Made by a program: the position numbers and the translations under genes. The notes under the pieces are model-generated. The model did not search any database and was not told where the DNA came from. It was given only the letters and a program-made list of their open reading frames with translations. A stretch of 64,000 nucleotides of DNA from Paragyromitra xinjiangensis (Eukaryota > Ascomycota > Pezizomycetes > Pezizales > Discinaceae), in contig JBCAMK010000020.1 in NCBI GenBank assembly GCA_038503065.1, positions 868,001 through 932,000 of the forward strand, given 5' to 3'. Positions 1 to 64,000 of the stretch are shown here, in pieces (positions within the stretch are counted from its first letter, which is position 1; each line of letters opens with the position of its first letter).

Positions 1-162
1 AATTCGACAACAACTTTTGCAAATCGAGAGCGACCTCGACGTCCAATAGCAGGATCGAACGGGGGCAGTGAGGCGAGTCCGAATAACCAAAAATCTCGTT
101 AATCGGAGTAAAACTGGTGGAGTTATGACCAAAAAGTCGTTTCGTGGTTTGTTGTTGTCGGT
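1..162 (-). mobile_element. Family B LINE, 5' leader segment, inverted (B1a)
   Basis: This is the first part of the family B leader read on the minus strand. It matches the leader of B2 (about 3968-4130, same strand) and of B3 (7066-7230, opposite strand). The family B 5' end (sense ACCGACAACAAC) lies at about 161. At 163 the sequence changes abruptly to a 5'-truncated family B element in the opposite orientation. The segment continues off the left edge of the window. It may be the inverted half of a twin-primed insertion or a separate element. Confidence 0.8.
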
Positions 163-1388
163 TACCCTACCTCCGGTCATCCAGATGGACGACTCCACTA
201 GATCGCCTTGGTGCCATTGGTACTGGGGAGAACTACAACCCCTCTCATTTCGCAGTGATGGATGAGCAGAACAGGCTCATCAAGGCACTCACCAAACGCG
301 TTAAACAGCTTGAAAAAGCCATCCTCACCCCACCACCAGCCCCTACCTTCCACAATGACCCAGCTCTAGTGGAAAAGGTGGCCACCCTCACCTCCAAGGT
401 TGCAGACCTGGAACAGAAACGGACACTCACAACAATTCTGACCTCTGCCAACCTCCCCCTTCCTCCAGCACCTGCTCCTCCGCCAGCTACCACCTCCTGG
501 GCTCAGGTTGCCTCTAAAAAGGCTTCTAGACCCACCAACAAGGCCCCAAAGCCTTCCAAACAACCTACAGCGCCTCCAAAACGCGACAGAACCCTCATCA
601 TCACCAGGAATGGTCTACCCATTCCTGATGACTTCACCCCACTCCTCATTCGCAATGCAGTCAATGCTGCCCTGGAAAGGCCATTGATTGCAGAGGTGCG
701 ATTCACTCCTGCCCACCATGTGCAGCTCATTGCTGTTACCTCCACTACCTCTGACTCCCTCCTCAAGCAAAGACAGAAGCTTGAGGAAGTTGTTCGCACC
801 ACTATTCCCAATGCCACCAGCATGGAAAAGGAAGCCATCCTTACCCAAGTTGTTGTGCACAATGTCCCCACCTCCATCCCCTCTGGCGAAGAGGGATTCC
901 AGCAGATCAGGTCTGAGGTTGAGCAGTTCAACCCAGGCACCACCCTACTTCGCGACCCCCGCTGGCTCACCAGACCTGAGCAGAGAGAGGGGAAACAGGC
1001 ATCCTCCATGGTTCTTACCATTGTGGGGAAGCAGCCTGCCACCACTGCCCTTGAGAGAGGGCTCTCCATGTTTGGATTTCGTCACAAAGTCACCAAATAC
1101 CTTCACTTTGGGCCAGACACTCAATGCACCACCTGCCTGGCCTTTGGCCACCCACAACAACACTGTACCAGCAAAACCCCTTACTGCAACATCTGCGCTG
1201 GGCCACATACAGCATCCTCCCACTCCTGCGCAACCTCCTCTTGCACCATCAAGGGAGCTCCTTGCCTCCACACTATCATCCATTGCAAGAACTGTAACGA
1301 ACCGCATTGTGGTAACTTTTCTGGTTGCCTCACACGCACTCAAGCAAGACTTAGAGCCAGTGAACGTCAGGATCGCATGGTTGTTTAA
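163..1388 (+). pseudogene. Family B ORF1/gag-like protein, N-terminally truncated
   Basis: The frame is open to the stop at 1386-1388 but lacks the Ser/Arg/Gly-rich N-terminus seen in B2 and B4, and a small deletion near 200 removes a few residues. The first internal ATG (258) starts a heptad-like helix (MDEQNRLIKALTKRVKQLEK). Next come a second coiled-coil-like stretch, a Pro/Ala/Lys-rich linker, a central folded region and three Cys/His knuckles. The first knuckle is CTTCLAFGHPQQHC, of CX2CX4HX4C type. The Arg codon that is a stop in B2 and B4 (after IAEV) is intact here as CGA. Expected role by family knowledge: binding LINE RNA as an ORF1 protein. Whether this truncated version is made is unknown. 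Confidence 0.8.
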
Positions 1389-1699
1389 GTTTTCCTCTAC
1401 CTGTTATGATTTAACCAGCCTTCAGGGGTCTTAGGATTCAGTGGAAGGAGTGCTATAGGCACAAAACATGCGATGGTGAAGGAAAAAGGAACAGGTTGAG
1501 ATCTTCGGGTAGTCACTTGTTTTTCCTTATCATATCAACTGATGATGAGCCTGAGAGAGGCTGAGATGGAACTGGCGGAGGATTTAGTTAGTTTGTTTTT
1601 GTTTTCTTTTTGTTCCTGTTGGGTTTTCTCTTATTGTACGCCATATCCAATTCGGATGCATGCGAGTATGAACAATAAATAAATAAATAAAATAAATAA
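163..1699 (+). mobile_element. Family B ORF1-only LINE, 5'-truncated (B1b)
   Basis: This truncated copy of the gag-only family starts inside the coding region. It contains the rest of the ORF (to 1388), a 3' UTR of about 300 nt, a short hairpin at 1645-1657 and an (AATA)n-type tail at about 1671-1699. No gene is seen in the 1389-1699 UTR. The tail abuts family A leader sequence at 1700, so the copy sits in family A copy A0. Its left flank is the inverted B1a segment, so no target duplication can be read. Confidence 0.85.
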
Positions 1700-1820
1700 C
1701 CTGGATTCGCCCTCAACTCCTCCCAGGAAATCCCGCACCCCATCCCCATCCCCTGTGAAGCTGGTGACCTTTGGCACCAACTTCACCCTCTCCCTCATCG
1801 GCAAGAAAAGAACTCTCTCC
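1700..1820 (+). mobile_element. Family A LINE A0, leader/ORF1 upstream fragment
   Basis: This piece matches the leader of the array copies just before the ORF1 ATG. It can be read as the ATG-less frame containing VKLVTFGTNFTL and LIGKKRTLS. It ends in AACTCTCTCC, where B2 is inserted, and the sequence resumes at 4133. The B1b tail joins its left end, so the first part of the leader is not visible. Confidence 0.85.
1811..1820. repeat. Target-site duplication of B2, left copy
   Basis: AACTCTCTCC is repeated at 4133-4142 on the other side of B2. Both copies lie in family A sequence, and removing B2 and one copy restores family A continuity. A 10-bp duplication fits insertion by target-primed reverse transcription. 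Confidence 0.85.
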
Positions 1821-4132
1821 ATTATTTATTTATTATTTTATTTATTTATTGTTCATACTCGCATGCATCCGAAACAGATATGGCGTACAGCAGAAGAAAA
1901 CCCAACAGGAACATAAAAGAAAACAAAACAAAACTAACTAATCCTCCACCCGTTCCAACTTAGCCTCTTCTAGGCCCGTCATCAGTGAATGTGTTAATAC
2001 CCCGATCTAGTGACTCCCTCTCACAGTGTCAAGACTACCCTGGGCATTCTTCCTTTACCATCGCTTGCTTTGTGCCTATAGCACTCCTTCCACCAGGTCC
2101 AAAGACCCCTGAAGGTTGGATACATCAATAAGGGTGCGGTGTAACTTAAGTTACCATGCGATCCTTACGTTCGCTGGCACTAAGTTTGGCTTGGGTGAGT
2201 TTGAGGCAACCAGAGAAGTTACCACGATGCGGTTCGTTACAGTTCTTGCAACGGATGATGGTGTGGAGGCAGGGAGCTCCCTTGATGGTGCAAGAGGAGG
2301 TTGCGCAGGAGTGGGAGGATGCTGTATGAGGCCCAGCACAGATGTTGCAGAAGGGGGTCTTGCTGGTACAGCGTTGTTGTGGGTGGCCAAAGGCCAAGCA
2401 GGTAGTGCATTGGGTGTCTGGCCCAAAGCGAAGGTATTTGGTGACTTTGTGACGAAGTCCAAACATGGAGAGCCCTCTCTCAAGGGCAGTGGTGGCAGGC
2501 TAATTCCCCACAATGGTAAGAACCATGGAGGATGCCTGTTTCCCCTCTCTCTGCTCAGGTCTGGTGAGCCAGCGGGGGTTGCGGAGTAGGGTGGTGCCTG
2601 GGTTAAACTGCTCAACCTCAGATCTGATTTGCTGGAAGCCCTCTTTGCCAGAGGGAATGGAGGTGGGAATGTTGTGCACAACAACCTGGGTCAGGACTGC
2701 TTCCTTCTCCATGCTGTTGGCATTGGGGATGGTGTTGTGAACAACTTCCTCAAGCTTCTGTCTTTGCTTAAGGAGGGAGTCAGAGGTAGTGGAGGTGACA
2801 GCAATGGGCTGCACATGGTGAGCTGGTGTGAATCACACCTCTGCAATCAATGGCCTTTCCAGGGCAGCATTGACTGCATTGTGAATGAGGAGTGGGGTGA
2901 TGTCATCAGGAATGGGTAGACCATTCCTGGTGATGATGAGAGTACGGTCGCGTTTTGGGGGGTTTGGAGGTGTTTTGGTAGGCTTGGAGGCCTTGCTGGC
3001 GGGTCTAGGAGCCCTTTTAGAGGCAACCTGAGCCCAGGAGGTGGTGGCTGGCAGGGGAGGTAGGGGGAGGTTGGCAGAGGTCAGAATGGTTGTGAGAGTC
3101 CGTTTCTGTTCCAAGTCTGCAACCTTGGAGGTGAGGGTGGCCACCTTTTCCACTAGAGCTGGGTCATTGTGGAAGGTAGGGGCTGGTGGGGGTGTGTTGA
3201 TAGCTTTTTCAAGCTGCTTGACGCGTTTGGTGAGTGCTTTGATGAGCCTGTTCTGCTCATCCATCACTGCGAAGAGGGAGGGGTTGTAGTTCTCCCCAGT
3301 GCCAATGGCACCAAGGCGATCCAAATTGCTGTTAGAATCATCCATCTGGATGACTGGAGGTAGGGTGGTAGAGAAGGTGAGGGGTCCCTCAGTGTCCGTC
3401 ATGTCAGAGTCAGACTCTTCCAGGAGGACAGAGCCACTCTCTATGGGCTCTGTGGCGGGCAGGGAGGCATAGTGAGGTAGGGGGACTGCTGGGCGAAGTG
3501 GCAGGGCTTGGGTAGGTGTTTGCTCTGGGTCCCCATGGAGCAGAGGCGAAAAACGTGTGTTTGGAGGTGTTGTAGGGGCGCCAAACGGCGTTTGGAGCGA
3601 GTTTTGGGGTGAGCTGGTCACAGAAGAGGGAGACCTGAAGCCTCTGCCTCTCCCTCTGCCTCTAGACGAAGAGGAAGACATAGAGAAGGATCCTGAACCG
3701 ACAGGAAGAGGTGGGGTGTGTAAGGGGGGTGGTGCTGGGCCCTGGAGGGGGTCCCTGGCGGAGGGGGGTGGGAAATCGAGCAGAACTTCTGCAGTTCTGG
3801 TCGGATCCGAACGAACGAGAGGGTGATCGAACGGGCGCGCTGAGGCGGTTCCAAAAAGCCCGGGGTCGAGTTAATCGGACAAAAACTGGTGGAGTTATGA
3901 CAAAATGCAGATTGCTAAAGTTTGGTGAGGTTTTTGTTGTTGGGGGGGAAAAGAGGGGTAAAACAGCGAATTCGACAACAACTTTTGCAAATCGAGAGCG
4001 ACCTCGACGTACAATAGCAGGATCGAACGAGGGCAGCGAGCTGATTCCGAATAATCAAAAATCTCGTTAATCGGAGTAGTATTGGTGGAGTTGTGACCAA
4101 AAAGTCACTTTGGCGTTGTTGTTGTCGGTTAT
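1821..4132 (-). mobile_element. Family B ORF1-only LINE, full length (B2)
   Basis: This 2.3-kb element has its 5' end at about 4132 and its ATAA-rich tail at 1821-1850. It carries a leader of about 450 nt (3682-4132) with no ATG, one ORF (3681-2146) and a 3' UTR of about 325 nt (1821-2145) with no gene seen. The hairpin near the tail (1867-1879) keeps its pairing through a U-G wobble. The element interrupts family A copy A0 and is flanked by a 10-bp target duplication. There is no endonuclease, RT or RNase H, so it must be mobilised in trans. Confidence 0.9.
2146..3681 (-). pseudogene. Family B ORF1/gag-like protein with two nonsense codons
   Basis: From the ATG at 3681 the frame covers about 511 codons with no frameshift, but two stops interrupt it. 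One is TGA at 2835-2833, in place of the Arg codon CGA in B1b and B3. The other is TAG at 2502-2500, in place of Gln. In order the protein has a Ser/Arg/Gly N-terminus (MSSSSSRGRGRGRG), a Pro/Thr-rich stretch, an acidic patch, two coiled-coil-like helices, a Lys/Pro linker, a central region with the PRWLTRPEQR motif, and three C-terminal Cys/His knuckles. The order of regions and the PRWLT and CX2CX4HX4C motifs match family A ORF1, so the two are homologous. The TGA is shared with B4. Confidence 0.88.
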
Positions 4133-4142
4133 AACTCTCTCC
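4133..4142. repeat. Target-site duplication of B2, right copy
   Basis: AACTCTCTCC, the partner of 1811-1820. Confidence 0.85.
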
Positions 4143-4184
4143 AACCCCTCACCAGCACTCACACGCTCAGGTTCACCCACAAAG

Positions 4185-5596
4185 ATGGCAGAATCTTCCA
4201 CCGCACAATCTCTCTTTGACACTGCTGGCCCTGCTGGCCGCACCACCAATTCCCAGTACATCAACGAGGAGCACATGCAAGAGCTCCCAAACAATTCCAC
4301 TCCAAACTGGCTGAGAGACTTCAGCAAACACGAAGACTACATGCCCGACATGGACCATGAAGACTCCATGGAGCAATACCTTGCTGGGCTCTCAGAATCC
4401 AGCTTCGCCAGACTCCACTCCCAGATGGAGGAAAACAACACCCACCTCCTCGCCAAAGTGGCAATGCAAGAGAATGACATTCTCAGGCTAACGGATCAAA
4501 CCAAGATCCTTGAAGAAATGGTTGGAAAGCTCTCCACCACCCTCAATAACATGGCTGGAGTTCTCCGTACCATCAACAAGAACACAAGCCAACCCACACG
4601 CACACCAGCGCCAGCAAGCAACCAACAACAAAAACCCCAACAACCAACGCAGAAACCTCAAACTCCACTCCTCAACAATGGAAAACCAATGACCTACGCT
4701 GAGGCCACAAACGCCCCGCTGCCCCATTCACCAAGGTCAATAAGGGCAAAAAGAAGAAGGCCCTCCCCCCCAAACTCTTCCAACCCCAATTCAGCACCAT
4801 CAACCGCCAGATCATTTTGGAAACCTCCACCGATGTCCCAGCGGCAATTGATAACTCCACCCTCCTCGCAGCAATCAATAAGGAACTTTCCCCCCATAAC
4901 ACTTCCATCCTCATGTGCACAATGACCACCAGACACAACTTTGTCCTCACCACCCGACCTGACGAATCCGCTGAGCAAATCTGCCAGGCATACCAAAAGG
5001 AAATTGAAACAGCATGCACCCTCCTCAACATCCCCCTTGGCGAGGCCAGACCAAACTTGAAATGGTCCAAATTCATTATCCATGGCATCCCTACCAAGGC
5101 CACAATGGCCAAAGTTGCGGAACAAATGTCCATCTCCGTCCCAACCTTCACCCTTGCACAAACTCCCCGCTGGCTCACCACTCCTGAAGCCCGAGCTACC
5201 AAAACCCATTCCGCAATAGCCTTTGTGCTTCCACAGAAATTTACAATGGAAACCCTTGGACTATCACAAATTCCACTCTTTAACTCTTTCTGCAAAGTCC
5301 AGGAATACATTGCAGTCTCCCCCACCACACAATGCAGGAAATGCCAGGCCTACGGACATCACCAACAAACCTGCAAAAACGATCTCAAATGTGCTGTTTG
5401 CGCTGAAGCACACGAAACCTTCAAACATCCGTGCACCACAACTGGATGCCCAGCGGGCTCCAAATGCACCCACCGTCCAATCCGCTGCACCAACTGCAAC
5501 CAAGGGCATAAGGCCTACGAACGTAAAGTCTGCATCTCCTACACCAAGCTCACTGAGAGCTTCAAATCCTCCTGAACTACCACCACCACTGCTTAA
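4185..5596 (+). pseudogene. LINE ORF1 (CCHC, RNP protein), A0, broken
   Basis: The start is the ATG at 4185 (context AAGATGG, MAESSTAQ), the first ATG in family A transcripts. The frame is lost at about 4711-4720, where a C is missing from the AACGCCCC run. The correct frame resumes and is open to a premature TGA at 5573-5575, in place of Arg. The family stop would be the TAA at 5594-5596, which overlaps the ORF2 ATG. The C-terminal knuckles are present, the first as CRKCQAYGHHQQTC. With two lesions it cannot make a full protein. Confidence 0.88.
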
Positions 5597-7065
5597 TGCA
5601 GACACACCCAACCCCACTAGGCATAGCCACGGTGCAGCAGGTGAACTGTGCCAAAGGACAAGCCTCTACCCTATCAGCAATCATGTTCCACAACCAAACA
5701 CATTCATCCCTAATCCTCATGCTCCAAGAACCCTGGCTCGACCATGACAACCTTCCTCCAATTTCTCACAGCTCTGATGCTTATTTTCCTTCCGCATCTT
5801 GCAAAGTTGTTATATATATTAAGCAAAACCTCAAAAACACAAAAATAACAACCACACTAGCACCAAACCCCAACATTATTTCACTATTAATCAAGTTGCC
5901 ACACCTAACTTAGGAAATTTGCAACATGTACATCCAACCACGCACAAGCAGCAATCATTTACCATTACTTTCACACCAATTCCATCATAATACAATCCTC
6001 ACAGGGGACTTCAATTTACACCATCCATGGTGGTATGGCCCCATCGCAGAAACCCATCAACACCTCTTTTCCAAGCGAATTTCCATAACCGATACAATCA
6101 CCGGATGGCTAGAAGACAAGGATTTTCGTCTTCTCAACAAACCCAGTACACTTACTCACTTCCCCAGAAATGGCAATCAACCTTCCATTGTGGACCTCAC
6201 CTTAGCCCGTGGCCTTTCAAATGTTTGCGGCCCCTGGTCTGCCCCATCCAATTGCCCTCACAATTCATATCATGTCACCCTACATACAACATTATACATA
6301 CATCCACCCGAATACACTAGTAGACGCCTGTACTCCAAGGCCAATTGGCCGGAATTTCATCAAATCATAAAAGACGCAGCTATACCCCTCGTCTTCAGAA
6401 ATGAAGAAACAGCCACCTCTACCCTATCTCACATCATCAACCTTATCGAACAAGCCGTGGAAAAAACAGTCCCCCTCTCCAAACCTAGGACTCACGCCAA
6501 ATCTTGGTGGACTCCAAACCTCAGCAAACACAAAAGAAAGCTTTCCTGGATCGAATCAGAAATCAGGAGACCCAATTCTTCTCCCCACCTCAGAGCCATT
6601 GCCACATCCATTCACAAGGCATACAAATCAGAAATCACCCTCGCCAAATGGGACCACTGGCACCGCTTCCTCAAAGATATCAGCCCAAGCTCAGCGTGGA
6701 ACTTACTCAACGGAGCATCGGCATGAAACAAGCCTAACATACCACCCATTGCTCAACAAGAAACCAACGAGGGCATTGGCATGGCATTCCGCAACACCTT
6801 CTTTCCCCCACAAACCACCCCACCCCATTTCCCACAAAACTTCCTCAAAAAACCTATCTCTGACACCAGTTCCTTTCCCTACTTCGTCTCAGTGGAAGAA
6901 ATTGATCTCCTACTTCACAAATCCAACATGCGTACTGCAGTTGGCCCCGATGGAATCAATTATATAACCCTACGCGAAACCCATCGAGCCCGCCCCCCCC
7001 TTTTCACCATACTCTTCAATAAGCTCCTTCACCTTGGCTTCATGCCCAAACAATGGAAAATCACT
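5596..7065 (+). pseudogene. LINE ORF2 (endonuclease-RT), A0, truncated and mutated
   Basis: The frame starts at the ATG of the TAATG overlap. Stops occur at 5911-5913 (TAG, replacing Phe) and 6724-6726 (TGA, replacing Arg). The apurinic-type endonuclease is recognisable: LNCAKG-type motif (here VNCAKG), QEPWL, YIQPR and GDFNLHHPWWY. The final catalytic SDH triad reads SYH (about 6262-6273), so the general-base Asp is lost. The RT begins (NMRTAVGPDGINYITL) but is cut at 7065 before the catalytic TDID and YIDD motifs. Non-functional. Confidence 0.88.
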
Positions 7066-7083
7066 GACCGACAACAACAACCA

Positions 7084-7415
7084 CGAAACGACTTTTTGGT
7101 CATAACTCCACCAGTTTTACTCCGATTAACGAGATTTTTGGTTATTCGGACTCGCCTCACTGCCCCCGTTCGATCCTGCTATTGGACGTCGAGGTCGCTC
7201 TCGATTTGCAAAAGTTGTTGTCGAATTTGCTATTTTACCCCTCTTTCCCCCCTACACCTCAAATCTTGAGATCTTGCAAGACCTCATAACTCCACGAGTT
7301 TTCGTCCGATTAGCTCGACCCCGGGCTTTTTGGACTCCCCACACCGAGCCCGTTCGATCGCCCTCTCGTTCGTCCGGATCGGAGCAGATTTGCAGAAGTT
7401 GTTGCCACTTCCTGC
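7084..7415 (+). repeat. Two imperfect ~185-bp tandem repeats in the family B leader
   Basis: The block CATAACTCCACCAG...TTCCGATTA...CCCGTTCGATC...GATTTGCAAAAGTTGTTG occurs twice, the first starting near 7101 and the second near 7284 (period about 183). In B4 the equivalents start near 31881 and 32067. Similarity is partial. By analogy with monomer-type LINE promoters, the repeats may carry internal promoter elements, but no promoter motif was identified. Confidence 0.65.
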
Positions 7416-7511
7416 TCCCACCCTCCCCCACCCGCCAGGAACCCCCCCCAGGGCCCCACAACAACCCCCCCATACACCCCACCTCCTCCTGTCGGTTCAG
7501 GACCCTCCTCC

Positions 7512-8996
7512 ATGTCTTCCTCTTCGTCCAGAGGCAGAGGGAGAGGCAGAGGCTTTTAGTCTCCCTCTCCTGGCGCAATTTCGCCCTTCACCACCCCCAC
7601 AACACCCACAGCACCCACCACACCCCCCAATTCGCGACTTTCTGCCCTCCACCATGGAGACCCAGAGCAGACCCCTACTCAAACCCTCCCACTGCGTCCT
7701 GCTGTTGCCCTTCAGGACTATGAGTCACTCCCACTCCCTCCAGATTCTCAAGACCATGAGATGACAGTGTCAGAGTCAGAGCATGAGAGCATGGATGACT
7801 TCGTGGCTCCCACCCTCAACACCACTGTCAAGATCGCAGATGCTGTTATCCAAATCGCCAGAGACCTCCACCAGTATCGCCTCTATGTGAAGCAACTGGA
7901 GAGGGAAATCAGACGCCTCCAGAAGGCAGCCAGGAACCCCCCACCTCCCCCTACCGTTCACAACGACCCAGCTCTTGTGGAGAAGGTAGCAACCCTCACA
8001 ACCAAGGTGGCAGACTTGGAGCAGAAACGCACCTTAACTAGCATTCTGGCCACTGCCAACCTCCCCCCACCACCATCAGCTGCCCCAGCACCTGCACCTC
8101 ACTCATGGGCTCAGGTTGCCTCCAAAAAGGCCTCCAGACCCGCCCCCAAGGCCTCCAAGGCCCCCAAACCACCCACCAACCCTCCCAAGCGCGACTGCAC
8201 CCTTATCATCACCAGGAATGGTCTACCCATTCCTGAGGATGTCACCCCACTCACCATTCGCAACGCAGTCAATGCAGCCTTAGAAAGCCCCTTGATTGCA
8301 GAGGTGCGATTTACACCGGCTCACCATGTGCAGCTCATTGCTGTCACTACCACCACCTCCGACACACTCCTCAAGCAGAGATCAAAGCTTGAGGAGATTG
8401 TGAGATCCACCATCCCCAATGCCAACAGCCTGGAGAAAGAGGTCACTCTCTTTCAGGTTGTCCTGCACAACGTACCCACCTCCATTCCTTCTGGTGAAGA
8501 AGGATTTCAACACATCAGGTCAGAGGTTGAACAGTTCAACCCTGGCACCACCCTCATGCGCGACCCTCGCTGGCTCACCAGACCAGAGCAGAGAGAGGGC
8601 AAGCAGGCTTCTTCTATGGTTCTTACCATCCAGGGGAAACAACCTGCCACCACTGCCCTTGAGAGAGGGCTTTCCCTTTTCGGACGCCGCCTCAAGGTTT
8701 CCAAATACCTTCGCTTTGGACAGGACACCCAATGCACCCACTGCCTGGCCTTTGGCCACCACCAACAGCGCTGTACCAGCAAGACCCCTATCTGTACCAT
8801 CTGTGCTGGGCCTCATACAGTGTCAACACACACCTGTGGCAAACCTTCCTGCCATGTCAAAGGATCTCCCTGCCTCCACACCATCCTCCGCTGCGCTAAC
8901 TGTGGCGAACAACATCGTGGTAACTCCCCTGAGTGCCTCAAACTCACAGCAGCAAGACTAGCTGCAAGTGAACGACAGAATCGCATGCAAATCTAA
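7512..8996 (+). pseudogene. Family B ORF1/gag-like protein, early stop then long open frame
   Basis: The family start ATG (7512, MSSSSSRGRGRGRGF) is followed by TAG at 7557-7559. The same frame is then open to 8996. The in-frame ATG at 7761 (MTVSESEHESMDDF) could start a 411-aa protein that keeps the coiled coil, the linker, the central region (PRWLTRPEQR) and all three knuckles (CTHCLAFGHHQQRC; CTICAGPH with later Cys; CANCGEQH with later Cys). The Arg after IAEV is intact. It may therefore encode a shortened but folded RNA-binding ORF1 protein. Use of the downstream start is inference. Confidence 0.8.
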
Positions 8997-9303
8997 GTCT
9001 CCCCCCACCCTTACGACTTCATCTCCCTTGACAGTGCTTGGATTGTTGGAGGGACGTGCTAGAGGCACAAAGCATGTGCTGGTGAAAGAAGAATGCCCAG
9101 GGTAGTCTTGTCCTGTGGGAGAGGGCACTAGATCGGGGTATTAACACATAAACTGAAGAATAGCCGTAGAGGGCTGAGTTGGACCCAGTGGGAGGAATCG
9201 GGTAGTTAGTTGCGTTTTGATTTTGTTTTCTGTTTGGTTTTCTCTATATGTATGCCATATCCGTTTCGGATTTATGCAGTATGAAATATAAATAAATAAA
9301 TAA

Positions 9304-10182
9304 TTTGGAATTTGGTCAAGCCTCGCTGAGGGGAATGTTGAGTAGGGTACATGCCGTTTCGATTTCCTTTTGATATGCCTGGCAGATTTGCTCAGCGGAT
9401 TCGTCAGGTCGGGTGGTAAGAACAAAATTGTGTCTGGCGGTTTTGGTGCACATGAGGATGGAAGTGTTGCGGGGGGAAAGTTCCTTCTTGATTGCTGCGA
9501 GGAGGGTGGAGTTATCAATTGTGGCTGGGATGTCGGTGGAGGTTTCCAAAATAATCTGGCGGTTGATGGTGGTGAACTGGGGTTGAAAGAATTTGGGGGG
9601 GAGGGCCTTCTTCTTTTTGCCCTTATTGACCTTGGTGAATGGGGCAGCGGGGGCGTTTGTGGCCTCAGCATAGGTCATAGGTTTGCGGTTGTTGAGGAGG
9701 GGGATTTGGGGTTTCTGAGCCGGTTGTTGGGGTTTTTGTTGTTGATTGCTTACTTGTGCTAGTGTGCGGGTGGGTTGGCTCGTATTCTTGTCAATAGTAC
9801 GGAGAACTCCAGCCATATTGTTAAGGGTGGTGGAGAGCTTTCCGACCATTTCTTGAAGGATCTTAGTTTGATCCGTTAGCCTGAGAATATCATTCTCTTG
9901 CATTGCCACCTTTGTGAGGAGGTGGGTGTTGTTTTCCTCCACTTGAGAATGGAGTCTGGCGAAGCTAGATTTTGAGAGCCAGGCGAGGTATTGCTCTGTG
10001 GAGTCTTCATGGTCCACGTCCGGCATGTAGTCTTCGTGTTTACTGATGTCTCTCAGCCAGTTTGGAGTGGAGTCGCTCGGGAGCTCTTGCATGTGCTCCT
10101 CGTCGATGTAGTGGGAATCGGTGGTAAGGCCAGCAGGGCCAGTGGTGTCAAAGAGAGATTGTGCGGTAGAGGATTCTGTCAT
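9304..10182 (-). pseudogene. LINE ORF1, A1, truncated
   Basis: It starts at ATG 10182 (MTESSTAQ) and reads through the acidic N-terminus, coiled coil (ENNTHLLTKVAMQENDILRL) and Gln/Pro linker into the central region. A TGA at 9318-9316 replaces Arg just before the truncation point. The C-terminal knuckles are missing. Confidence 0.88.
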
Positions 10183-10501
10183 TTTTGTGGGCGAACCTGA
10201 GCGTGCGGGTGCTGGTGAGGGGTTGGAAAGAGTTCTTTTCTTGCCAATGAGTGGGAGGGTGAAGTTGGTGCCAAAGGTCACCAGCTTCACAGGGGATGGG
10301 GAGGGTGTGCGGGATCTCCAAGGCGGAGTTGAAGGCGAATCCAGGATGAAATCGGGCGATGCGCCCGATGAAAGTGTTTGAGTGCGGGGAAGTGGTGATA
10401 AATGAAGCCGAATAGTCAAAGACTTTTTGCTGTGTGTAATGCCGTTGCAACGTAGAACTGGTGTTTTGCAGGGATCTTTTTACTCGTGCAGGATGGTGTC
10501 C
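9304..10501 (-). mobile_element. Family A LINE, array copy A1, 3'-truncated
   Basis: This is the downstream end of the minus-strand array. It has the full 319-nt leader (10501-10183) and the first two thirds of ORF1, then is cut at 9303/9304 by the B3 tail. ORF2 and the 3' UTR are missing. Its 5' end is joined to the 3' heptamers of copy A2 exactly as in the other array junctions. Confidence 0.92.
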
Positions 10502-10558
10502 AATTTCCAATTTCCAATTTCATTTCATTTTAGACAGTCGCTAACCTAACTAGCTACT
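10502..10558 (-). repeat. A2/A1 junction: 3' heptamers and 3'-end hairpin
   Basis: Sense strand, the 3' UTR of A2 ends with a hairpin (10558-10536), TCTAAAATGAAATG and then three GGAAATT-type heptamers. These abut the A1 5' end ACACCATCC with nothing between. This variant (AAAATGAAATG) belongs to subfamily II. Confidence 0.9.
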
Positions 10559-10758
10559 GAATGGCACGGGTACAAAAATACATGGCCTCATCCACCACCA
10601 AGCTCATTATCCCCGATCATAAACAAATAAACAAATAACTAAAGAAATACAAAACCATACTAACCGAAACAACTTGAACAATACGAAATATAAAAGAAAT
10701 AATCACTAAACCAACCGGAAACAAAAGAAAAACTTCCCCTGCCCGGTTGCCAAAAGAA

Positions 10759-13700
10759 TTAATTCATTTCCAGAAAATTGGCATAGGACACCATGTTAAG
10801 ATATTTGTTTGATGAAAGCGTCGCTAATTGATTCTCGCTAATAAAGTGTAGGAGATCAAGATGATTGGTGTTAAGGAGGATTGCCTGGTACCAGCTGTTG
10901 TCCCAATTCGGACGTGTCGAAGCATTTAGGGTGCAATCAAGAGCAAGGTGCAGTGAGGAGTTCAATGTGCCACAAGGGCATGTGGAAGGGGGGAAAGAGG
11001 ATTTGGATCCGCTTCAGTTTGTTGTGTGCGTAGTAACGATAACGCTTTTGCTTGAGTTCGGCGAAGAAATAGCAGGACGGGGGGAGGGTTCAAGGCAACT
11101 GGTGTCTCAGTTGTTTCTTGCCATTTCTTGAGGAGGGAAATTTTGGGCTGTAGCCGAAGCCAGCCTAAGGTTGTACATGTGTGTCGGCAGGGGGTGAGGG
11201 AGAGGCCAGCTTTGGCCATGGTATCAGCTATCTCGTTACCTGCAATGTTGGTATGAGATGAAGTCCATCTTCCCGTAACCGGGGCATTCAAATTGTGTAG
11301 AGTGTGTATGTGCATGAGGGTGGCTTTTAGAAACTGGCGATTGGAGGTGATGTTGCCAGCGAGGGCTCAGAGAGCATTCTGATTATCGATACAGAGATAA
11401 ACGGGTGTGTTATCAACTGGTAGGCATTGTATGAGATATTGGAGGGCTTCCTGTATTCCATGGATTTCGGCGTCCTCATTTTCACATTGGTGTCCCAAGT
11501 TGCAGTTGCCTTGGTATGATTGGGTAGTATTGCCGAATTGTATGAATTGGATGTTCCAGCCAGATGCTGTAACTCCATTCTCTGCTTTGGAACCATCTGA
11601 ATAAAGTACCCTGGCACTGGAGAGGCTGTGAAGCCAGTCCATGTGAGTGAGGGAGGCTGATTGTTTGGTGCCTTCAATGTGTATGTTGGCCACGTTGAGA
11701 AAAGGATGAAGGGGTAGGGAAAGATCTTCAAGGGGGGCACCCGGTAGAAGTTGGGATAAAAGGGATCCGACTCTTTGTAAGCCAGTGCCTTTAAATTCTG
11801 TTGGGTGGAGGTATTGTTGAAGGGTTTTGTGCAAGGGATGGTTTGGATTGCGCAGTAGGCGAATTCCATATGTTTGCGTGTGCATATCAAGAAGTAAGTT
11901 GAGAGGGGCTAGGCCAGCCTCAGGCAAGAGTTTGTGTATCGGGGTGTATTTGGGGAGGCCTGTGATCATTCAGGCTGCCCGGTGATAGGTGGGTGCGAGT
12001 CTGTCGAGGACGCTTTGAGTGCCTGTCCACCATACTTCAGAGCCGTACAAAGCGGCGGGAAGTATAATCGTGAGAGTTAACTGGTGAATTAAATTCAGGG
12101 TGGGGCCTTTATTTTTGATGAGATTATTAACGAGGTAGAGGGATGTTCTTAATCGGGAGGCAGCTTGTTGGCAATGAGTGTGAAAATTCAATCGCTGGTC
12201 AAGGAGGATGCCCAAAGTTTTGATATGAGGGGAGGGGGAAATTTCTGTGTCGAAAAGTTGGATGGTCTGAGTGGAGGGATGGGGAGTGCTTGTAGCCACA
12301 AGGTGGATTAACTCCGTTTTTGATCGAGAAAAGGTTATGTTGAGAAAATTGGCCCGCAGCACCTTGGCTGCATGTCTTTCAGCCAAGTGTTTGGTGGCGA
12401 AGGTGGGAGTTTTTGCTAGTTGTAGGGCGGTGTCATCATCAATATAGATTGTGGAAAGTTCCGCAGGATTGGAACTTGGTGGGGGATCCAGTGCAGCGGC
12501 ATAGATGACAAAAGCAATGGAAGAAAGGGGGGAGCCTTGCGGAAGTCCCACTTGCAAGGGTTGAGGGGTTTCAAGCTCCTTGTTGATGCGAAAGGCTAAA
12601 GTTCGATTTGTGGTGAAGCTGGACATCCATTTGACACACCTGGTGGGAAAGGTATAGTGCTCTAGGATTCTTATGAGGTGGGGATGAGAGACGCAGTTGA
12701 AAGCGCCGTCTATATCTGTTGCTAGGATTGTTGGGCGAAGGGGCGCCTGTGAGGCTTTCCTGTCATTTCCGAGGGTAGGGATTAACACTTGTTTTTGTGC
12801 AATTGTGAGAATGTAGTGTAGGGAGTCAGTGGCGGAAACTCCTGTTCTAGCTCCGGTGTGGTGTGGTTGTATTGCTCCATTCAATGTGGCACATGTTTCA
12901 AGCTTTCTGGCGAGTATTTTTTCCAACAACTTGCCAAAGCAGGAGAGTAGGGAAACAGGGCGGTAGCTTTTGGGAGAGGAATAATCGGCCTTGTTTGATT
13001 TAGGAATGGGGACAGAATGTGTGATTTTCCAAACTTCTGGCATGTGTCCGAGTTGTAGGAGGTTATTGAACAAGGTGGTTAAAATGGCAGGACGGGCTCG
13101 ATGCGTTTCCCGTAGTGTGATGTAGTTAAATCCGTCTCGGCCAACTGTTGTTCGCATGTTGGATTTATGGAGGAGGGAATCAATTTCTTCCGCTGAGATA
13201 GTGTGGGGATAGTTGCTAGTATCAGTGATGGGAGGGGGTAAGAAATGTGGGGGAAAATGGGGTGGAATGGTTTGGGGTGGGAAGAAAGTTTGGCGAAAGG
13301 CTTTGCCGATCGCTTCATTGTCTTCTTGTTGATTGATGGGAGGGATGTTGGGTTTATTCCTGGCTGAGGCACCATTTAACAGGTTCCAGGCGAAGCTGGG
13401 ACTGATGTCTTTGATGGATCTATGCCAGTGGTCCTACTTGGCAAGGGTTATTTCAGTTTTATAAATTTTGCGGATGGAATTGGCCTGTGTTCTGAAGTGT
13501 GTTGGAGCGTTGGGTTTCCTGGCTTCTGATTCAAGCCAGGAAAGTTTCCTTTTTAGTTTACGAAGGTTTGGTGTCCACCAGGATTTGGCGTGAGTCCTGG
13601 GTTTTGATAGGGGGATGGCGCATTCCACGGCTTGGTTGATGACGCTTATGATGTTAGATAGGGATTGGTTGGTTGTCGTTATGTTTTGGTAGTTGAAGGG

Positions 13701-14489
13701 GATGGCCACGTCCCTCATTATTTGATGAAATTGTGGCCAATCTGCTTTAGAATATAAGCGTCGGCTTGTGTATTCGGGTGGTTGGATGTAGAGTGTGGTG
13801 TATAGTGATATGTGATCGGAATTGTGGGGGCAGGTCAAAGGTGCAGACCATGGACCACAAGTGTCGGATAAGCCCCGGGCAAGGGTTAGGTCAAGAATAG
13901 AGGGTTGGTTGCCGTTTCTGGGAAAGTGGGTATATGTTCCAGGTTTGTTTAGGAGGCAGAAATCATTGTCCTCTAGCCATTCCGTAATTGAATTGGTTAT
14001 GGAAATGCGTTTAGAAAATAGATATTGGTGGGCATCAGCTTTAGGGCCATACCACCATGGGTGGTGTAGGTTAAAGTCTCCTGCCAATATGGTGTTGCGA
14101 TGAAAATGATGTGTGAGAAGTGGAAGGTGGTTGTCGCTCATGCGTGGTTGAATGTACACATTGCAGAGTTCCATTGTGAGGTGGGGAAGTTTAATTAGTA
14201 CTGAGATGATGTTCAGATTGGGTGATAAGGTGGTGGTTATTTTTGTGTTTTTTAAATCTTTCTTAATATAAGTAACTACTTTTGATGATGAAGACGGAAA
14301 ATATGCGTCGGAGCTTCGCGAATTTGAAGGTAGTTTGTCATGGTCAAGCCAAGGTTCTTGGAGCATGAGGATTAGGGAATGTTGTGAGCGGTCAAAGTCC
14401 AAGATTGCTGATAAGGTAGAGGCCTGTCCTTTGGCACAGTTCAGCTGCTGCACCGTGGCTATGCCTAGTGGAATCGGGTGTGGCTGCAT
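10759..14489 (-). pseudogene. LINE ORF2 (EEP-RT-RNase H), A2, multiple stops
   Basis: It starts at the TAATG overlap (14489). Stops: TAG 13436-13434 (Trp in AKWDHW), TGA 11972-11970 (Arg in RAARLI) and TGA 11369-11367 (Arg in NALRAL). A frameshift at about 10965-11000 precedes the C-terminal Cys/His region. The endonuclease motifs (QEPWL, GDFNLHH, SDH), RT motifs (TDIDGAF, GLPQGSP, YIDDD) and RNase H motifs (YSDGSK, AEIHG, IDNQN) are all still readable. The three stops are C:G-to-T:A changes. Confidence 0.9.
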
Positions 14490-15901
14490 TAAGCAGTGGT
14501 GATGGTGATTCGGGAGGCTTTGAGGCTCTCAGAGAGCTTGGTATAGGCAATGCAAACTTTGCGTTCATAGGCCTTGTGACCTTGATTGCAATTGGCGCAG
14601 CGGATTGGGGGGTGGGTGCACTTGGTGCCTGCTGGGCATCCAGAGGTGGTGCACGGATGTTTGAAGGTTTCATGTGCCTCGGCACATACAGCGCATTTAA
14701 ATTCATTTTTGCAGGTCTGTTGGTGATGTCCATAGGCCTGGCATTTCCTGCATTGAGTAGTTGGAGATACTGCGATATATTCTTGCACTCTGCAAAAGGA
14801 GTTAAAGAGCGGGATTTGAGAAAGTCCGAGGGTTTCCATTGTAAATTTTTGCGGAAGGGCAATGACAATGGTGGAGTGAGTTTTGTTGGCTCTTGCCTCT
14901 GGGGTGGTGAGCTATCTGGGGGTTTGAGCGAGAGTGAAAGTAGGGACGGAGATGGATAATTGTTCTGCGACTTCGGCCATAGTTGCCTTGGTGGGGATGC
15001 CGTGAATAATGAATTTAGACCACTTGGAGTTTGGTCTGGCTTCGCCAAGGGGGATGTTTAGAAGGATGCATGCCGTTTCGATTTCCTTGAGGTATGCCTG
15101 GCAAATTTGTTCGGCTGATTCGTTGGGTCGGGTGGTGAGGACAAAGTTATGTCTGGCGGTCTTTGTACACATAAGGATGGAAGTATTGCGGGGGGAGAGC
15201 TCTTTGTTGATTGCTGCGAGAAGAGTGGAATTGTCAATTGAAGCCGGGATGTCGGCGGAGGTTTCCAGGATGATTTGGCGGTTTATGGTGGTAAATTAGG
15301 GTTGGAAGAGTTTGGGGGGAAGGGCCTTCTTCTTTTTACCCTAGTTGACCTTGGTGAATGGGGCAGTGGGGGTGTTTGTGGCTTCGGCATAGGTCAATGG
15401 TTTGCCGTAGTTGAGGAGGGGGACTTGAAGTTTCTGCGCTTGTTGTTGGGGTTTCTGTTGTTGGTTGTTTGCTGGTGCTGGTGTGCGAGTGGGTTGGCTC
15501 GTGTTCTTATCGATGCTACGAAGAACTCCGGCCATGTTATTGAGGGTGGTGGAGAGCTTTCCAACCATTTCTTGGAGGATCTTGGTTTGATCCGTGAGTC
15601 TGAGAATGTCATTCTCTTGCATTGCCACTTTGGCGAGGAGGTGGGTATTATTTTCCTCCACTTGAGAATGAAGTCTGGCAAAGCTGGACTTTGAGAGCCA
15701 GGCAAGGTATTGTTCGGTGGAGTCTTCATGATCCACATCTGGCATGTAATCTTCGTGTTTGCTGAAGTCTTTCAGCCAGTTTGGGGTGGAATCGTCCGGG
15801 AGCTCTTGCATGTGCTCCTCGTCGATGTACTGGGAGTCGGTGGTGAGGCCGGCGGGGCCGGTAGTGTCAAAGAGAGATTGTGCAGTGGAGGATTCAGCCA
15901 T
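14489..15901 (-). pseudogene. LINE ORF1, A2, three nonsense codons
   Basis: It starts at ATG 15901 (MAESSTAQ). The frame is retained throughout but has TAG at 15343-15341 (Lys, A-to-T), TAA at 15298-15296 (Gln, C-to-T) and TAG at 14914-14912 (Trp in PRWLTT, G-to-A). The coiled coil and the three Cys/His knuckles are otherwise preserved. It ends in the TAA that overlaps the ORF2 ATG. Confidence 0.9.
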
Positions 15902-16220
15902 CTTTGTGGTTGAGCCTGAGCGTGCAGGTGCTGGTGAGGGGTTTGAAAGGGTTCTTTTCTTGCCGATGAGGGGGAGGGTGAAGTTGGTTCCAAAGGTCAC
16001 CAGCTACACGGGAGATGGGGAAGGTGTGTGGGATCTCCTGGGAGGAGTTGAGGGCGAATCCAGCATGAAATGGGGCGTAGCGCCCGATGAAAGTGTTTGA
16101 GTGCGGGGAAGTGGTGATAAATGAAGCCGGAGAGTTAAAGACTTTTTGCTGTGTGTAACGCCATTGCAACGTAGAACTGGTGTTTTGCAGGTATCTTTTT
16201 ACTCGTGCAGGATGGTGTCC

Positions 16221-16277
16221 AATTTCCAATTTCCAATTTCAATTTATTTTAGACAGTCGCTAACCTAACTAGCTACC
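16221..16277 (-). repeat. A3/A2 junction: 3' heptamers and 3'-end hairpin
   Basis: The hairpin (16277-16255) here has the first stem base changed A to G, which still pairs as G-U. It is followed by AAAATAAATTG and three heptamers, then the A2 5' end. Subfamily I 3' end. Confidence 0.9.
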
Positions 16278-16482
16278 GAATGGCACGCGTATATGAAATA
16301 CATGACCTCAACCACCGCCAACCTCAACTTCCCCTAATAAAATAAAAGAAAATACAAAACATACTTCCCGAAACTTACTCCCAAAAATAAAACAAAATAA
16401 CAACATAATAAAAATTTAAAGAAATAATCCCTAACTGACCGGAAACAAAGGAAAAACTTCCCCCGCCCGGTTCACCAAGAAA

Positions 16483-19400
16483 TCAATTCAACTCTCGCAA
16501 ATTGGTGTTTGACACCGTATTAAGATAATCGTTCGATGAAATTGTAGCTAGCTCGTTCTCTTTGATAAAATATAAGAGGTCGAGGTAATTGTTATTGAGG
16601 AGGATGGCCTTGTACCAATTGTTGCCCCAGGACGGCCGCGAGGTGGCGTTGAGGGTGCAGTTAAGAGCAAGGTGAGGTGAAGAGTTAATCATGCCACATG
16701 CACATGTGGATGGGGGATTAAGGGGATTTGTGTCCACCTTGGTTTGTTGAGTGCGAAGTAGCGAAATTGCTTTCGCTTGCGTTCGTCGGAGGAAGCGCAA
16801 TACGGTAGGAGGGTGTAAAGCAACCGGCGTTTCAGTTGTGGATTGTCATGATTTGAGTAGGTTGGATTTGGGTTGTAAGCGGAGCCAGCCTAAAGTAGTG
16901 CAAGTATGTTTGCATTGAGAAGCGAGGAGGCCCTGTTTGGCCATGGAATCTGCTATCTCGTTGCCAGGGATGTTGGTGTGTGATGGCGTCCAACGCCCCA
17001 TGACGGTTGAGTTTAAATTATGAAGAGTGTGAATATGAGATAAAGAATCTTTGAGAAACTGTCGATTGGATGTGGGATGGCCTGCGAGGGAACGGAGGGC
17101 GTTTTGATTGTCAACGCAGAGGTAAATCGGTGTGTTATCTGCTTGGAGATTGTGGATAAGGTAGTGCAAGGCTTCTTGAATTCCATGAATCTCTGCATCT
17201 TCGTTTTCGCATTGGTGTCCCAGGTTGCAATTGCCCTTGAAGGAAGCTGTGGTGGTACCGTATTGAATAAATTGAATGTTCCATCCGGATGCGGTAATTC
17301 CGTCTTCTGATTTGGATCCGTCGGAATAGATTACCCAGGCTTTGGAGAGACTGTGAAGCCAGTCCATGTGGGTGAGTGTGGCGGATTGTTTGGTGCCCTC
17401 TATGTGGATATCGGAATCACTGAGGAAAGGGTGGGAGGGTAGGGATGGATCTTCAAGTGGAGGGCCGGATAATAACCTAGCTAAGAGGGAGCCAACCCTC
17501 TGTAGTCCAGTGCCTTTGAAATCCGTGGGATGGAGGTGGGCAAGGAGATTTCGGTGTAATGGGTGATTGGGATTTCTTAAGATGCGGATGCCATAGCTTT
17601 GTGTCCGCATGTCGAGCAGAAGGTTGAGGGGGGGTAAGCCCGCCTCTGGTAGGAGTTTGTGAATAGGAGTGAATTTTGGAAGACCGGAAATGAGGCGGGC
17701 GGCACGGTGATAAGCAGGTGCAATCCTGTCTAGTGTGCTTTGGGTGCCCGTCCACCACACTTCAGAGCCATAGAGAGCGGCTGGGAGGATGATGGTGAGG
17801 GTGAGTTGGTGTATTAGGTTGGGTGTGGGTCCTTTATCCTTGATGAGGTTATTTACCAAGTATAGGGAGGTCCTGAGGCGGGAGGCTGCTTGTTGACTGT
17901 GAGTGTGGAAGTTTAGTCTCTGGTCTAGAAGAATGCCCAGAATCTTGATGTGTGGGGAGGGGGATGTTTCTGTATCAAAGATTTTAATTGATTGTGAAGT
18001 GGGTTGAGGAGTGCTTGTGGCGATGAGGTGAATTAACTCAGTCTTCGCTTGTGAAAAAGTGATGTTTGGAAAAGAAGCATGAAGCGTTTTGGCGGTGTGT
18101 CTTTCGGCTAATCGTTTGGTAGCGAAGGCAGGAGTTTTCGCTAATTGCAAGGCAGTGTCATCATCGATACAGATGGTAGAAGATTCGGTTGGATGAGGGT
18201 TGGTGGGGGGATTGAGTGCAGCAGCATAGATCACAAATGCTATAGAAGAAAGAGGGGAGCCTTGTGGGAGTCCAACTAATAATGGTAGTGGGGTTTCCAA
18301 TTCATTATTGATTCGGAAGGCTAGCCTGCGATTTGAAGTGAAGCTGTGCATCCATTTGACACACCATACTGGGAAGTTATAGTGCTCGAGGATGTTAATG
18401 AGATGAGGGTGTGAAACGCAGTTGAAGGCGCCATCAATGTCGGTGGCTAGGATAGAAGGGCGAAGAGGGGCTCTTGAAGCTTTCCTGTCGTTACCCAGGG
18501 TGGGGATGAGAACTTGTTTCTGAGCAGTGGTGAGGATTATATGTAAGGAATCAGTGGCAGATATGCCTGTTCTGGCTCCTGTATGGTGTGGTTGCATGGA
18601 GCCATTTAAAGTGGCGCATTTTTCGAGTCTTTTGGCAACTATCTTTTCTAGAAGTTTGCCAAAGCAAGAAAGGAGGGAAACCGGGCGGTAGCTCTTGGGG
18701 GAAGAGTAGTTGGCTTTGTTTGATTTTGGAATGGGTACGCAGTGGGTGATTTTCCATTGTTCAGGCATAATTCCAAGCTGGAGTAGGTTATTAAAAAGTA
18801 TGGTAAATAAGGAAGGTCGGGCTCGGTGGGTTTCGCGCAGGGTGATGTAATTGATGCAGTCAGGGCCAACTGCTGTACGCATGTTGGATCTGTGGAGTAG
18901 CAGGTCAATTTCCTCCGCTGAGACTAGGTAGGGGAAGGAGGTAGTATCGGAAGTGGGTGTTTTTAGAAAATTAGGTGGGAAATTAGGTGGAATTGTTTGT
19001 GGAGGGAAAAAGGTATTGCGGAAGGCCATGGCAATGCCTTCGTTGCTTTCTTGTTGAGCAATGGATGGTATGTTGGGTTTGTTTCTTGCTGACGCGCTGT
19101 TGAGTAGGTTCCAGGCTGAGCTTGGACTGATATCCTTAAAGGAGCGGTGCCAGTGATCCCATTTGGCGAGGGTGATTTCGGATTTGTAAGTTTTGCAAAT
19201 GGAAATGGCAATGGTTTTGAGGTGGGGGGAGGAATTAGGTTTCCTGGTTTCTGATTCGATCCAGGATAGCTTTCTTTTCAGCTTGCTGAGGTTTGGAGTC
19301 CACCAGGTTTTGGCGTAAGTCCTGGGTTTGGAGAGGGGGACTGTTTCTTCTACGGCCCTGTTGATGAGGTTGGTGATGTGGGATAGGGTAGAGGTGGCCG

Positions 19401-20214
19401 TTTTTTCGTTCCTGAATACCAGGGGTATGGCTGCGTCCTTTATGACTTGGTGGAATGCTGGCCAGTTGGTTTTGGAATATAGGCGTCTGCTGGTGTATTC
19501 AGGTGGGTGTATGTAGAGGGTGGTGTATAAGGTGATATGGTCAGAATTATGAGGACAAGCGGGTGGGTCGGACCAAGGTCCGCAGACATCGGATAGGCCA
19601 CGGGCTAAAGTGAGGTCCACGATGGAGGGCTGGTTTCCGTTTCTGGGGAAGTGAGTGAGGGTTCCAGGTTTGTTAAGGAGGCGGAAGTCCATGTTTTCCA
19701 GCCATTTGGTGATGGTATTGGTTTTGGATACGTGTTTGGAAAAGAGGTATTGACGGGTTTCTGCGATGGGACCATACCACCATGGATGGTGGAGGTTGAA
19801 GTCGCCCGCTAATATTGTGTTTTGGTGAAACTGATGTGTGAGGAGTGGTAGGTGATTGTCACTTGTGCGTGGTTGGATGTAAACGTTGCAGACTTCAAAA
19901 GTTAAATGTGGCAATTTAATGAGAAGTGATATAATGTTGGGATTTGGTGCTAGTGTGGTTGTTATTTTTGTGTTTTTGAGGTTTTTCTTAATATATATAA
20001 CAACTTTGCATAACGTAGAAGGAAAGAAAGTGTCAGAGCTTTGTGAAATTGGAGGAAGGTCATCGTGATCAAGCCAGGGTTCCTGGAGCATGAGAATTAG
20101 GGAAGAAGGTATTTGATTATGGTTCATGATTTCTGATAGAGTCGAGGCCTGTCCTTTGGCGCAGTTCAGCTGCTGCACCTTGGCTATGCCTGGTATGGAT
20201 GGTTGTGGCTGCAT
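16483..20214 (-). pseudogene. LINE ORF2 (EEP-RT-RNase H), A3, one nonsense codon
   Basis: The frame is complete (1243 codons) apart from TGA at 16848-16846, in place of the Trp in AWQSTTE. This lies after RNase H and before the C-terminal CX1CX7HX4C finger, so a protein of about 1122 aa with endonuclease, RT and RNase H could be made. The RT catalytic motif reads CIDD instead of YIDD, because the Tyr codon became TGT. A Tyr/Phe at this place is usual, so RT activity is doubtful. Confidence 0.9.
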
Positions 20215-21629
20215 TAAGCAGTGGTGGTGGTAATTCGGGAGGATTTGAGGCTCTCAGTGAGCTTGGTGTAGGAGATACAAACTTTGCGCTCATAGGCCTT
20301 GTGACCCTGGTTGCAATTGGCGCAGCGAATCGGGGGGTGAGTGCACTTGGAGCCAGCCGGGCATCCAGAAGTGGTACATGGGTGTTTGAAGGTTTCATGT
20401 GCCTCAGCACAGACAGCGCATTTAATTTCGTTCTTGCATGTTTGCTGGTGGTGTCCATAAGCCTGGCATTTGCTGCATTGTGTGGTGGGGGAGACTGCAA
20501 TATACTCCTGTACTCTGCAGAAGGAGTTGAAGAGTGGGATTTGTGAGAGTCCGAGGGTTTCCATTGTGAATTTTTGGGGGAGGGCAATTACGATGGCGGA
20601 GTGGGTCGTGTTGGCTCTTGCCTCAGGGGTTGTGAGCAATCTGGGGGCTTGCGCAAGGGTGAAAGTGGGGACAGAGATAGACATTTGTTCCGCGACTTCG
20701 GCCATTGTTGCCTTGGTGGGAATGCCGTGAATGATGAATTTTGACCATTTGGAATTTGGTCTGGCTTCGCCGAGGGGGATCTTGAGCAGTGTGCATGCTG
20801 TTTCAATTTCCTTCTGATAGGCCTGGCAGATTTGTTCCGCGGATTCGTCGGGTCGGGTGGTGAGAACAAAGTTGTGTCTTGCGGTTTTGGTGCAAATTAG
20901 GATGGAGGTGTTGCGTGGAGCAAGTTCCTTGTTGATTGCTGCGAGGAGGGAGGAGTTGTCAATGGAGGGTGGTACGTCTGCAGAGGTTTCCAGGATGATT
21001 TGCCTGTTGATGGTGGTGAATTGCGGTTGGAACAACTTGGGGGGAAGGGCCTTCTTCTTCTTGTTGCCCTTGTTGACCTTGGTGAATGGGGCGGCGGGAG
21101 CATTTGCAGCTTGTGCATAGGTCATCGGTTTTCCGTCATTAAGCTGGGGAACCTGGGGCTTTTGGGCTGGCTGTTGGGGTTTTTGCTGGTTGCTGGCTGG
21201 TGTGGAGGTGCAGGTGGGCTGGTTGGTGTTTTTCTCAATATTGCGAAGAGCTCCAGCCATGTTATTGAGGGTGGTGGAAAGTTTTCCAACCATTTCCTGA
21301 AGGATCTTGGTTTGATCCGTGAGCCTGAGGATGTCATTTTCTTGCATGACAATTTTAGCGAGGAGGTGGGTGTTGTTTTCCTCGGTTTGTGAGTTGAGAT
21401 GAGCAAAGCTGGACTTCAATAGCCAGGCTGTGAATTGTTCGGTGTTACCTTCATCGGGGATCTCAGGCATGTAGTCCTCAGTAGCTGAAAAGTCACGAAG
21501 CCAGTTGGGAGTGGAGTTGTCTGGAAGTTCGTGCATGAGAGCTTCATCGTGGTATTGCGAGTCAGTGGTAAGGCCCTGGGGACCTGTGTTGAAGAGGGAT
21601 TGCGCGGTAGAAGGTCCGGGTTCACCCAT
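20214..21629 (-). CDS. LINE ORF1, A3, intact (CCHC RNP protein)
   Basis: ATG 21629 to TAA 20214 gives 471 aa. The N-terminus has the variant MGEPGPSTAQ in place of MAESSTAQ. Domains are as described for the A6 ORF1. The frame is also open 5' of the ATG, but the ATG is the first in the transcript and has a good context (AAGATGG). The stop overlaps the ORF2 ATG by one base. Probable role by family knowledge: coating the LINE RNA to form the RNP. Confidence 0.9.
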   Translation of the reverse strand: MGEPGPSTAQSLFNTGPQGLTTDSQYHDEALMHELPDNSTPNWLRDFSATEDYMPEIPDEGNTEQFTAWLLKSSFAHLNSQTEENNTHLLAKIVMQENDILRLTDQTKILQEMVGKLSTTLNNMAGALRNIEKNTNQPTCTSTPASNQQKPQQPAQKPQVPQLNDGKPMTYAQAANAPAAPFTKVNKGNKKKKALPPKLFQPQFTTINRQIILETSADVPPSIDNSSLLAAINKELAPRNTSILICTKTARHNFVLTTRPDESAEQICQAYQKEIETACTLLKIPLGEARPNSKWSKFIIHGIPTKATMAEVAEQMSISVPTFTLAQAPRLLTTPEARANTTHSAIVIALPQKFTMETLGLSQIPLFNSFCRVQEYIAVSPTTQCSKCQAYGHHQQTCKNEIKCAVCAEAHETFKHPCTTSGCPAGSKCTHPPIRCANCNQGHKAYERKVCISYTKLTESLKSSRITTTTA

Positions 21630-21948
21630 CTTTGTAGGAGAACCTGAGTGGGCGGGAGCTGGTGAGGGGTTGGACAGAGTTCTTTTCTTGCCGATGAGGG
21701 GGAGGGTGAAGTTGGTGCCAAAGGTCACCAGCTTCACAGGGGATGGGGAGGGTGTGCGAGATCTCCTGGGAGGAGTTGAGGGCGAATCCAGGATGAGATG
21801 GGGCGTAGCGCCCGATAAAAGTGTTTGAGTGCGGGGAAGTGGTGATAAATGAAGCCGAAGAGTTAAAGACTTTTTGCTTTGTGTAACGCCATTGCAACGT
21901 AGAACTGGTGTTTTGCAGGGATCTTTTTACTCGTGCAGGATGGTGTCC

Positions 21949-21991
21949 AATTTCATTTAATTTTAGACAGTCGCTAACCTAACTAGCTACT
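21949..21991 (-). repeat. A4/A3 junction: single heptamer and hairpin
   Basis: This is the shortest junction. The hairpin (21991-21969) is followed by AAAATTAAATG and only one heptamer (AAATTGG) before ACACCATCC. Subfamily II 3' end. Copy number of the heptamer therefore varies between one and three. Confidence 0.9.
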
Positions 21992-22198
21992 GAATGGCAC
22001 GGGTATGCAAAATACATGGCCTCATCCACCGCCAACCTCGACATCTCCTTTCATAATCAAGAAAAACCAAAGAAATACAAAACTCAACTAACCGAACCAA
22101 TCACATATAAAACTTTAAACAATACGAAATAAAAGAAATAACCCCTTAACCAACCGGAAACAGAGGAAAAACTTCCCCCGCCCGGTTTACCAAAAGAA

Positions 22199-25100
22199 TC
22201 AATTCATTTCCTGAAGATTGGCGTTAGACACTATGTTGAGATATTTGTTTGATGAGAGTGTCGCTAATTGATTCTCGCTGATCAAGTGCAAGAGATCAAG
22301 ATGGTTGGTATTGAGGAGAATCGCCTGATACCAGCTTTTGCCCCAGTTCGGACGAGTTGAACCATTCAGGGTGCAGTCGAGAGCAAGGTGCGGTGAGGAA
22401 TTCAATGCGCCGCAAGGACATGTGGAGGGGGGGGAAAGAGGATTGGGGTCCACTTTGGTTTGTTGTGTACGGAGTAGTGATATCGCTCTTGCTTGAGTTC
22501 GTCGGAGAAATCGCAGAACCGAAGGAGGATTTAGGGCAACTGGGGTTTCGGTTGTTTCTTGCCATTTTCTAAGGAGGGAGATTTTAGGCTGTAATCGAAG
22601 CCAGCCTAAGGTTGTGCAAGTGTGTTGGCAGGGGGTGAGGAACAGGCCAGCCTTGGCCATGGTGTCGGCTATCTCATTGCCCGTGATGTTGGTGTGAGAT
22701 GGAGTCCATCTCCCCACAACTGGGGCATTCAAATTATGTAAGGTATGTATGTGTGCAAGGGTGGCTTTTAAAAATTGTCGATTGGAAGTGATGTTGCCCG
22801 CAAGGGCTCGGAGTGCGTTCTGGTTATCGATACATAGGTATACAGGTGTATTGTCAACCGGTAGGCGTTGGATGAGGTATTGTAGGGCTTCCTGTATCCC
22901 ATGAATCTCTGCGTCCTCGTTTTCACATTGGTGTCCCAGGTTGCAGTTGCCCTGGTATGATTGGGTGGTGTTGCCATATTGAATGCGTTGAATATTCCAG
23001 CCAGATGCTGTGACTCCATTTTCCGCTTTGGAACCGTCTGAATAAAGTACCCAGGCATTGGATAGGCTGTGAAGCCAGTCCACGTGGGTAAGGGAAGCTG
23101 ATTGTTTAGTGCCTTCAATATGTATGTTGGCGTTGTTAAGGAAGGAGTGAGAGGGTAGGGAGAGGTCTTCTAGGGGGGCACCCGATAAAAGCTGGGATAG
23201 AAGGGAGCCGACTCTTTGTAGGCCGGTACCTTTGAAATCTGTTTGGCAGAGATGTTGCTGGAGGGTCTTGTGTAAAGGGTGATTTGGATTGCGTAGCAGG
23301 CGGATTCCATATGTTTGTGTTCGCATATCGAGCAATAAGTTGAGGGGGGCTAAGCCAGCCTCAGGTAGTAATTTGTGTATCGGAGTGTATTTGGGTAGGC
23401 TAGTGATGAGTCGGGCTGCCCGGTGGTAGGTGGGTGAAAGTCTGTCAAGGATGCTTTGAGTGCCTGTCCACCAGACTTCAGAGCCGTAGAGTGCGGCAGG
23501 GAGTATTATGGTGAGGGTTAGTTGGTGGATTAGGTTAGGAGTGGGACCTTTATCTTTGATAAGGTTGTTGACGAGGTATAGGGAGGTCCTTAGTCGGGAT
23601 GCAGCTTGTTGGCAATGGGTATGAAAATTTAATCGTTGATCAAGGAGGATACCCAGAGTCTTGATATAAGGGGAGGGGGCAATATTTGTGTCGAAAAGCT
23701 TGATGGTTTGGGTGGAAGGGTGAGAAGTGCTTGTGGCCACCAGGTGGATTAACTCCGTTTTTGGTTGGGAAAAGGTTATATTGAGAAAAGAAGCTCGAAG
23801 AATTTTGGCTGCATGTCTTTCGGTTAAGCGTTTTGTGGCGAAGGCGGGTGTTTTTACTAATTGTAAGGCAGTATCATCGTCTATGTATATCATAGAAAAT
23901 TCTGTGGGATGGGGATTGGATGGCGGGTCCAATGCAGCAGCATAGATGACAAAGGCAATTGAAGATAAGGGGGAGCCTTGTGGGAGCCCCACTTGTAAAG
24001 GTTGAGGGGTTTCAAGCTCCTTGTTGATGCGGAAGGCCAGAGTTCGGTTCGTGGTGAAGCTGGACATCCATTTGACTCACCAGGTGGGAAAGGTATAATG
24101 TTCTAATATCTTTATAAGATGAGGGTGAGAAACACAGTTAAAGGCGCCGTCAATGTCTGTTGCTAAAATTGTTGGGCATAAGGGTGCTCGTGAGGCTTTC
24201 CTGTCGTTCCCGAGGGTGGGGATGAGCACCTGTTTTTGGGCAATGGTAAGAATGTGATGTAGGGAGTCAGTAGCGGAAACTCCTGTTCTGGCTCCAGTGT
24301 GGTGAGGTTGAATAGCTCCATTCAGTGTGGTGCATGTTTCGAGCTTTTTGGCCACTATTTTTTCCAATAGTTTGCCAAAGCAGGAAAGTAGGGAAACTGG
24401 GCGGTAGCTTTTGGGAGAGGAATAATCGGCTTTGTTTGACTTAGGGATGGGAACGCAATGTGTGATTTTCCACATTTCAGGCATGTGGCCAAGGTGCAGA
24501 AGGTTGTTGAATAAAGAAGTTAAGATGGCGGGGCGAGCTCGGTGTGTTTCCCGTAGGGTGATGTAATTAAACCCATCCGGGCCGACTGCTGTTCGCATGT
24601 TGGATTTGTGTAGGAGGATGTCAATTTCTTCCGCTGAGGTGGCGTAGGGGAATTGGCTGGTGTCGGAAGTAGGAAGAGGTAGGAAATGAGGGGGAAATTG
24701 GGGTGGGGTGATTTGTGGTGGAAAGAAAGTTTGGCGAAAGGCTTTGCCGATTGCTTCGTTGTCTTCCTGTTGATTGATGGGGGGAATGTTGGGTTTATTT
24801 CTGGCTGAAGCGCCATTCATTAGGTTCCAGGCAGAACTGGGACTGATGTCCTTAATGGATCTGTGCCAGTGATCCCATTTAGCGAGGGTTATTTCGGTTT
24901 TGTAAATTTTGCGAATGGAATTGGCTAATGTTCTGAAGTGTGGTGGAGAATTGGGTTTCCTGGCTTCTGATTCCACCCAGGCAAGTTTTCTCTTTATTTT
25001 GCGGAGGTTGGGCGTCCACCAGGACTTGGCATAGGTTCTAGGTTTGGATAAGGGGATAGCGCATTCCACAGCTTGGTTGATGACGCTGACGATGTGGGAT

Positions 25101-25930
25101 AGGGTTTGGTTGGCTGTTGTTTCGTTTTGATAGTTGGAGGGGATGATTGCGTCCCTGATGATTTGCTGGAACTGTGGCCAATCTGCTTTAGAGTAGAGGC
25201 GTCGACTTGTGTATTCCGGCGGATGAATGTAGAGCGTGGTGTATAATGATACATGATCAGAATTATGGGGGCAGGTTGAAGGTGCAGACCAGGGGCCGCA
25301 GACGTCGGATAGGCCCCGGGCGAGGGTAAGGTCAAGGATAGAAGGTTGATTGCCATTTCTAGGAAAGTGGGTGTAAGTTCCAGGTTTATTTAAAAGGCGG
25401 AAGTTGTTGTCCTCAAGCCATTCCGTGATTAAATTGGTTATGGAGATGCGCTTGGAAAATAGGTATGCGTGAGTGTCGGCTTTGGGGCCATACCACCATG
25501 GATGGTGTAGGTTGAAATCTCCTGCTAGTATGGTGTTGCGATGAAAGTGATGTGTGAGGAGGGGGAGATGGTTGTCGCTCTGGCGTGGTTGAATGTAGAT
25601 GTTGCAGAGTTCCATTGTGAGATGAGGAAGTTTGATGAGTAGGGAGATAATGTTCGGATTCGGTGATAAAGTTGTGATTATTTTTGTGTTTTTTAAATTT
25701 TTCTTGATATAAGTGACTACTTTTGATGATGGGGAAGGAAAGTATGCGTCAGAGCTTTGCGAAATTGGAGGAAATTTGTCATGATCTAGCCAGGGTTCCT
25801 GGAGCATGAGGATTAGGGAGTGTTGTGAGCGATTGAAATCTAAAATTGCTGATAATGTGGAGGCCTGTCCTTTGGCGCAGTTCAGCTGCTGCACTGTGGC
25901 TATGCCTAGTTGGAGTGGTTGTGTCTGCAT
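22199..25930 (-). pseudogene. LINE ORF2 (EEP-RT-RNase H), A4, one nonsense codon
   Basis: The frame covers 1243 codons, with a single TGA at 24079-24077 in place of the Cys in FPTWCVKWM, inside the RT domain between motifs A and B. All catalytic motifs are otherwise present: QEPWL, GDFNLHHPWWYG and SDH; TDIDGAF, GLPQGSPLSS and YIDDDTA; YSDGSKAENG, AEIHGIQEAL, IDNQNAL and TPSHTN. This stop is a T-to-A change, unlike most in the array. It is the best-preserved subfamily II ORF2 here. Confidence 0.9.
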
Positions 25931-27344
25931 TAAGCAGTGGTGGTGGTGGTTCGGGAGGATTTGAGGCTCTCAGTGAGCTTGGTGTAGGCGATACAGACCT
26001 TGCGTTCATAGGCTTTATGGCCTTGGTTGCAGTTAGCGCAGCGGATTGGAGGGTGGGTGCATTTGGCACCAGCTGGGCATCCAGAAGTGGTGCACGGGTG
26101 TTTGAAGGTTTCGTGTGCCTCGGCACAGACGGCGCATTTGAGATCGTTCTTGCAGGTTTGCTGGTGGTGTCCATAGGCCTGGCATTTCCTGCATTGCGTG
26201 GTGGGGGAAACTGCGATGTATTCCTGTACTCTGCAGAAGGAATTGAAGAGTGGGATTTGTGAAAGTCCCAGGGTTTCCATGGTGAATTTTTGTGGAAGGG
26301 CGATGACAATGGCAGAATGGGTTTTGTTGGCTCTAGCCTCTGGGGTTGTGAGCCATCTGGGGGTTTGAGCAAGGGTGAACGTGGGGACGGAGATGGACAT
26401 TTGTTCCGCTACTTCAGCCATTGTTGCCTTGGTAGGGATGCCATGGATTATGAATTTGGACCATTTAGAATTTGGTCTGGCTTCACCGAGTGGGATCTTG
26501 AGCAGTGTGCATGCTGTTTCGATTTCCTTCTGATATGCCTGGCAGATTTGTTCGGCGGATTCGTCAGGTCGGATGGTAAGGACAAAGTTGTGTCTCGCGG
26601 TTTTGGTGCACAATAGAACGGAGGTATTGCGTGGGGCAAGTTCCTTGTTGATGGCTGCGAGGAGTGAGGAGTTGTCAATGGAGGGTGGTACATCAGCAGA
26701 GGTTTCCAAAATGATTTGTCTGTTGATGGTGGTGAATTGTGGTTGAAATAGTTTGGGAGGGAGGGCTTTCTTCTTCTTGTTGCCCTTGTTGACCTTGGTG
26801 AATGGGGCAGCAGGAGCGTTCGCAGCTTGTGCGTAAGTCATGGGATTCCCATCATTAAGGAGAGGAGTTTGGGGTTTCTGGGTTGTTTTTGTTGTTGGGG
26901 TTTTTGTTGGTTGCTGGCTGGTGTGGGAGTGCGAGAGGATTGGTTCGTGTTCTTCTCGATGTTGCGAAAAGCTCCAGCCATGTTGTTGATGGTGGTGGAC
27001 AATTTGCCAACCATTTCTTGAAGGATCTTAGTTTGATCCGTGAGCCTGAGGATGTCATTTTCCTGCATGGCCACTTTGGCGAGGAGGAGGATCTTGTTTT
27101 CCTCAGTTTGGGTGTTGAGGCGGGCAAAGCTGGATTTCAACAGCCATGTTGTGAATTGTTTGGTATTGCCGTCATCAGGGATCTCGGGCATGTAGTCTTC
27201 GGTGACTGAGAAGTCGCGAAGCCAGTTGGGAGTGGAGTCGTCAGGAAGCTCGTGCATTAGAGCTTCATCATGGTACTGCGAGTCGGTGGTGAGGCCCTGA
27301 GGACCGGTGTTAAAGAGAGATTAAGCAGTGGAGGATTCAGCCAT
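25930..27344 (-). pseudogene. LINE ORF1, A4, early stop and frameshift
   Basis: It starts at ATG 27344. Codon 8 is TAA (27323-27321; Gln in STAQSL, C-to-T). A frameshift at about 26880-26900 in the CAA-rich linker moves the frame. From 26841 the correct frame is open to the TAA at 25930 and encodes the basic patch, the central region and all three knuckles. Confidence 0.9.
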
Positions 27345-27663
27345 CTTTGTGGGTGATCCTGAGCGTGCGGGTGCTGGGGAAGTGTTGGAGAGGGTGCGCT
27401 TCTTGCCGATGAGGGGGAGGGTAAAGTTGGTTCCAAAGGTCACCAGCTTCACGGGGGATGGGGATGGGGTGCGGGATCTCCTGGGAGGAGTTGAGGGCAG
27501 ATCCAGGATGAAATGGGGCGTAGCGCCCGATGAAAGTGTTTGGGTGCGGGGAAGTGGTGATAAATGAAGCCGAAGAGTTAAAGACTTTTTGCTGTGTGTA
27601 ACGCCGTTGCAATGTAGAACTGGTGTTTTGCAGGGATCTTTTTACTCGTGCAGGATGGTGTCC

Positions 27664-27720
27664 AATTTCCAATTTCCAATTTCAATTTATTTTAGACAGT
27701 CGCTAACCTAACTAGCTACT
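27664..27720 (-). repeat. A5/A4 junction: 3' heptamers and hairpin
   Basis: The hairpin is at 27720-27698. Its stem is AGT/ACT, an A-G mismatch, then GCTAG/TTAGC (last pair G-U), with loop TTAGG. It is followed by AAAATAAATTG and three heptamers. Subfamily I. Confidence 0.9.
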
Positions 27721-27918
27721 GAATGGCACGCGTATATGAAATACATGACCTCAACCGCCGCCAGCCTCAACTTCCCCTGAATAAAACTAAAAGAAAATAC
27801 AAAACATATACCCGAAACTCACTCCCAAATAACATAACAATATAAAAATTTTAAAGAAATAATCTCCCAACTGACCGGAAACAAAGGAAAAACTTCCCCC
27901 GCCCGGTTCAACAAGAAA

Positions 27919-30900
27919 TCAATTCAACTCTAGCAGATTGGTGTTAGACACCGTGTTAAGATAATCGTTCGATGAAATTGTGGCTAACTCGTTCTCCTTG
28001 ATAAAATGTAGGAGGTCGAGGTGATTGTTATTGAGGAGGATGGCCTGATACCAGTTAATGCCCCAGGATGGCCGCGAAGTGGCGTTGAGGGTGCAGTTAA
28101 GAGCAAGGTGAGGTGAAGAGTTAATCATGCCACATGCACATATGGATGGGGGGTTGAGGGGATTTGGGTCCGCCTTGGTTTGTTGAGTGCGAAGTAGCGA
28201 AATTGCTTTCGCTTGCGTTCGTCGAAGGAAGCGCAACATGGTAGGAGGGTGTAAGGCAACTGGTGTTTCGGTTGTGGATTGCCATGCTTTTAGTAAGCTG
28301 AGTTTGGGTTGTAGGCGGAGCCAGCCTAGAGTGGTGCAAGTATGTTTGCATTGAGAGGCAAGGAGGCCTTGTTTGGCCATGGAATCTGCTATCTCGTTGC
28401 CTGGGATATTGGTGTGTGATGGTGTCCAACGTCCCATGACTGTTGAATTCAGATTGTGGAGAGTTTGAATGTGATGTAGTGAATCTTTGAGGAACTGTCG
28501 GTTCGATGTGGGGTGGCCTGCAAGGGAACGGAGGGCGTTTTGATTATCGACGCAGAGGTAAACCAATGTGTTATCTGCTTGAAGGTTGTGGATGAGATAG
28601 TGCAGGGCTTCTTGGATTCCATGAATCTCTGCATCTTCGTTCTCGCATTGGTGTCCCAGGTTGCAATTGCCTTGGAAAGAAGCTGTAGTGGTGCCGTATT
28701 GAATGAATTGAATGTTCCATCCAGATGCGGTAATTCCGTCTTCTGATTTGGATCCATCGGAATATAGTACCCAGGCTTTGGAGAGACTGTGAAGCCAGTC
28801 CATGTGGGTGAGTGTGGCGGATTGTTTAGTGCCCTCTATATAGATATCAGAATCGCTGAGGAAAGGGTGGAGAGGTAAGGATGGATCTTCGTGTGGGGGA
28901 CCAGATGATAATAGCTTGGATAAGAGGGAGCCAACTCTCTGTAGTCCAGTGCCTTTAAAATCTGTGGGGTGGAGGTGGGCAAGGAGTTTTCGGTGTAGTG
29001 GATGATTGGGATTTCTGAGAATGCGGATGCCATAGCTTTGTGTCCGCATGTCAAGTAGGAGGTTGAGGGGGGCTAAACCCGCCTCAGGTAGGAGTTTGTG
29101 GATGGGAGTAAACTTTGGAACGCCGGAGATGAGACGGGCGGCATGGTGATAAGCAGGCGCAATCCTGTCTAATATGCTTTGAGTGCCCGTCCACCACACT
29201 TCGGAGCCATAAAGTGCGGCTGGGAGGATGATGGTGAGGGTGAGTTGGTGTATTAAATTGGGTGTGGGTCCTTTGTCCTTGATGAGGTTGTTCACCAAGT
29301 ATAGGGAGGTTCTAAGGCGGGAGGCTGCTTGTTGGCTGTGGGTGTGAAAATTTAATCTCTGGTCTAGGCGGATGCCTAGAGTCTTGATGTGTGGGGAGGG
29401 GAATGTTTCCGTATCGAAGATTTTAATTGGTTGTGAAGGGGGGTGAGAAGTGCTTGTGGCGATGAGGTGAATTAACTCAGTCTTCGCTTGTGAAAAAGTG
29501 ATGTTTAAGAAGGAAGCGCGGAGTGTTTTGGCGGTGTGTCTTTCGGCTAATTGTTTGGTAGCGAAGGCAGGAGTTTTCGCTAATTGAAAGGCAGTGTCAT
29601 CATCGATATAGATGGTGGAAGATTCAGTTGGATGAGGGTCAGTGGGGGGGTCAAGTGCAGCAGCATAAATAACAAATGCTATGGAAGAAAGGGGGGAGCC
29701 TTGTTGGAGTCCAACTAATAATGGTTGGGGGATTTCCAATTCATTATTGATTCGGAAGGCTAGCTTGCGATTTGAAGTGAAGCTGTGCATCCATTTAACG
29801 CACCATGCTGGAAAGTTGTAATGCTCGAGGATATTGATGAGATGAGGGTGTGAGACACAGTTGAAAGCGCCATCGATATCAGTGGCTAGGATAGAGGGGC
29901 GGAGAGGGGCTCTTGAAGCTTTCCTGTCGTTGCCCAGGGTGGGGATGAGGACTTGCTTCTGAGCCGTGGTAAGGATTATGTGTAGGGAGTGAGTGGCAGA
30001 TATGCCTGTTCTGGCTCCTGTGTGGTGTGGTTGTATGGAGCCATTTAAAGTGGCGCATTTTTCGAGTCTTTTGGCGACTATCTTCTCTAAAAGTTTGCCG
30101 AAGCAGGAGAGGAGGGAAACTTGGCGATAGCTTTTGGGGGAGGAATAGTCAGCTTTATTTGATTTTGGAATGGGTACGCAATGGGTGATTTTCCATTGTT
30201 CAGGCATGATTCCAAGCTGGAGTAAATTATTAAAAAGTATGGTAAATAGGGAAGGTCGGGCTCGGTGAGTTTCGCGCAAGGTGATGTAATTGATGCCGTC
30301 AGGGCCAACTGCTGTACGCATGGTGGATCTGTGGAGCAACAGGTCAATTTCCTCCACTGAAACTAGATAGGGGAAGGAAGTGGTGTCGGAAGTGGGTGTT
30401 TTTAAGAAGTTGGGTGGAAAATTAGGTGGAATTGTTTGTGGAGGAAAGAAGGTATTGCGGAAGGCCATGGCAATGCCTTCGTTGCTTTCTTGTTGGGCAA
30501 TGGATGGTATGTTGGGTTTGTTTCTTGCTGACACGCTATTAAGTAGGTTCCAGGCTGAGCTTGGACTGATATCCTTAAGGGAGCGGTGCCAGTGATCCCA
30601 TTTGGCGAGGGTGATTTCGGCTTTGTATGTCTTGCGGATGGAAATGGCGATTGCTCTGAAGTGGGGGGGGGAATTAAGTTTTCTGGTTTCCGATTCGATC
30701 CAGGATAACTTTCTTTTCAGCTTGCTTATGTTTGGAGTCCACCAGGTTTTGGCGTAAGTCCTGGGTTTAGAAAGGGGGACTGTTTCTTCTACGGCCCCGT
30801 TGATGAGGTTGGTGATGTGGGGTAGGGTGGAGGTGGCCGTTTCCTCATTCCTGAATACCAGGGGTATGGCTGCGTCTTTTATGACTTGGTGGAATGCTGG

Positions 30901-31653
30901 CCAGTTGGTTTTGGAATATAGGCGTCTGCTGGTGTATTCAGGTGGATGTATATAGAGGGTGGTGTGTAGGGTGATGTGATCAGAATTGTGGAGGCAAGTG
31001 GATGGGGCGGACCAGGGTCCGCAGACGTTGGATAGGCCACGGGCTAAAGTGAGGTCCACGATGGATGGCTGGTTTCCATTTCTAGGGAAGTGAGTGAGGG
31101 TACCAGGTTTGTTGAGAAGGCGGAAGTCCATGTTTTCCATCCATTCGGTGATGGTGTTGGTTATGGATATGCGTTGGGAGAAGAGGTATTGTCGGGTTTC
31201 TGCAATGTGACCATACCACCGTGGGTGGTGGAGATTGAAGTCGCCCGCTAGTAATGTGTTGTGGTGAAACTGATGTGTGAGGAGTGGTAGGTGATTGTCG
31301 CTTGTGCGTGGTTGGATGTATATGTTGCAAACTTCAAAAGTTAAATGTGGCAGTTTAATAAGAAGCGAGATAATATTGGGATTTGGTGCTAGTGTGGTTG
31401 TTATTTTTGTGTTTTTGAGGTTTTTCTTAATATATATAACAACTTTGCATGACGTGGAAGGAAAGAAAGCGTCAGAGCTTTGTGAAATTGGAGGAAGGTC
31501 GTCATGGTCGAGCCAGGGTTCCTGGAGCATGAGAATTAGGGAGGTTGGTGTTTGATTATGATTCATGATTGCTGATAAAGTCGAGGCCTGTCCTTTGGCG
31601 CAGTTCAGCTGCTGCACCTTGGCTATGCCTGGTGTGGATGGTTGTGGCTGCAT
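27919..31653 (-). CDS. LINE ORF2 (endonuclease-RT-RNase H), A5, uninterrupted
   Basis: This is a 1244-aa polyprotein. The AP-like endonuclease (residues about 10-230) has N17 in QLNC, E45 in QEPW, Y112, D138/N140 in GDFN and S224-D225-H226. The RT (about 430-720) has TDIDGAF near 590 and YIDDD near 680. RNase H (about 955-1095) has YSDGSK, AEIHG, CVDNQN and TPSHTN...GNEIAD. A CX1CX7HX4C finger lies near 1170-1185. It would nick target DNA, reverse transcribe the LINE RNA and degrade the template. Oddities: RT motif B reads GLQQGSP where the other copies have GLPQGSP; PVSLL is QVSLL; the endonuclease has HHPRWYGH instead of HHPWWYGP. Being open does not prove activity. Translation probably depends on the TAATG overlap with ORF1, which in A5 is disrupted upstream. 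Confidence 0.92.
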   Translation of the reverse strand: MQPQPSTPGIAKVQQLNCAKGQASTLSAIMNHNQTPTSLILMLQEPWLDHDDLPPISQSSDAFFPSTSCKVVIYIKKNLKNTKITTTLAPNPNIISLLIKLPHLTFEVCNIYIQPRTSDNHLPLLTHQFHHNTLLAGDFNLHHPRWYGHIAETRQYLFSQRISITNTITEWMENMDFRLLNKPGTLTHFPRNGNQPSIVDLTLARGLSNVCGPWSAPSTCLHNSDHITLHTTLYIHPPEYTSRRLYSKTNWPAFHQVIKDAAIPLVFRNEETATSTLPHITNLINGAVEETVPLSKPRTYAKTWWTPNISKLKRKLSWIESETRKLNSPPHFRAIAISIRKTYKAEITLAKWDHWHRSLKDISPSSAWNLLNSVSARNKPNIPSIAQQESNEGIAMAFRNTFFPPQTIPPNFPPNFLKTPTSDTTSFPYLVSVEEIDLLLHRSTMRTAVGPDGINYITLRETHRARPSLFTILFNNLLQLGIMPEQWKITHCVPIPKSNKADYSSPKSYRQVSLLSCFGKLLEKIVAKRLEKCATLNGSIQPHHTGARTGISATHSLHIILTTAQKQVLIPTLGNDRKASRAPLRPSILATDIDGAFNCVSHPHLINILEHYNFPAWCVKWMHSFTSNRKLAFRINNELEIPQPLLVGLQQGSPLSSIAFVIYAAALDPPTDPHPTESSTIYIDDDTAFQLAKTPAFATKQLAERHTAKTLRASFLNITFSQAKTELIHLIATSTSHPPSQPIKIFDTETFPSPHIKTLGIRLDQRLNFHTHSQQAASRLRTSLYLVNNLIKDKGPTPNLIHQLTLTIILPAALYGSEVWWTGTQSILDRIAPAYHHAARLISGVPKFTPIHKLLPEAGLAPLNLLLDMRTQSYGIRILRNPNHPLHRKLLAHLHPTDFKGTGLQRVGSLLSKLLSSGPPHEDPSLPLHPFLSDSDIYIEGTKQSATLTHMDWLHSLSKAWVLYSDGSKSEDGITASGWNIQFIQYGTTTASFQGNCNLGHQCENEDAEIHGIQEALHYLIHNLQADNTLVYLCVDNQNALRSLAGHPTSNRQFLKDSLHHIQTLHNLNSTVMGRWTPSHTNIPGNEIADSMAKQGLLASQCKHTCTTLGWLRLQPKLSLLKAWQSTTETPVALHPPTMLRFLRRTQAKAISLLRTQQTKADPNPLNPPSICACGMINSSPHLALNCTLNATSRPSWGINWYQAILLNNNHLDLLHFIKENELATISSNDYLNTVSNTNLLELN

Positions 31654-31817
31654 TAAGAAGTGGTGGTAGTAGTTCGGGAGGATTTGAGGCTCTCAGTGAG
31701 CTTGGTGTAGCAGATACAAACTTTGCGCTCATAGGCCTTATGACCTTGGTTGCAATTGGCACAGCGAATCGTGGGGTGAGTACACTTGGAGCCAGCTGGG
31801 CATCCAGAGGTGGTACA

Positions 31818-31830
31818 CGCGTGTTTGAAG
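31818..31830. repeat. Target-site duplication of B4, left copy
   Basis: CGCGTGTTTGAAG, matched by CGGGTGTTTGAAG at 34141-34153 with one mismatch. Uninterrupted copies have a single GGGTGTTTGAAGG at this place. Confidence 0.85.
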
Positions 31831-32276
31831 ACTTTACAACTACCGACAACAACAACGCCAAAGTGACTTTTTGGTCACAACTCCACCAATACTACTCCGA
31901 TTAACGAGATTCTTGAAGATTCGGAATCAGCTCGCTGCCCCCGTTCGATCCTGCTATTGTACGTCTGGTTTACACCGGATTTGCAAAAGTTGTTGTCGAA
32001 TTCGCTGTTTTACCCCTCTTTCCCCCAAAACCACACCAAATCTTGAGATACTGCAAAACCTCATATCTCCACCAATACTACTCCGATTGACTAGACCCCG
32101 GGCTTTTTGGAGTCCCCTCACTGTGCCCGTTCGATCGCCCTCTCGTTCGCTCGGATCCGAGCAGATTTGCAGAAGTTGTTGACACTTCCTGCTCCCACCC
32201 TCCCCCACCCGCCAGGGACCCCCCCAGGGCCAAGCAACACCTCCCCCCACTACCTGTCGGTTCAGGACCCTTCACC

Positions 32277-33824
32277 ATGTCTTCCTATTCGTCCAGAGGC
32301 AGAGGGAGAGACAGAGGCTTCAGGTCTCCCTCTTCTGTGACCAGCTCACCCCAAAACTCGCTCCAAACGCCGTTTGGTGCCCCTACAACACCCCCAAACA
32401 CCCGATTTTCACCTTTGCTCCATGGAGACCCAGAGCAAACACCCACCCAAGCCCTGCCACTTCGCCCAGCAGTCCCCCTACCTCACTATGCCTCCCTGCC
32501 CGCCACAGAGCCTACAGAAAGTGGCTCTATCCTCCTGGAAGAGTCTGACTCTGACATGACGGACACTGAGGGACCCCTCACCTTCTCCACCACCCTACCA
32601 CCTGTCATCCAGATGGACAACTCAAACAGCAACCTAGATCACCTTGGTGCCATTGGCACTGGGGAGAACTACAACCCCTCCCTCTTCGCAGTGATGGATG
32701 AGCAGAACAGGCTCATCAAAGCACTCACCAAACGCGTCAAGCAGCTTGAAAAAGCTATCAACACACCCCCTCCAGCCCCTACCTTCCACAACGACCCAGC
32801 TCTAGTGGAAAAAGTGGCTACCCTCACCTCCAAGGTTGCAGACTTGGAACAGAAACGGACTCTCACAACCATTCTGACCTCTGCCAACCTCCCTCTACCT
32901 CCAGCAGCTGCTCCCCCACCAGCCACCACCTCCTGGGCTCAGGTTGCCTCCAAAAAGGCTCCCAGACCCGCCAGCAAGGCCTCCAAGCCTACCAAAACAC
33001 CAGCAAACCCCCCAAAACGCGACCGTACCCTCATCATCACCAGGAATGGTCTACCCATTCCTGATGACATCACCCCACTCCTCATTCGCAATGCAGTCAA
33101 TGCTGCCCTGGAAAGGCCATTGATTGCAGAGGTGTGATTCACACCAGCTCACCATGTGCAGCTCATTGCTGTCACCTCCACCACCTCTGACTCCCTCCTT
33201 AAGCAAAGACAGAAGCTTGAGGAAGTTGTTCGCAACACCATCCTCAATGCCAACAGCATGGAGAAGGAAGCAGTCCTGACCCAGGTTGTTGTGCACAACA
33301 TTCCCACCTCCATCCCCTCTGGCGAAGAGGGCTTCCAGCAAATCAGATCTGAGGTTGAGCAGTTTAACCCAGGCACCACCCTACTCCGCGACCCCCGCTG
33401 GCTCACTAGACCTGAGCAGAGAGAGGGGAAACAGGCATCCTCCATGGTTCTTACCATTGTGGGGAAGCAGCCTGCCACCACTGCCCTTGAGAGAGGGCTC
33501 TCCATGTTTGGACTTCGTCACAAAGTCACCAAATACCTTCGCTTTGGGCCAGAAACCCAATGTACTACCTGCCTGGCCTTTGGCCACCCACAACAACGCT
33601 GTACCAGCAAGACACCCTTCTGCAACATCTGTGCTGGGCCTCATACAGCATCCTCCCACTCCTGCGCAACCTCCTCTTGCACCATCAAGGGAGCTCCCTG
33701 CCTCCACACTATCATCCGTTGCAAGAACTGTAACGAACCGCATCGTGGTAACTTCTCTGGTTGCCTCAAACTCACCCAAGCCAAACTTAGTGCCAGCGAA
33801 CGTCAGGATCGCATGGTAACTTAA
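32277..33824 (+). pseudogene. Family B ORF1/gag-like protein, one nonsense codon
   Basis: ATG 32277 to 33824 gives 515 codons in one frame, broken only by TGA at 33135-33137, in place of the Arg in IAEVRFTPAHH. Regions in order: Ser/Arg/Gly-rich N-terminus (to about residue 20), Pro/Thr-rich, acidic (EESDSDMTDTEG), coiled coils (about 140-200), Ala/Pro/Lys linker, central region with PRWLTRPEQR, then three knuckles (CTTCLAFGHPQQRC first). The stop yields an N-terminal product of 286 aa with the coiled coil but no knuckles. The same stop occurs in B2. Confidence 0.88.
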
Positions 33825-34090
33825 GTTACACCCCACCCTTATTGATGTATCCAACCTTCAGGGGTCTTCGGACCTGGTGGAAGGAGTGCTATAGGCACAA
33901 ATCAAGCGATGGTAAAGGAAGAATGCCCAGGGTAGTCTTGACACTGTGAGAGGGAGTCACTAGATCGGGGTATTAACACATTCACTGATGACGAGCCTAG
34001 AAGAGGCTGAGTTGGAACTGGCGGAGGATTAGTTAGTTTTGTTTTGTTTTGTTTTATGTTCCTGTTGGGTTTTCTTCTGCTGTACGCCAT

Positions 34091-34103
34091 ATCCGTTTCG
34101 GAT
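34091..34103 (+). other. Family B 3' hairpin upstream of the tail
   Basis: ATCCG-TTT-CGGAT is a perfect 5-bp stem with a 3-nt loop, about 25 nt before the AATA tail. Equivalents are at 9259-9271 (identical), 1867-1879 (minus; one C-to-T that still pairs as U-G) and 1645-1657 (loop changed, four pairs kept). Such 3' hairpins are commonly the RT recognition site in LINE RNAs. That role is inferred here. Confidence 0.65.
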
Positions 34104-34140
34104 GCATGCGAGTATGAACAATAAATAAATAAATAAATAA

Positions 34141-34153
34141 CGGGTGTTTGAAG
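34141..34153. repeat. Target-site duplication of B4, right copy
   Basis: CGGGTGTTTGAAG, the partner of 31818-31830. Confidence 0.85.
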
Positions 34154-35704
34154 GTTTCGTGTGCTTCAGCACAGACAGCGCATTTGATTTCGTTTTTGCA
34201 GGTTTGTTGGTGGTGTCCATAGGCCTGGCACTTCCTGCATTGTGTGGTGGGGGAGACTGCGATGTACTCCTGTACTCTGCAAAAGGAATTGAAGAGCGGG
34301 ATTTGAGAGAGTCCGAGGGTTTCCATAGTGAACTTTTGTGGAAGGGCAATGACGATGGCAGAGTGAGTTTTGTTGGCTCTTGCCTCTGGGGTTGTGAGCC
34401 ATCTGGGGGTTTGTGCAAGGGTGAAGGTGGGGACAGAGATGGACATTTGTTCCGTGACTTTGGTCATTGTTGCCTTGGTGGGAATGCCATGGATGATGAA
34501 TTTAGACCATTTGGAATTTGGTCTGGCTTCACCGAGGGGGATCTTGAGCAATGTACATGCTGTTTCAATTTCCTTCTGGTATGCCTGGCAGATTTGTTCC
34601 GCGGATTCGTTGGGTCGGGTGGTGAGGACGAAGTTGTGTCTTGCAGTTTTGGTGCACATTAGAATGGAAGTATTGCGTGGAGCAAGTTTCTTGTTAATTG
34701 CTGCGAGGAGGGAGGAGTTGTCAATGGAGGGTGGTACATCTGCGGAGGTTTCCAGAATGATTTGTCTGTTGATGGTGGTGAATTGCGGTTGAAACAACTT
34801 CGGGGGAAGGGCCTTCTTTTTCTTGTTGCCCTTGTTGACCTTAGTGAATGGGGCGGCGGGAGCGTTTGCAGCTTGTGCATAGGTCATCGGTTTTCCATCA
34901 TTGATCTGGGGAGCTTGGGGCTTCTGGGCTGGCTGTTGGGGCTTTTGCTGATTGCCGGCTGGTGTGGAGGTGCGGGTGGGCTGATTGGTATTCCTCTCGA
35001 TGTTGGGAAGAACTCCAGCCATGTTGTTGAGGGTGGTGGACAGTTTTCCAACCATTTCCTGAAGGATCTTAGTTTGATCCGTCAGCCTGAGAATATCATT
35101 CTCCTGCATGGCGACTTTGGTGAGGAGGAGTGTGTTGTTTTCCTCGGTTTGGGTGTTGAGGCGGGCGAAGCTGGATTTCAACAGCCATGCTGTGAACTGT
35201 TCGGTATTACTCTCATCAGGGATTTCAGGCATGTAGTCTTCAGTGGCCAAAAAGTCATGAAGCCAATTGGGAGTGGAATCATCAGGAAGCTCGTGCCTGA
35301 GAGCTTCGTCGTGGTATTGAGAATCGGTGGTGAGGCCCTGGGGACCGGTGTTGAAGAGGGATTGCACAGTGGAGGATTCAGCCATCTTAGTGGATGATCC
35401 TGAGCGGGCGGGTGCTGGGGAGGGGTTGGAGAGAGTTCTTTTCTTGCCGATGAGGGGGAGGGTGAAGTTGGTACCAAAGGTCACCAGCTTCACAGGGGAT
35501 GGGGAAGGTGTGCGGGATCTCCTGGGAGGAGTCGAGGGTGAATCCAGGATGAAATAGGGCGACACGCCCGATGAAAGTGTTTGAATGCGGGGAAGTGGTG
35601 ATAAATGAAGCCGAAGAGTTAAAGACTTTTTGCTGTGTGTAACGCCGTTGCAACGTAGAACTGGTGTTTTGCAGGGATCTTTTTACTCGTGCAGGATGGT
35701 GTCC

Positions 35705-35761
35705 AATTTCCAATTTCCAATTTCAATTTATTTTAGACAGTCGCTAACCTAACTAGCTACT
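35705..35761 (-). repeat. A6/A5 junction: 3' heptamers and hairpin
   Basis: The hairpin (35761-35739), AAAATAAATTG and three heptamers abut the A5 5' end. Subfamily I. Confidence 0.9.
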
Positions 35762-35967
35762 GAATGGCACGCGTATATGAAATACATGACCTCAACCACC
35801 GCCAGCCTCAACTTCCCCTAATAAAACTAAAAGAAATACAAAACTTACTCCCGAAACTCTCTCCCAAAATAAAACAACCAAATAACAACAAAATAAAAAT
35901 TTAAAGAAATAATCCCCAACTGATCGGAAACAAAGGAAAAACTTCCCCTGCCCGATTCACCAAGAAA

Positions 35968-38900
35968 TCAATTCAACTCTAGCAGATTGGTGTTAGACAC
36001 CATATTGAGGTAATCGTTCGATGAAATTTTGGCTAACTCGTTCTCTTTAATGAAATGTAAAAGATCGAGGTGATTGTTGTTGAGGAGAATGGCACGATAC
36101 CATTGTTGCCCCAAGACGGCCGCGAAGTGGCGTTAAGGGTGCAGTTAAGAGCGAGATGAGGCGTAGAATTATTCATGCCACATGCACATGTAGATGGGGG
36201 GTTGAGGGGATTTGGATCCACCTTGGTTTGTTGAGTGCGAAGTAGCGAAATTGCTTTCGCTTGCGTTCGTCGAAGGAAGCGCAATACAGTAGGAGGGTGT
36301 AGGGCGACTGGCGTTTCAGTTGTGGATTGCCATACTCTAAGTAAATTGAGTTTGGGTTGTAAGCGGAGACAGCCTAAAGTGGTGCAAGTATGTTTGCATT
36401 GAGAAGCGAGGAGGCCCTGTTTGGCCATGGAATCTGCTATCTCGTTGCCAGAGATGTTGGTGTGTGATGGCGTCCAACGTCCCATGACAGTTGAATTCAA
36501 ATTGTGAAGGGTGTGAATATGAGATAGGGAATCTTTGAGAAACTGTCGATTTGATGTGGGATGGCCTGCGAGGGAGCGAAGGGCGTTTTGGTTGTCAACG
36601 CAGAGGTAAACCGATGTGTTGTCTGCTTGAAGGTTATGGATGAGGTAGTGCAGGGCTTCTTGAATTCCATGAATTTCTGCATCTTCGTTTTCGCATTGGT
36701 GTCCCAAGTTGCAATTGCCCTGGAAGGAAGCTGTGGTGGTACCATATTGTATGAGTTGAATGTTCCATCCAGACGCGGTGATTCCGTCTTCTGATTTGGA
36801 TCCATCGGAATAGAGTACCCAGGCTTTGGAAAGACTGTGAAGCCAGTCCATGTGGGTGAGTGTGGCGGATTGTTTGGTGCCCTCTATGTGGATGTCGGCG
36901 TCGCTGAGGAAATGGTCAGAAGGTAGGGATGGATCTTCAAGTGGAGGGCCGGATAATAGCTTAGATAAGAGGGATCCAACCCTCTGTAGTCCAGTGCCTT
37001 TGAAGTCTGTGGGATGAAGGTGGGTGAGGAGATTTTGGTGTAATGGATGGTTGGGGTTTCTTAAAATGCGGATGCCATAGCTTTGTGTCCGCATGTCGAG
37101 TAGGAGGTTGAGGGGGGCTAAGCCCGCCTCTGGTAGGAGTTTGTGAATGGGGGTGAACTTTGGAAGACCGGAGATGAGACGGGCGGCACGGTGATAAGTG
37201 GGTGCAATCCTATCTAGTATGCTTTGGGTGCCCGTCCACCACACTTCGGAGCCATAGAGTGTGGCTGGGAGGATGATGGTAAGGGTGAGTTGGTGTATTA
37301 AATTGGGTGTGGGTCCTTTGTTTTTGATGAGGTTATTCACCAAGTATAGGGAGGTCCTGAGGCAGGAGGCTGCTTGTTGACTGTGGGTGTGGAAGTTTAG
37401 TCTCTGGTCTAGAAGGATGTCCAGAGTCTTGATGTGTGGGGAGGGGGATATTTCTGTATTAAAAATTTTTATTGGTTGTGAAGGGGGTTGAGGAGTGCTT
37501 GTGGCGATAAGGTGAATTAACTCCGTCTTCGCTTGTGAAAAGGTAATGTTTAGAAAGGAAGCGCGGAGTGTTTTGGCAGTGTGTCTTTCGGCTAGTCGTT
37601 TGTAGCGAAGGCAGGGGTTTTCGCTAATTGCAAGGCAGTGTCATCATCAATATAGATGGTAGAAGATTCAGTTGGGTGAGGATCGGTGGGGGGGTCAAGT
37701 GCAGCAGCATAAATAACGAATGCTATAGAAGAGAGAGGGGAGCCTTGTGGAAGTCCAACTAATAATGGTAGTGGGGTTTCCAATTCATTATTGATTCAGA
37801 AGGCTAGCCTGCGATTTGAAGTGAAGCTGTGCATCCATTTGACGCACCATGCTGGGAAGTTGTAGTGCTCGAGGATGTTGATAAGATGAGGGTGTGAAAC
37901 GCAATTGAAAGCGCCATCAATATCAGTAGCTAAAATAGAGGGGCGGAGAGGGGCTCTTGAGGCTTTCCTGTCGTTGCCCAGGGTGGGGATGAGAACTTGT
38001 TTCTGGGCAGTGGTAAGGATTATATGTAAGGAATCAGTGGCAGATATGCCTGTTCTGGCTCCTGTGTGGTGTGGTTGTATGGAGCCATTTAAAGTGGCGC
38101 ATTTTTCGAGTCTTTTGGCAACTATCTTCTCTAGAAGTTTGCCGAAGCAAGAAAGGAGGGAAACTGGGCGATAAGTCTTGGGGGAAGAATAATTGGCTTT
38201 GTTTGATTTTGGAATGGGTACGCAATGGGTGATTTTCCATTGTTCAGGCATGATTCCAAGCTGAAGTAGATTATTAAAAAGTGTGGTAAATAAGGAAGGT
38301 CGGGCTCGGTGAGTTTTGCGCAGCGTGATGTAATTGATGCCATCAGGACCAACTGCCGTACGCATGTTGGATTTCTGGAGTAGCAGGTCAATTTCCTCCG
38401 CTGAAACTAAGTAGGGGAAAGAGGTGGTGTCGGAAATGGGAGTTTTTAGGAAATTAGGTGAAAAGTTAGGTGGGATTGTTTGTGGAGGAAAGAAGGTATT
38501 GCGGAAGGCCATGGCAATGCCTTCAATGCTTTCTTGTTGGGCAATGGATGGTATGTTGGGTTTGTTTCTTGCTGATGCGCTGTTGAGTAGGTTCCAGGCT
38601 GAGCTTGGACTGATGTCTTTAAGGGAGCGGTGCCAGTGATCCCATTTGGCGAGGGTGATTTCAGATTTGTATGCTTTGCGGATGGAAATGGCAATGCTTC
38701 TGAGGTGGGGGGAGGATTTAGGTTTTCTGGTTTCCGATTCGATTCAAGATAGCTTTCTTTTCAGCTTGCTGAGGTTTGGAGTCCACCAGGTTTTGGCGTA
38801 AGTTCTGGGTTTGGAAAGGGGGACTGTTTCTTCTACGGCCCTGTTAATGAGGTTGGTGATATGGGAGAGAGTGGAGGTGGCCGTTTCCTCGTTCCTGAAT

Positions 38901-39697
38901 ACCAGGGGTATAGCTGCGTCCTTTATGACTTGGTGGAATGCTGGCCAGTTGGTTTTTGAGTATAAGCGTCTGCTGGTGTACTCAGGTGGGTGTATGTAGA
39001 GAGTGGTGTATAGGGTGATGTGGTCAGAATTGTGAGGACAAGCAGGTGGGGCGGACCAAGGACCGCAGACATCGGATAGGCCACGGGCTAAAGTGATGTC
39101 CACTATGGAGGGCTGGTTTCTGTTTCTGGGGAAGTGAGTGAGGGTTCCAGGTTTGTTAAGGAGGCGGAAGTCCATGTTTTCCAGCCATTCAATGATGGTG
39201 TTGGTTATGGATATGCGTTTGGAGAAGAGGTATTGACGGGTTTCTGCGATAGGACCATACCACCATGGGTGGTGGAGGTTGAAGTCGCCCGCTAATATTG
39301 TGTTGTGGTGAAACTGGTGTGTGAGGAGTGGTAGGTGATTGTCGCTTGTGCGTGGTTGAATGTATATATTGCAAATTTCAAAAGTTAGATATGGCAATTT
39401 AATGAGAAGTGAAATGATGTTGGGATTTGGTGCTAGTGTGGTTGTTATTTTTGTGTTTTTGAGGTTTTTCTTGATGTATATAACGACTTTGCATAACGTG
39501 GAAGGAAAGAAAGCGTCAGAGCTCTGTGAAATTGGAGGAAGATTGTCATGGTCGAGCCAGGGTTCCTGGAGCATGAGAATTAGGGAGGATGGTGTTTGAT
39601 TATGATTCATGATTGCTGATAAAGTTGAGGCATGTCCTTTGGCGCAGTTCAGCTGCTGCACCTTGGCTATGCCTGGTGTGGATGGTTGTGGCTGCAT
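35968..39697 (-). pseudogene. LINE ORF2 (EEP-RT-RNase H), A6, stops and frameshifts
   Basis: Stops: TGA 38746-38744 (Trp in LSWIES) and TGA 37798-37796 (Arg in LAFRIN). A 1-nt deletion near 37600 (after the YIDDD motif, in ATKRLAER) and another near 36100 (in GNNWYQAI) shift the frame. The endonuclease domain before the first stop is complete. RT and RNase H are readable in pieces. Confidence 0.9.
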
Positions 39698-41106
39698 TAA
39701 GCAGTAGTGGTGGTAATTCGGGAGGATTTGAGGCTCTCAGTGAGCTTGGTGTAGGAGATGCAAACTTTGCGCTCATAGGCCTTATGACCCTGGTTGCAAT
39801 TGGCGCAGCGAATTGGGGGGTGAGTGCACTTGGAGCCAGCCGGGCATCCAGAGGTGGTACATGGGTGTTTGAAGGTTTCATGTGCCTCAGCACAGACAGC
39901 GCATTTGATTTCACTTTTGCATCTTTGCTGGTGATGTCCATAAGCCTGGCATTTCCTGCATTGTGTGGTGGGGGAAACTGCAATGTATTCCTGTACCCTG
40001 CAAAAGGAGTTGAAAAGTGGGATTTGTGAAAGTCCGAGGGTTTCCATGGTGAATTTTTGTGGGAGGGCGATGACGATGGCGGAGTGGGTTTTGTTGGCCC
40101 TGGCTTCTGGGGTTGTGAGCCATCTGGGGGTTTGGGCGAGAGTGAATGTGGGGACGGAGATGGACATTTGTTCAGCAACTTCGGCCATTGTTGCCTTAGT
40201 GGGAATGCCATGAATGATGAATTTAGACCATTTGGAATTTGGTCTGGCTTCGCCGAGGGGGATCTTGAGCAGTGTGCATGCCGTTTCAATTTCCTTCTGA
40301 TAGGCCTGGCAGATTTGTTCCGCGGATTCGTCAGGTCGGGTGGTAAGGACAAAATTGTGTCTCGCAGTTTTGGTGCACATTAGGATGGAAGTGTTGCGTG
40401 GAGCAAGTTCCTTGTTGATTGCTGCGAGGAGTGAGGAGTTGTCAATGGAGGGTGGTACATCTGCGGAGGTTTCCAGAATGATTTGCCTGTTGATGGTGGT
40501 GAATTGTGGTTGAAACAACTTGCGGGGAAGGGCCTTCTTTTTCTTGTTGCCCTTATTGACCTTGGTGAATGGAGCGGCAGGGGCATTTGCGGCTTGTGCA
40601 TAGGTCATCGGTTTTCCGTCATTAAGCTGGGGGACCTGGGGTTTTTGGGCCGGCTGTTGAGGTTTTTGTTGGTTGCCGGCTGGTATGGAGGTGCGGGTGG
40701 GCTGATTGGTGTTTTTCTCAATATTGCGAAGAGCTCCAGCCATGTTGTTGAGGGTGGTGGAGAGTTTTCCAACCATTTCTTGAAGGATCTTAGTCTGATC
40801 CATGAGCCTGAGGATATCGTTTTCCTGCATGGCAACTTTGGCAAGGAGGAGGTTGTTATTTTCCTCGGTCTGTGTGTTGAGTCGAGCAAAGCTGGATTTC
40901 AACAGCCATGCCGTGAATTGTTCGGTGTTCCCTTCATCTGGGATCTCGGGCATGTAATCTTCGGTGGCTGAGAAATCACGCAGCCAGTTGGGAGTAGAAT
41001 CATCGGGAAGCTCATGCATGAGAGCTTCGTCGTGGTACTGAGAATCGGTGGTGAGGCCCTGGGGGCCAGTGTTGAAGAGGGATTGTGCAGTGGAGGATTC
41101 AGCCAT
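39697..41106 (-). CDS. LINE ORF1, A6, intact (CCHC RNP protein)
   Basis: 469 aa from ATG 41106. The start was chosen because it is the first ATG in a 319-nt leader and has a purine at -3 and G at +4. Residues 1-70 are acidic and Ser/Thr-rich. About 75-130 form a coiled coil (LLLAKVAMQENDILRL, KILQEMVGKLSTTLNNM) that could oligomerise. About 131-165 are Gln/Pro-rich, and a basic patch GNKKKKALP follows near 185. A central region (about 200-380) contains the PRWLTTPEAR motif. Three knuckles lie near 385-455: CRKCQAYGHHQQRC (CX2CX4HX4C), then CX2CX3HX6C and CX2CX3HX7C. Probable role: LINE RNA binding. No RRM was confidently recognised. The TAA overlaps the ORF2 ATG. Confidence 0.92.
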   Translation of the reverse strand: MAESSTAQSLFNTGPQGLTTDSQYHDEALMHELPDDSTPNWLRDFSATEDYMPEIPDEGNTEQFTAWLLKSSFARLNTQTEENNNLLLAKVAMQENDILRLMDQTKILQEMVGKLSTTLNNMAGALRNIEKNTNQPTRTSIPAGNQQKPQQPAQKPQVPQLNDGKPMTYAQAANAPAAPFTKVNKGNKKKKALPRKLFQPQFTTINRQIILETSADVPPSIDNSSLLAAINKELAPRNTSILMCTKTARHNFVLTTRPDESAEQICQAYQKEIETACTLLKIPLGEARPNSKWSKFIIHGIPTKATMAEVAEQMSISVPTFTLAQTPRWLTTPEARANKTHSAIVIALPQKFTMETLGLSQIPLFNSFCRVQEYIAVSPTTQCRKCQAYGHHQQRCKSEIKCAVCAEAHETFKHPCTTSGCPAGSKCTHPPIRCANCNQGHKAYERKVCISYTKLTESLKSSRITTTTA

Positions 41107-41425
41107 CTTTGTGGGGGAACCTGAGCGGGCGGGAGCTGGTGAAGGGTTGGACAGAGTTCTTTTCTTGCCGATGAGGGGGAGGGTGAAGTTGGTGCCGAAG
41201 GTCACCAGCTTCACAGGAGATGGGGAGGGTGTGCGAGATCTCCTGGGAGGAGTTGAGGGCGAATCCAGGATGAAATGGGGCGGAGCGCCCGATAAAAGTG
41301 TTTGAGTGCGGGGAAGTGGTGATAAATGAAGCCGAAGAGTTAAAGACTTTTTGCAGTGTGTAACGCGGTTGCAACGTAGAACTGTTGTTTTGCAGGGATC
41401 TTTTTACTCGTGCAGGATGGTGTCC

Positions 41426-41482
41426 AATTTCCAATTTCCAATTTCAATTTATTTTAGACAGTCGCTAACCTAACTAGCTACT
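41426..41482 (-). repeat. A7/A6 junction: 3' heptamers and hairpin
   Basis: The hairpin (41482-41460), AAAATAAATTG and three heptamers abut the A6 5' end. Subfamily I. Confidence 0.9.
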
Positions 41483-41687
41483 GAATGGCACCCGTATATG
41501 AAATACATGACCTCAACCACCGCCAACCTCGGCCTCCCCTGATAAATACTTAAAGGAAAATACAAAACATACTCCCAAAACTCATCCCCGAAATGAAATG
41601 ACAATAAAATAATAACAATTTTAAAGAAATAATCCCCAACTGACCGGAAACAAAGGAAAAACTTCCCCCGCCCGGTTCACCAAGAAA

Positions 41688-44600
41688 TCAATTCAATTCT
41701 AGCAGATTGGTGTTTGACACCATATTGAGGTATTCGTTCGATGAGATTGTGGCTAACTCGTTCTCCTTTATAAAATGTAAGAGGTCGAGGTGGTTGTTAT
41801 TGAGGAGGATGGCCTGATACCAGTTGTTGCCCCAGGACGGTCGCGAAGCGGCGTTGAGGGTGCAACTGAGAGCGAGGTGAGGTGAGGAATTAATCATGCC
41901 ACATGCACATGTAGATGAGGGGTTGAGGGGATTTGGATCCGCCTTGGTTTGTTGAGTGCGGAGTAGCGAAATTGCTTTCGCTTGCGTTCGTCGAAGGAAG
42001 CGCAAGACGGTGGGAGGGTGTAGAGCAACTGGTGTTTCAGTTGTGGATTGCCATGCTCTGAGTAGGTTAAGTTTGGGTTGTAGACGGAGCCAACCTAAAG
42101 TGGTGCAAGTGTGTTTGCATTGAGGAGCGAGAAGGCCCTGTTTGGCCATAGAATCTGCTATTTCGTTGCCTGGAATGTTGGTGTGTGATGGAGTCCATTG
42201 TCCCATGACAGTTGAATTCAAATTGTGAAGAGTGTGAATATGAAATAAGGAATCTTTGAGAAATTGTCGATTTGATGTGGGATGGCCTGCGAGGGAACGG
42301 AGGGCATTTTGATTGTCGACACAAAGGTAGACTGGTATGTTATCTGCTTGAAGATTGTGGATAAGGTAGTGCAGGGCTTCTTGGATTCCGTGAATCTCTG
42401 CATCTTCGTTCTCGCATTGGTGTCCCAGGTTGCAATTGCCCTGGAAGGAAGCAATGGTGGTGCCGTACTGGATGAATTGAATGTTCCATCCAGAAGCGGT
42501 GATTCCGTCTTCTGATTTGGATCCGTCGGAGTAGAGTACCTAGGCTTTGGAGAGGCTGTGTAGCCAGTCCATGTGGGTGAGAGCTGCGGATTGTTTGGTG
42601 CCCTCTATATGAATATCGGAATCACTGAGGAATGGATAGGAAGGTAGGGATGGATCTTCAAGAGGTGGGCCGGATAATAATTTGGATAGGAGGGAGCCAA
42701 CCCTCTGTATTCCAGTGCCTTTGAAGTCTGTGGGATAGAGGTGGGCAAGGAGATTTCGGTGTAATGGATGATTGGGGTTTCTTAAAATACGGATGCCATA
42801 AATTTGTGTTCGCATGTCAAGTAGGAGGTTGAGGGGGGCCAAGCCCGCCTCTGGTAGGAGTCTATGGATAGGGGTGAATTTTGGGAGTCCGGAAATGAGA
42901 CGGGCGGCACGGTGATAAGCAGGTGCAATCCTGTCTAGTATGCTTTGGGTGCCTGTCCACCACACCTCGGAACCATAGAGTGCTGCTGGGAGAATGATGG
43001 TGAGGGTGAGTTGGTGTATTAGATTAGGTGTAGGACCTTTATTCTTGATGAGGTTGTTCACCAAGTATAGGGAGGTTCTGAGGCGGGAAGCTGCTTGTTG
43101 ACTGTGGGTGTGAAAATTCAGTCTCTGGTCCAGGAGAATGCCCAGAGTTTTGATGTGTGGGGAGGGGGGTATTTCTGTGTCAAAGATTTTGATTGATTGT
43201 GAAGGGGGTTGAGGAGTGCTTGTAGCGATGAGGTGAATCAGCTCAGTCTTCGCTTGTGAAAATGTGATGTTGAGGAAAGAGGCACGGAGCGTTTTGACGT
43301 TGTGTCTTTCGGCTAATCATTTGGTGGCGAAGGCAGGAGTTTTCGCTAATTGCAAGGCAGTGTCATCATCAATAAAGATGGTAGATGATTCAGTTGGATG
43401 TGGCTCGGTGGGGGGATCAAGTGCAGCAGCATAAATGACAAATGCTACAGAAGAAAGGGGGGAGCCTTGTGGGAGTCCGACTGATAATGGTTGGGGGGTT
43501 TCCAATTCATTATTGATTCGGAAGGCTAGCCTGCGATTTGAAGTGAAGCTGCGCATCCAGTTGACACACCATGCTGGGAATTTATAGTGCTTGAGGATGT
43601 CGATTAGGTGGAAATTTGAAACGCAATTGAACGCGCCATCGATGTCAGTGGCTAGGATGGAGGGGCGAAGAGGGGCTCTTGAGGCTCTCCTGTCGTTGCC
43701 CAGGTTGGGGATGAGAACTTGTTTCTGAGCAATGGTGAGAATTGCGAGCAGGGAATCAGTGGCAGATATGCCTATCCTGGCTCCTGTGTGGTGAGGTTTT
43801 ATAGAGCCATTCAAAGTGGCGCATTTTTCAAGTCTTTTGGCAACTATCTTCTCTAGGAGTTTGCCGAAGCAGGAGAGAAGGGAAACTGGGCGATAGCTCT
43901 TGGGGGAAGAGTAATCAGCTTTGTTTGATTTTGGAATGGGTACGCAATGAGTAATCTTCCATTGTTCAGGTATGATCCCAAGCTGGAGTAGGTTGTTAAA
44001 AAGCATGGTAAATAGGGAGGGTCGGGCTCGGTGAGTTTCACGCAAGGTGATGTAGTTGATGCCGTCAGGACCAACTGCTGTGCGCATGTTGGATCTGTGG
44101 AGTAGCAGATCAATTTCCTCCGCTGAAACTAGGTAGGGGAAGGAAGTGGTGTCGGATGTGGGTGTTTTTAAGAAGTTGGGTGGGAAATTGGGTGGAACTG
44201 TTTGTGGAGGGAAGAAGGTGTTGCGGAAGGCTATGGCGATGCCTTCGTTGCTTTCTTGTTGATCGATGGATGGTATGCTGGGTTTGTTTTTCACCGAAGC
44301 GCTGTTGAGTAGGTTCCAGGCTGAGCTTGGGCTGATGTCCTTTAAGGAGCGGTGCCAGTGATCCCATTTGGCAAGGGTGATTTCGGATTTATATGTTTTG
44401 CGGATGGAAATGGCAATGGTTCTGAGGTGGGGGGAGGAATTGGGTTTCCTGGCTTCCGATTCGATCCAGGATAGCTTTCTTTTAAACTTGCTGAGATTTG
44501 GAGTCCACCAGGTTTTGGTGTAGGTCCTGGGTTTGGAGAGAGGGACTGTTTCTTCTACGGCCCTGTTGATGAGGTTGGTGATGTGAGATAAAGTGGAGGT

Positions 44601-45419
44601 GACCGTTTCCTCGTTTCTGAACACCAGGGGTATAGCTGCGTCTTTTATGACTTGGTGAAATGCTGGCCAGTTGGTTTTTGAATATAGGCGCCTGCTGGTG
44701 TATTCAGGTGGGTGTATGTAGAGGGTGGTATATAGGGTGATATGGTTGGAATTATGAGGGCAAGCGGGGGGGGCAGACTACGGTCCGCAGACATTGGATA
44801 GGCCACGGGCTAGGGTGAGGTCCACGATAGAAGGTTGGTTTCCATTTCTGGGGAAATGGGTGAGGGTTCCGGGTTTGTTGAGAAGGCGAAAGTCCATGTT
44901 TTCCAGCCATTCAATGATGGTGTTGGTTATGGATGTGCGTTTGGAAAAGAGGTATTGACGGGTTTCTGCAATGAGACCATACCACCATGGGTGGTGGAGG
45001 TTGAAATCGCCCGCTAATATTGTGTTGTGGTGAAATTGGTGTGTGAGGAGTGGTAGGTGATTATTGCTTGTTTGTGGTTGAATGTATATGTTGCAGACTT
45101 CAATGGTTAGATGTTGCAATTTAATGAGAAGAGAAATAATGTTGGGATTTGGTGCTAATGTGGTTGTTATTTTTGCGTTTTTGAGGTTTTTCTTAATATG
45201 TATAACAACTTTACATGACGTGGAAGGAAAGAAAGCGTCAGAGCTTTGTGAAATTGGAGGAAGATGATTATGATCAAGCCAGGGTTCCTGGAGCATAAGA
45301 ATTAAGGAAGATGATGTTTGGTTGTGATTCATGATTGCTGAGAGCGTTGAGGCCTGTCCTTTGGCGCAGTTCAGCTGCTGCACCTTGGCTATGCCTGGTA
45401 TGGATGGTTGTGGCTGCAT
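41688..45419 (-). pseudogene. LINE ORF2 (EEP-RT-RNase H), A7, three nonsense codons
   Basis: The 1243-codon frame is fully retained. Stops: TAG 44780-44778 (Trp in CGPWSAP, inside the endonuclease), TGA 43319-43317 (Arg in ATKRLAER, after the RT catalytic motif) and TAG 42542-42540 (Trp/Val region at SKAWVLYSDG, just before the first RNase H Asp). The RT motif reads FIDD, a common functional variant. All three stops are C:G-to-T:A. Confidence 0.9.
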
Positions 45420-46834
45420 TAAGCAGTAGTGGTGGTAATTCGGGAAGATTTGAGGCTCTCAGTGAGCTTGGTGTAGGAGATGCAGACTTTGCGCTTGTAG
45501 GCCTTATGACCTTGGTTGCAGTTGGCGCAGCGAATTGGGGGGTGGGTGCACTTGGGGCCAGCCGGGCATCCAGAGGTGGTACAAGGGTGTTTGAAGGTTT
45601 CATGTGCCTCAGCACAGACAGCGCATTTGATTTCGTTTTTGCATGTTTGCTGGTGGTGTCCATAAGCCTGGCACTTCCTGCATTGTGTGGTGGGGGAAAC
45701 TGCGATGTATTCCTGTATCCTGCAAAAGGAATTGAAGAGTGGGATTTGCGAGAGTCCGAGGGTTTCCATGGTGAACTTTTGTGGAAGGGCGATGACAATG
45801 GTAGAATGGGTTTTGTTGGCTCTGGCCTCTGGGGTCGTGAGCCATCTTGGGGTTTGCGCAAGGGTGAACGTGGGGACGGAGATGGACATTTGCTCTGCAA
45901 CTTCAGCCATTGTTGCCTTGGTGGGGATGCCATGAATGATGAATTTGGACCATTTGGAGTTTGGTCTGGCTTCACCGAGGGGGATCTTAAGCAGTGTGCA
46001 TGCTGTTTCAATTTCCTTCTGATATGCCTGGCAGATTTGTTCCGCGGATTCGTTGGGTCGGGTGGTGAGGACAAAATTGTGTCTTGCGGTTTTAGTGCAC
46101 ATCAGGATGGAGGTATTGCGTGGAGCAAGTTCCCTGTAGATTGCAGCGAGGAGGGAGGAGTTGTCAATGGAGGGTGGTACGTCTGCTGAGGTTTCCAGTA
46201 TGATTTGTCTGTTAATGGTGGTGAATTGTGGTTGGAACAACTTGGGGGGAAGGGCCTTCTTCTTTTTGTTGCCCTTGTTGACTTTGATGAATGGAGCGGC
46301 AGGAGCATTTGCAGCTTGTGCATAGGTCATCGGTTTTCCGTCGTTGAGTTGTGGAACCTGGGGTTTCTGGGTTTGCTGTTGGGGTTTCTGCTGGTTGTTG
46401 GCTGGTGCGGAAGTGCGGGTGGGTTGATTGGTGTTTTTCTCGATATTGCGAAGAGCACCGGCCATATTGTTGAGGGTGGTGGATAATTTACCAACCATTT
46501 CCTGAAGGATCTTGGTCTGATCCGTGAGCCTGAGGATGTTATTTTCCTGCATGGCTACTTTGGCGAGGAGGAGGGTGTTGTTTTCCTCGGTTTGGGTGTT
46601 GAGGCGAGCAAATCTAGATTTTAGTAGCCATGCCGTAAATTGCTCGGTGTTCCCTTCATCTGGGATCTCGGGCATGTAGTCTTCTGTGGCCGAAAAGTCA
46701 CAGAGCCAGTTGGGAGTGGAATCGTCTGGAAGCTCATGCATGAGAGCCTCGTCGTGGTATTGGGAATCAGTGGTGAGGCCCTGAGGGCCCGTGTCGAAGA
46801 GGGATTGAGCTGTGGAGGGTCCAGGTTGAGCCAT
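45419..46834 (-). CDS. LINE ORF1, A7, intact (CCHC RNP protein)
   Basis: 471 aa from ATG 46834 (MAQPGPSTAQ). Coiled coil, Gln/Pro linker, basic patch and three knuckles are all present. Small differences from A6: IYRELAPRN in the central region, GPKCTHPP in the third-knuckle lead-in and YKRKVC at the end. The TAA overlaps the ORF2 ATG. Confidence 0.91.
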   Translation of the reverse strand: MAQPGPSTAQSLFDTGPQGLTTDSQYHDEALMHELPDDSTPNWLCDFSATEDYMPEIPDEGNTEQFTAWLLKSRFARLNTQTEENNTLLLAKVAMQENNILRLTDQTKILQEMVGKLSTTLNNMAGALRNIEKNTNQPTRTSAPANNQQKPQQQTQKPQVPQLNDGKPMTYAQAANAPAAPFIKVNKGNKKKKALPPKLFQPQFTTINRQIILETSADVPPSIDNSSLLAAIYRELAPRNTSILMCTKTARHNFVLTTRPNESAEQICQAYQKEIETACTLLKIPLGEARPNSKWSKFIIHGIPTKATMAEVAEQMSISVPTFTLAQTPRWLTTPEARANKTHSTIVIALPQKFTMETLGLSQIPLFNSFCRIQEYIAVSPTTQCRKCQAYGHHQQTCKNEIKCAVCAEAHETFKHPCTTSGCPAGPKCTHPPIRCANCNQGHKAYKRKVCISYTKLTESLKSSRITTTTA

Positions 46835-47153
46835 CTTGGTGGGTGAGCCTGAGCGAGCTGGTGCTGGTGAGGGGTTTGAGAGAGTTCTTTTCTTGCCGAT
46901 GAGGGGGAGGGTGAAGTTGGTTCCAAAAGTCACCAGCTTCACGGGGGATGGGGATGGGGTGCGGGATCTCCTGGGAGGAGTTGAGGGCGAATCCAGGATG
47001 AAATGGGGTGTAGCGCCTGATGAAAATGTTTGGGTGCGGGGAAATGGTGATAAATGAAGCTGAAGAGTTAAAGACTTTTTGCTGTGTGTAACGCCGTTGC
47101 AACGTAGAACTGGTGTTTTGCAGGGATCTTTTTACTCGTGCAGGATGGTGTCC

Positions 47154-47210
47154 AATTTCCAATTTCCAATTTCAATTTATTTTAGACAGTCGCTAACCTA
47201 ACTAGCTACT
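47154..47210 (-). repeat. A8/A7 junction: 3' heptamers and hairpin
   Basis: The hairpin (47210-47188), AAAATAAATTG and three heptamers abut the A7 5' end. Subfamily I. Confidence 0.9.
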
Positions 47211-47414
47211 GAATGGCAGGCGTATATGAAATACATGACCTCAACCACCGCCAACCTCAACTTCCCCTGAAAAAAACTAAAAGAAAATACAAAACATTCT
47301 CCTGAAGCTCACTCCCAAAATAAAATAACAACAAAAATAATAAGGATTTAAAGAAATAATCCCCGACTGACCGGAAACAAAGGAAAAACTTCCCCCGCCC
47401 GGTTCACCAAGAAA

Positions 47415-50400
47415 TCAATTCAACTCTAGCAGGTTGGTGTTGGACACCGTGTTAAAATATTCGTTTGATGAAATTGTAGCTAACTCGTTCTCTTTAATAA
47501 AATATAAGAGGTCGAGGTGATTGTTATTGAGGAGAATGGCCTGATACCAATTGTTGCCCCAGGACGGCCGCGACGTGGCGTTCAGGGTGCAATTGAGAGC
47601 GAGGTGAGGTGAGGAGTTAATCATGCCACATGCACATGTAGATGGGGGGTTGAGGGGATTTGGATCCACCTTGGTTTGTTGAGTGCGAAGTAACGAAATT
47701 GCTTTCGCTTGCGTTCGTCGAAGGAAGCGCAATACGGTGGGAGGGTGTAAAGCAACTGGTGTTTCGGTTGTGGATTGCCATGCTCTGAGTAGGTTGAGTT
47801 TGGGTTGTAAGCGAAGCCAACCTAGAGTGGTGCAAGTATGTTTGCATTGAAGAGTGAGGAGACCCTGTTTGGCCATGGAATCTGCTATTTCGTTGCCTGG
47901 GATGTTTGTGTGTGATGGAGTCCAACGTCCCATGACAGTTGAATTCAGATTGTGAAGAGTATGGATGTGAGATAAAGAATCTTTGAGAAATTGTCGGTTT
48001 GATGTAGGGTGGCCTGCGAGGGAGCGGAGGGCGTTTTGATTGTCGACGCAGAGGTAAATCGGTTTGTTATCTGCTTGAAGATTGTGAATGAGGTAATGCA
48101 GGGCTTCTTGGATTCCATGAATCTCTGCATCTTCATTCTCGCATTGGTGTCCTAGGTTGCAATTACCCTGGAAGGAGGATGTGGAGGTGCCGTATTGGAT
48201 GAGTTGAATGTTCCATCCAGATGCGGTGATTCCGTCTTCTGATTTGGATCCATCAGAGTAAAGTACCCAGGCTTTAGAGAGGCTGTAGAGCCAGTCCATG
48301 TGGGTGAGAGCGGCGGATTGTTTGGTGCCTTCTATGTGGATGTCGGAGTCGCTGAGGAAAGAATGGGAAGGTAGGGATGGATGTTCAAGAGGTGGGCCGG
48401 ATAATAATTTGGATAAAAGGGAGCCAACCCTCTGTAGTCCAGTGCCTTTGAAGTCTGTGGGATGAAGGTGGGCGAGGAGATTTCGGTGTAATGGGTGATT
48501 GGGATTTCTTAAAATGCGGATGCCATAATTTTGTGTCTGCATGTCGAGTAGAAGATTGAGGGGGGCTAAACCCGCCTCTGGTAGGAGTTTGTGTATAGGA
48601 GTAAATTTTGGGAGGCCGGAGATGAGACGGGCGGCACGGTGATAAGCAGGTGCGATCCTGTCTAGTATGCTTTGGGTGCCCGTCCACCACACTTCAGAGC
48701 CATAAAGTGCTGCTGGAAGGATGATGGTGAGAGTGAGTTGGTGTATTAAATTGGGTGTAGGGCCTTTATACTTGATGAGATTATTTACCAAGTATAGGGA
48801 GGTCCTGAGGCGAGAGGCTGCTTGTTGACTGTGGGTGTGGAAATTTAATCTCTGGTCTAAAAGAATGCCCAGGGTTTTGATGTATGGGGAAGGGGATATA
48901 TCTGTATCAAAGATTTTAATTGATTGTGAAGGGGGTTGATGGGTGCTTGTGGCGATGAGGTGAATTAATTCAGTCTTCGCTTGTGAGAAGGTGATGTTCA
49001 GGAAAGAAGCACGGAACGTTTTGGCGGTGTCTTTCAGCTAATCGTTTGGTGGCGAAGGCAGGGGTTTTCGCTAATTGCCAGGCAGTGTCATCATCAATAT
49101 AGATGGTGGAAGATTCAGTTGGATGAGGATCGGTGGGGGGATCAAGTGCAGCAGCATAAATGACGAATGCTATGGAGGAGAGGGGGGAGCCTTGTGGGAG
49201 TCCAACTAATAATGGTTGGGGGGTTTCCAATTCATTATTGATTCGGAAGGCTAGCCTGCGGTTTGAAGTGAAGCTGTGCATCCAATTGACGCACCATGTT
49301 GGAAAATTATAATGCTTAAGGATGTTGATGAGATGAGGATGTGAAACGCAATGAAAGGCGCCATCGATATCATTGGCTAAAATGGAGGGGCGGAGAGGGG
49401 CTCTTGAGGCTTTCCTGTCGTTGCCCAGGGTAGGAATGAGGACTTGTTTCTGAGCAGTGGTGAGGATTGTGTGCAGGGAGTCAGTGGCAGATATGCCTGT
49501 TCTGGCTCCTGTGTGGTGTGGTTGTATGGAGCCATTCAAAGTGGCGCATTTCTCGAGTCTTTTGGCAACTATCTTTTCTAGAAGTTTAGCAAAACAAGAG
49601 AGGAGGGAAACTGGACGATAGCTCTTGGGGGAAGAGTAGTCGGCTTTATTTGTTTTTGGAATGGGTACGCAATGGGTGATTTTCCATTGTTCAGGCATAA
49701 TCCCAAGCTGAAGTATATTATTAAAAAATATTGTAAATAAGGAAGGTCAGGCTCGGTGAGTTTCGCGCAGGGTGATATAATTGATGCCATCAGGTCCAAC
49801 CACTGTGCGCATGTTGGATCTGTGAAGTAGCAGATCAATTTCCTCCGCTGAAACTAGGTAGGGGAAAAAAGTAGTATTGGAAGTAGGTGTTTTTAGAAAA
49901 TTAGGTGGGAAATTAGGTGGAATTGTTTGTGGAGGGAAAAAGGTATTACGGAAGGCCATGGCAATGCCTTCGTTGCTTTCTTGTTGAGCGATGGATGGTA
50001 TGTTGGGTTTGTTTCTTGCCGACGCGCTGTTAAGTAGGTTCCAGGCTGAACTTTGGCTAATATCCTTAAGGGAACGGTGCCAGTGATCCCATTTGGCGAG
50101 GGTGATTTCGGATTTGTATGTTTTGCGGATGGAAATAGCAATAGTTCTGAAGTGGGGGGGAGAATTGGGTTTCCTGGCTTTCGATTCAATCCAGGTTAAC
50201 TTTCTTTTCAGCTTACTGAGGTTTGGAGTCCACCAGGTTTTAGCATAAGTCCTGGGTTTGGAAAGGGGAACTGTTTCTTCTACGGCCCTGTTGATGAGGT
50301 TGGTGATGTGGGATAGGGTAGAGGTGGCCGTTTCCTCGTTTCTGAACACCAGGGGAATGGCTGCGTCTTTTATGACTTGGTGAAATGCTGGCCAGTTGGT

Positions 50401-51144
50401 TTTGGAATATAGGCGTCTGCTGGTATATTCAGGTGGATGTATGTAAAGGGTGGTATATAAGGTGATGTGGTCAGAATTATGGGGACAGGCAGATGGGGCA
50501 GACCAAGGACCGCAAACATCAGATAAGCCACAGGCTAGGGTGAGGTCCACGATAGAAGGTTGGTTTCCGTTTCTAGGAAAGTGAGTGAGGGTTCCGGGTT
50601 TATTGAGGAGGCGAAAGTCCATATTTTCCAGCCATTCGGTGATGGTGTTGGTTATCGATATGTGTTTGGAGAAGAGGTATTGACGGGTTTCTGCGATGGG
50701 ACCATACCACCATGGGTGGTGGAGGTTGAAGTCGCCCGCTAATATTTTGTTGTGGTGAAACTGGTGTGTGAGGAGTGGTAGGTGATTATTGCTTGTGCGT
50801 GGTTGGATGTATATGTTGCAAACTTCAACCGTTAAATGTGGCAATTTAATGAGAAGTGAAATGATATTGGGATTTGGTGCTAATGTGGTTGTTATTTTTG
50901 TGTTTTTGAGGTTTTTCTTAATATGTATAACAACTTTACATGACGTGGAAGGAAAGAAAGCGTCAGAGCTTTGTGAAATTGGAGGGAGATCATCGTGGTC
51001 AAGCCAGGGTTCCTGGAGCATGAGAATTAGGGAGGATGATGTCTGATTATGATGCATAATTGCTGATAAAGTTGAGGCCTGTCCTTTGGCGCAGTTCAGC
51101 TGCTGCACCTTGGCTATGCCTGGTATGGATGGTTGTGTCTGCAT
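47415..51144 (-). pseudogene. LINE ORF2 (EEP-RT-RNase H), A8, stop and frameshift
   Basis: TGA at 49749-49747 replaces Arg in THRARPSLF (early RT), and a 2-nt deletion near 49030 shifts the frame after YIDDD (LAERHTAK region). RNase H and the C-terminal finger are intact in the shifted frame from 48791 onward. The conserved RT motif A reads NDIDGAFHC instead of TDIDGAFNC. Confidence 0.9.
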
Positions 51145-52562
51145 TAAGCAGTGGTGGTAGTAGTTCGGGAGGATTTAAGGCTCTCAGTGAGCTTGGTGTA
51201 GGAGATGCAAACTTTGCGCTCGTAGGCCTTATGGCCCTGGTTGCAATTGGCGCAGCAAATCGGGGGGTTGGTGCACTTGGAACCAGCCGGGCATCCAGAG
51301 GTGGTGCATGGATGTTTGAAGGTTTCGTGTGCCTCAGCACAAACGGCGCATTTGATTTCGTTCTTGCATGTTTGCTGGTGGTGTCCATAAGCCTGGCACT
51401 TCCTGCACTGTGTGGTAGGGGAAACTGCAATGTATTCCTGTACCCTGCAAAAGGAATTGAAGAGTGGGATTTGAGAGAGTCCGAGGGTTTCCATGGTGAA
51501 CTTTTGTGGGAGGGCAATGACAATGGCGGAGTGGGTTTTGTTGGCTCTGGCCTCTGGGGTCGTGAGCCATCTTGGGGTTTGCGCAAGGGTGAACGTGGGT
51601 ACGGAAATGGACATTTGCCCTGCAACTTCGGCCATTGTTGCCTTAGTGGGAATGCCATGAATTATGAATTTGGACCATTTAGAGTTTGGTCTGGCTTCGC
51701 CGAGGGGGATCTTGAGCAATGTGCATGCTGTTTCGATTTCCTTCTGATAGGCCTGGCAGATTTGTTCCGCAGATTCGTCAGGTCGGGTGGTGAGGACGAA
51801 ATTGTGTCTTGCAGTTTTGGTACACATTAGGATGGAGGTATTGCGTGGAGCAAGTTCCTTGTTGATTGCGGCGAGGAGGGAGGAGTTGTCAATGGAGGGT
51901 GGTACGTCTGCTGAGGTTTCCAGGATGATCTGCCTGTTGATAGTGGTGAATTGTGGTTGGAACAATTTGGGGGGAAGAGCCTTCTTCTTCTTGTTGCCCT
52001 TGTTAACCTTGGTGAATGGGGCGGCGGGAGCATTTGCAGCCTGTGCGTAGGTCATGGGCTTCCCATCATTGAGGAGGGGAATTTGGGGTTTCTGGGCCAG
52101 TTGTTGCTTGGGTTTTTGTTGGTTGCTTGCTGGTGCGGGAGTGTGTGATGATTGATTTGTGTTCTTGTCAATGTTGTGGAGAACTCCGGCCATGTTGTTC
52201 AGGGTGGTGGATAGTTTGCCAACCATTTCTTGAAGGATCTTAGTTTGATCCGTGAGCCTTAGGATGTCATTCTCCTGCATGACTATTTTGGCGAGGAGGA
52301 GGGTGTTGTTTTCCTCGGTTTGGGTGTTGAGGTGGGCGAAGCTGGATTTCAACAGCCATGCCGTGAATTGTTCGGTATTGCCTTCATCAGGGATTTCAGG
52401 CATGTAGTCCTCAGTGGCTGAAAAGTCACGGAGCCAGTTGGGAGTGGAGTCATCTGGAAGTTCGTGCATGAGAGCTTCATCGTGGTATTGTGAGTCGGTG
52501 GTGAGGTTTTGAGGACCCGTGTCAAAGAGAGACTGCGCAGTGGAGGGTCCAGGTTGAGCCAT
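51144..52562 (-). CDS. LINE ORF1, A8, intact (CCHC RNP protein)
   Basis: 472 aa from ATG 52562 (MAQPGPSTAQ). It has one extra residue in the Gln/Pro linker relative to A7 (KPKQQLAQKP). The pre-third-knuckle segment reads SKCTNPPICC where the other copies have SKCTHPPIRC. The last knuckle Cys/His residues are unchanged. The TAA overlaps the ORF2 ATG. Confidence 0.91.
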   Translation of the reverse strand: MAQPGPSTAQSLFDTGPQNLTTDSQYHDEALMHELPDDSTPNWLRDFSATEDYMPEIPDEGNTEQFTAWLLKSSFAHLNTQTEENNTLLLAKIVMQENDILRLTDQTKILQEMVGKLSTTLNNMAGVLHNIDKNTNQSSHTPAPASNQQKPKQQLAQKPQIPLLNDGKPMTYAQAANAPAAPFTKVNKGNKKKKALPPKLFQPQFTTINRQIILETSADVPPSIDNSSLLAAINKELAPRNTSILMCTKTARHNFVLTTRPDESAEQICQAYQKEIETACTLLKIPLGEARPNSKWSKFIIHGIPTKATMAEVAGQMSISVPTFTLAQTPRWLTTPEARANKTHSAIVIALPQKFTMETLGLSQIPLFNSFCRVQEYIAVSPTTQCRKCQAYGHHQQTCKNEIKCAVCAEAHETFKHPCTTSGCPAGSKCTNPPICCANCNQGHKAYERKVCISYTKLTESLKSSRTTTTTA

Positions 52563-52881
52563 CTTCGTGGGAGAACCTGAGCGAGCGGGAGCTGGTGATG
52601 GGTTTGAAAGAGTTCTTTTCTTGCCGATGAGGGGGAGGGAGAAGTTGGTACCAAAGGTCACCAGCTTCACAGGAGATGGGGAGGGTGTGCGGGATCTCCT
52701 GGGAGGAGTTGAGGGCGAATCCAGGATGAGATGGGGCGTAGCGCCCGATGAAAGTGTTTGAGTGCGGGGAAGTGGTGATAAATGAAGCCGAATAGTTAAA
52801 GACTTTTTGCTGTGTGTAACGCCGTTGCAACGTAGAACTGGTGTTTTGCAGGGATCTTTTTACTCGTGCAGGATTGTGTCC

Positions 52882-52938
52882 AATTTCCAATTTCCAATTT
52901 CATTTAATTTTAGACAGTCGCTAACCTAACTAGCTACT
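52882..52938 (-). repeat. A9/A8 junction: 3' heptamers and hairpin
   Basis: The hairpin (52938-52916), AAAATTAAATG and three heptamers abut the A8 5' end. Subfamily II 3' end next to a subfamily I neighbour. Confidence 0.9.
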
Positions 52939-53148
52939 GAATGGCACGGGTAAACAAAATACATGGCCTCATCCACCGCCAACCTCATCATCCCCTTCAT
53001 AAAACAAACTATAACCAAAGAAATACAAAACTAAATATATATCGCATACCGAAAGCAAAACAAAACTAAATAATTCTAAAATAAAAGAAATAATCCTAAA
53101 CCAACCGGAAACAAAAGAAAAACTTCCCCCGCCCGGTTTACCGAAGAA

Positions 53149-56100
53149 TCAATTCAATTCAAGCAAATTGGTGTTAGACACCGTATTAAGATAATTGTTC
53201 GATGAAAGTGTCGCTAATTGATTCTCGCTGATGAAATGCAAGAGATCAAGATGATTGGTATTGAGGAGGATGGCCTGGTACCAGTTATTGCCCCAATTTG
53301 GGCGTGTTGTGCCATTTAGGGTGCAATCGAGGGCAAGGTGAGGTGAAGAATTTATTGTGCCATATTGGCATGTTGATGGGGGAGAAAGAGGGTTTGGATC
53401 CGCTTTGGTTTGTTGAGTGCGGAGCAGTGAAATAGCTTTTGCCTGGGTTCGTCGAAGGAAACGCAGGACGGTAGGAGGGTGGAGGGCAACCGGTGTTTCA
53501 GTTGTTTCCTGCCATTTTTTGAGAAAGAGAAGCCTGGGTTGTAACCGAAGCCAGCCTAGAGTTGTGCAAGTGTGTTGGCATGGGTTGAGCAGGAGGCCTG
53601 ATTTGGCCATGGAATCGGCTATTTCATTGCCCAGAATGTTAGTGTGCGAGGGGGTCCATCTTCCCATAACTTGGGAATTTAGATTGTGTAGTGTGTGTAT
53701 GTGAGCAAGTGTAGACTTTAGGAATTGTCGGTTTGAAGTTGCGTTGCCAGCAAGAGCTTGCAGTGCGTTCTGATTGTCAATGCATAGATAAACGGGTGTA
53801 TTCTCTACTGGCAGGTGGTGAATAAGATGGTGTAAGGCTTCCTGTATTCCGTGAATTTCTGCATCTTCGTTTTCACATTGGTGACCAAGGTTGCAATGTC
53901 CTCGATAGGATTGTGTGGTGTTCCCATACTGTATGAATTGAATGTTCCATCCGGATGCGGTGACTCCGTTTTCGGCTTTGGACCCGTCGGAGTAAAGCAC
54001 CCAGGCATTGGTCAGGCTGTGAAGCCAGTCCATGTGGGTGAGTGAGGCTGATTGTTTGGTGCCTTCGATGTGGATATTGGTAGCACTGAGAAAAGGATGG
54101 GAAGGTAAGGAGAGATCTTCGAGGGGGGGGCCTGGTAAGAGTTTGGATAACAGAGATCCAACTCTTTGTAGGCCAGTGCCCTTGAAGTCTGCTTGGTGAA
54201 GATATTGTAGGAGGGTATTATGTAGGGGATGATTTGGATTGCGCAGTAGGCGTATGCCATAAGCTTGTGTGCGCATGTCAAGTAATAAATTGAGGGGTGC
54301 TAGGCCTGCCTCGGGTAGGAGTTTGTGTATTGGTGTGTATTTGGGGAGTCCAGTGATTAAGCGAGCTGCACGGTGATAGGTGGGTGCGAGTCTGTCAAGA
54401 ATGCTTTGGGTGCCAGTTCACCACACTTCGGAACCGTATAGTGCGGCAGGCAATATGATTGTGAGAGTAAGTTGATGAATCAAATTGGGGGTGGGACCTT
54501 TATCTTTGATGAGATTATTGACTAGGTAGAGGGCGGTCCTTAGTCGGGAGGCAGCTTGTTGGCAGTGAATGTGGAAATTCAACCTCTGATCAAGGAGAAT
54601 GCCCAAAATTTTGATATGTGGGGAAGGAGGAATAATTGTATTGAAAAGATTAATAGATTGTGAAGGAGGAAAGGGGGTGCTTGTGGTGATTAGGTGTAGC
54701 AACTCCGTTTTTGGTTGAGAAAAGGTTATATTTAGGAAGGAAGCTCGTAAGGTCTTGGCTGCATGCCTTTCAGCTAGCCGTTTTACGGCGAAAGCAGGAG
54801 TTTTAGCCAGTTGTAATGCTGTGTCGTCATCAATATAGATGGTGGAAATTTCAGCGGCGTTAGAATTGGATGGGGTGTCCAGGGCGGCGGCATAAATAAC
54901 GAAGGCTATCGAAGAAAGAGGGGAGCCTTGTGGAAGTCCCACTAATAGGGGTTGGGGAGTTTCCAATTCTTTGTTGATGCGGAATGCTAAAGTTCGATTG
55001 GTTGTGAAACTTTCCATCCATTTGATGCACCAGGGGGGAAAAGTATAGTGTTCAAGAATTTTTATGAGGTGGGGATGAGAGACGCAATTAAAGGCGCCAT
55101 CGATGTCCGTTGCTAAAATTGAAGGGCGAGGAGGTATTCGTGAAGCTTTCCTGTCGTTCCCAAGAATGGGAATTAATACCTGTCTTTGTGCGGTTGTGAG
55201 GATGTAGTGTAGGGAGTCAGTGGCAGAAACTCCTGTCCTTGCTCCTGTGTGGTGCAGTTGAATTGCGCCGTTTAAGGTGGCACATGATTCGAGCTTTTTG
55301 GCGACTATTTTCTCCAGCAATTTGCCAAAGCAGGAAAGTAGGGAAACCGGACGGTAGCTTTTGGGGGAGGAATAGTCGGCTTTGTTCGATTTGGGAATTG
55401 GGACACAATGAGTTATTTTCCAAACTTCGGGCATATAGCCTAGATGTAGGAGATTGTTGAATAGGCTGGTTAGAATTGAAGGACGGGCTCAATGAGTTTC
55501 GCATAAGGTTATGTAATTGATCCCATCCGGGCCAACTGCTGTTCGCATGTTGGATTTGTGGAGGAGGAAGTCGATTTCTTCTGCTGTGATGGTATATGGA
55601 AAGGTACTGGTGTTTGAAGTGGGGGGTGGTAAGAAATGTGGGGGAAAGTCAGGTGGGATATTTTGGGGTGGGAAGAAGGTGTGGCGAAAAGCTTTGCCAA
55701 TTTCTTCGTTGCTTTCTTGTTGGTTGATGGGTGGTATGTTGGGTTTGTTTCGTGCTGAGGTACTATTGAGTAGGTTCCAGGCGGAGCTGGGGCTAATGTC
55801 TTTGAGGGATCTGTGCCAGTGATCCCATTTGGCGAGGACGATTTCTGTTTTATAGATTTTTCGAACGGAAATGGCTTGCGCTCTGAGATGGGGTGAAGGA
55901 TTGGGTTTCCTGGCTTCGGATTCGATCCAGGAAAGTTTTCTCTTGAGTTTGCGGAGGTTGGGTGTCCACCAGGATTTGGCGTGGGTTTTGGGTTTGGACA
56001 TTGGAATTGCTTGCTCTGCTACTTGATTGATGACAGTGAGGATGCGGGATAGGGACTGGTTGGTGGTCGCTATGTTCTGGTAATTGAGAGGGATTGCTGC

Positions 56101-56880
56101 GTCCTTGATGATTTGATGAAATTGTGGCCAGTTTGCTTTGGAGTAGAGGCGTCGGCTTGTATATTCCGGAGGGTGGATGTAAAGGGTGGTGTATAGAGAC
56201 ATGTGATCTGAATTGTGTGGGCATGTTGCGGGTGCAGACCAAGGTCCACAAGTGTCGGTTAGTCCCCGAGCCAGGGTGAGGTCAAGTATGGAAGGTTGGT
56301 TGCCGTTTCTAGGAAAATGTGTGTATGTTCCGGGTTTGTTGAGCAGGCGGAAGTTGTTGTCCTCTAGCCATTCGGTGATTGAACTGGTTAGGGATATGCG
56401 TTTGGAAAATAAGTGTTGGTGTGTTTCTGCCTTAGGGCCATACCACCAGGGGTGGTGGAGGTTGAAGTCTCCTGCTAGTATGGTGTTCCGATGGAAGTGA
56501 TGAGTGATGATGGGGATGTGATTGTCGCTTAGGCGTGGTTGAATGTAAACGTTGCAGAGTTCCATTGTGAGGTGAGGAAATTTGATCAAAATTGATATGA
56601 TGTTTGGGTTGGGTGATAATGTGGTGGTTATTTTTGTGTTTTTTAAGTTTTTCTTGATATAAGTAACTACTTTCGGTGAAGAAGAAGGAAAATAAGCGTC
56701 TGAGCTTTGTGAAATGGGAGGAAGTTTATCATGATCAAGCCAAGGTTCTTGAAGCATGAGAATTAGGGATTGTGGTGAGCGATCGAAATCTAAAATTGCT
56801 GATAATGTGGAGGCCTGCCCTTTGGCGCAGTTCAGCTGCTGTGCCGTGGCTATGCCTGATGGGGATGGGTGTGCCTGCAT
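53149..56880 (-). pseudogene. LINE ORF2 (EEP-RT-RNase H), A9, two nonsense codons
   Basis: The 1243-codon frame is retained. TGA at 55491-55489 replaces Arg in ETHRARPS and TGA at 54420-54418 replaces Trp in SEVWWTGTQ. Both are C:G-to-T:A. The endonuclease, catalytic RT motifs (TDIDGAF, GLPQGSP, YIDDD) and RNase H motifs are intact between the stops. Subfamily II (AILDFDRS in place of AIMNHNQ). Confidence 0.9.
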
Positions 56881-58289
56881 TAAGCAGTGGTGGTAGTAGT
56901 TCGGGAAGATTTAAGGCTCTCAGTGAGCTTGGTGTAGGCGATGCAGGTTTTGCGTTCGTAAGCTTTATGGCCTTGATTGCAATTAGCGCAGCGGATTGGA
57001 GGATGGGTGCACTTGATGCCAGCTGGGCATCCAGAGGTGGTGCAGGGGTGTTTGAACGTTTCATGAGCTTCAGCACATACTGCGCATTTGAACTCGTTTT
57101 TGCAGGTTTGCTGGTGATGTCCATATGCCTGGCATTTCCTGCATTGTGTGGTGGGGGAAACTGCGATGTATTCCTGTACTCTGCAGAAAGAATTGAAAAG
57201 AGGAATTTGGGAGAGTCCAAGGGTTTCCATGGTGAATTTTTGAGGGAGGGCAATGACGATGGCTGAGTGAGTTTTGTTGGCTCTTGCTTCATCGGTTGTG
57301 AGCCATCTGGGGGTTTGTGCAAGAGTGAAAGTGGGAACGGAAATGGACATTTGTTCCGCGACCTCAGCCATTGTTGCTTTGGTGGGGATGCCGTGGATTA
57401 TGAATTTGGACCATTTGGAGTTTGGTCTTGCTTCACCGAGTGGGATGTTGAGGAGGGTGCATGCTGTTTCAATCTCTTTTTGGTATGCCTGGCAGATTTG
57501 TTCCGCCGATTCGTTAGGTCGAGTTGTAAGAACAAAGTTATGTCTGGCAGTTTTGGTACATAAAAGGATGGAAGTATTGCGCGGGGCGAGCTCTTTATTG
57601 ATTGCTGCCAGGAGGGAGGAATTATCGATGGTGGGTGGAACTTCGGCAGAGGTTTCCAATATAATTTGGCGGTTTATGGTGGTGAATTGTGGTTGGAACA
57701 GTTTGGGAGGGAGGGCCTTCTTCTTTTTGTTGCCCTTGTTGACCTTGGTGAATGGGGCAGCAGGAGCGTTCGCAGCCTGTGCGTAAGTCATGGGTTTCCC
57801 TTCGTTGAGGAGAGGGGTTTGGGGTTTCTGGGCCGGTTGTTGTTGGGGTTTTTGGTTGCTGGCTGGTGCGGGAGTGCGAGAGGATTGGCTTGTGTTCTTC
57901 TCGATGTTGCGAAGAGCTCCAGCCATGTTATTAAGGGTGGTGGACAATTTGCCAACCATTTCCTGAAGGATCTTGGTTTGATCCGTGAGCCTGAGGATGT
58001 CATTTTCCTGCATGGCGACTTTGGCGAGGAGAAGGGTGTTGTTTTCCTCAGTTTGGGTGTTGAGGCGGGCGAAGCTGGATTTAAGTAGCCATGCCGTGAA
58101 TTGTTCGGTGTTGCCCTCATCTGGAATCTCGGGCATGTAGTCTTCTGTTGCTGAAAAGTCACGAAGCCAATTGGGAGTAGAGCCATCGGGAAGCTCATGC
58201 ATGAGAGCTTCATGGTGGTACTGAGAATCGGTGGTGAGGCCCTGGGGACCGGTGTCAAAGAGGGATTGTGCAGTAGAGGATTCAGCCAT
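56880..58289 (-). CDS. LINE ORF1, A9, intact (CCHC RNP protein)
   Basis: 469 aa from ATG 58289 (MAESSTAQ). The linker differs from the other copies (NTSQSSRTPAPASNQKP), resembling A4 and A8. Coiled coil, basic patch, PRWLTTDEAR (Asp for Pro) and the three knuckles are present. The TAA overlaps the ORF2 ATG. Confidence 0.91.
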   Translation of the reverse strand: MAESSTAQSLFDTGPQGLTTDSQYHHEALMHELPDGSTPNWLRDFSATEDYMPEIPDEGNTEQFTAWLLKSSFARLNTQTEENNTLLLAKVAMQENDILRLTDQTKILQEMVGKLSTTLNNMAGALRNIEKNTSQSSRTPAPASNQKPQQQPAQKPQTPLLNEGKPMTYAQAANAPAAPFTKVNKGNKKKKALPPKLFQPQFTTINRQIILETSAEVPPTIDNSSLLAAINKELAPRNTSILLCTKTARHNFVLTTRPNESAEQICQAYQKEIETACTLLNIPLGEARPNSKWSKFIIHGIPTKATMAEVAEQMSISVPTFTLAQTPRWLTTDEARANKTHSAIVIALPQKFTMETLGLSQIPLFNSFCRVQEYIAVSPTTQCRKCQAYGHHQQTCKNEFKCAVCAEAHETFKHPCTTSGCPAGIKCTHPPIRCANCNQGHKAYERKTCIAYTKLTESLKSSRTTTTTA

Positions 58290-58608
58290 CTTTGTGGGGG
58301 AACCTGAGCGGGCGGGAGCTGGAGAGGGGTTGGAAAGGGTTCTTTTCTTGCCGATGAGGGGGAGGGTGAAGTTGGTGCCAAAGGTCACCAGCTTCACAGG
58401 GGATGGGGAGGGTGTGCGGGATCTCCTGGGAGGAGTCGAGGGCGAATCCAGGATGAGATGGGGCGAGGCGCCCGATGAAAGTGTTTGAGTGTGGGGAAGT
58501 GGTGATAAATGAAGCCGAAGAGTTAAAGACTTTTTGCAGTGTGTAACGCGGTTGCAACGTAGAACTGTGGTTTTGCAGGGATCTTTTTACTCGTGCAGGA
58601 TGGTGTCC

Positions 58609-59747
58609 ATGGGCGGTAGGGCACTTCCAGAGGTAATAGCTCACCATACTTCTTGTGGCGGGTGGTTTTATTCCTCTGGCAGCTGTCACAGCTCTGGACA
58701 TACTCTTCAATGTCCTTATCCATGTTGGGCCAGTAGAAGTTGGACTTGATCTTCTCAACTGTCTTGAACTGCCCGAAATGACCGGCCATCTTGCTATCAT
58801 GACACTAAGTGAAGATTTCCTGATGGAGGTCTCTGCCTTCCGGGACATACCATCGGTTCTTGTAGAACACTAAACCATCCTTAAGGGACAGTGACGGGTC
58901 TAATCCTTCTTTCTTCTCCTGTAGTGCATGGCAGATGCCTTGCCACTGGATATCTTGAGCTGCCGCAGCTTCAAGCCTCTGCAAGAATGTAGACTGGAGT
59001 TGGTGAACTCTGATGGCCGCTAGCCTAGCAGGGTTCAACACCAATTGCCCAGGACGGAAAAACAACTGCGGTTCTGCAACTGCAGGTTCACCTCCCTCTC
59101 CTAGGTGGTGATCCCACCATCTAGATAGGACATCTGGCTTTCCATTCTTTTCACCGGATCTGTAGACCACCTTAAAGTTATAACCCACCAGGTCTTCAGA
59201 CCATTTGGCCTGCCGGCGGGTTAAGACCTTGGTACTGTTGAAGTACTTGAGGTTCTTATGGTCCGTGAACACAGTGACTTCTCCCTCTACTGACTTCAAA
59301 AGGTGCTCCCATTCTCGGAAAGCAGCCACTATGGCGCCCATTTCCTTGTCATGGATGTCATAGTTTATCTCGGCAGGGGAAAACTTCTTTGAATAGAAGG
59401 CTACTGGATGTAGCTTCCCATCCTCACCATACTGAGATAACACTGCACCTTTCGCAAAGTCACTTGCATCAGTCTCTACAACTGTGCACCTACTGGGGTG
59501 AAAATGAACTAGGACTGGCTCACTTGTGAACAGCTGCTTGAGTTCCTCAAAAGCCCTGTCACAAGCGGCAGTCCAGAACCACTTCTTGTCTTTCATCAGC
59601 AGATCCGTCAAGGGCTTGCAAACCCCACTGAAACCTGCTATGAATCTCCTGTAGAAGTTGGCGAAGCCTAAGAAGGCCTGCACATCCTTCACAGTTCTAG
59701 GTACCGGCCACTCCCTGACAGCATTGACTTTCTCTTTGGACATAGAG
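58609..59747 (-). pseudogene. Ty3/gypsy-1 pol fragment (RT end, RNase H, integrase start)
   Basis: Read on minus from 59747: end of RT/thumb (SMSKEKVNAVREWPVPRT, AFLGFANFYRRFIAGFSG), RNase H (VVETDASDFAKGAV, HDKEMGAI, FTDHKNLKYF) and the integrase zinc-binding domain (HDSKMAGHFG and CDSCQRNK, an HHCC arrangement). A TAG at 58807-58805 interrupts the frame between RNase H and integrase, and the same frame continues after it. The gene is cut at PYRPW (58609) by LINE A9 and at 59747 by the LTR of gypsy-2. The integrase catalytic core and everything upstream of the RT thumb are missing. Confidence 0.9.
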
Positions 59748-60480
59748 TGTAACGGACCCACAAGGCTGTTACATGCGAAAGGTAGAATAGACCCGGGCAG
59801 ACGGAGAGGTACAAGGACCAGCATGAGTGGAGTAGCTACCACATGCTAGGGAACACCAGTACCCCGCTGACCTGGTGGTTAGGAACATCCGGAGGTGCTA
59901 AGGCTGACGGGCCTGAAGCAGATCTCCGATGACATCAAACACTTAGGGATGTGGTTGAGTTCCTAATCCACCTGTGCATGCCCCACCAGCTATGGCTGAT
60001 AGGCGGCGCAACTGGGAGAACTATTCTAGCGGACACTTGACGCAACTATGGACTGATCAGCGCCACGCAAGTAGTCCTGCAGGACTAGGCTGGCGGATCA
60101 TAGAGTCCTGACTGGTAGAACAGTGCATGCGGAGCGGTTGCACATAAGGTGCAGAACTCCAGCGGAATGTGAGAGAACACTTCCGAAGAGACCCGCCCAT
60201 GATCACTGACAGGATTCAGGGTTAACCGGATCCCCCAGCTGAGTAGAACTGAGTAGAGGCGGCGAGCATGCAGTACTACAAGTACTGACGAGCCCCGCCA
60301 CCAGTTGCTCTTCTCCATCTTCAACCAGAGACCTAGTGACGAGAATTACCGAGTTCCGCCCTTAAGATTATTGAGTATACTGCACAAAATTACTTATGAT
60401 CTCAGCCTGACTTTAAGTATAAGCAACGGCCGTTTTCCTACCTAGCCCTAGTAGTTGTCTAGAGGACCACCCCCGTTACA
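59748..60480 (+). repeat. Ty3/gypsy-2 5' LTR
   Basis: This 733-bp segment lies between a pol fragment of another element and a gag gene. It starts TGTAACGG and ends CCGTTACA, an 8-bp perfect terminal inverted repeat with the canonical TG...CA. It begins exactly where gypsy-1 coding sequence stops, and the adjacent TAGAG would be the target duplication. The 3' LTR is outside the window. No open frame of interest lies within it. A TATA-like TTTAAGTATAAG near 60411-60422 may be a promoter. The sequence right after it (GTATAATCTTAAGG) does not begin with the TGG expected of a tRNA primer site. Confidence 0.8.
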
Positions 60481-60520
60481 GTATAATCTTAAGGACTCAG
60501 TCACCTTGAGATCACCCATC

Positions 60521-62715
60521 ATGAGATCCTCCCGCAGATCCGAAACCCTGGCGATCAATGCCCCGGTGCTTCCCCTTCAGATTACATGGGAGAAGAAGGA
60601 ACTAGCAGTAGGAGAGACAGACATGACCCAACTAGTCCACCGTCCGAAATCCACTATCCAAAGACATATCCCAGGCATCTCCACTCCATGGACAGACACA
60701 TCAAAAGTCACCATAGCCGATTTCTTCAACGCATTTCAAGACCATCTCATTTCCCAGATCAACCTATCGGTTGGGGATACCACACAGACCATGAGAATGC
60801 TACAGGAACGGCAAGAAGTGGAGAATACCTTGTTGCGGGAAGCTGCTGAGTATTTGGACCGGAAAGTCCTCAACCTCCAGCAGCATCTACAACAGTTGCT
60901 GACGGACAAAGATGACCTCGCAACTGATCCCATGGATATAGACCCCCCCGAAGCAGTTGGAATCCCCGACTACATCGGAGCACTACAGCAGGCCATTACA
61001 GAAGGCCGCCTACATATCACCGCACCCCCGAAACCAGCGGCAGGAAGAGAAAGATCCAGTAGTGTCTTTCTCTCAGATACCTTCCCAATCACCCTACCTA
61101 CCACACCTACCAATAAAGCAGACCCCCCATCGTTACCCCCAGCAGTTCAAAAACCAGCAGTTAGTTTCGCACCCTCAAGCTCATCCTCTACTCCAATACC
61201 TCCGCAGACACCTAGAGGTCCCTTTTCTTATGGACCTTGGTCCCTTGCAGGCGGCAGTGGTTATACACCACCACCCCTCGATAGTGGTAGCTCATGGCTA
61301 CCAAGAGGAACATACCCAAGGCCCTCGGAAGAAAGGAAGGAAGAAGGAGAAAGTAGTGGAGGAAGAACAGGAAGAGAGACTAGTGAACAGCAAGGGCAGG
61401 GAAACGAGAACCAGGGAGAAGGAGCAGGAGGAGGTAATGGAAATATAGGAGTAGGAGGAGGAAGAGACCCCGGTGATAGTAGCAGCAGCAGTAGTGAAGG
61501 AGGGGCAGAGAGGGATCCGAAGGAGTGGAAGAAGTATTTCCGCAAGAAGCAGCGGAAAGCAGAGAAGAAGATGTTGGAGATGATGGCTACAGTTTTTAGC
61601 AGTGGCACCGGTCCCACCTCTACTGGGAGCCTCAGGGGACGAGAACCCAAGGCACCTCAACCCAGCAAGTTCAAGGGAGAAGCTACTGATGTGGACCGAT
61701 TCCTCCGGCAATGCGAAAATGACTTCACTATTGAAGCATCCAGTTTTCAGCAGGAATCAATCAAGATCCGCTACACTGGTAACCTTCTCGAAGGACATGC
61801 AGCAGTCAACTGGTATGAGGCCTACCATAACCTCATAGACCAAGGTGCTGCCGATAGAGCTGCAGGACGACCTGTTCAGCTTGACCCTCACTGGAACCAT
61901 TGGGTTACCTTTTCCAATTCCTTCCGATCATCCTTTGGTGATAGAGTCACTAGAGAAGAGGCGGTAGCTAAGTGGGATAAAACTCTCCCAGACCGCTGGA
62001 ATTGATGCTTTCCTGGACCAGATAGTCCAACTCATGTGGAAAACCGGTTATGCTGGCGAGGTTGTGGATGATAAAATATCCCAAGGCCTCACCGCTGAAC
62101 TGGCTCTGGACTGGGCTAAGGTTGCAGTCAAACCTCAGTCCCTCCATGAGAGGATACAGATGATCCGCCACATGGGACATGTCCTGGAAAGACATAGGAA
62201 GGTCAGAGCCCCGGAGTCCAGGGCAACAGGAGAAGGAGGTGAGAAGAAGAAGAGATCCAGAGGTAGAGGCAAAGGTCAGAGTACCGCCGCCTCCCCTGAG
62301 AACAAGTCCACTCCCGGGGGTAGTAACCCACCACAGGAGAAGAAAGATAAAGCTGTGGAGCTAAAAGGTATGGCAGAGTCCAACCTCCCTTGATAAGACA
62401 CCACATGCTAACCACCCCTTGATAGGAATACCCGAGGGTATCCTTTCCGATAGAAAGAAGGCAGATAAGTGCCTGAAATGCGGAAAGGGTGGACATGCAT
62501 GGTTTAAGTGTTGGACTACTGAACCGGTAACTGTTAGAGTTGCGGCAGTAAGAAAGAGGAAAAGAGGAACTGAGCTAGAGGCCAGTGATCCTCCGGAATC
62601 TAAGAAGGGAAAAGTAGCCACTGTGTCTAGATCAGGACAGAGTTCAGGCAGTTTCAAACAGGGGACTGCTGTATTTACGGCAGTAGATGATGACAGTGGA
62701 CCTGAAATCATCTAG
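60521..62715 (+). pseudogene. Ty3/gypsy-2 gag, frameshifted
   Basis: It starts at ATG 60521 (MRSSRRSETLAIN), 40 bp after the LTR. The N-terminal part is followed by a Gly/Glu/Ser-rich low-complexity stretch (about 61310-61510), a basic patch (KKYFRKKQRKAEKK) and the capsid region (PSKFKGEATDVDRFLRQCE). An extra A in a run at 61979-61982 shifts the frame, giving a stop at 62005. The capsid reading continues one frame over (LSQTAGIDAFLDQIV to 62393). A second shift near 62350-62390 precedes the nucleocapsid knuckle CLKCGKGGHAWFKC (CX2CX4HX4C), which is read to the TAG at 62713-62715. Probable role: particle formation. As read here it cannot give one protein. Confidence 0.82.
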
Positions 62716-62903
62716 CCTAGTCATTCTTTAGAAATATATTTCGTTGGGCAGGACCCTATTGCTCCTACTGGTACTGAGGAGGGATAATATCCCGAAATTT
62801 GCTGGTCAAATATGCCAGTTCTCCCAAGCTATACCCAGACACAGATATAGCCATCGCTGGCGATCATTGACACCCTGCGAACGGAAAGAAAACCTCAACC
62901 ACT

Positions 62904-64000
62904 ATGTCTACAGGCTACACTCCATTTCAAGGCGGCATAAGTAAGACCAGACCCGAGAGGTCAGTGGCAAAGCGCCAGAGAAGTCCCAGTCATGAAGACC
63001 ACCCACCAACGAAGAGAAGAATGGAAGAACCCCTGCCAGAACCCGTCCATGGGCAGAGACCCATCCTGAAGGCTGAGTTGAACTGGAAGGTGCGGAACCA
63101 CATCAGCAGGTGCCATGGAAGGTTCCTGTTTGACACTGGATGCACCGGGCCTATCCTCAGCGAAGAGTTTGTGAAGAAGGAGAAGATACCTGTGGAGCGC
63201 CGAGACTCTGCTATTCAGATGTTTGATGCCCAAGGTGACCTCATGATGGGAGCTGGCGAGTATTTTACTGCCACCCTCGACATGGTCATGGGCAAACATG
63301 AGGAGTTGATCCGGTGGGAGGTGGGACCTTTAGAAGAAGGCATCTCTGGATATCTTCCCATCTCATGGGCTCAGAAGCACAATCCAGACTTTGATTGGCA
63401 TACTGGCCGCGTCAGGTGGAGGAGTGACTATTGCAAGAAGCATTGCATTCCCGCCGATGTCAGGATTGAAGCATGTGAAGACTGGGAGATGTTGGCCGAA
63501 GATAGGACCAATGTACACCAGATTGGATCAGCAGTGTGGCATGATGAGCAGGGCGGAGATGTGGGATTGAGGTTACCGCCAGAGTACCGGGTATGGGCAG
63601 ATGTGTTCAGCAATGAGAAGAGCTCAAAGCTGCCGGAGCATAGTGCATTTGACCACCACATCAGATTGCAGCCCGGAACGAAACCACCTTTTGGACCTCT
63701 TTACCCAAGCTCTGAGAGTGAGCTGAAGGCCCTCCGGGAGTTTTTGAACAAAGCACTACCCTCCGGAAAGATCTCCAGGTCCAATTCCCCCGCCGCCGCT
63801 CCTATCCTGTTTGTGCCCAAGCCTAATGGTACCCTCCGCATTTGTGTGGATTACCGGGGCTTGAACAAGATCACAATCAAGGACAAGTACCCACTTCCGC
63901 TGATGTCAGAACTGAGAGACAGGTTGACCACCGCCAGAGTCTTTACCAAGATAGACCGGAAGGATGGGTTCAACCTGCTAAGGATCGCCAAAGGGGATGA
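62904..64000 (+). CDS. Ty3/gypsy-2 pol (protease-RT), runs off window
   Basis: The frame opens after a TGA at 62868-62870, with a first ATG at 62904 (MSTGYTPFQGG), and stays open for 365 codons to the window edge. A basic N-terminal stretch is followed by the retroviral-type aspartic protease signature FDTGCTGPI (D77-T78-G79). A linker precedes the start of RT: ILFVPKPNGTLRICVDYRGLNK, then DKYPLPLMSEL and VFTKIDRKDGFN. The catalytic YxDD lies beyond the window. It is in a different frame from the last gag segment and separated by about 190 bp with no clear coding sequence. The usual Asp-Leu after KID is Asp-Arg here. Confidence 0.85.
   Translation, partial: MSTGYTPFQGGISKTRPERSVAKRQRSPSHEDHPPTKRRMEEPLPEPVHGQRPILKAELNWKVRNHISRCHGRFLFDTGCTGPILSEEFVKKEKIPVERRDSAIQMFDAQGDLMMGAGEYFTATLDMVMGKHEELIRWEVGPLEEGISGYLPISWAQKHNPDFDWHTGRVRWRSDYCKKHCIPADVRIEACEDWEMLAEDRTNVHQIGSAVWHDEQGGDVGLRLPPEYRVWADVFSNEKSSKLPEHSAFDHHIRLQPGTKPPFGPLYPSSESELKALREFLNKALPSGKISRSNSPAAAPILFVPKPNGTLRICVDYRGLNKITIKDKYPLPLMSELRDRLTTARVFTKIDRKDGFNLLRIAKGD

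Follow-up and report, generated by a model that had tools for sequence, protein, structure and literature searches.

The 64,000-nucleotide window analysed here (positions 868,001 to 932,000 of contig JBCAMK010000020.1 of Paragyromitra xinjiangensis) contains a head-to-tail array of LINEs. Comparison with the rest of the assembly makes it very probable that this LINE inserts specifically at a single position within a gypsy integrase gene, and that the site is recreated with each insertion, giving rise to head-to-tail arrays. The positions of the LINEs and the presence of the site in both filled and empty form were observed directly.

The array is composed of eight complete 5.72-kb copies and one cut copy, with zero bp between them. 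The features of the window are as follows:

4133..7064, plus strand: internal fragment of the A1-A9 LINE family, in inverted orientation
9304..10499, minus strand: A1, LINE copy reduced to its first 1196 bp, truncated at a B element border
10500..16218, minus strand: A2, LINE copy, lineage 2, 5719 bp, both ORFs broken
16219..21946, minus strand: A3, LINE copy, lineage 1, 5728 bp, both ORFs open
21947..27661, minus strand: A4, LINE copy, lineage 2, 5715 bp, frames broken, one heptamer in its 3' tail
27662..35702, minus strand: A5, LINE copy, lineage 1, split by B4, 8041 bp (5721 bp without B4), ORF2 open
31831..34143, plus strand: B4, a different 2.3-kb retroelement inside A5, 10-bp target duplication
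35703..41423, minus strand: A6, LINE copy, lineage 1, 5721 bp, ORF1 open, ORF2 broken
41424..47151, minus strand: A7, LINE copy, lineage 1, 5728 bp, ORF1 open, ORF2 broken
47152..52879, minus strand: A8, LINE copy, lineage 1, 5728 bp, ORF1 open, ORF2 broken
52880..58606, minus strand: A9, array-first LINE copy in the gypsy integrase, lineage 2, 5727 bp, ORF1 open (568 aa stop to stop), ORF2 broken
58607..59750, minus strand: 5' part of the host gypsy pol, up to the PYRPW codons, upstream of A9, outer border approximate
60455..64000, plus strand: neighbouring gypsy (gag, protease, start of RT), running on past the window

These borders and the junctions between the units bear out the description given in the earlier note, namely eight abutting full-length LINEs on the minus strand with a fixed period of ~5.72 kb, the start of the array being corrected from 58608 to 58606. 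Each of the eight internal junctions consists of a tail ending in ...AAATTGG that is followed immediately by the next unit, whose start reads ACACCATCC in seven cases and ACACAATCC in one (A8). The genome-wide search for this junction that the earlier note had suggested found it 52 times in the assembly (up to 3 mismatches). B4 is flanked by the 10-bp repeat GTGTTTGAAG (31821-31830 and 34144-34153), and its insertion is later than A5. The pairwise identity of A2-A9 ranges from 76 to 92%; since complete copies thus differ by 8-24% and are not near-identical, collapse or expansion during assembly, which the earlier note had named as a possible source of the array, is very unlikely. Two lineages (A3 and A5-A8; A2, A4 and A9) alternate along the array.

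The repeat of the array is an APE-type LINE, with CCHC knuckles in ORF1 and an endonuclease, RT and RNase H in ORF2. In A3, ORF1 codes for 570 aa with two CCHC motifs and ORF2 for 1135 aa with all three domains, the EEP endonuclease, RT and RNase H being Pfam matches above the cut-off and the CCHC motifs matches to a regular expression; no Pfam family was matched by ORF1 in the Pfam search. The named matches in the protein search with ORF2 include fungi, at 23-25% identity, and the best-scoring protein of that search is 31% identical over 55%. The combination of a CCHC-bearing ORF1 with an EEP endonuclease, RT and RNase H in ORF2 is shared with the Tad1/I-type LINEs of fungi. A literature search of open-access PMC text found no site-specific fungal LINE of this type. 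In an RT tree made up of search matches and local elements, with reference clades absent, A is joined to A' with a support of 0.94.

Across the genome 107 element starts were identified, 80 lying directly after the tail of another copy and 27 at the gypsy integrase position. The A-type starts account for 67 of these (53 after a tail, 14 at the gypsy site; one row, C7:1598104, repeats an A-type start already counted) and the G-type starts for 40 (27 and 13, respectively). All 27 array-first copies, A9 of the window included, begin at the same nucleotide position of the integrase gene, and all 27 gypsy flanks were read directly. As a control, a search for G-type starts that imposed no condition on the flank recovered 39 of the 40 known starts and zero additional ones. 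At the opposite end of the element, 76 of 99 tails run into a start of their own family (counting C4:1828778, where other DNA cuts that start after ~20 bp), 22 run into the same gypsy site, and a single one (C16:695922) ends in neither. By its insertion position, and with empty targets present, the LINE is a sequence-specific non-LTR retrotransposon. The suggestion of the earlier note that the family targets its own end comes closest to these data, but the primary target, as the array-first copies show, is the gypsy integrase site.

The target reads mostly CCNTGG^(A/G)CCTC(A/G)AT(C/T)TC (the caret marks the insertion point) and corresponds to codons PYRPW^(T/A)SISMDF in the integrase of a Ty3/gypsy chromovirus. 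It occurs 41 times in the genome, 22 sites being filled and 19 empty, with C16:693575 scored among the empty ones though a B element sits ~20 bp upstream of it. In C22 the target is a variant, GCTTC, and both LINE starts there are GCTTC as well. The units of the window array and of those on C6, C2 and C12 begin with ACACC, the target beside the latter three being ACCTC, so that the reading of the first five bases as copied target fails in some arrays.

The target element is a chromovirus, that is, a Ty3/gypsy pol with a C-terminal chromodomain: rve, SH3_Tf2-1 and Chromo (PF00385) were detected in L137, while L030 gave RT, RNase H, H2C2 and rve. The window array has lost its gypsy flank on the 3' side, and its split host element is visible on the A9 side only, where the 150 bp next to A9 align with the other gypsy flanks. 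The neighbouring gypsy carries an empty target site at C20:933444-933476, outside the window.

In the mechanism that we propose, the LINE endonuclease is predicted to cut the integrase site, RT would be primed on the downstream side of the cut, and ~5-8 bp of the target would be duplicated at insertion. The 3' junction that results is ...AAATTGG^ACCTCAATC; since the tail ends in TGG beside the downstream half-site, the target site is recreated and would be open to another hit. Later elements, either of other lineages or of a 2.09-kb ORF1-only form, would then insert at the recreated site, adding units head to tail. This companion shares both of its ends with the full LINE, and spacings of ~5.7 and 2.09 kb are mixed within the same arrays. 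Recombination between units probably also alters the arrays.

Alternatively, a whole array could be laid down in one event by template jumping, with RT passing at one gypsy site from the 5' end of one RNA to the 3' end of the next and the site specificity kept. The exact junctions and full-length units fit such a process, and of seven arrays read on both sides five sit directly in one split gypsy site, and that on C15 does so after an interruption. The five lineage-1 units of the window carry 122-190 private substitutions each, numbers that are similar, as one shared event would give, yet unequal, and that yield no clear order of ages along the array. RNAs up to ~24% different would, however, have to meet in a single event, and template jumping by itself leaves the presence of the C22 variant at both LINE starts unexplained. 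We consider it an unlikely source of the arrays.

Kinship of the units bears on another possibility, satellite-like tandem duplication by unequal crossing-over after a single insertion. The fixed period fits such a process, and C16_4 and C16_6, which are nearest relatives at both ends and ~4% apart, could represent a local duplicate. However, among the copies of C16, C13, C7 and C1 the nearest relative was in the same array in only 4 of 20 cases at the 5' end and 4 of 20 at the 3' end (C1_1, at least 44% from all others, has zero weight in this test; C16_8 at the 5' end and C16_2 at the 3' end tie between their own and another array). In the ACACC set the corresponding values are only 4 of 15 rows and 2 of 14; here C6p_L003 and C20x_827 are, at one end or at both, distant from every other row. 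The raw totals of the first comparison, 13/29 and 12/28, include 9 and 8 window-array rows, which were tested in the ACACC set. Array neighbours are thus in most cases not the nearest kin of one another; this and the alternation of lineages in the window both speak against local duplication. Since the nearest relatives mostly sit in other arrays, amplification as an array, also put forward in the earlier note, is not the main route, and we regard tandem duplication as quite improbable.

It is also conceivable that the LINE entered one gypsy once and that gypsy transposition or segmental duplication later multiplied the composite, the shared site being a sign of common descent. Every flank is indeed gypsy, and among 26 filled flanks, compared over 150 bp only, 17 have a different filled copy as their closer match, 3 an empty copy, and 6 tie; some filled G-type flanks are mutually identical over that length. 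Some filled gypsies may therefore have a common origin. On the other hand, the flank tree intermingles filled gypsies with empty ones (the tree and the nearest-copy table leave out C16:693575 and the 106-bp C22 flank), three filled flanks match empty copies elsewhere without a difference over 150 bp, and two gypsy subfamilies host LINEs with different 5' ends. With a sister family repeating the behaviour at another site, this explanation seems the least credible of all.

That sister LINE family has poly(A) tails and uses the same gypsy, its site lying in antisense orientation within the chromodomain codons YLVL^WEGY. Its 38 starts, classed by letters, comprise 28 tandem and 10 array-first ones (a control with the reversed pattern gave 1 match against 38), and 7 of its 15 target sites are filled. 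The starts on C19 and C22 read ACAACAC, the 3' flank there being ATAACAC, a further case in which the copied-target reading fails. The sister family behaves like the array LINE, at a second site of the same gypsy, and the logic of the recreated target would fit it equally. One candidate scoring covered 41 of 486 candidates, and absence on a contig is not readable from it. A third related family is represented on C20 by a minus-strand copy at ~828.7-832.4 kb that is 40% identical in ORF2; another copy, at ~836.6-842.3 kb on the plus strand, has an apparently ordinary 12-bp target duplication.

As regards chromosomal position, the window array is found around 0.88-0.93 Mb on a contig 1.57 Mb long, with TTTAGGG repeats at the right end of the contig; the array is internal and not at a chromosome end, the location that the earlier note proposed to check. 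LINE arrays occupy one region per contig on 20 of 22 contigs and, judged by position alone, these regions are perhaps centromeres.

Several known systems resemble parts of this picture. According to PMC7367193, MoTeR1 and MoTeR2 of Magnaporthe oryzae also form fungal head-to-tail LINE arrays, in which a defective partner has the same two termini. MoTeRs, however, lie in telomere repeats and have a putative restriction-like endonuclease, whereas here the arrays are internal, with an EEP-type endonuclease and a partner that retains ORF1. Telomeric arrays of the MoTeR kind were rejected, TTTAGGG being at contig ends and the arrays internal, and the EEP endonuclease, gypsy target and internal position place the LINE outside the MoTeR/CRE type. 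According to PMC11288735 and PMC11005252, Celine of poplar and Zepp/ZeppL of green algae are likewise confined to one region per chromosome, there the centromeres, and Celine is often found within Gypsy/CRM elements. The presence of Celine in CRM, however, is reported to be due to shared location only, and its AAGA/AATA preference is loose, in contrast to the same insertion nucleotide in 27 of 27 cases here. Zepp itself was rejected as an identity, the host being, by its MOT1 protein, a fungus of the Pezizales, with Rhizina undulata as the best named match.

Tx1L of Xenopus, a LINE specific for the DNA transposon Tx1D, also targets another mobile element. The array LINE differs from it in its target, which is protein-coding DNA within an LTR retrotransposon (the integrase here, the chromodomain in the sister family), in the RNase H of ORF2 and in its head-to-tail arrays, and with a gypsy integrase gene rather than Tx1D as target it is not a Tx1L element. 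PMC4640811 names transposons as one kind of known target of sequence-specific LINEs. No LINE specific for an integrase or chromodomain site of an LTR retrotransposon was found in open-access PMC text.

Because the last bases of the tail are those of the upstream target half, the target persists through every insertion, a simple and testable explanation of head-to-tail LINE arrays. The findings also add conserved codons in the protein-coding DNA of a different retrotransposon to the strictly chosen targets of LINEs, with two sister families on two sites of one host element. With slightly better than even confidence, we suggest that the two families may be specialised hyperparasites of one chromovirus, at its integrase core and chromodomain codons, which would reach chromovirus-homed heterochromatin, inactivate the chromovirus, recreate their own target with each insertion and build head-to-tail arrays that make up much of the centromeres. 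If the clusters are centromeres, such LINEs would have a homing route that follows a chromodomain element rather than reading chromatin directly.

Self-comparison of the window revealed a minus-strand LINE repeat with a period of ∼5.72 kb, extending from 9304 to 58606. Together with the reading of the junctions, it bore out the count, orientation and spacing of the LINE units proposed in the earlier note, and the array that had been placed at 9304..58608 stands as well, except that its outer end lies at 58606.

LINE units (A) and B-type elements of the window
A9, complete LINE unit, 5727 bp, minus strand
A8, complete LINE unit, 5728 bp, minus strand
A7, complete LINE unit, 5728 bp, minus strand
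A6, complete LINE unit, 5721 bp, minus strand
A5, complete LINE unit, 8041 bp, minus strand
A4, complete LINE unit, 5715 bp, minus strand
A3, complete LINE unit, 5728 bp, minus strand
A2, complete LINE unit, 5719 bp, minus strand
A1, just the first 1196 bp of a LINE unit left
1-1699, B-type element
1826-4131, B-type element
7065-9303, B-type element
31831-34143, B-type element (B4)

Discounting B4, a separate 2.3-kb element with a 10-bp target duplication of its own, A5 measures 5721 bp. B elements, which are frequent in the region, are ∼2.3 kb long with AATA repeats at the 3' end, and related copies nearby have an RGRGRG stretch within an open frame. The tail at every internal 3' end of the array is made up of at least one AAATTGG heptamer and leads, at each internal junction, to the first base of the next unit with no gap. 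An inverted internal LINE A piece (4133-7064) and a 122-bp LINE A piece flanked by two B elements (1700-1821) indicate that the array is rearranged at its left end, where its 3' gypsy flank was not found.

Both frames of A3 are open, encoding an ORF1 product of 570 aa with two CCHC motifs and an ORF2 product of 1135 aa, in which EEP endonuclease, reverse transcriptase and RNase H score above Pfam cut-offs. Among 5.8 billion proteins searched, the top-scoring match showed 31% identity over 55%, and the named matches included fungi at 23-25% identity. Two lineages alternate along the array (A9, A8-A5, A4, A3, A2): A3, A5, A6, A7 and A8 are 89-92% alike, while A2, A4 and A9 are 81-84% alike among themselves and 76-79% alike to the former. 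The first 250 columns of the unit alignment are on average 94% alike versus 78-88% for the rest, the first 250 bp of A2-A9 being far closer between the lineages than the remainder of the unit. Judging from this likeness, 5' ends look as if they had been exchanged within arrays. The sole frame of a 2.09-kb unit of contig C6 is ORF1-like (554 aa), and this unit matches A3 over ∼220 bp of its 5' end at 76% and over ∼120 bp of its 3' end at 90%; a 2.09-kb unit of C14 resembles it.

The window corresponds to C20:868001-932000 in an assembly of 48.2 Mb and 22 contigs. A host MOT1 gene assembled from open frames has its best matches in Pezizales, at 80% over 43% for Rhizina undulata and 87% over 31% for Terfezia and Kalaharituber. 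Throughout this assembly, A-type starts (AC..CATCC) were sought without any upstream condition, yielding 66, plus one from the junction search; starts more than 3 mismatches off the pattern would escape this and the other start searches. Tandem position was found for 53 of these 67, 50 lying no more than 60 bp from one of the tails found and three directly after AAATTGG. The flanks of the other 14 (A9 and 13 outside the window) were all read, and all 14 have the form ...CC(C/A)TACCNNCNNTGG, i.e. the codons P-Y-(R/H/Q)-(P/L)-W of the integrase of a Ty3/gypsy chromovirus, cut at the identical nucleotide in each case. Of the 40 starts with a second 5' type (GCCTCATCC), 27 follow a LINE tail and 13 the gypsy codons, and all 13 gypsy flanks were read. 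The first search pattern for this type contained upstream letters; a control search repeated without the flank condition returned 40 places, namely 39 starts already counted and the A-type start at C7. Pooling both types gives 107 starts, of which 80 are tandem and 27 lie in gypsy.

The tails gave a corresponding picture: 76 of 99 run into a start of the LINE itself (50 by tail-start proximity and 26 of 40 read individually), and 22 lead into the downstream half-site of the gypsy integrase: the other 14 of those 40, five from a further set of flanks, those of C2 and C14 by the direct site search, and that of C15, where the half-site is reached past a ∼265-bp interruption. The remaining tail (C16:695922) has a B element 15 bp on; as seen at C16:695722-695949 and 693400-693700, the gypsy site lies on the far side of this element. 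A direct site search found 20 sites in gypsy subfamily 1 (8 filled, 12 empty) and 21 in subfamily 2 (14 filled, 7 empty). In one gypsy copy (L137:2812-3933), the LINE tail contributes an ATG whose frame continues into the integrase half downstream of it (MKLEIGNW joined to ASISMDF), so that the cut-off integrase end and the chromodomain remain an open frame, which may be due to chance.

A sister family, whose ORF2 is 56% identical in protein to that of the A family, forms an array of four head-to-tail units, one of 2.08 kb, at C20:936.7-956.0 kb. Its poly(A) tails directly abut ACAACACCGTCC, and on the other strand the flanks read as gypsy chromodomain codons, ...KRVEYLVL and WEGYDQEEATW... 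(C20; second flank C2), in which the C20 array is inserted antisense; in another gypsy copy, Pfam assigns this KRVEYLVL/WEGY stretch to a chromodomain. Genome-wide, 38 sister starts were found with a pattern that contained upstream letters and might miss starts in unrelated DNA; 28 are tandem and 10 array-first by letters (longer flanks were read on C20 and C2). Seven of 15 sister sites are filled and eight empty. The integrase and chromodomain sites lie 912-950 bp apart in 12 gypsy copies, of which four have both filled (C2, C12, C5, C22), seven have both empty and one has the integrase site alone filled; hence, single gypsy copies carry both families. A third related LINE family was observed at C20 ∼828.7-832.4 and 836.6-842.3 kb, its plus-strand copy having what looks like an ordinary 12-bp target duplication (CTAGAGGCAGTA) and therefore not residing at the gypsy sites.

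Before insertion the A-family junction reads ...CC(C/A)TGG followed by ACCTCAATCTC, and after it ...AAATTGG followed by ACCTCAATCTC, three upstream bases and all downstream sequence being kept. Since both the TGG of the 5' part and ACCTCAATCTC persist, the target is recreated at the LINE tail, where the endonuclease would cut again between AAATTGG and ACCTCAATCTC, adding units head to tail. Such growth by re-insertion is supported by the mixed composition of arrays, in which spacings of ∼5.7 kb and 2.09 kb occur together, e.g. on C6. The nearest relatives of LINE copies are mostly in other arrays: a same-array nearest relative was found for 4 of 20 copies of C16, C13, C7 and C1 with the first 600 bp, and again 4 of 20 with the last 628 bp, and, in a set combining the window array with C6, C2 and a further C20 copy, for 4 of 15 (5') and 2 of 14 (3'). 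In its 5' part, A9 is 4.1% away from a C6 copy, whereas its array mates are all 11.8% or more distant. The gypsy site of the C22 array has GCTTC in place of GCCTC, and both LINE starts there are GCTTC; likewise, a variant target ATAACAC of the sister family on C5 is paired with the start ATAACAC. Such matches are what one would expect from a short target duplication copied with every insertion, although counter-cases exist, with ACACC starts beside ACCTC targets (C6, C12, C2) and, in the sister family, starts differing from the target in the C19 and C22 arrays.

A tree and nearest-copy comparison built on the 150 bp of gypsy sequence that precede the site (26 filled flanks) showed filled and empty copies interleaved. 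Three filled flanks are identical to empty copies over the 150 bp: C19-minus to C5:350621 and three copies on C9, C6-plus-b to C10:110876, and C18 to C10:984319. Accordingly, several gypsies received LINEs in separate events. The nearest copy was empty for 3 of the 26 filled flanks, tied for 6 and another filled copy for 17, and some filled copies may share descent.

A-family tails and starts occur on 20 of 22 contigs, in one region each spanning up to ∼150 kb (close to the contig end on C15); with the patterns used, neither was found on C11 and C17. The C20 region (820-982 kb) has a CpG observed/expected ratio of 0.45-0.76, versus 0.67-0.90 in eight other C20 stretches, the ranges overlapping, and the LINE regions are compatible with centromeric heterochromatin. 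Six of the 19 empty integrase sites sit hundreds of kb outside them. The right end of C20 carries TTTAGGG repeats, as do, among the matches listed, ends of C1, C2, C3 and C6; the usual fungal telomere repeat is TTAGGG.

In the open-access literature searched, no precedent was found for a LINE target in LTR-retrotransposon coding sequence, for two LINE families paired on one host element or for the array logic of a recreated target. LINEs with sequence specificity are already known, as are LINEs that insert into transposons, and the mechanism here is most probably that of a site-specific LINE which inserts into a chromovirus and recreates its own target.
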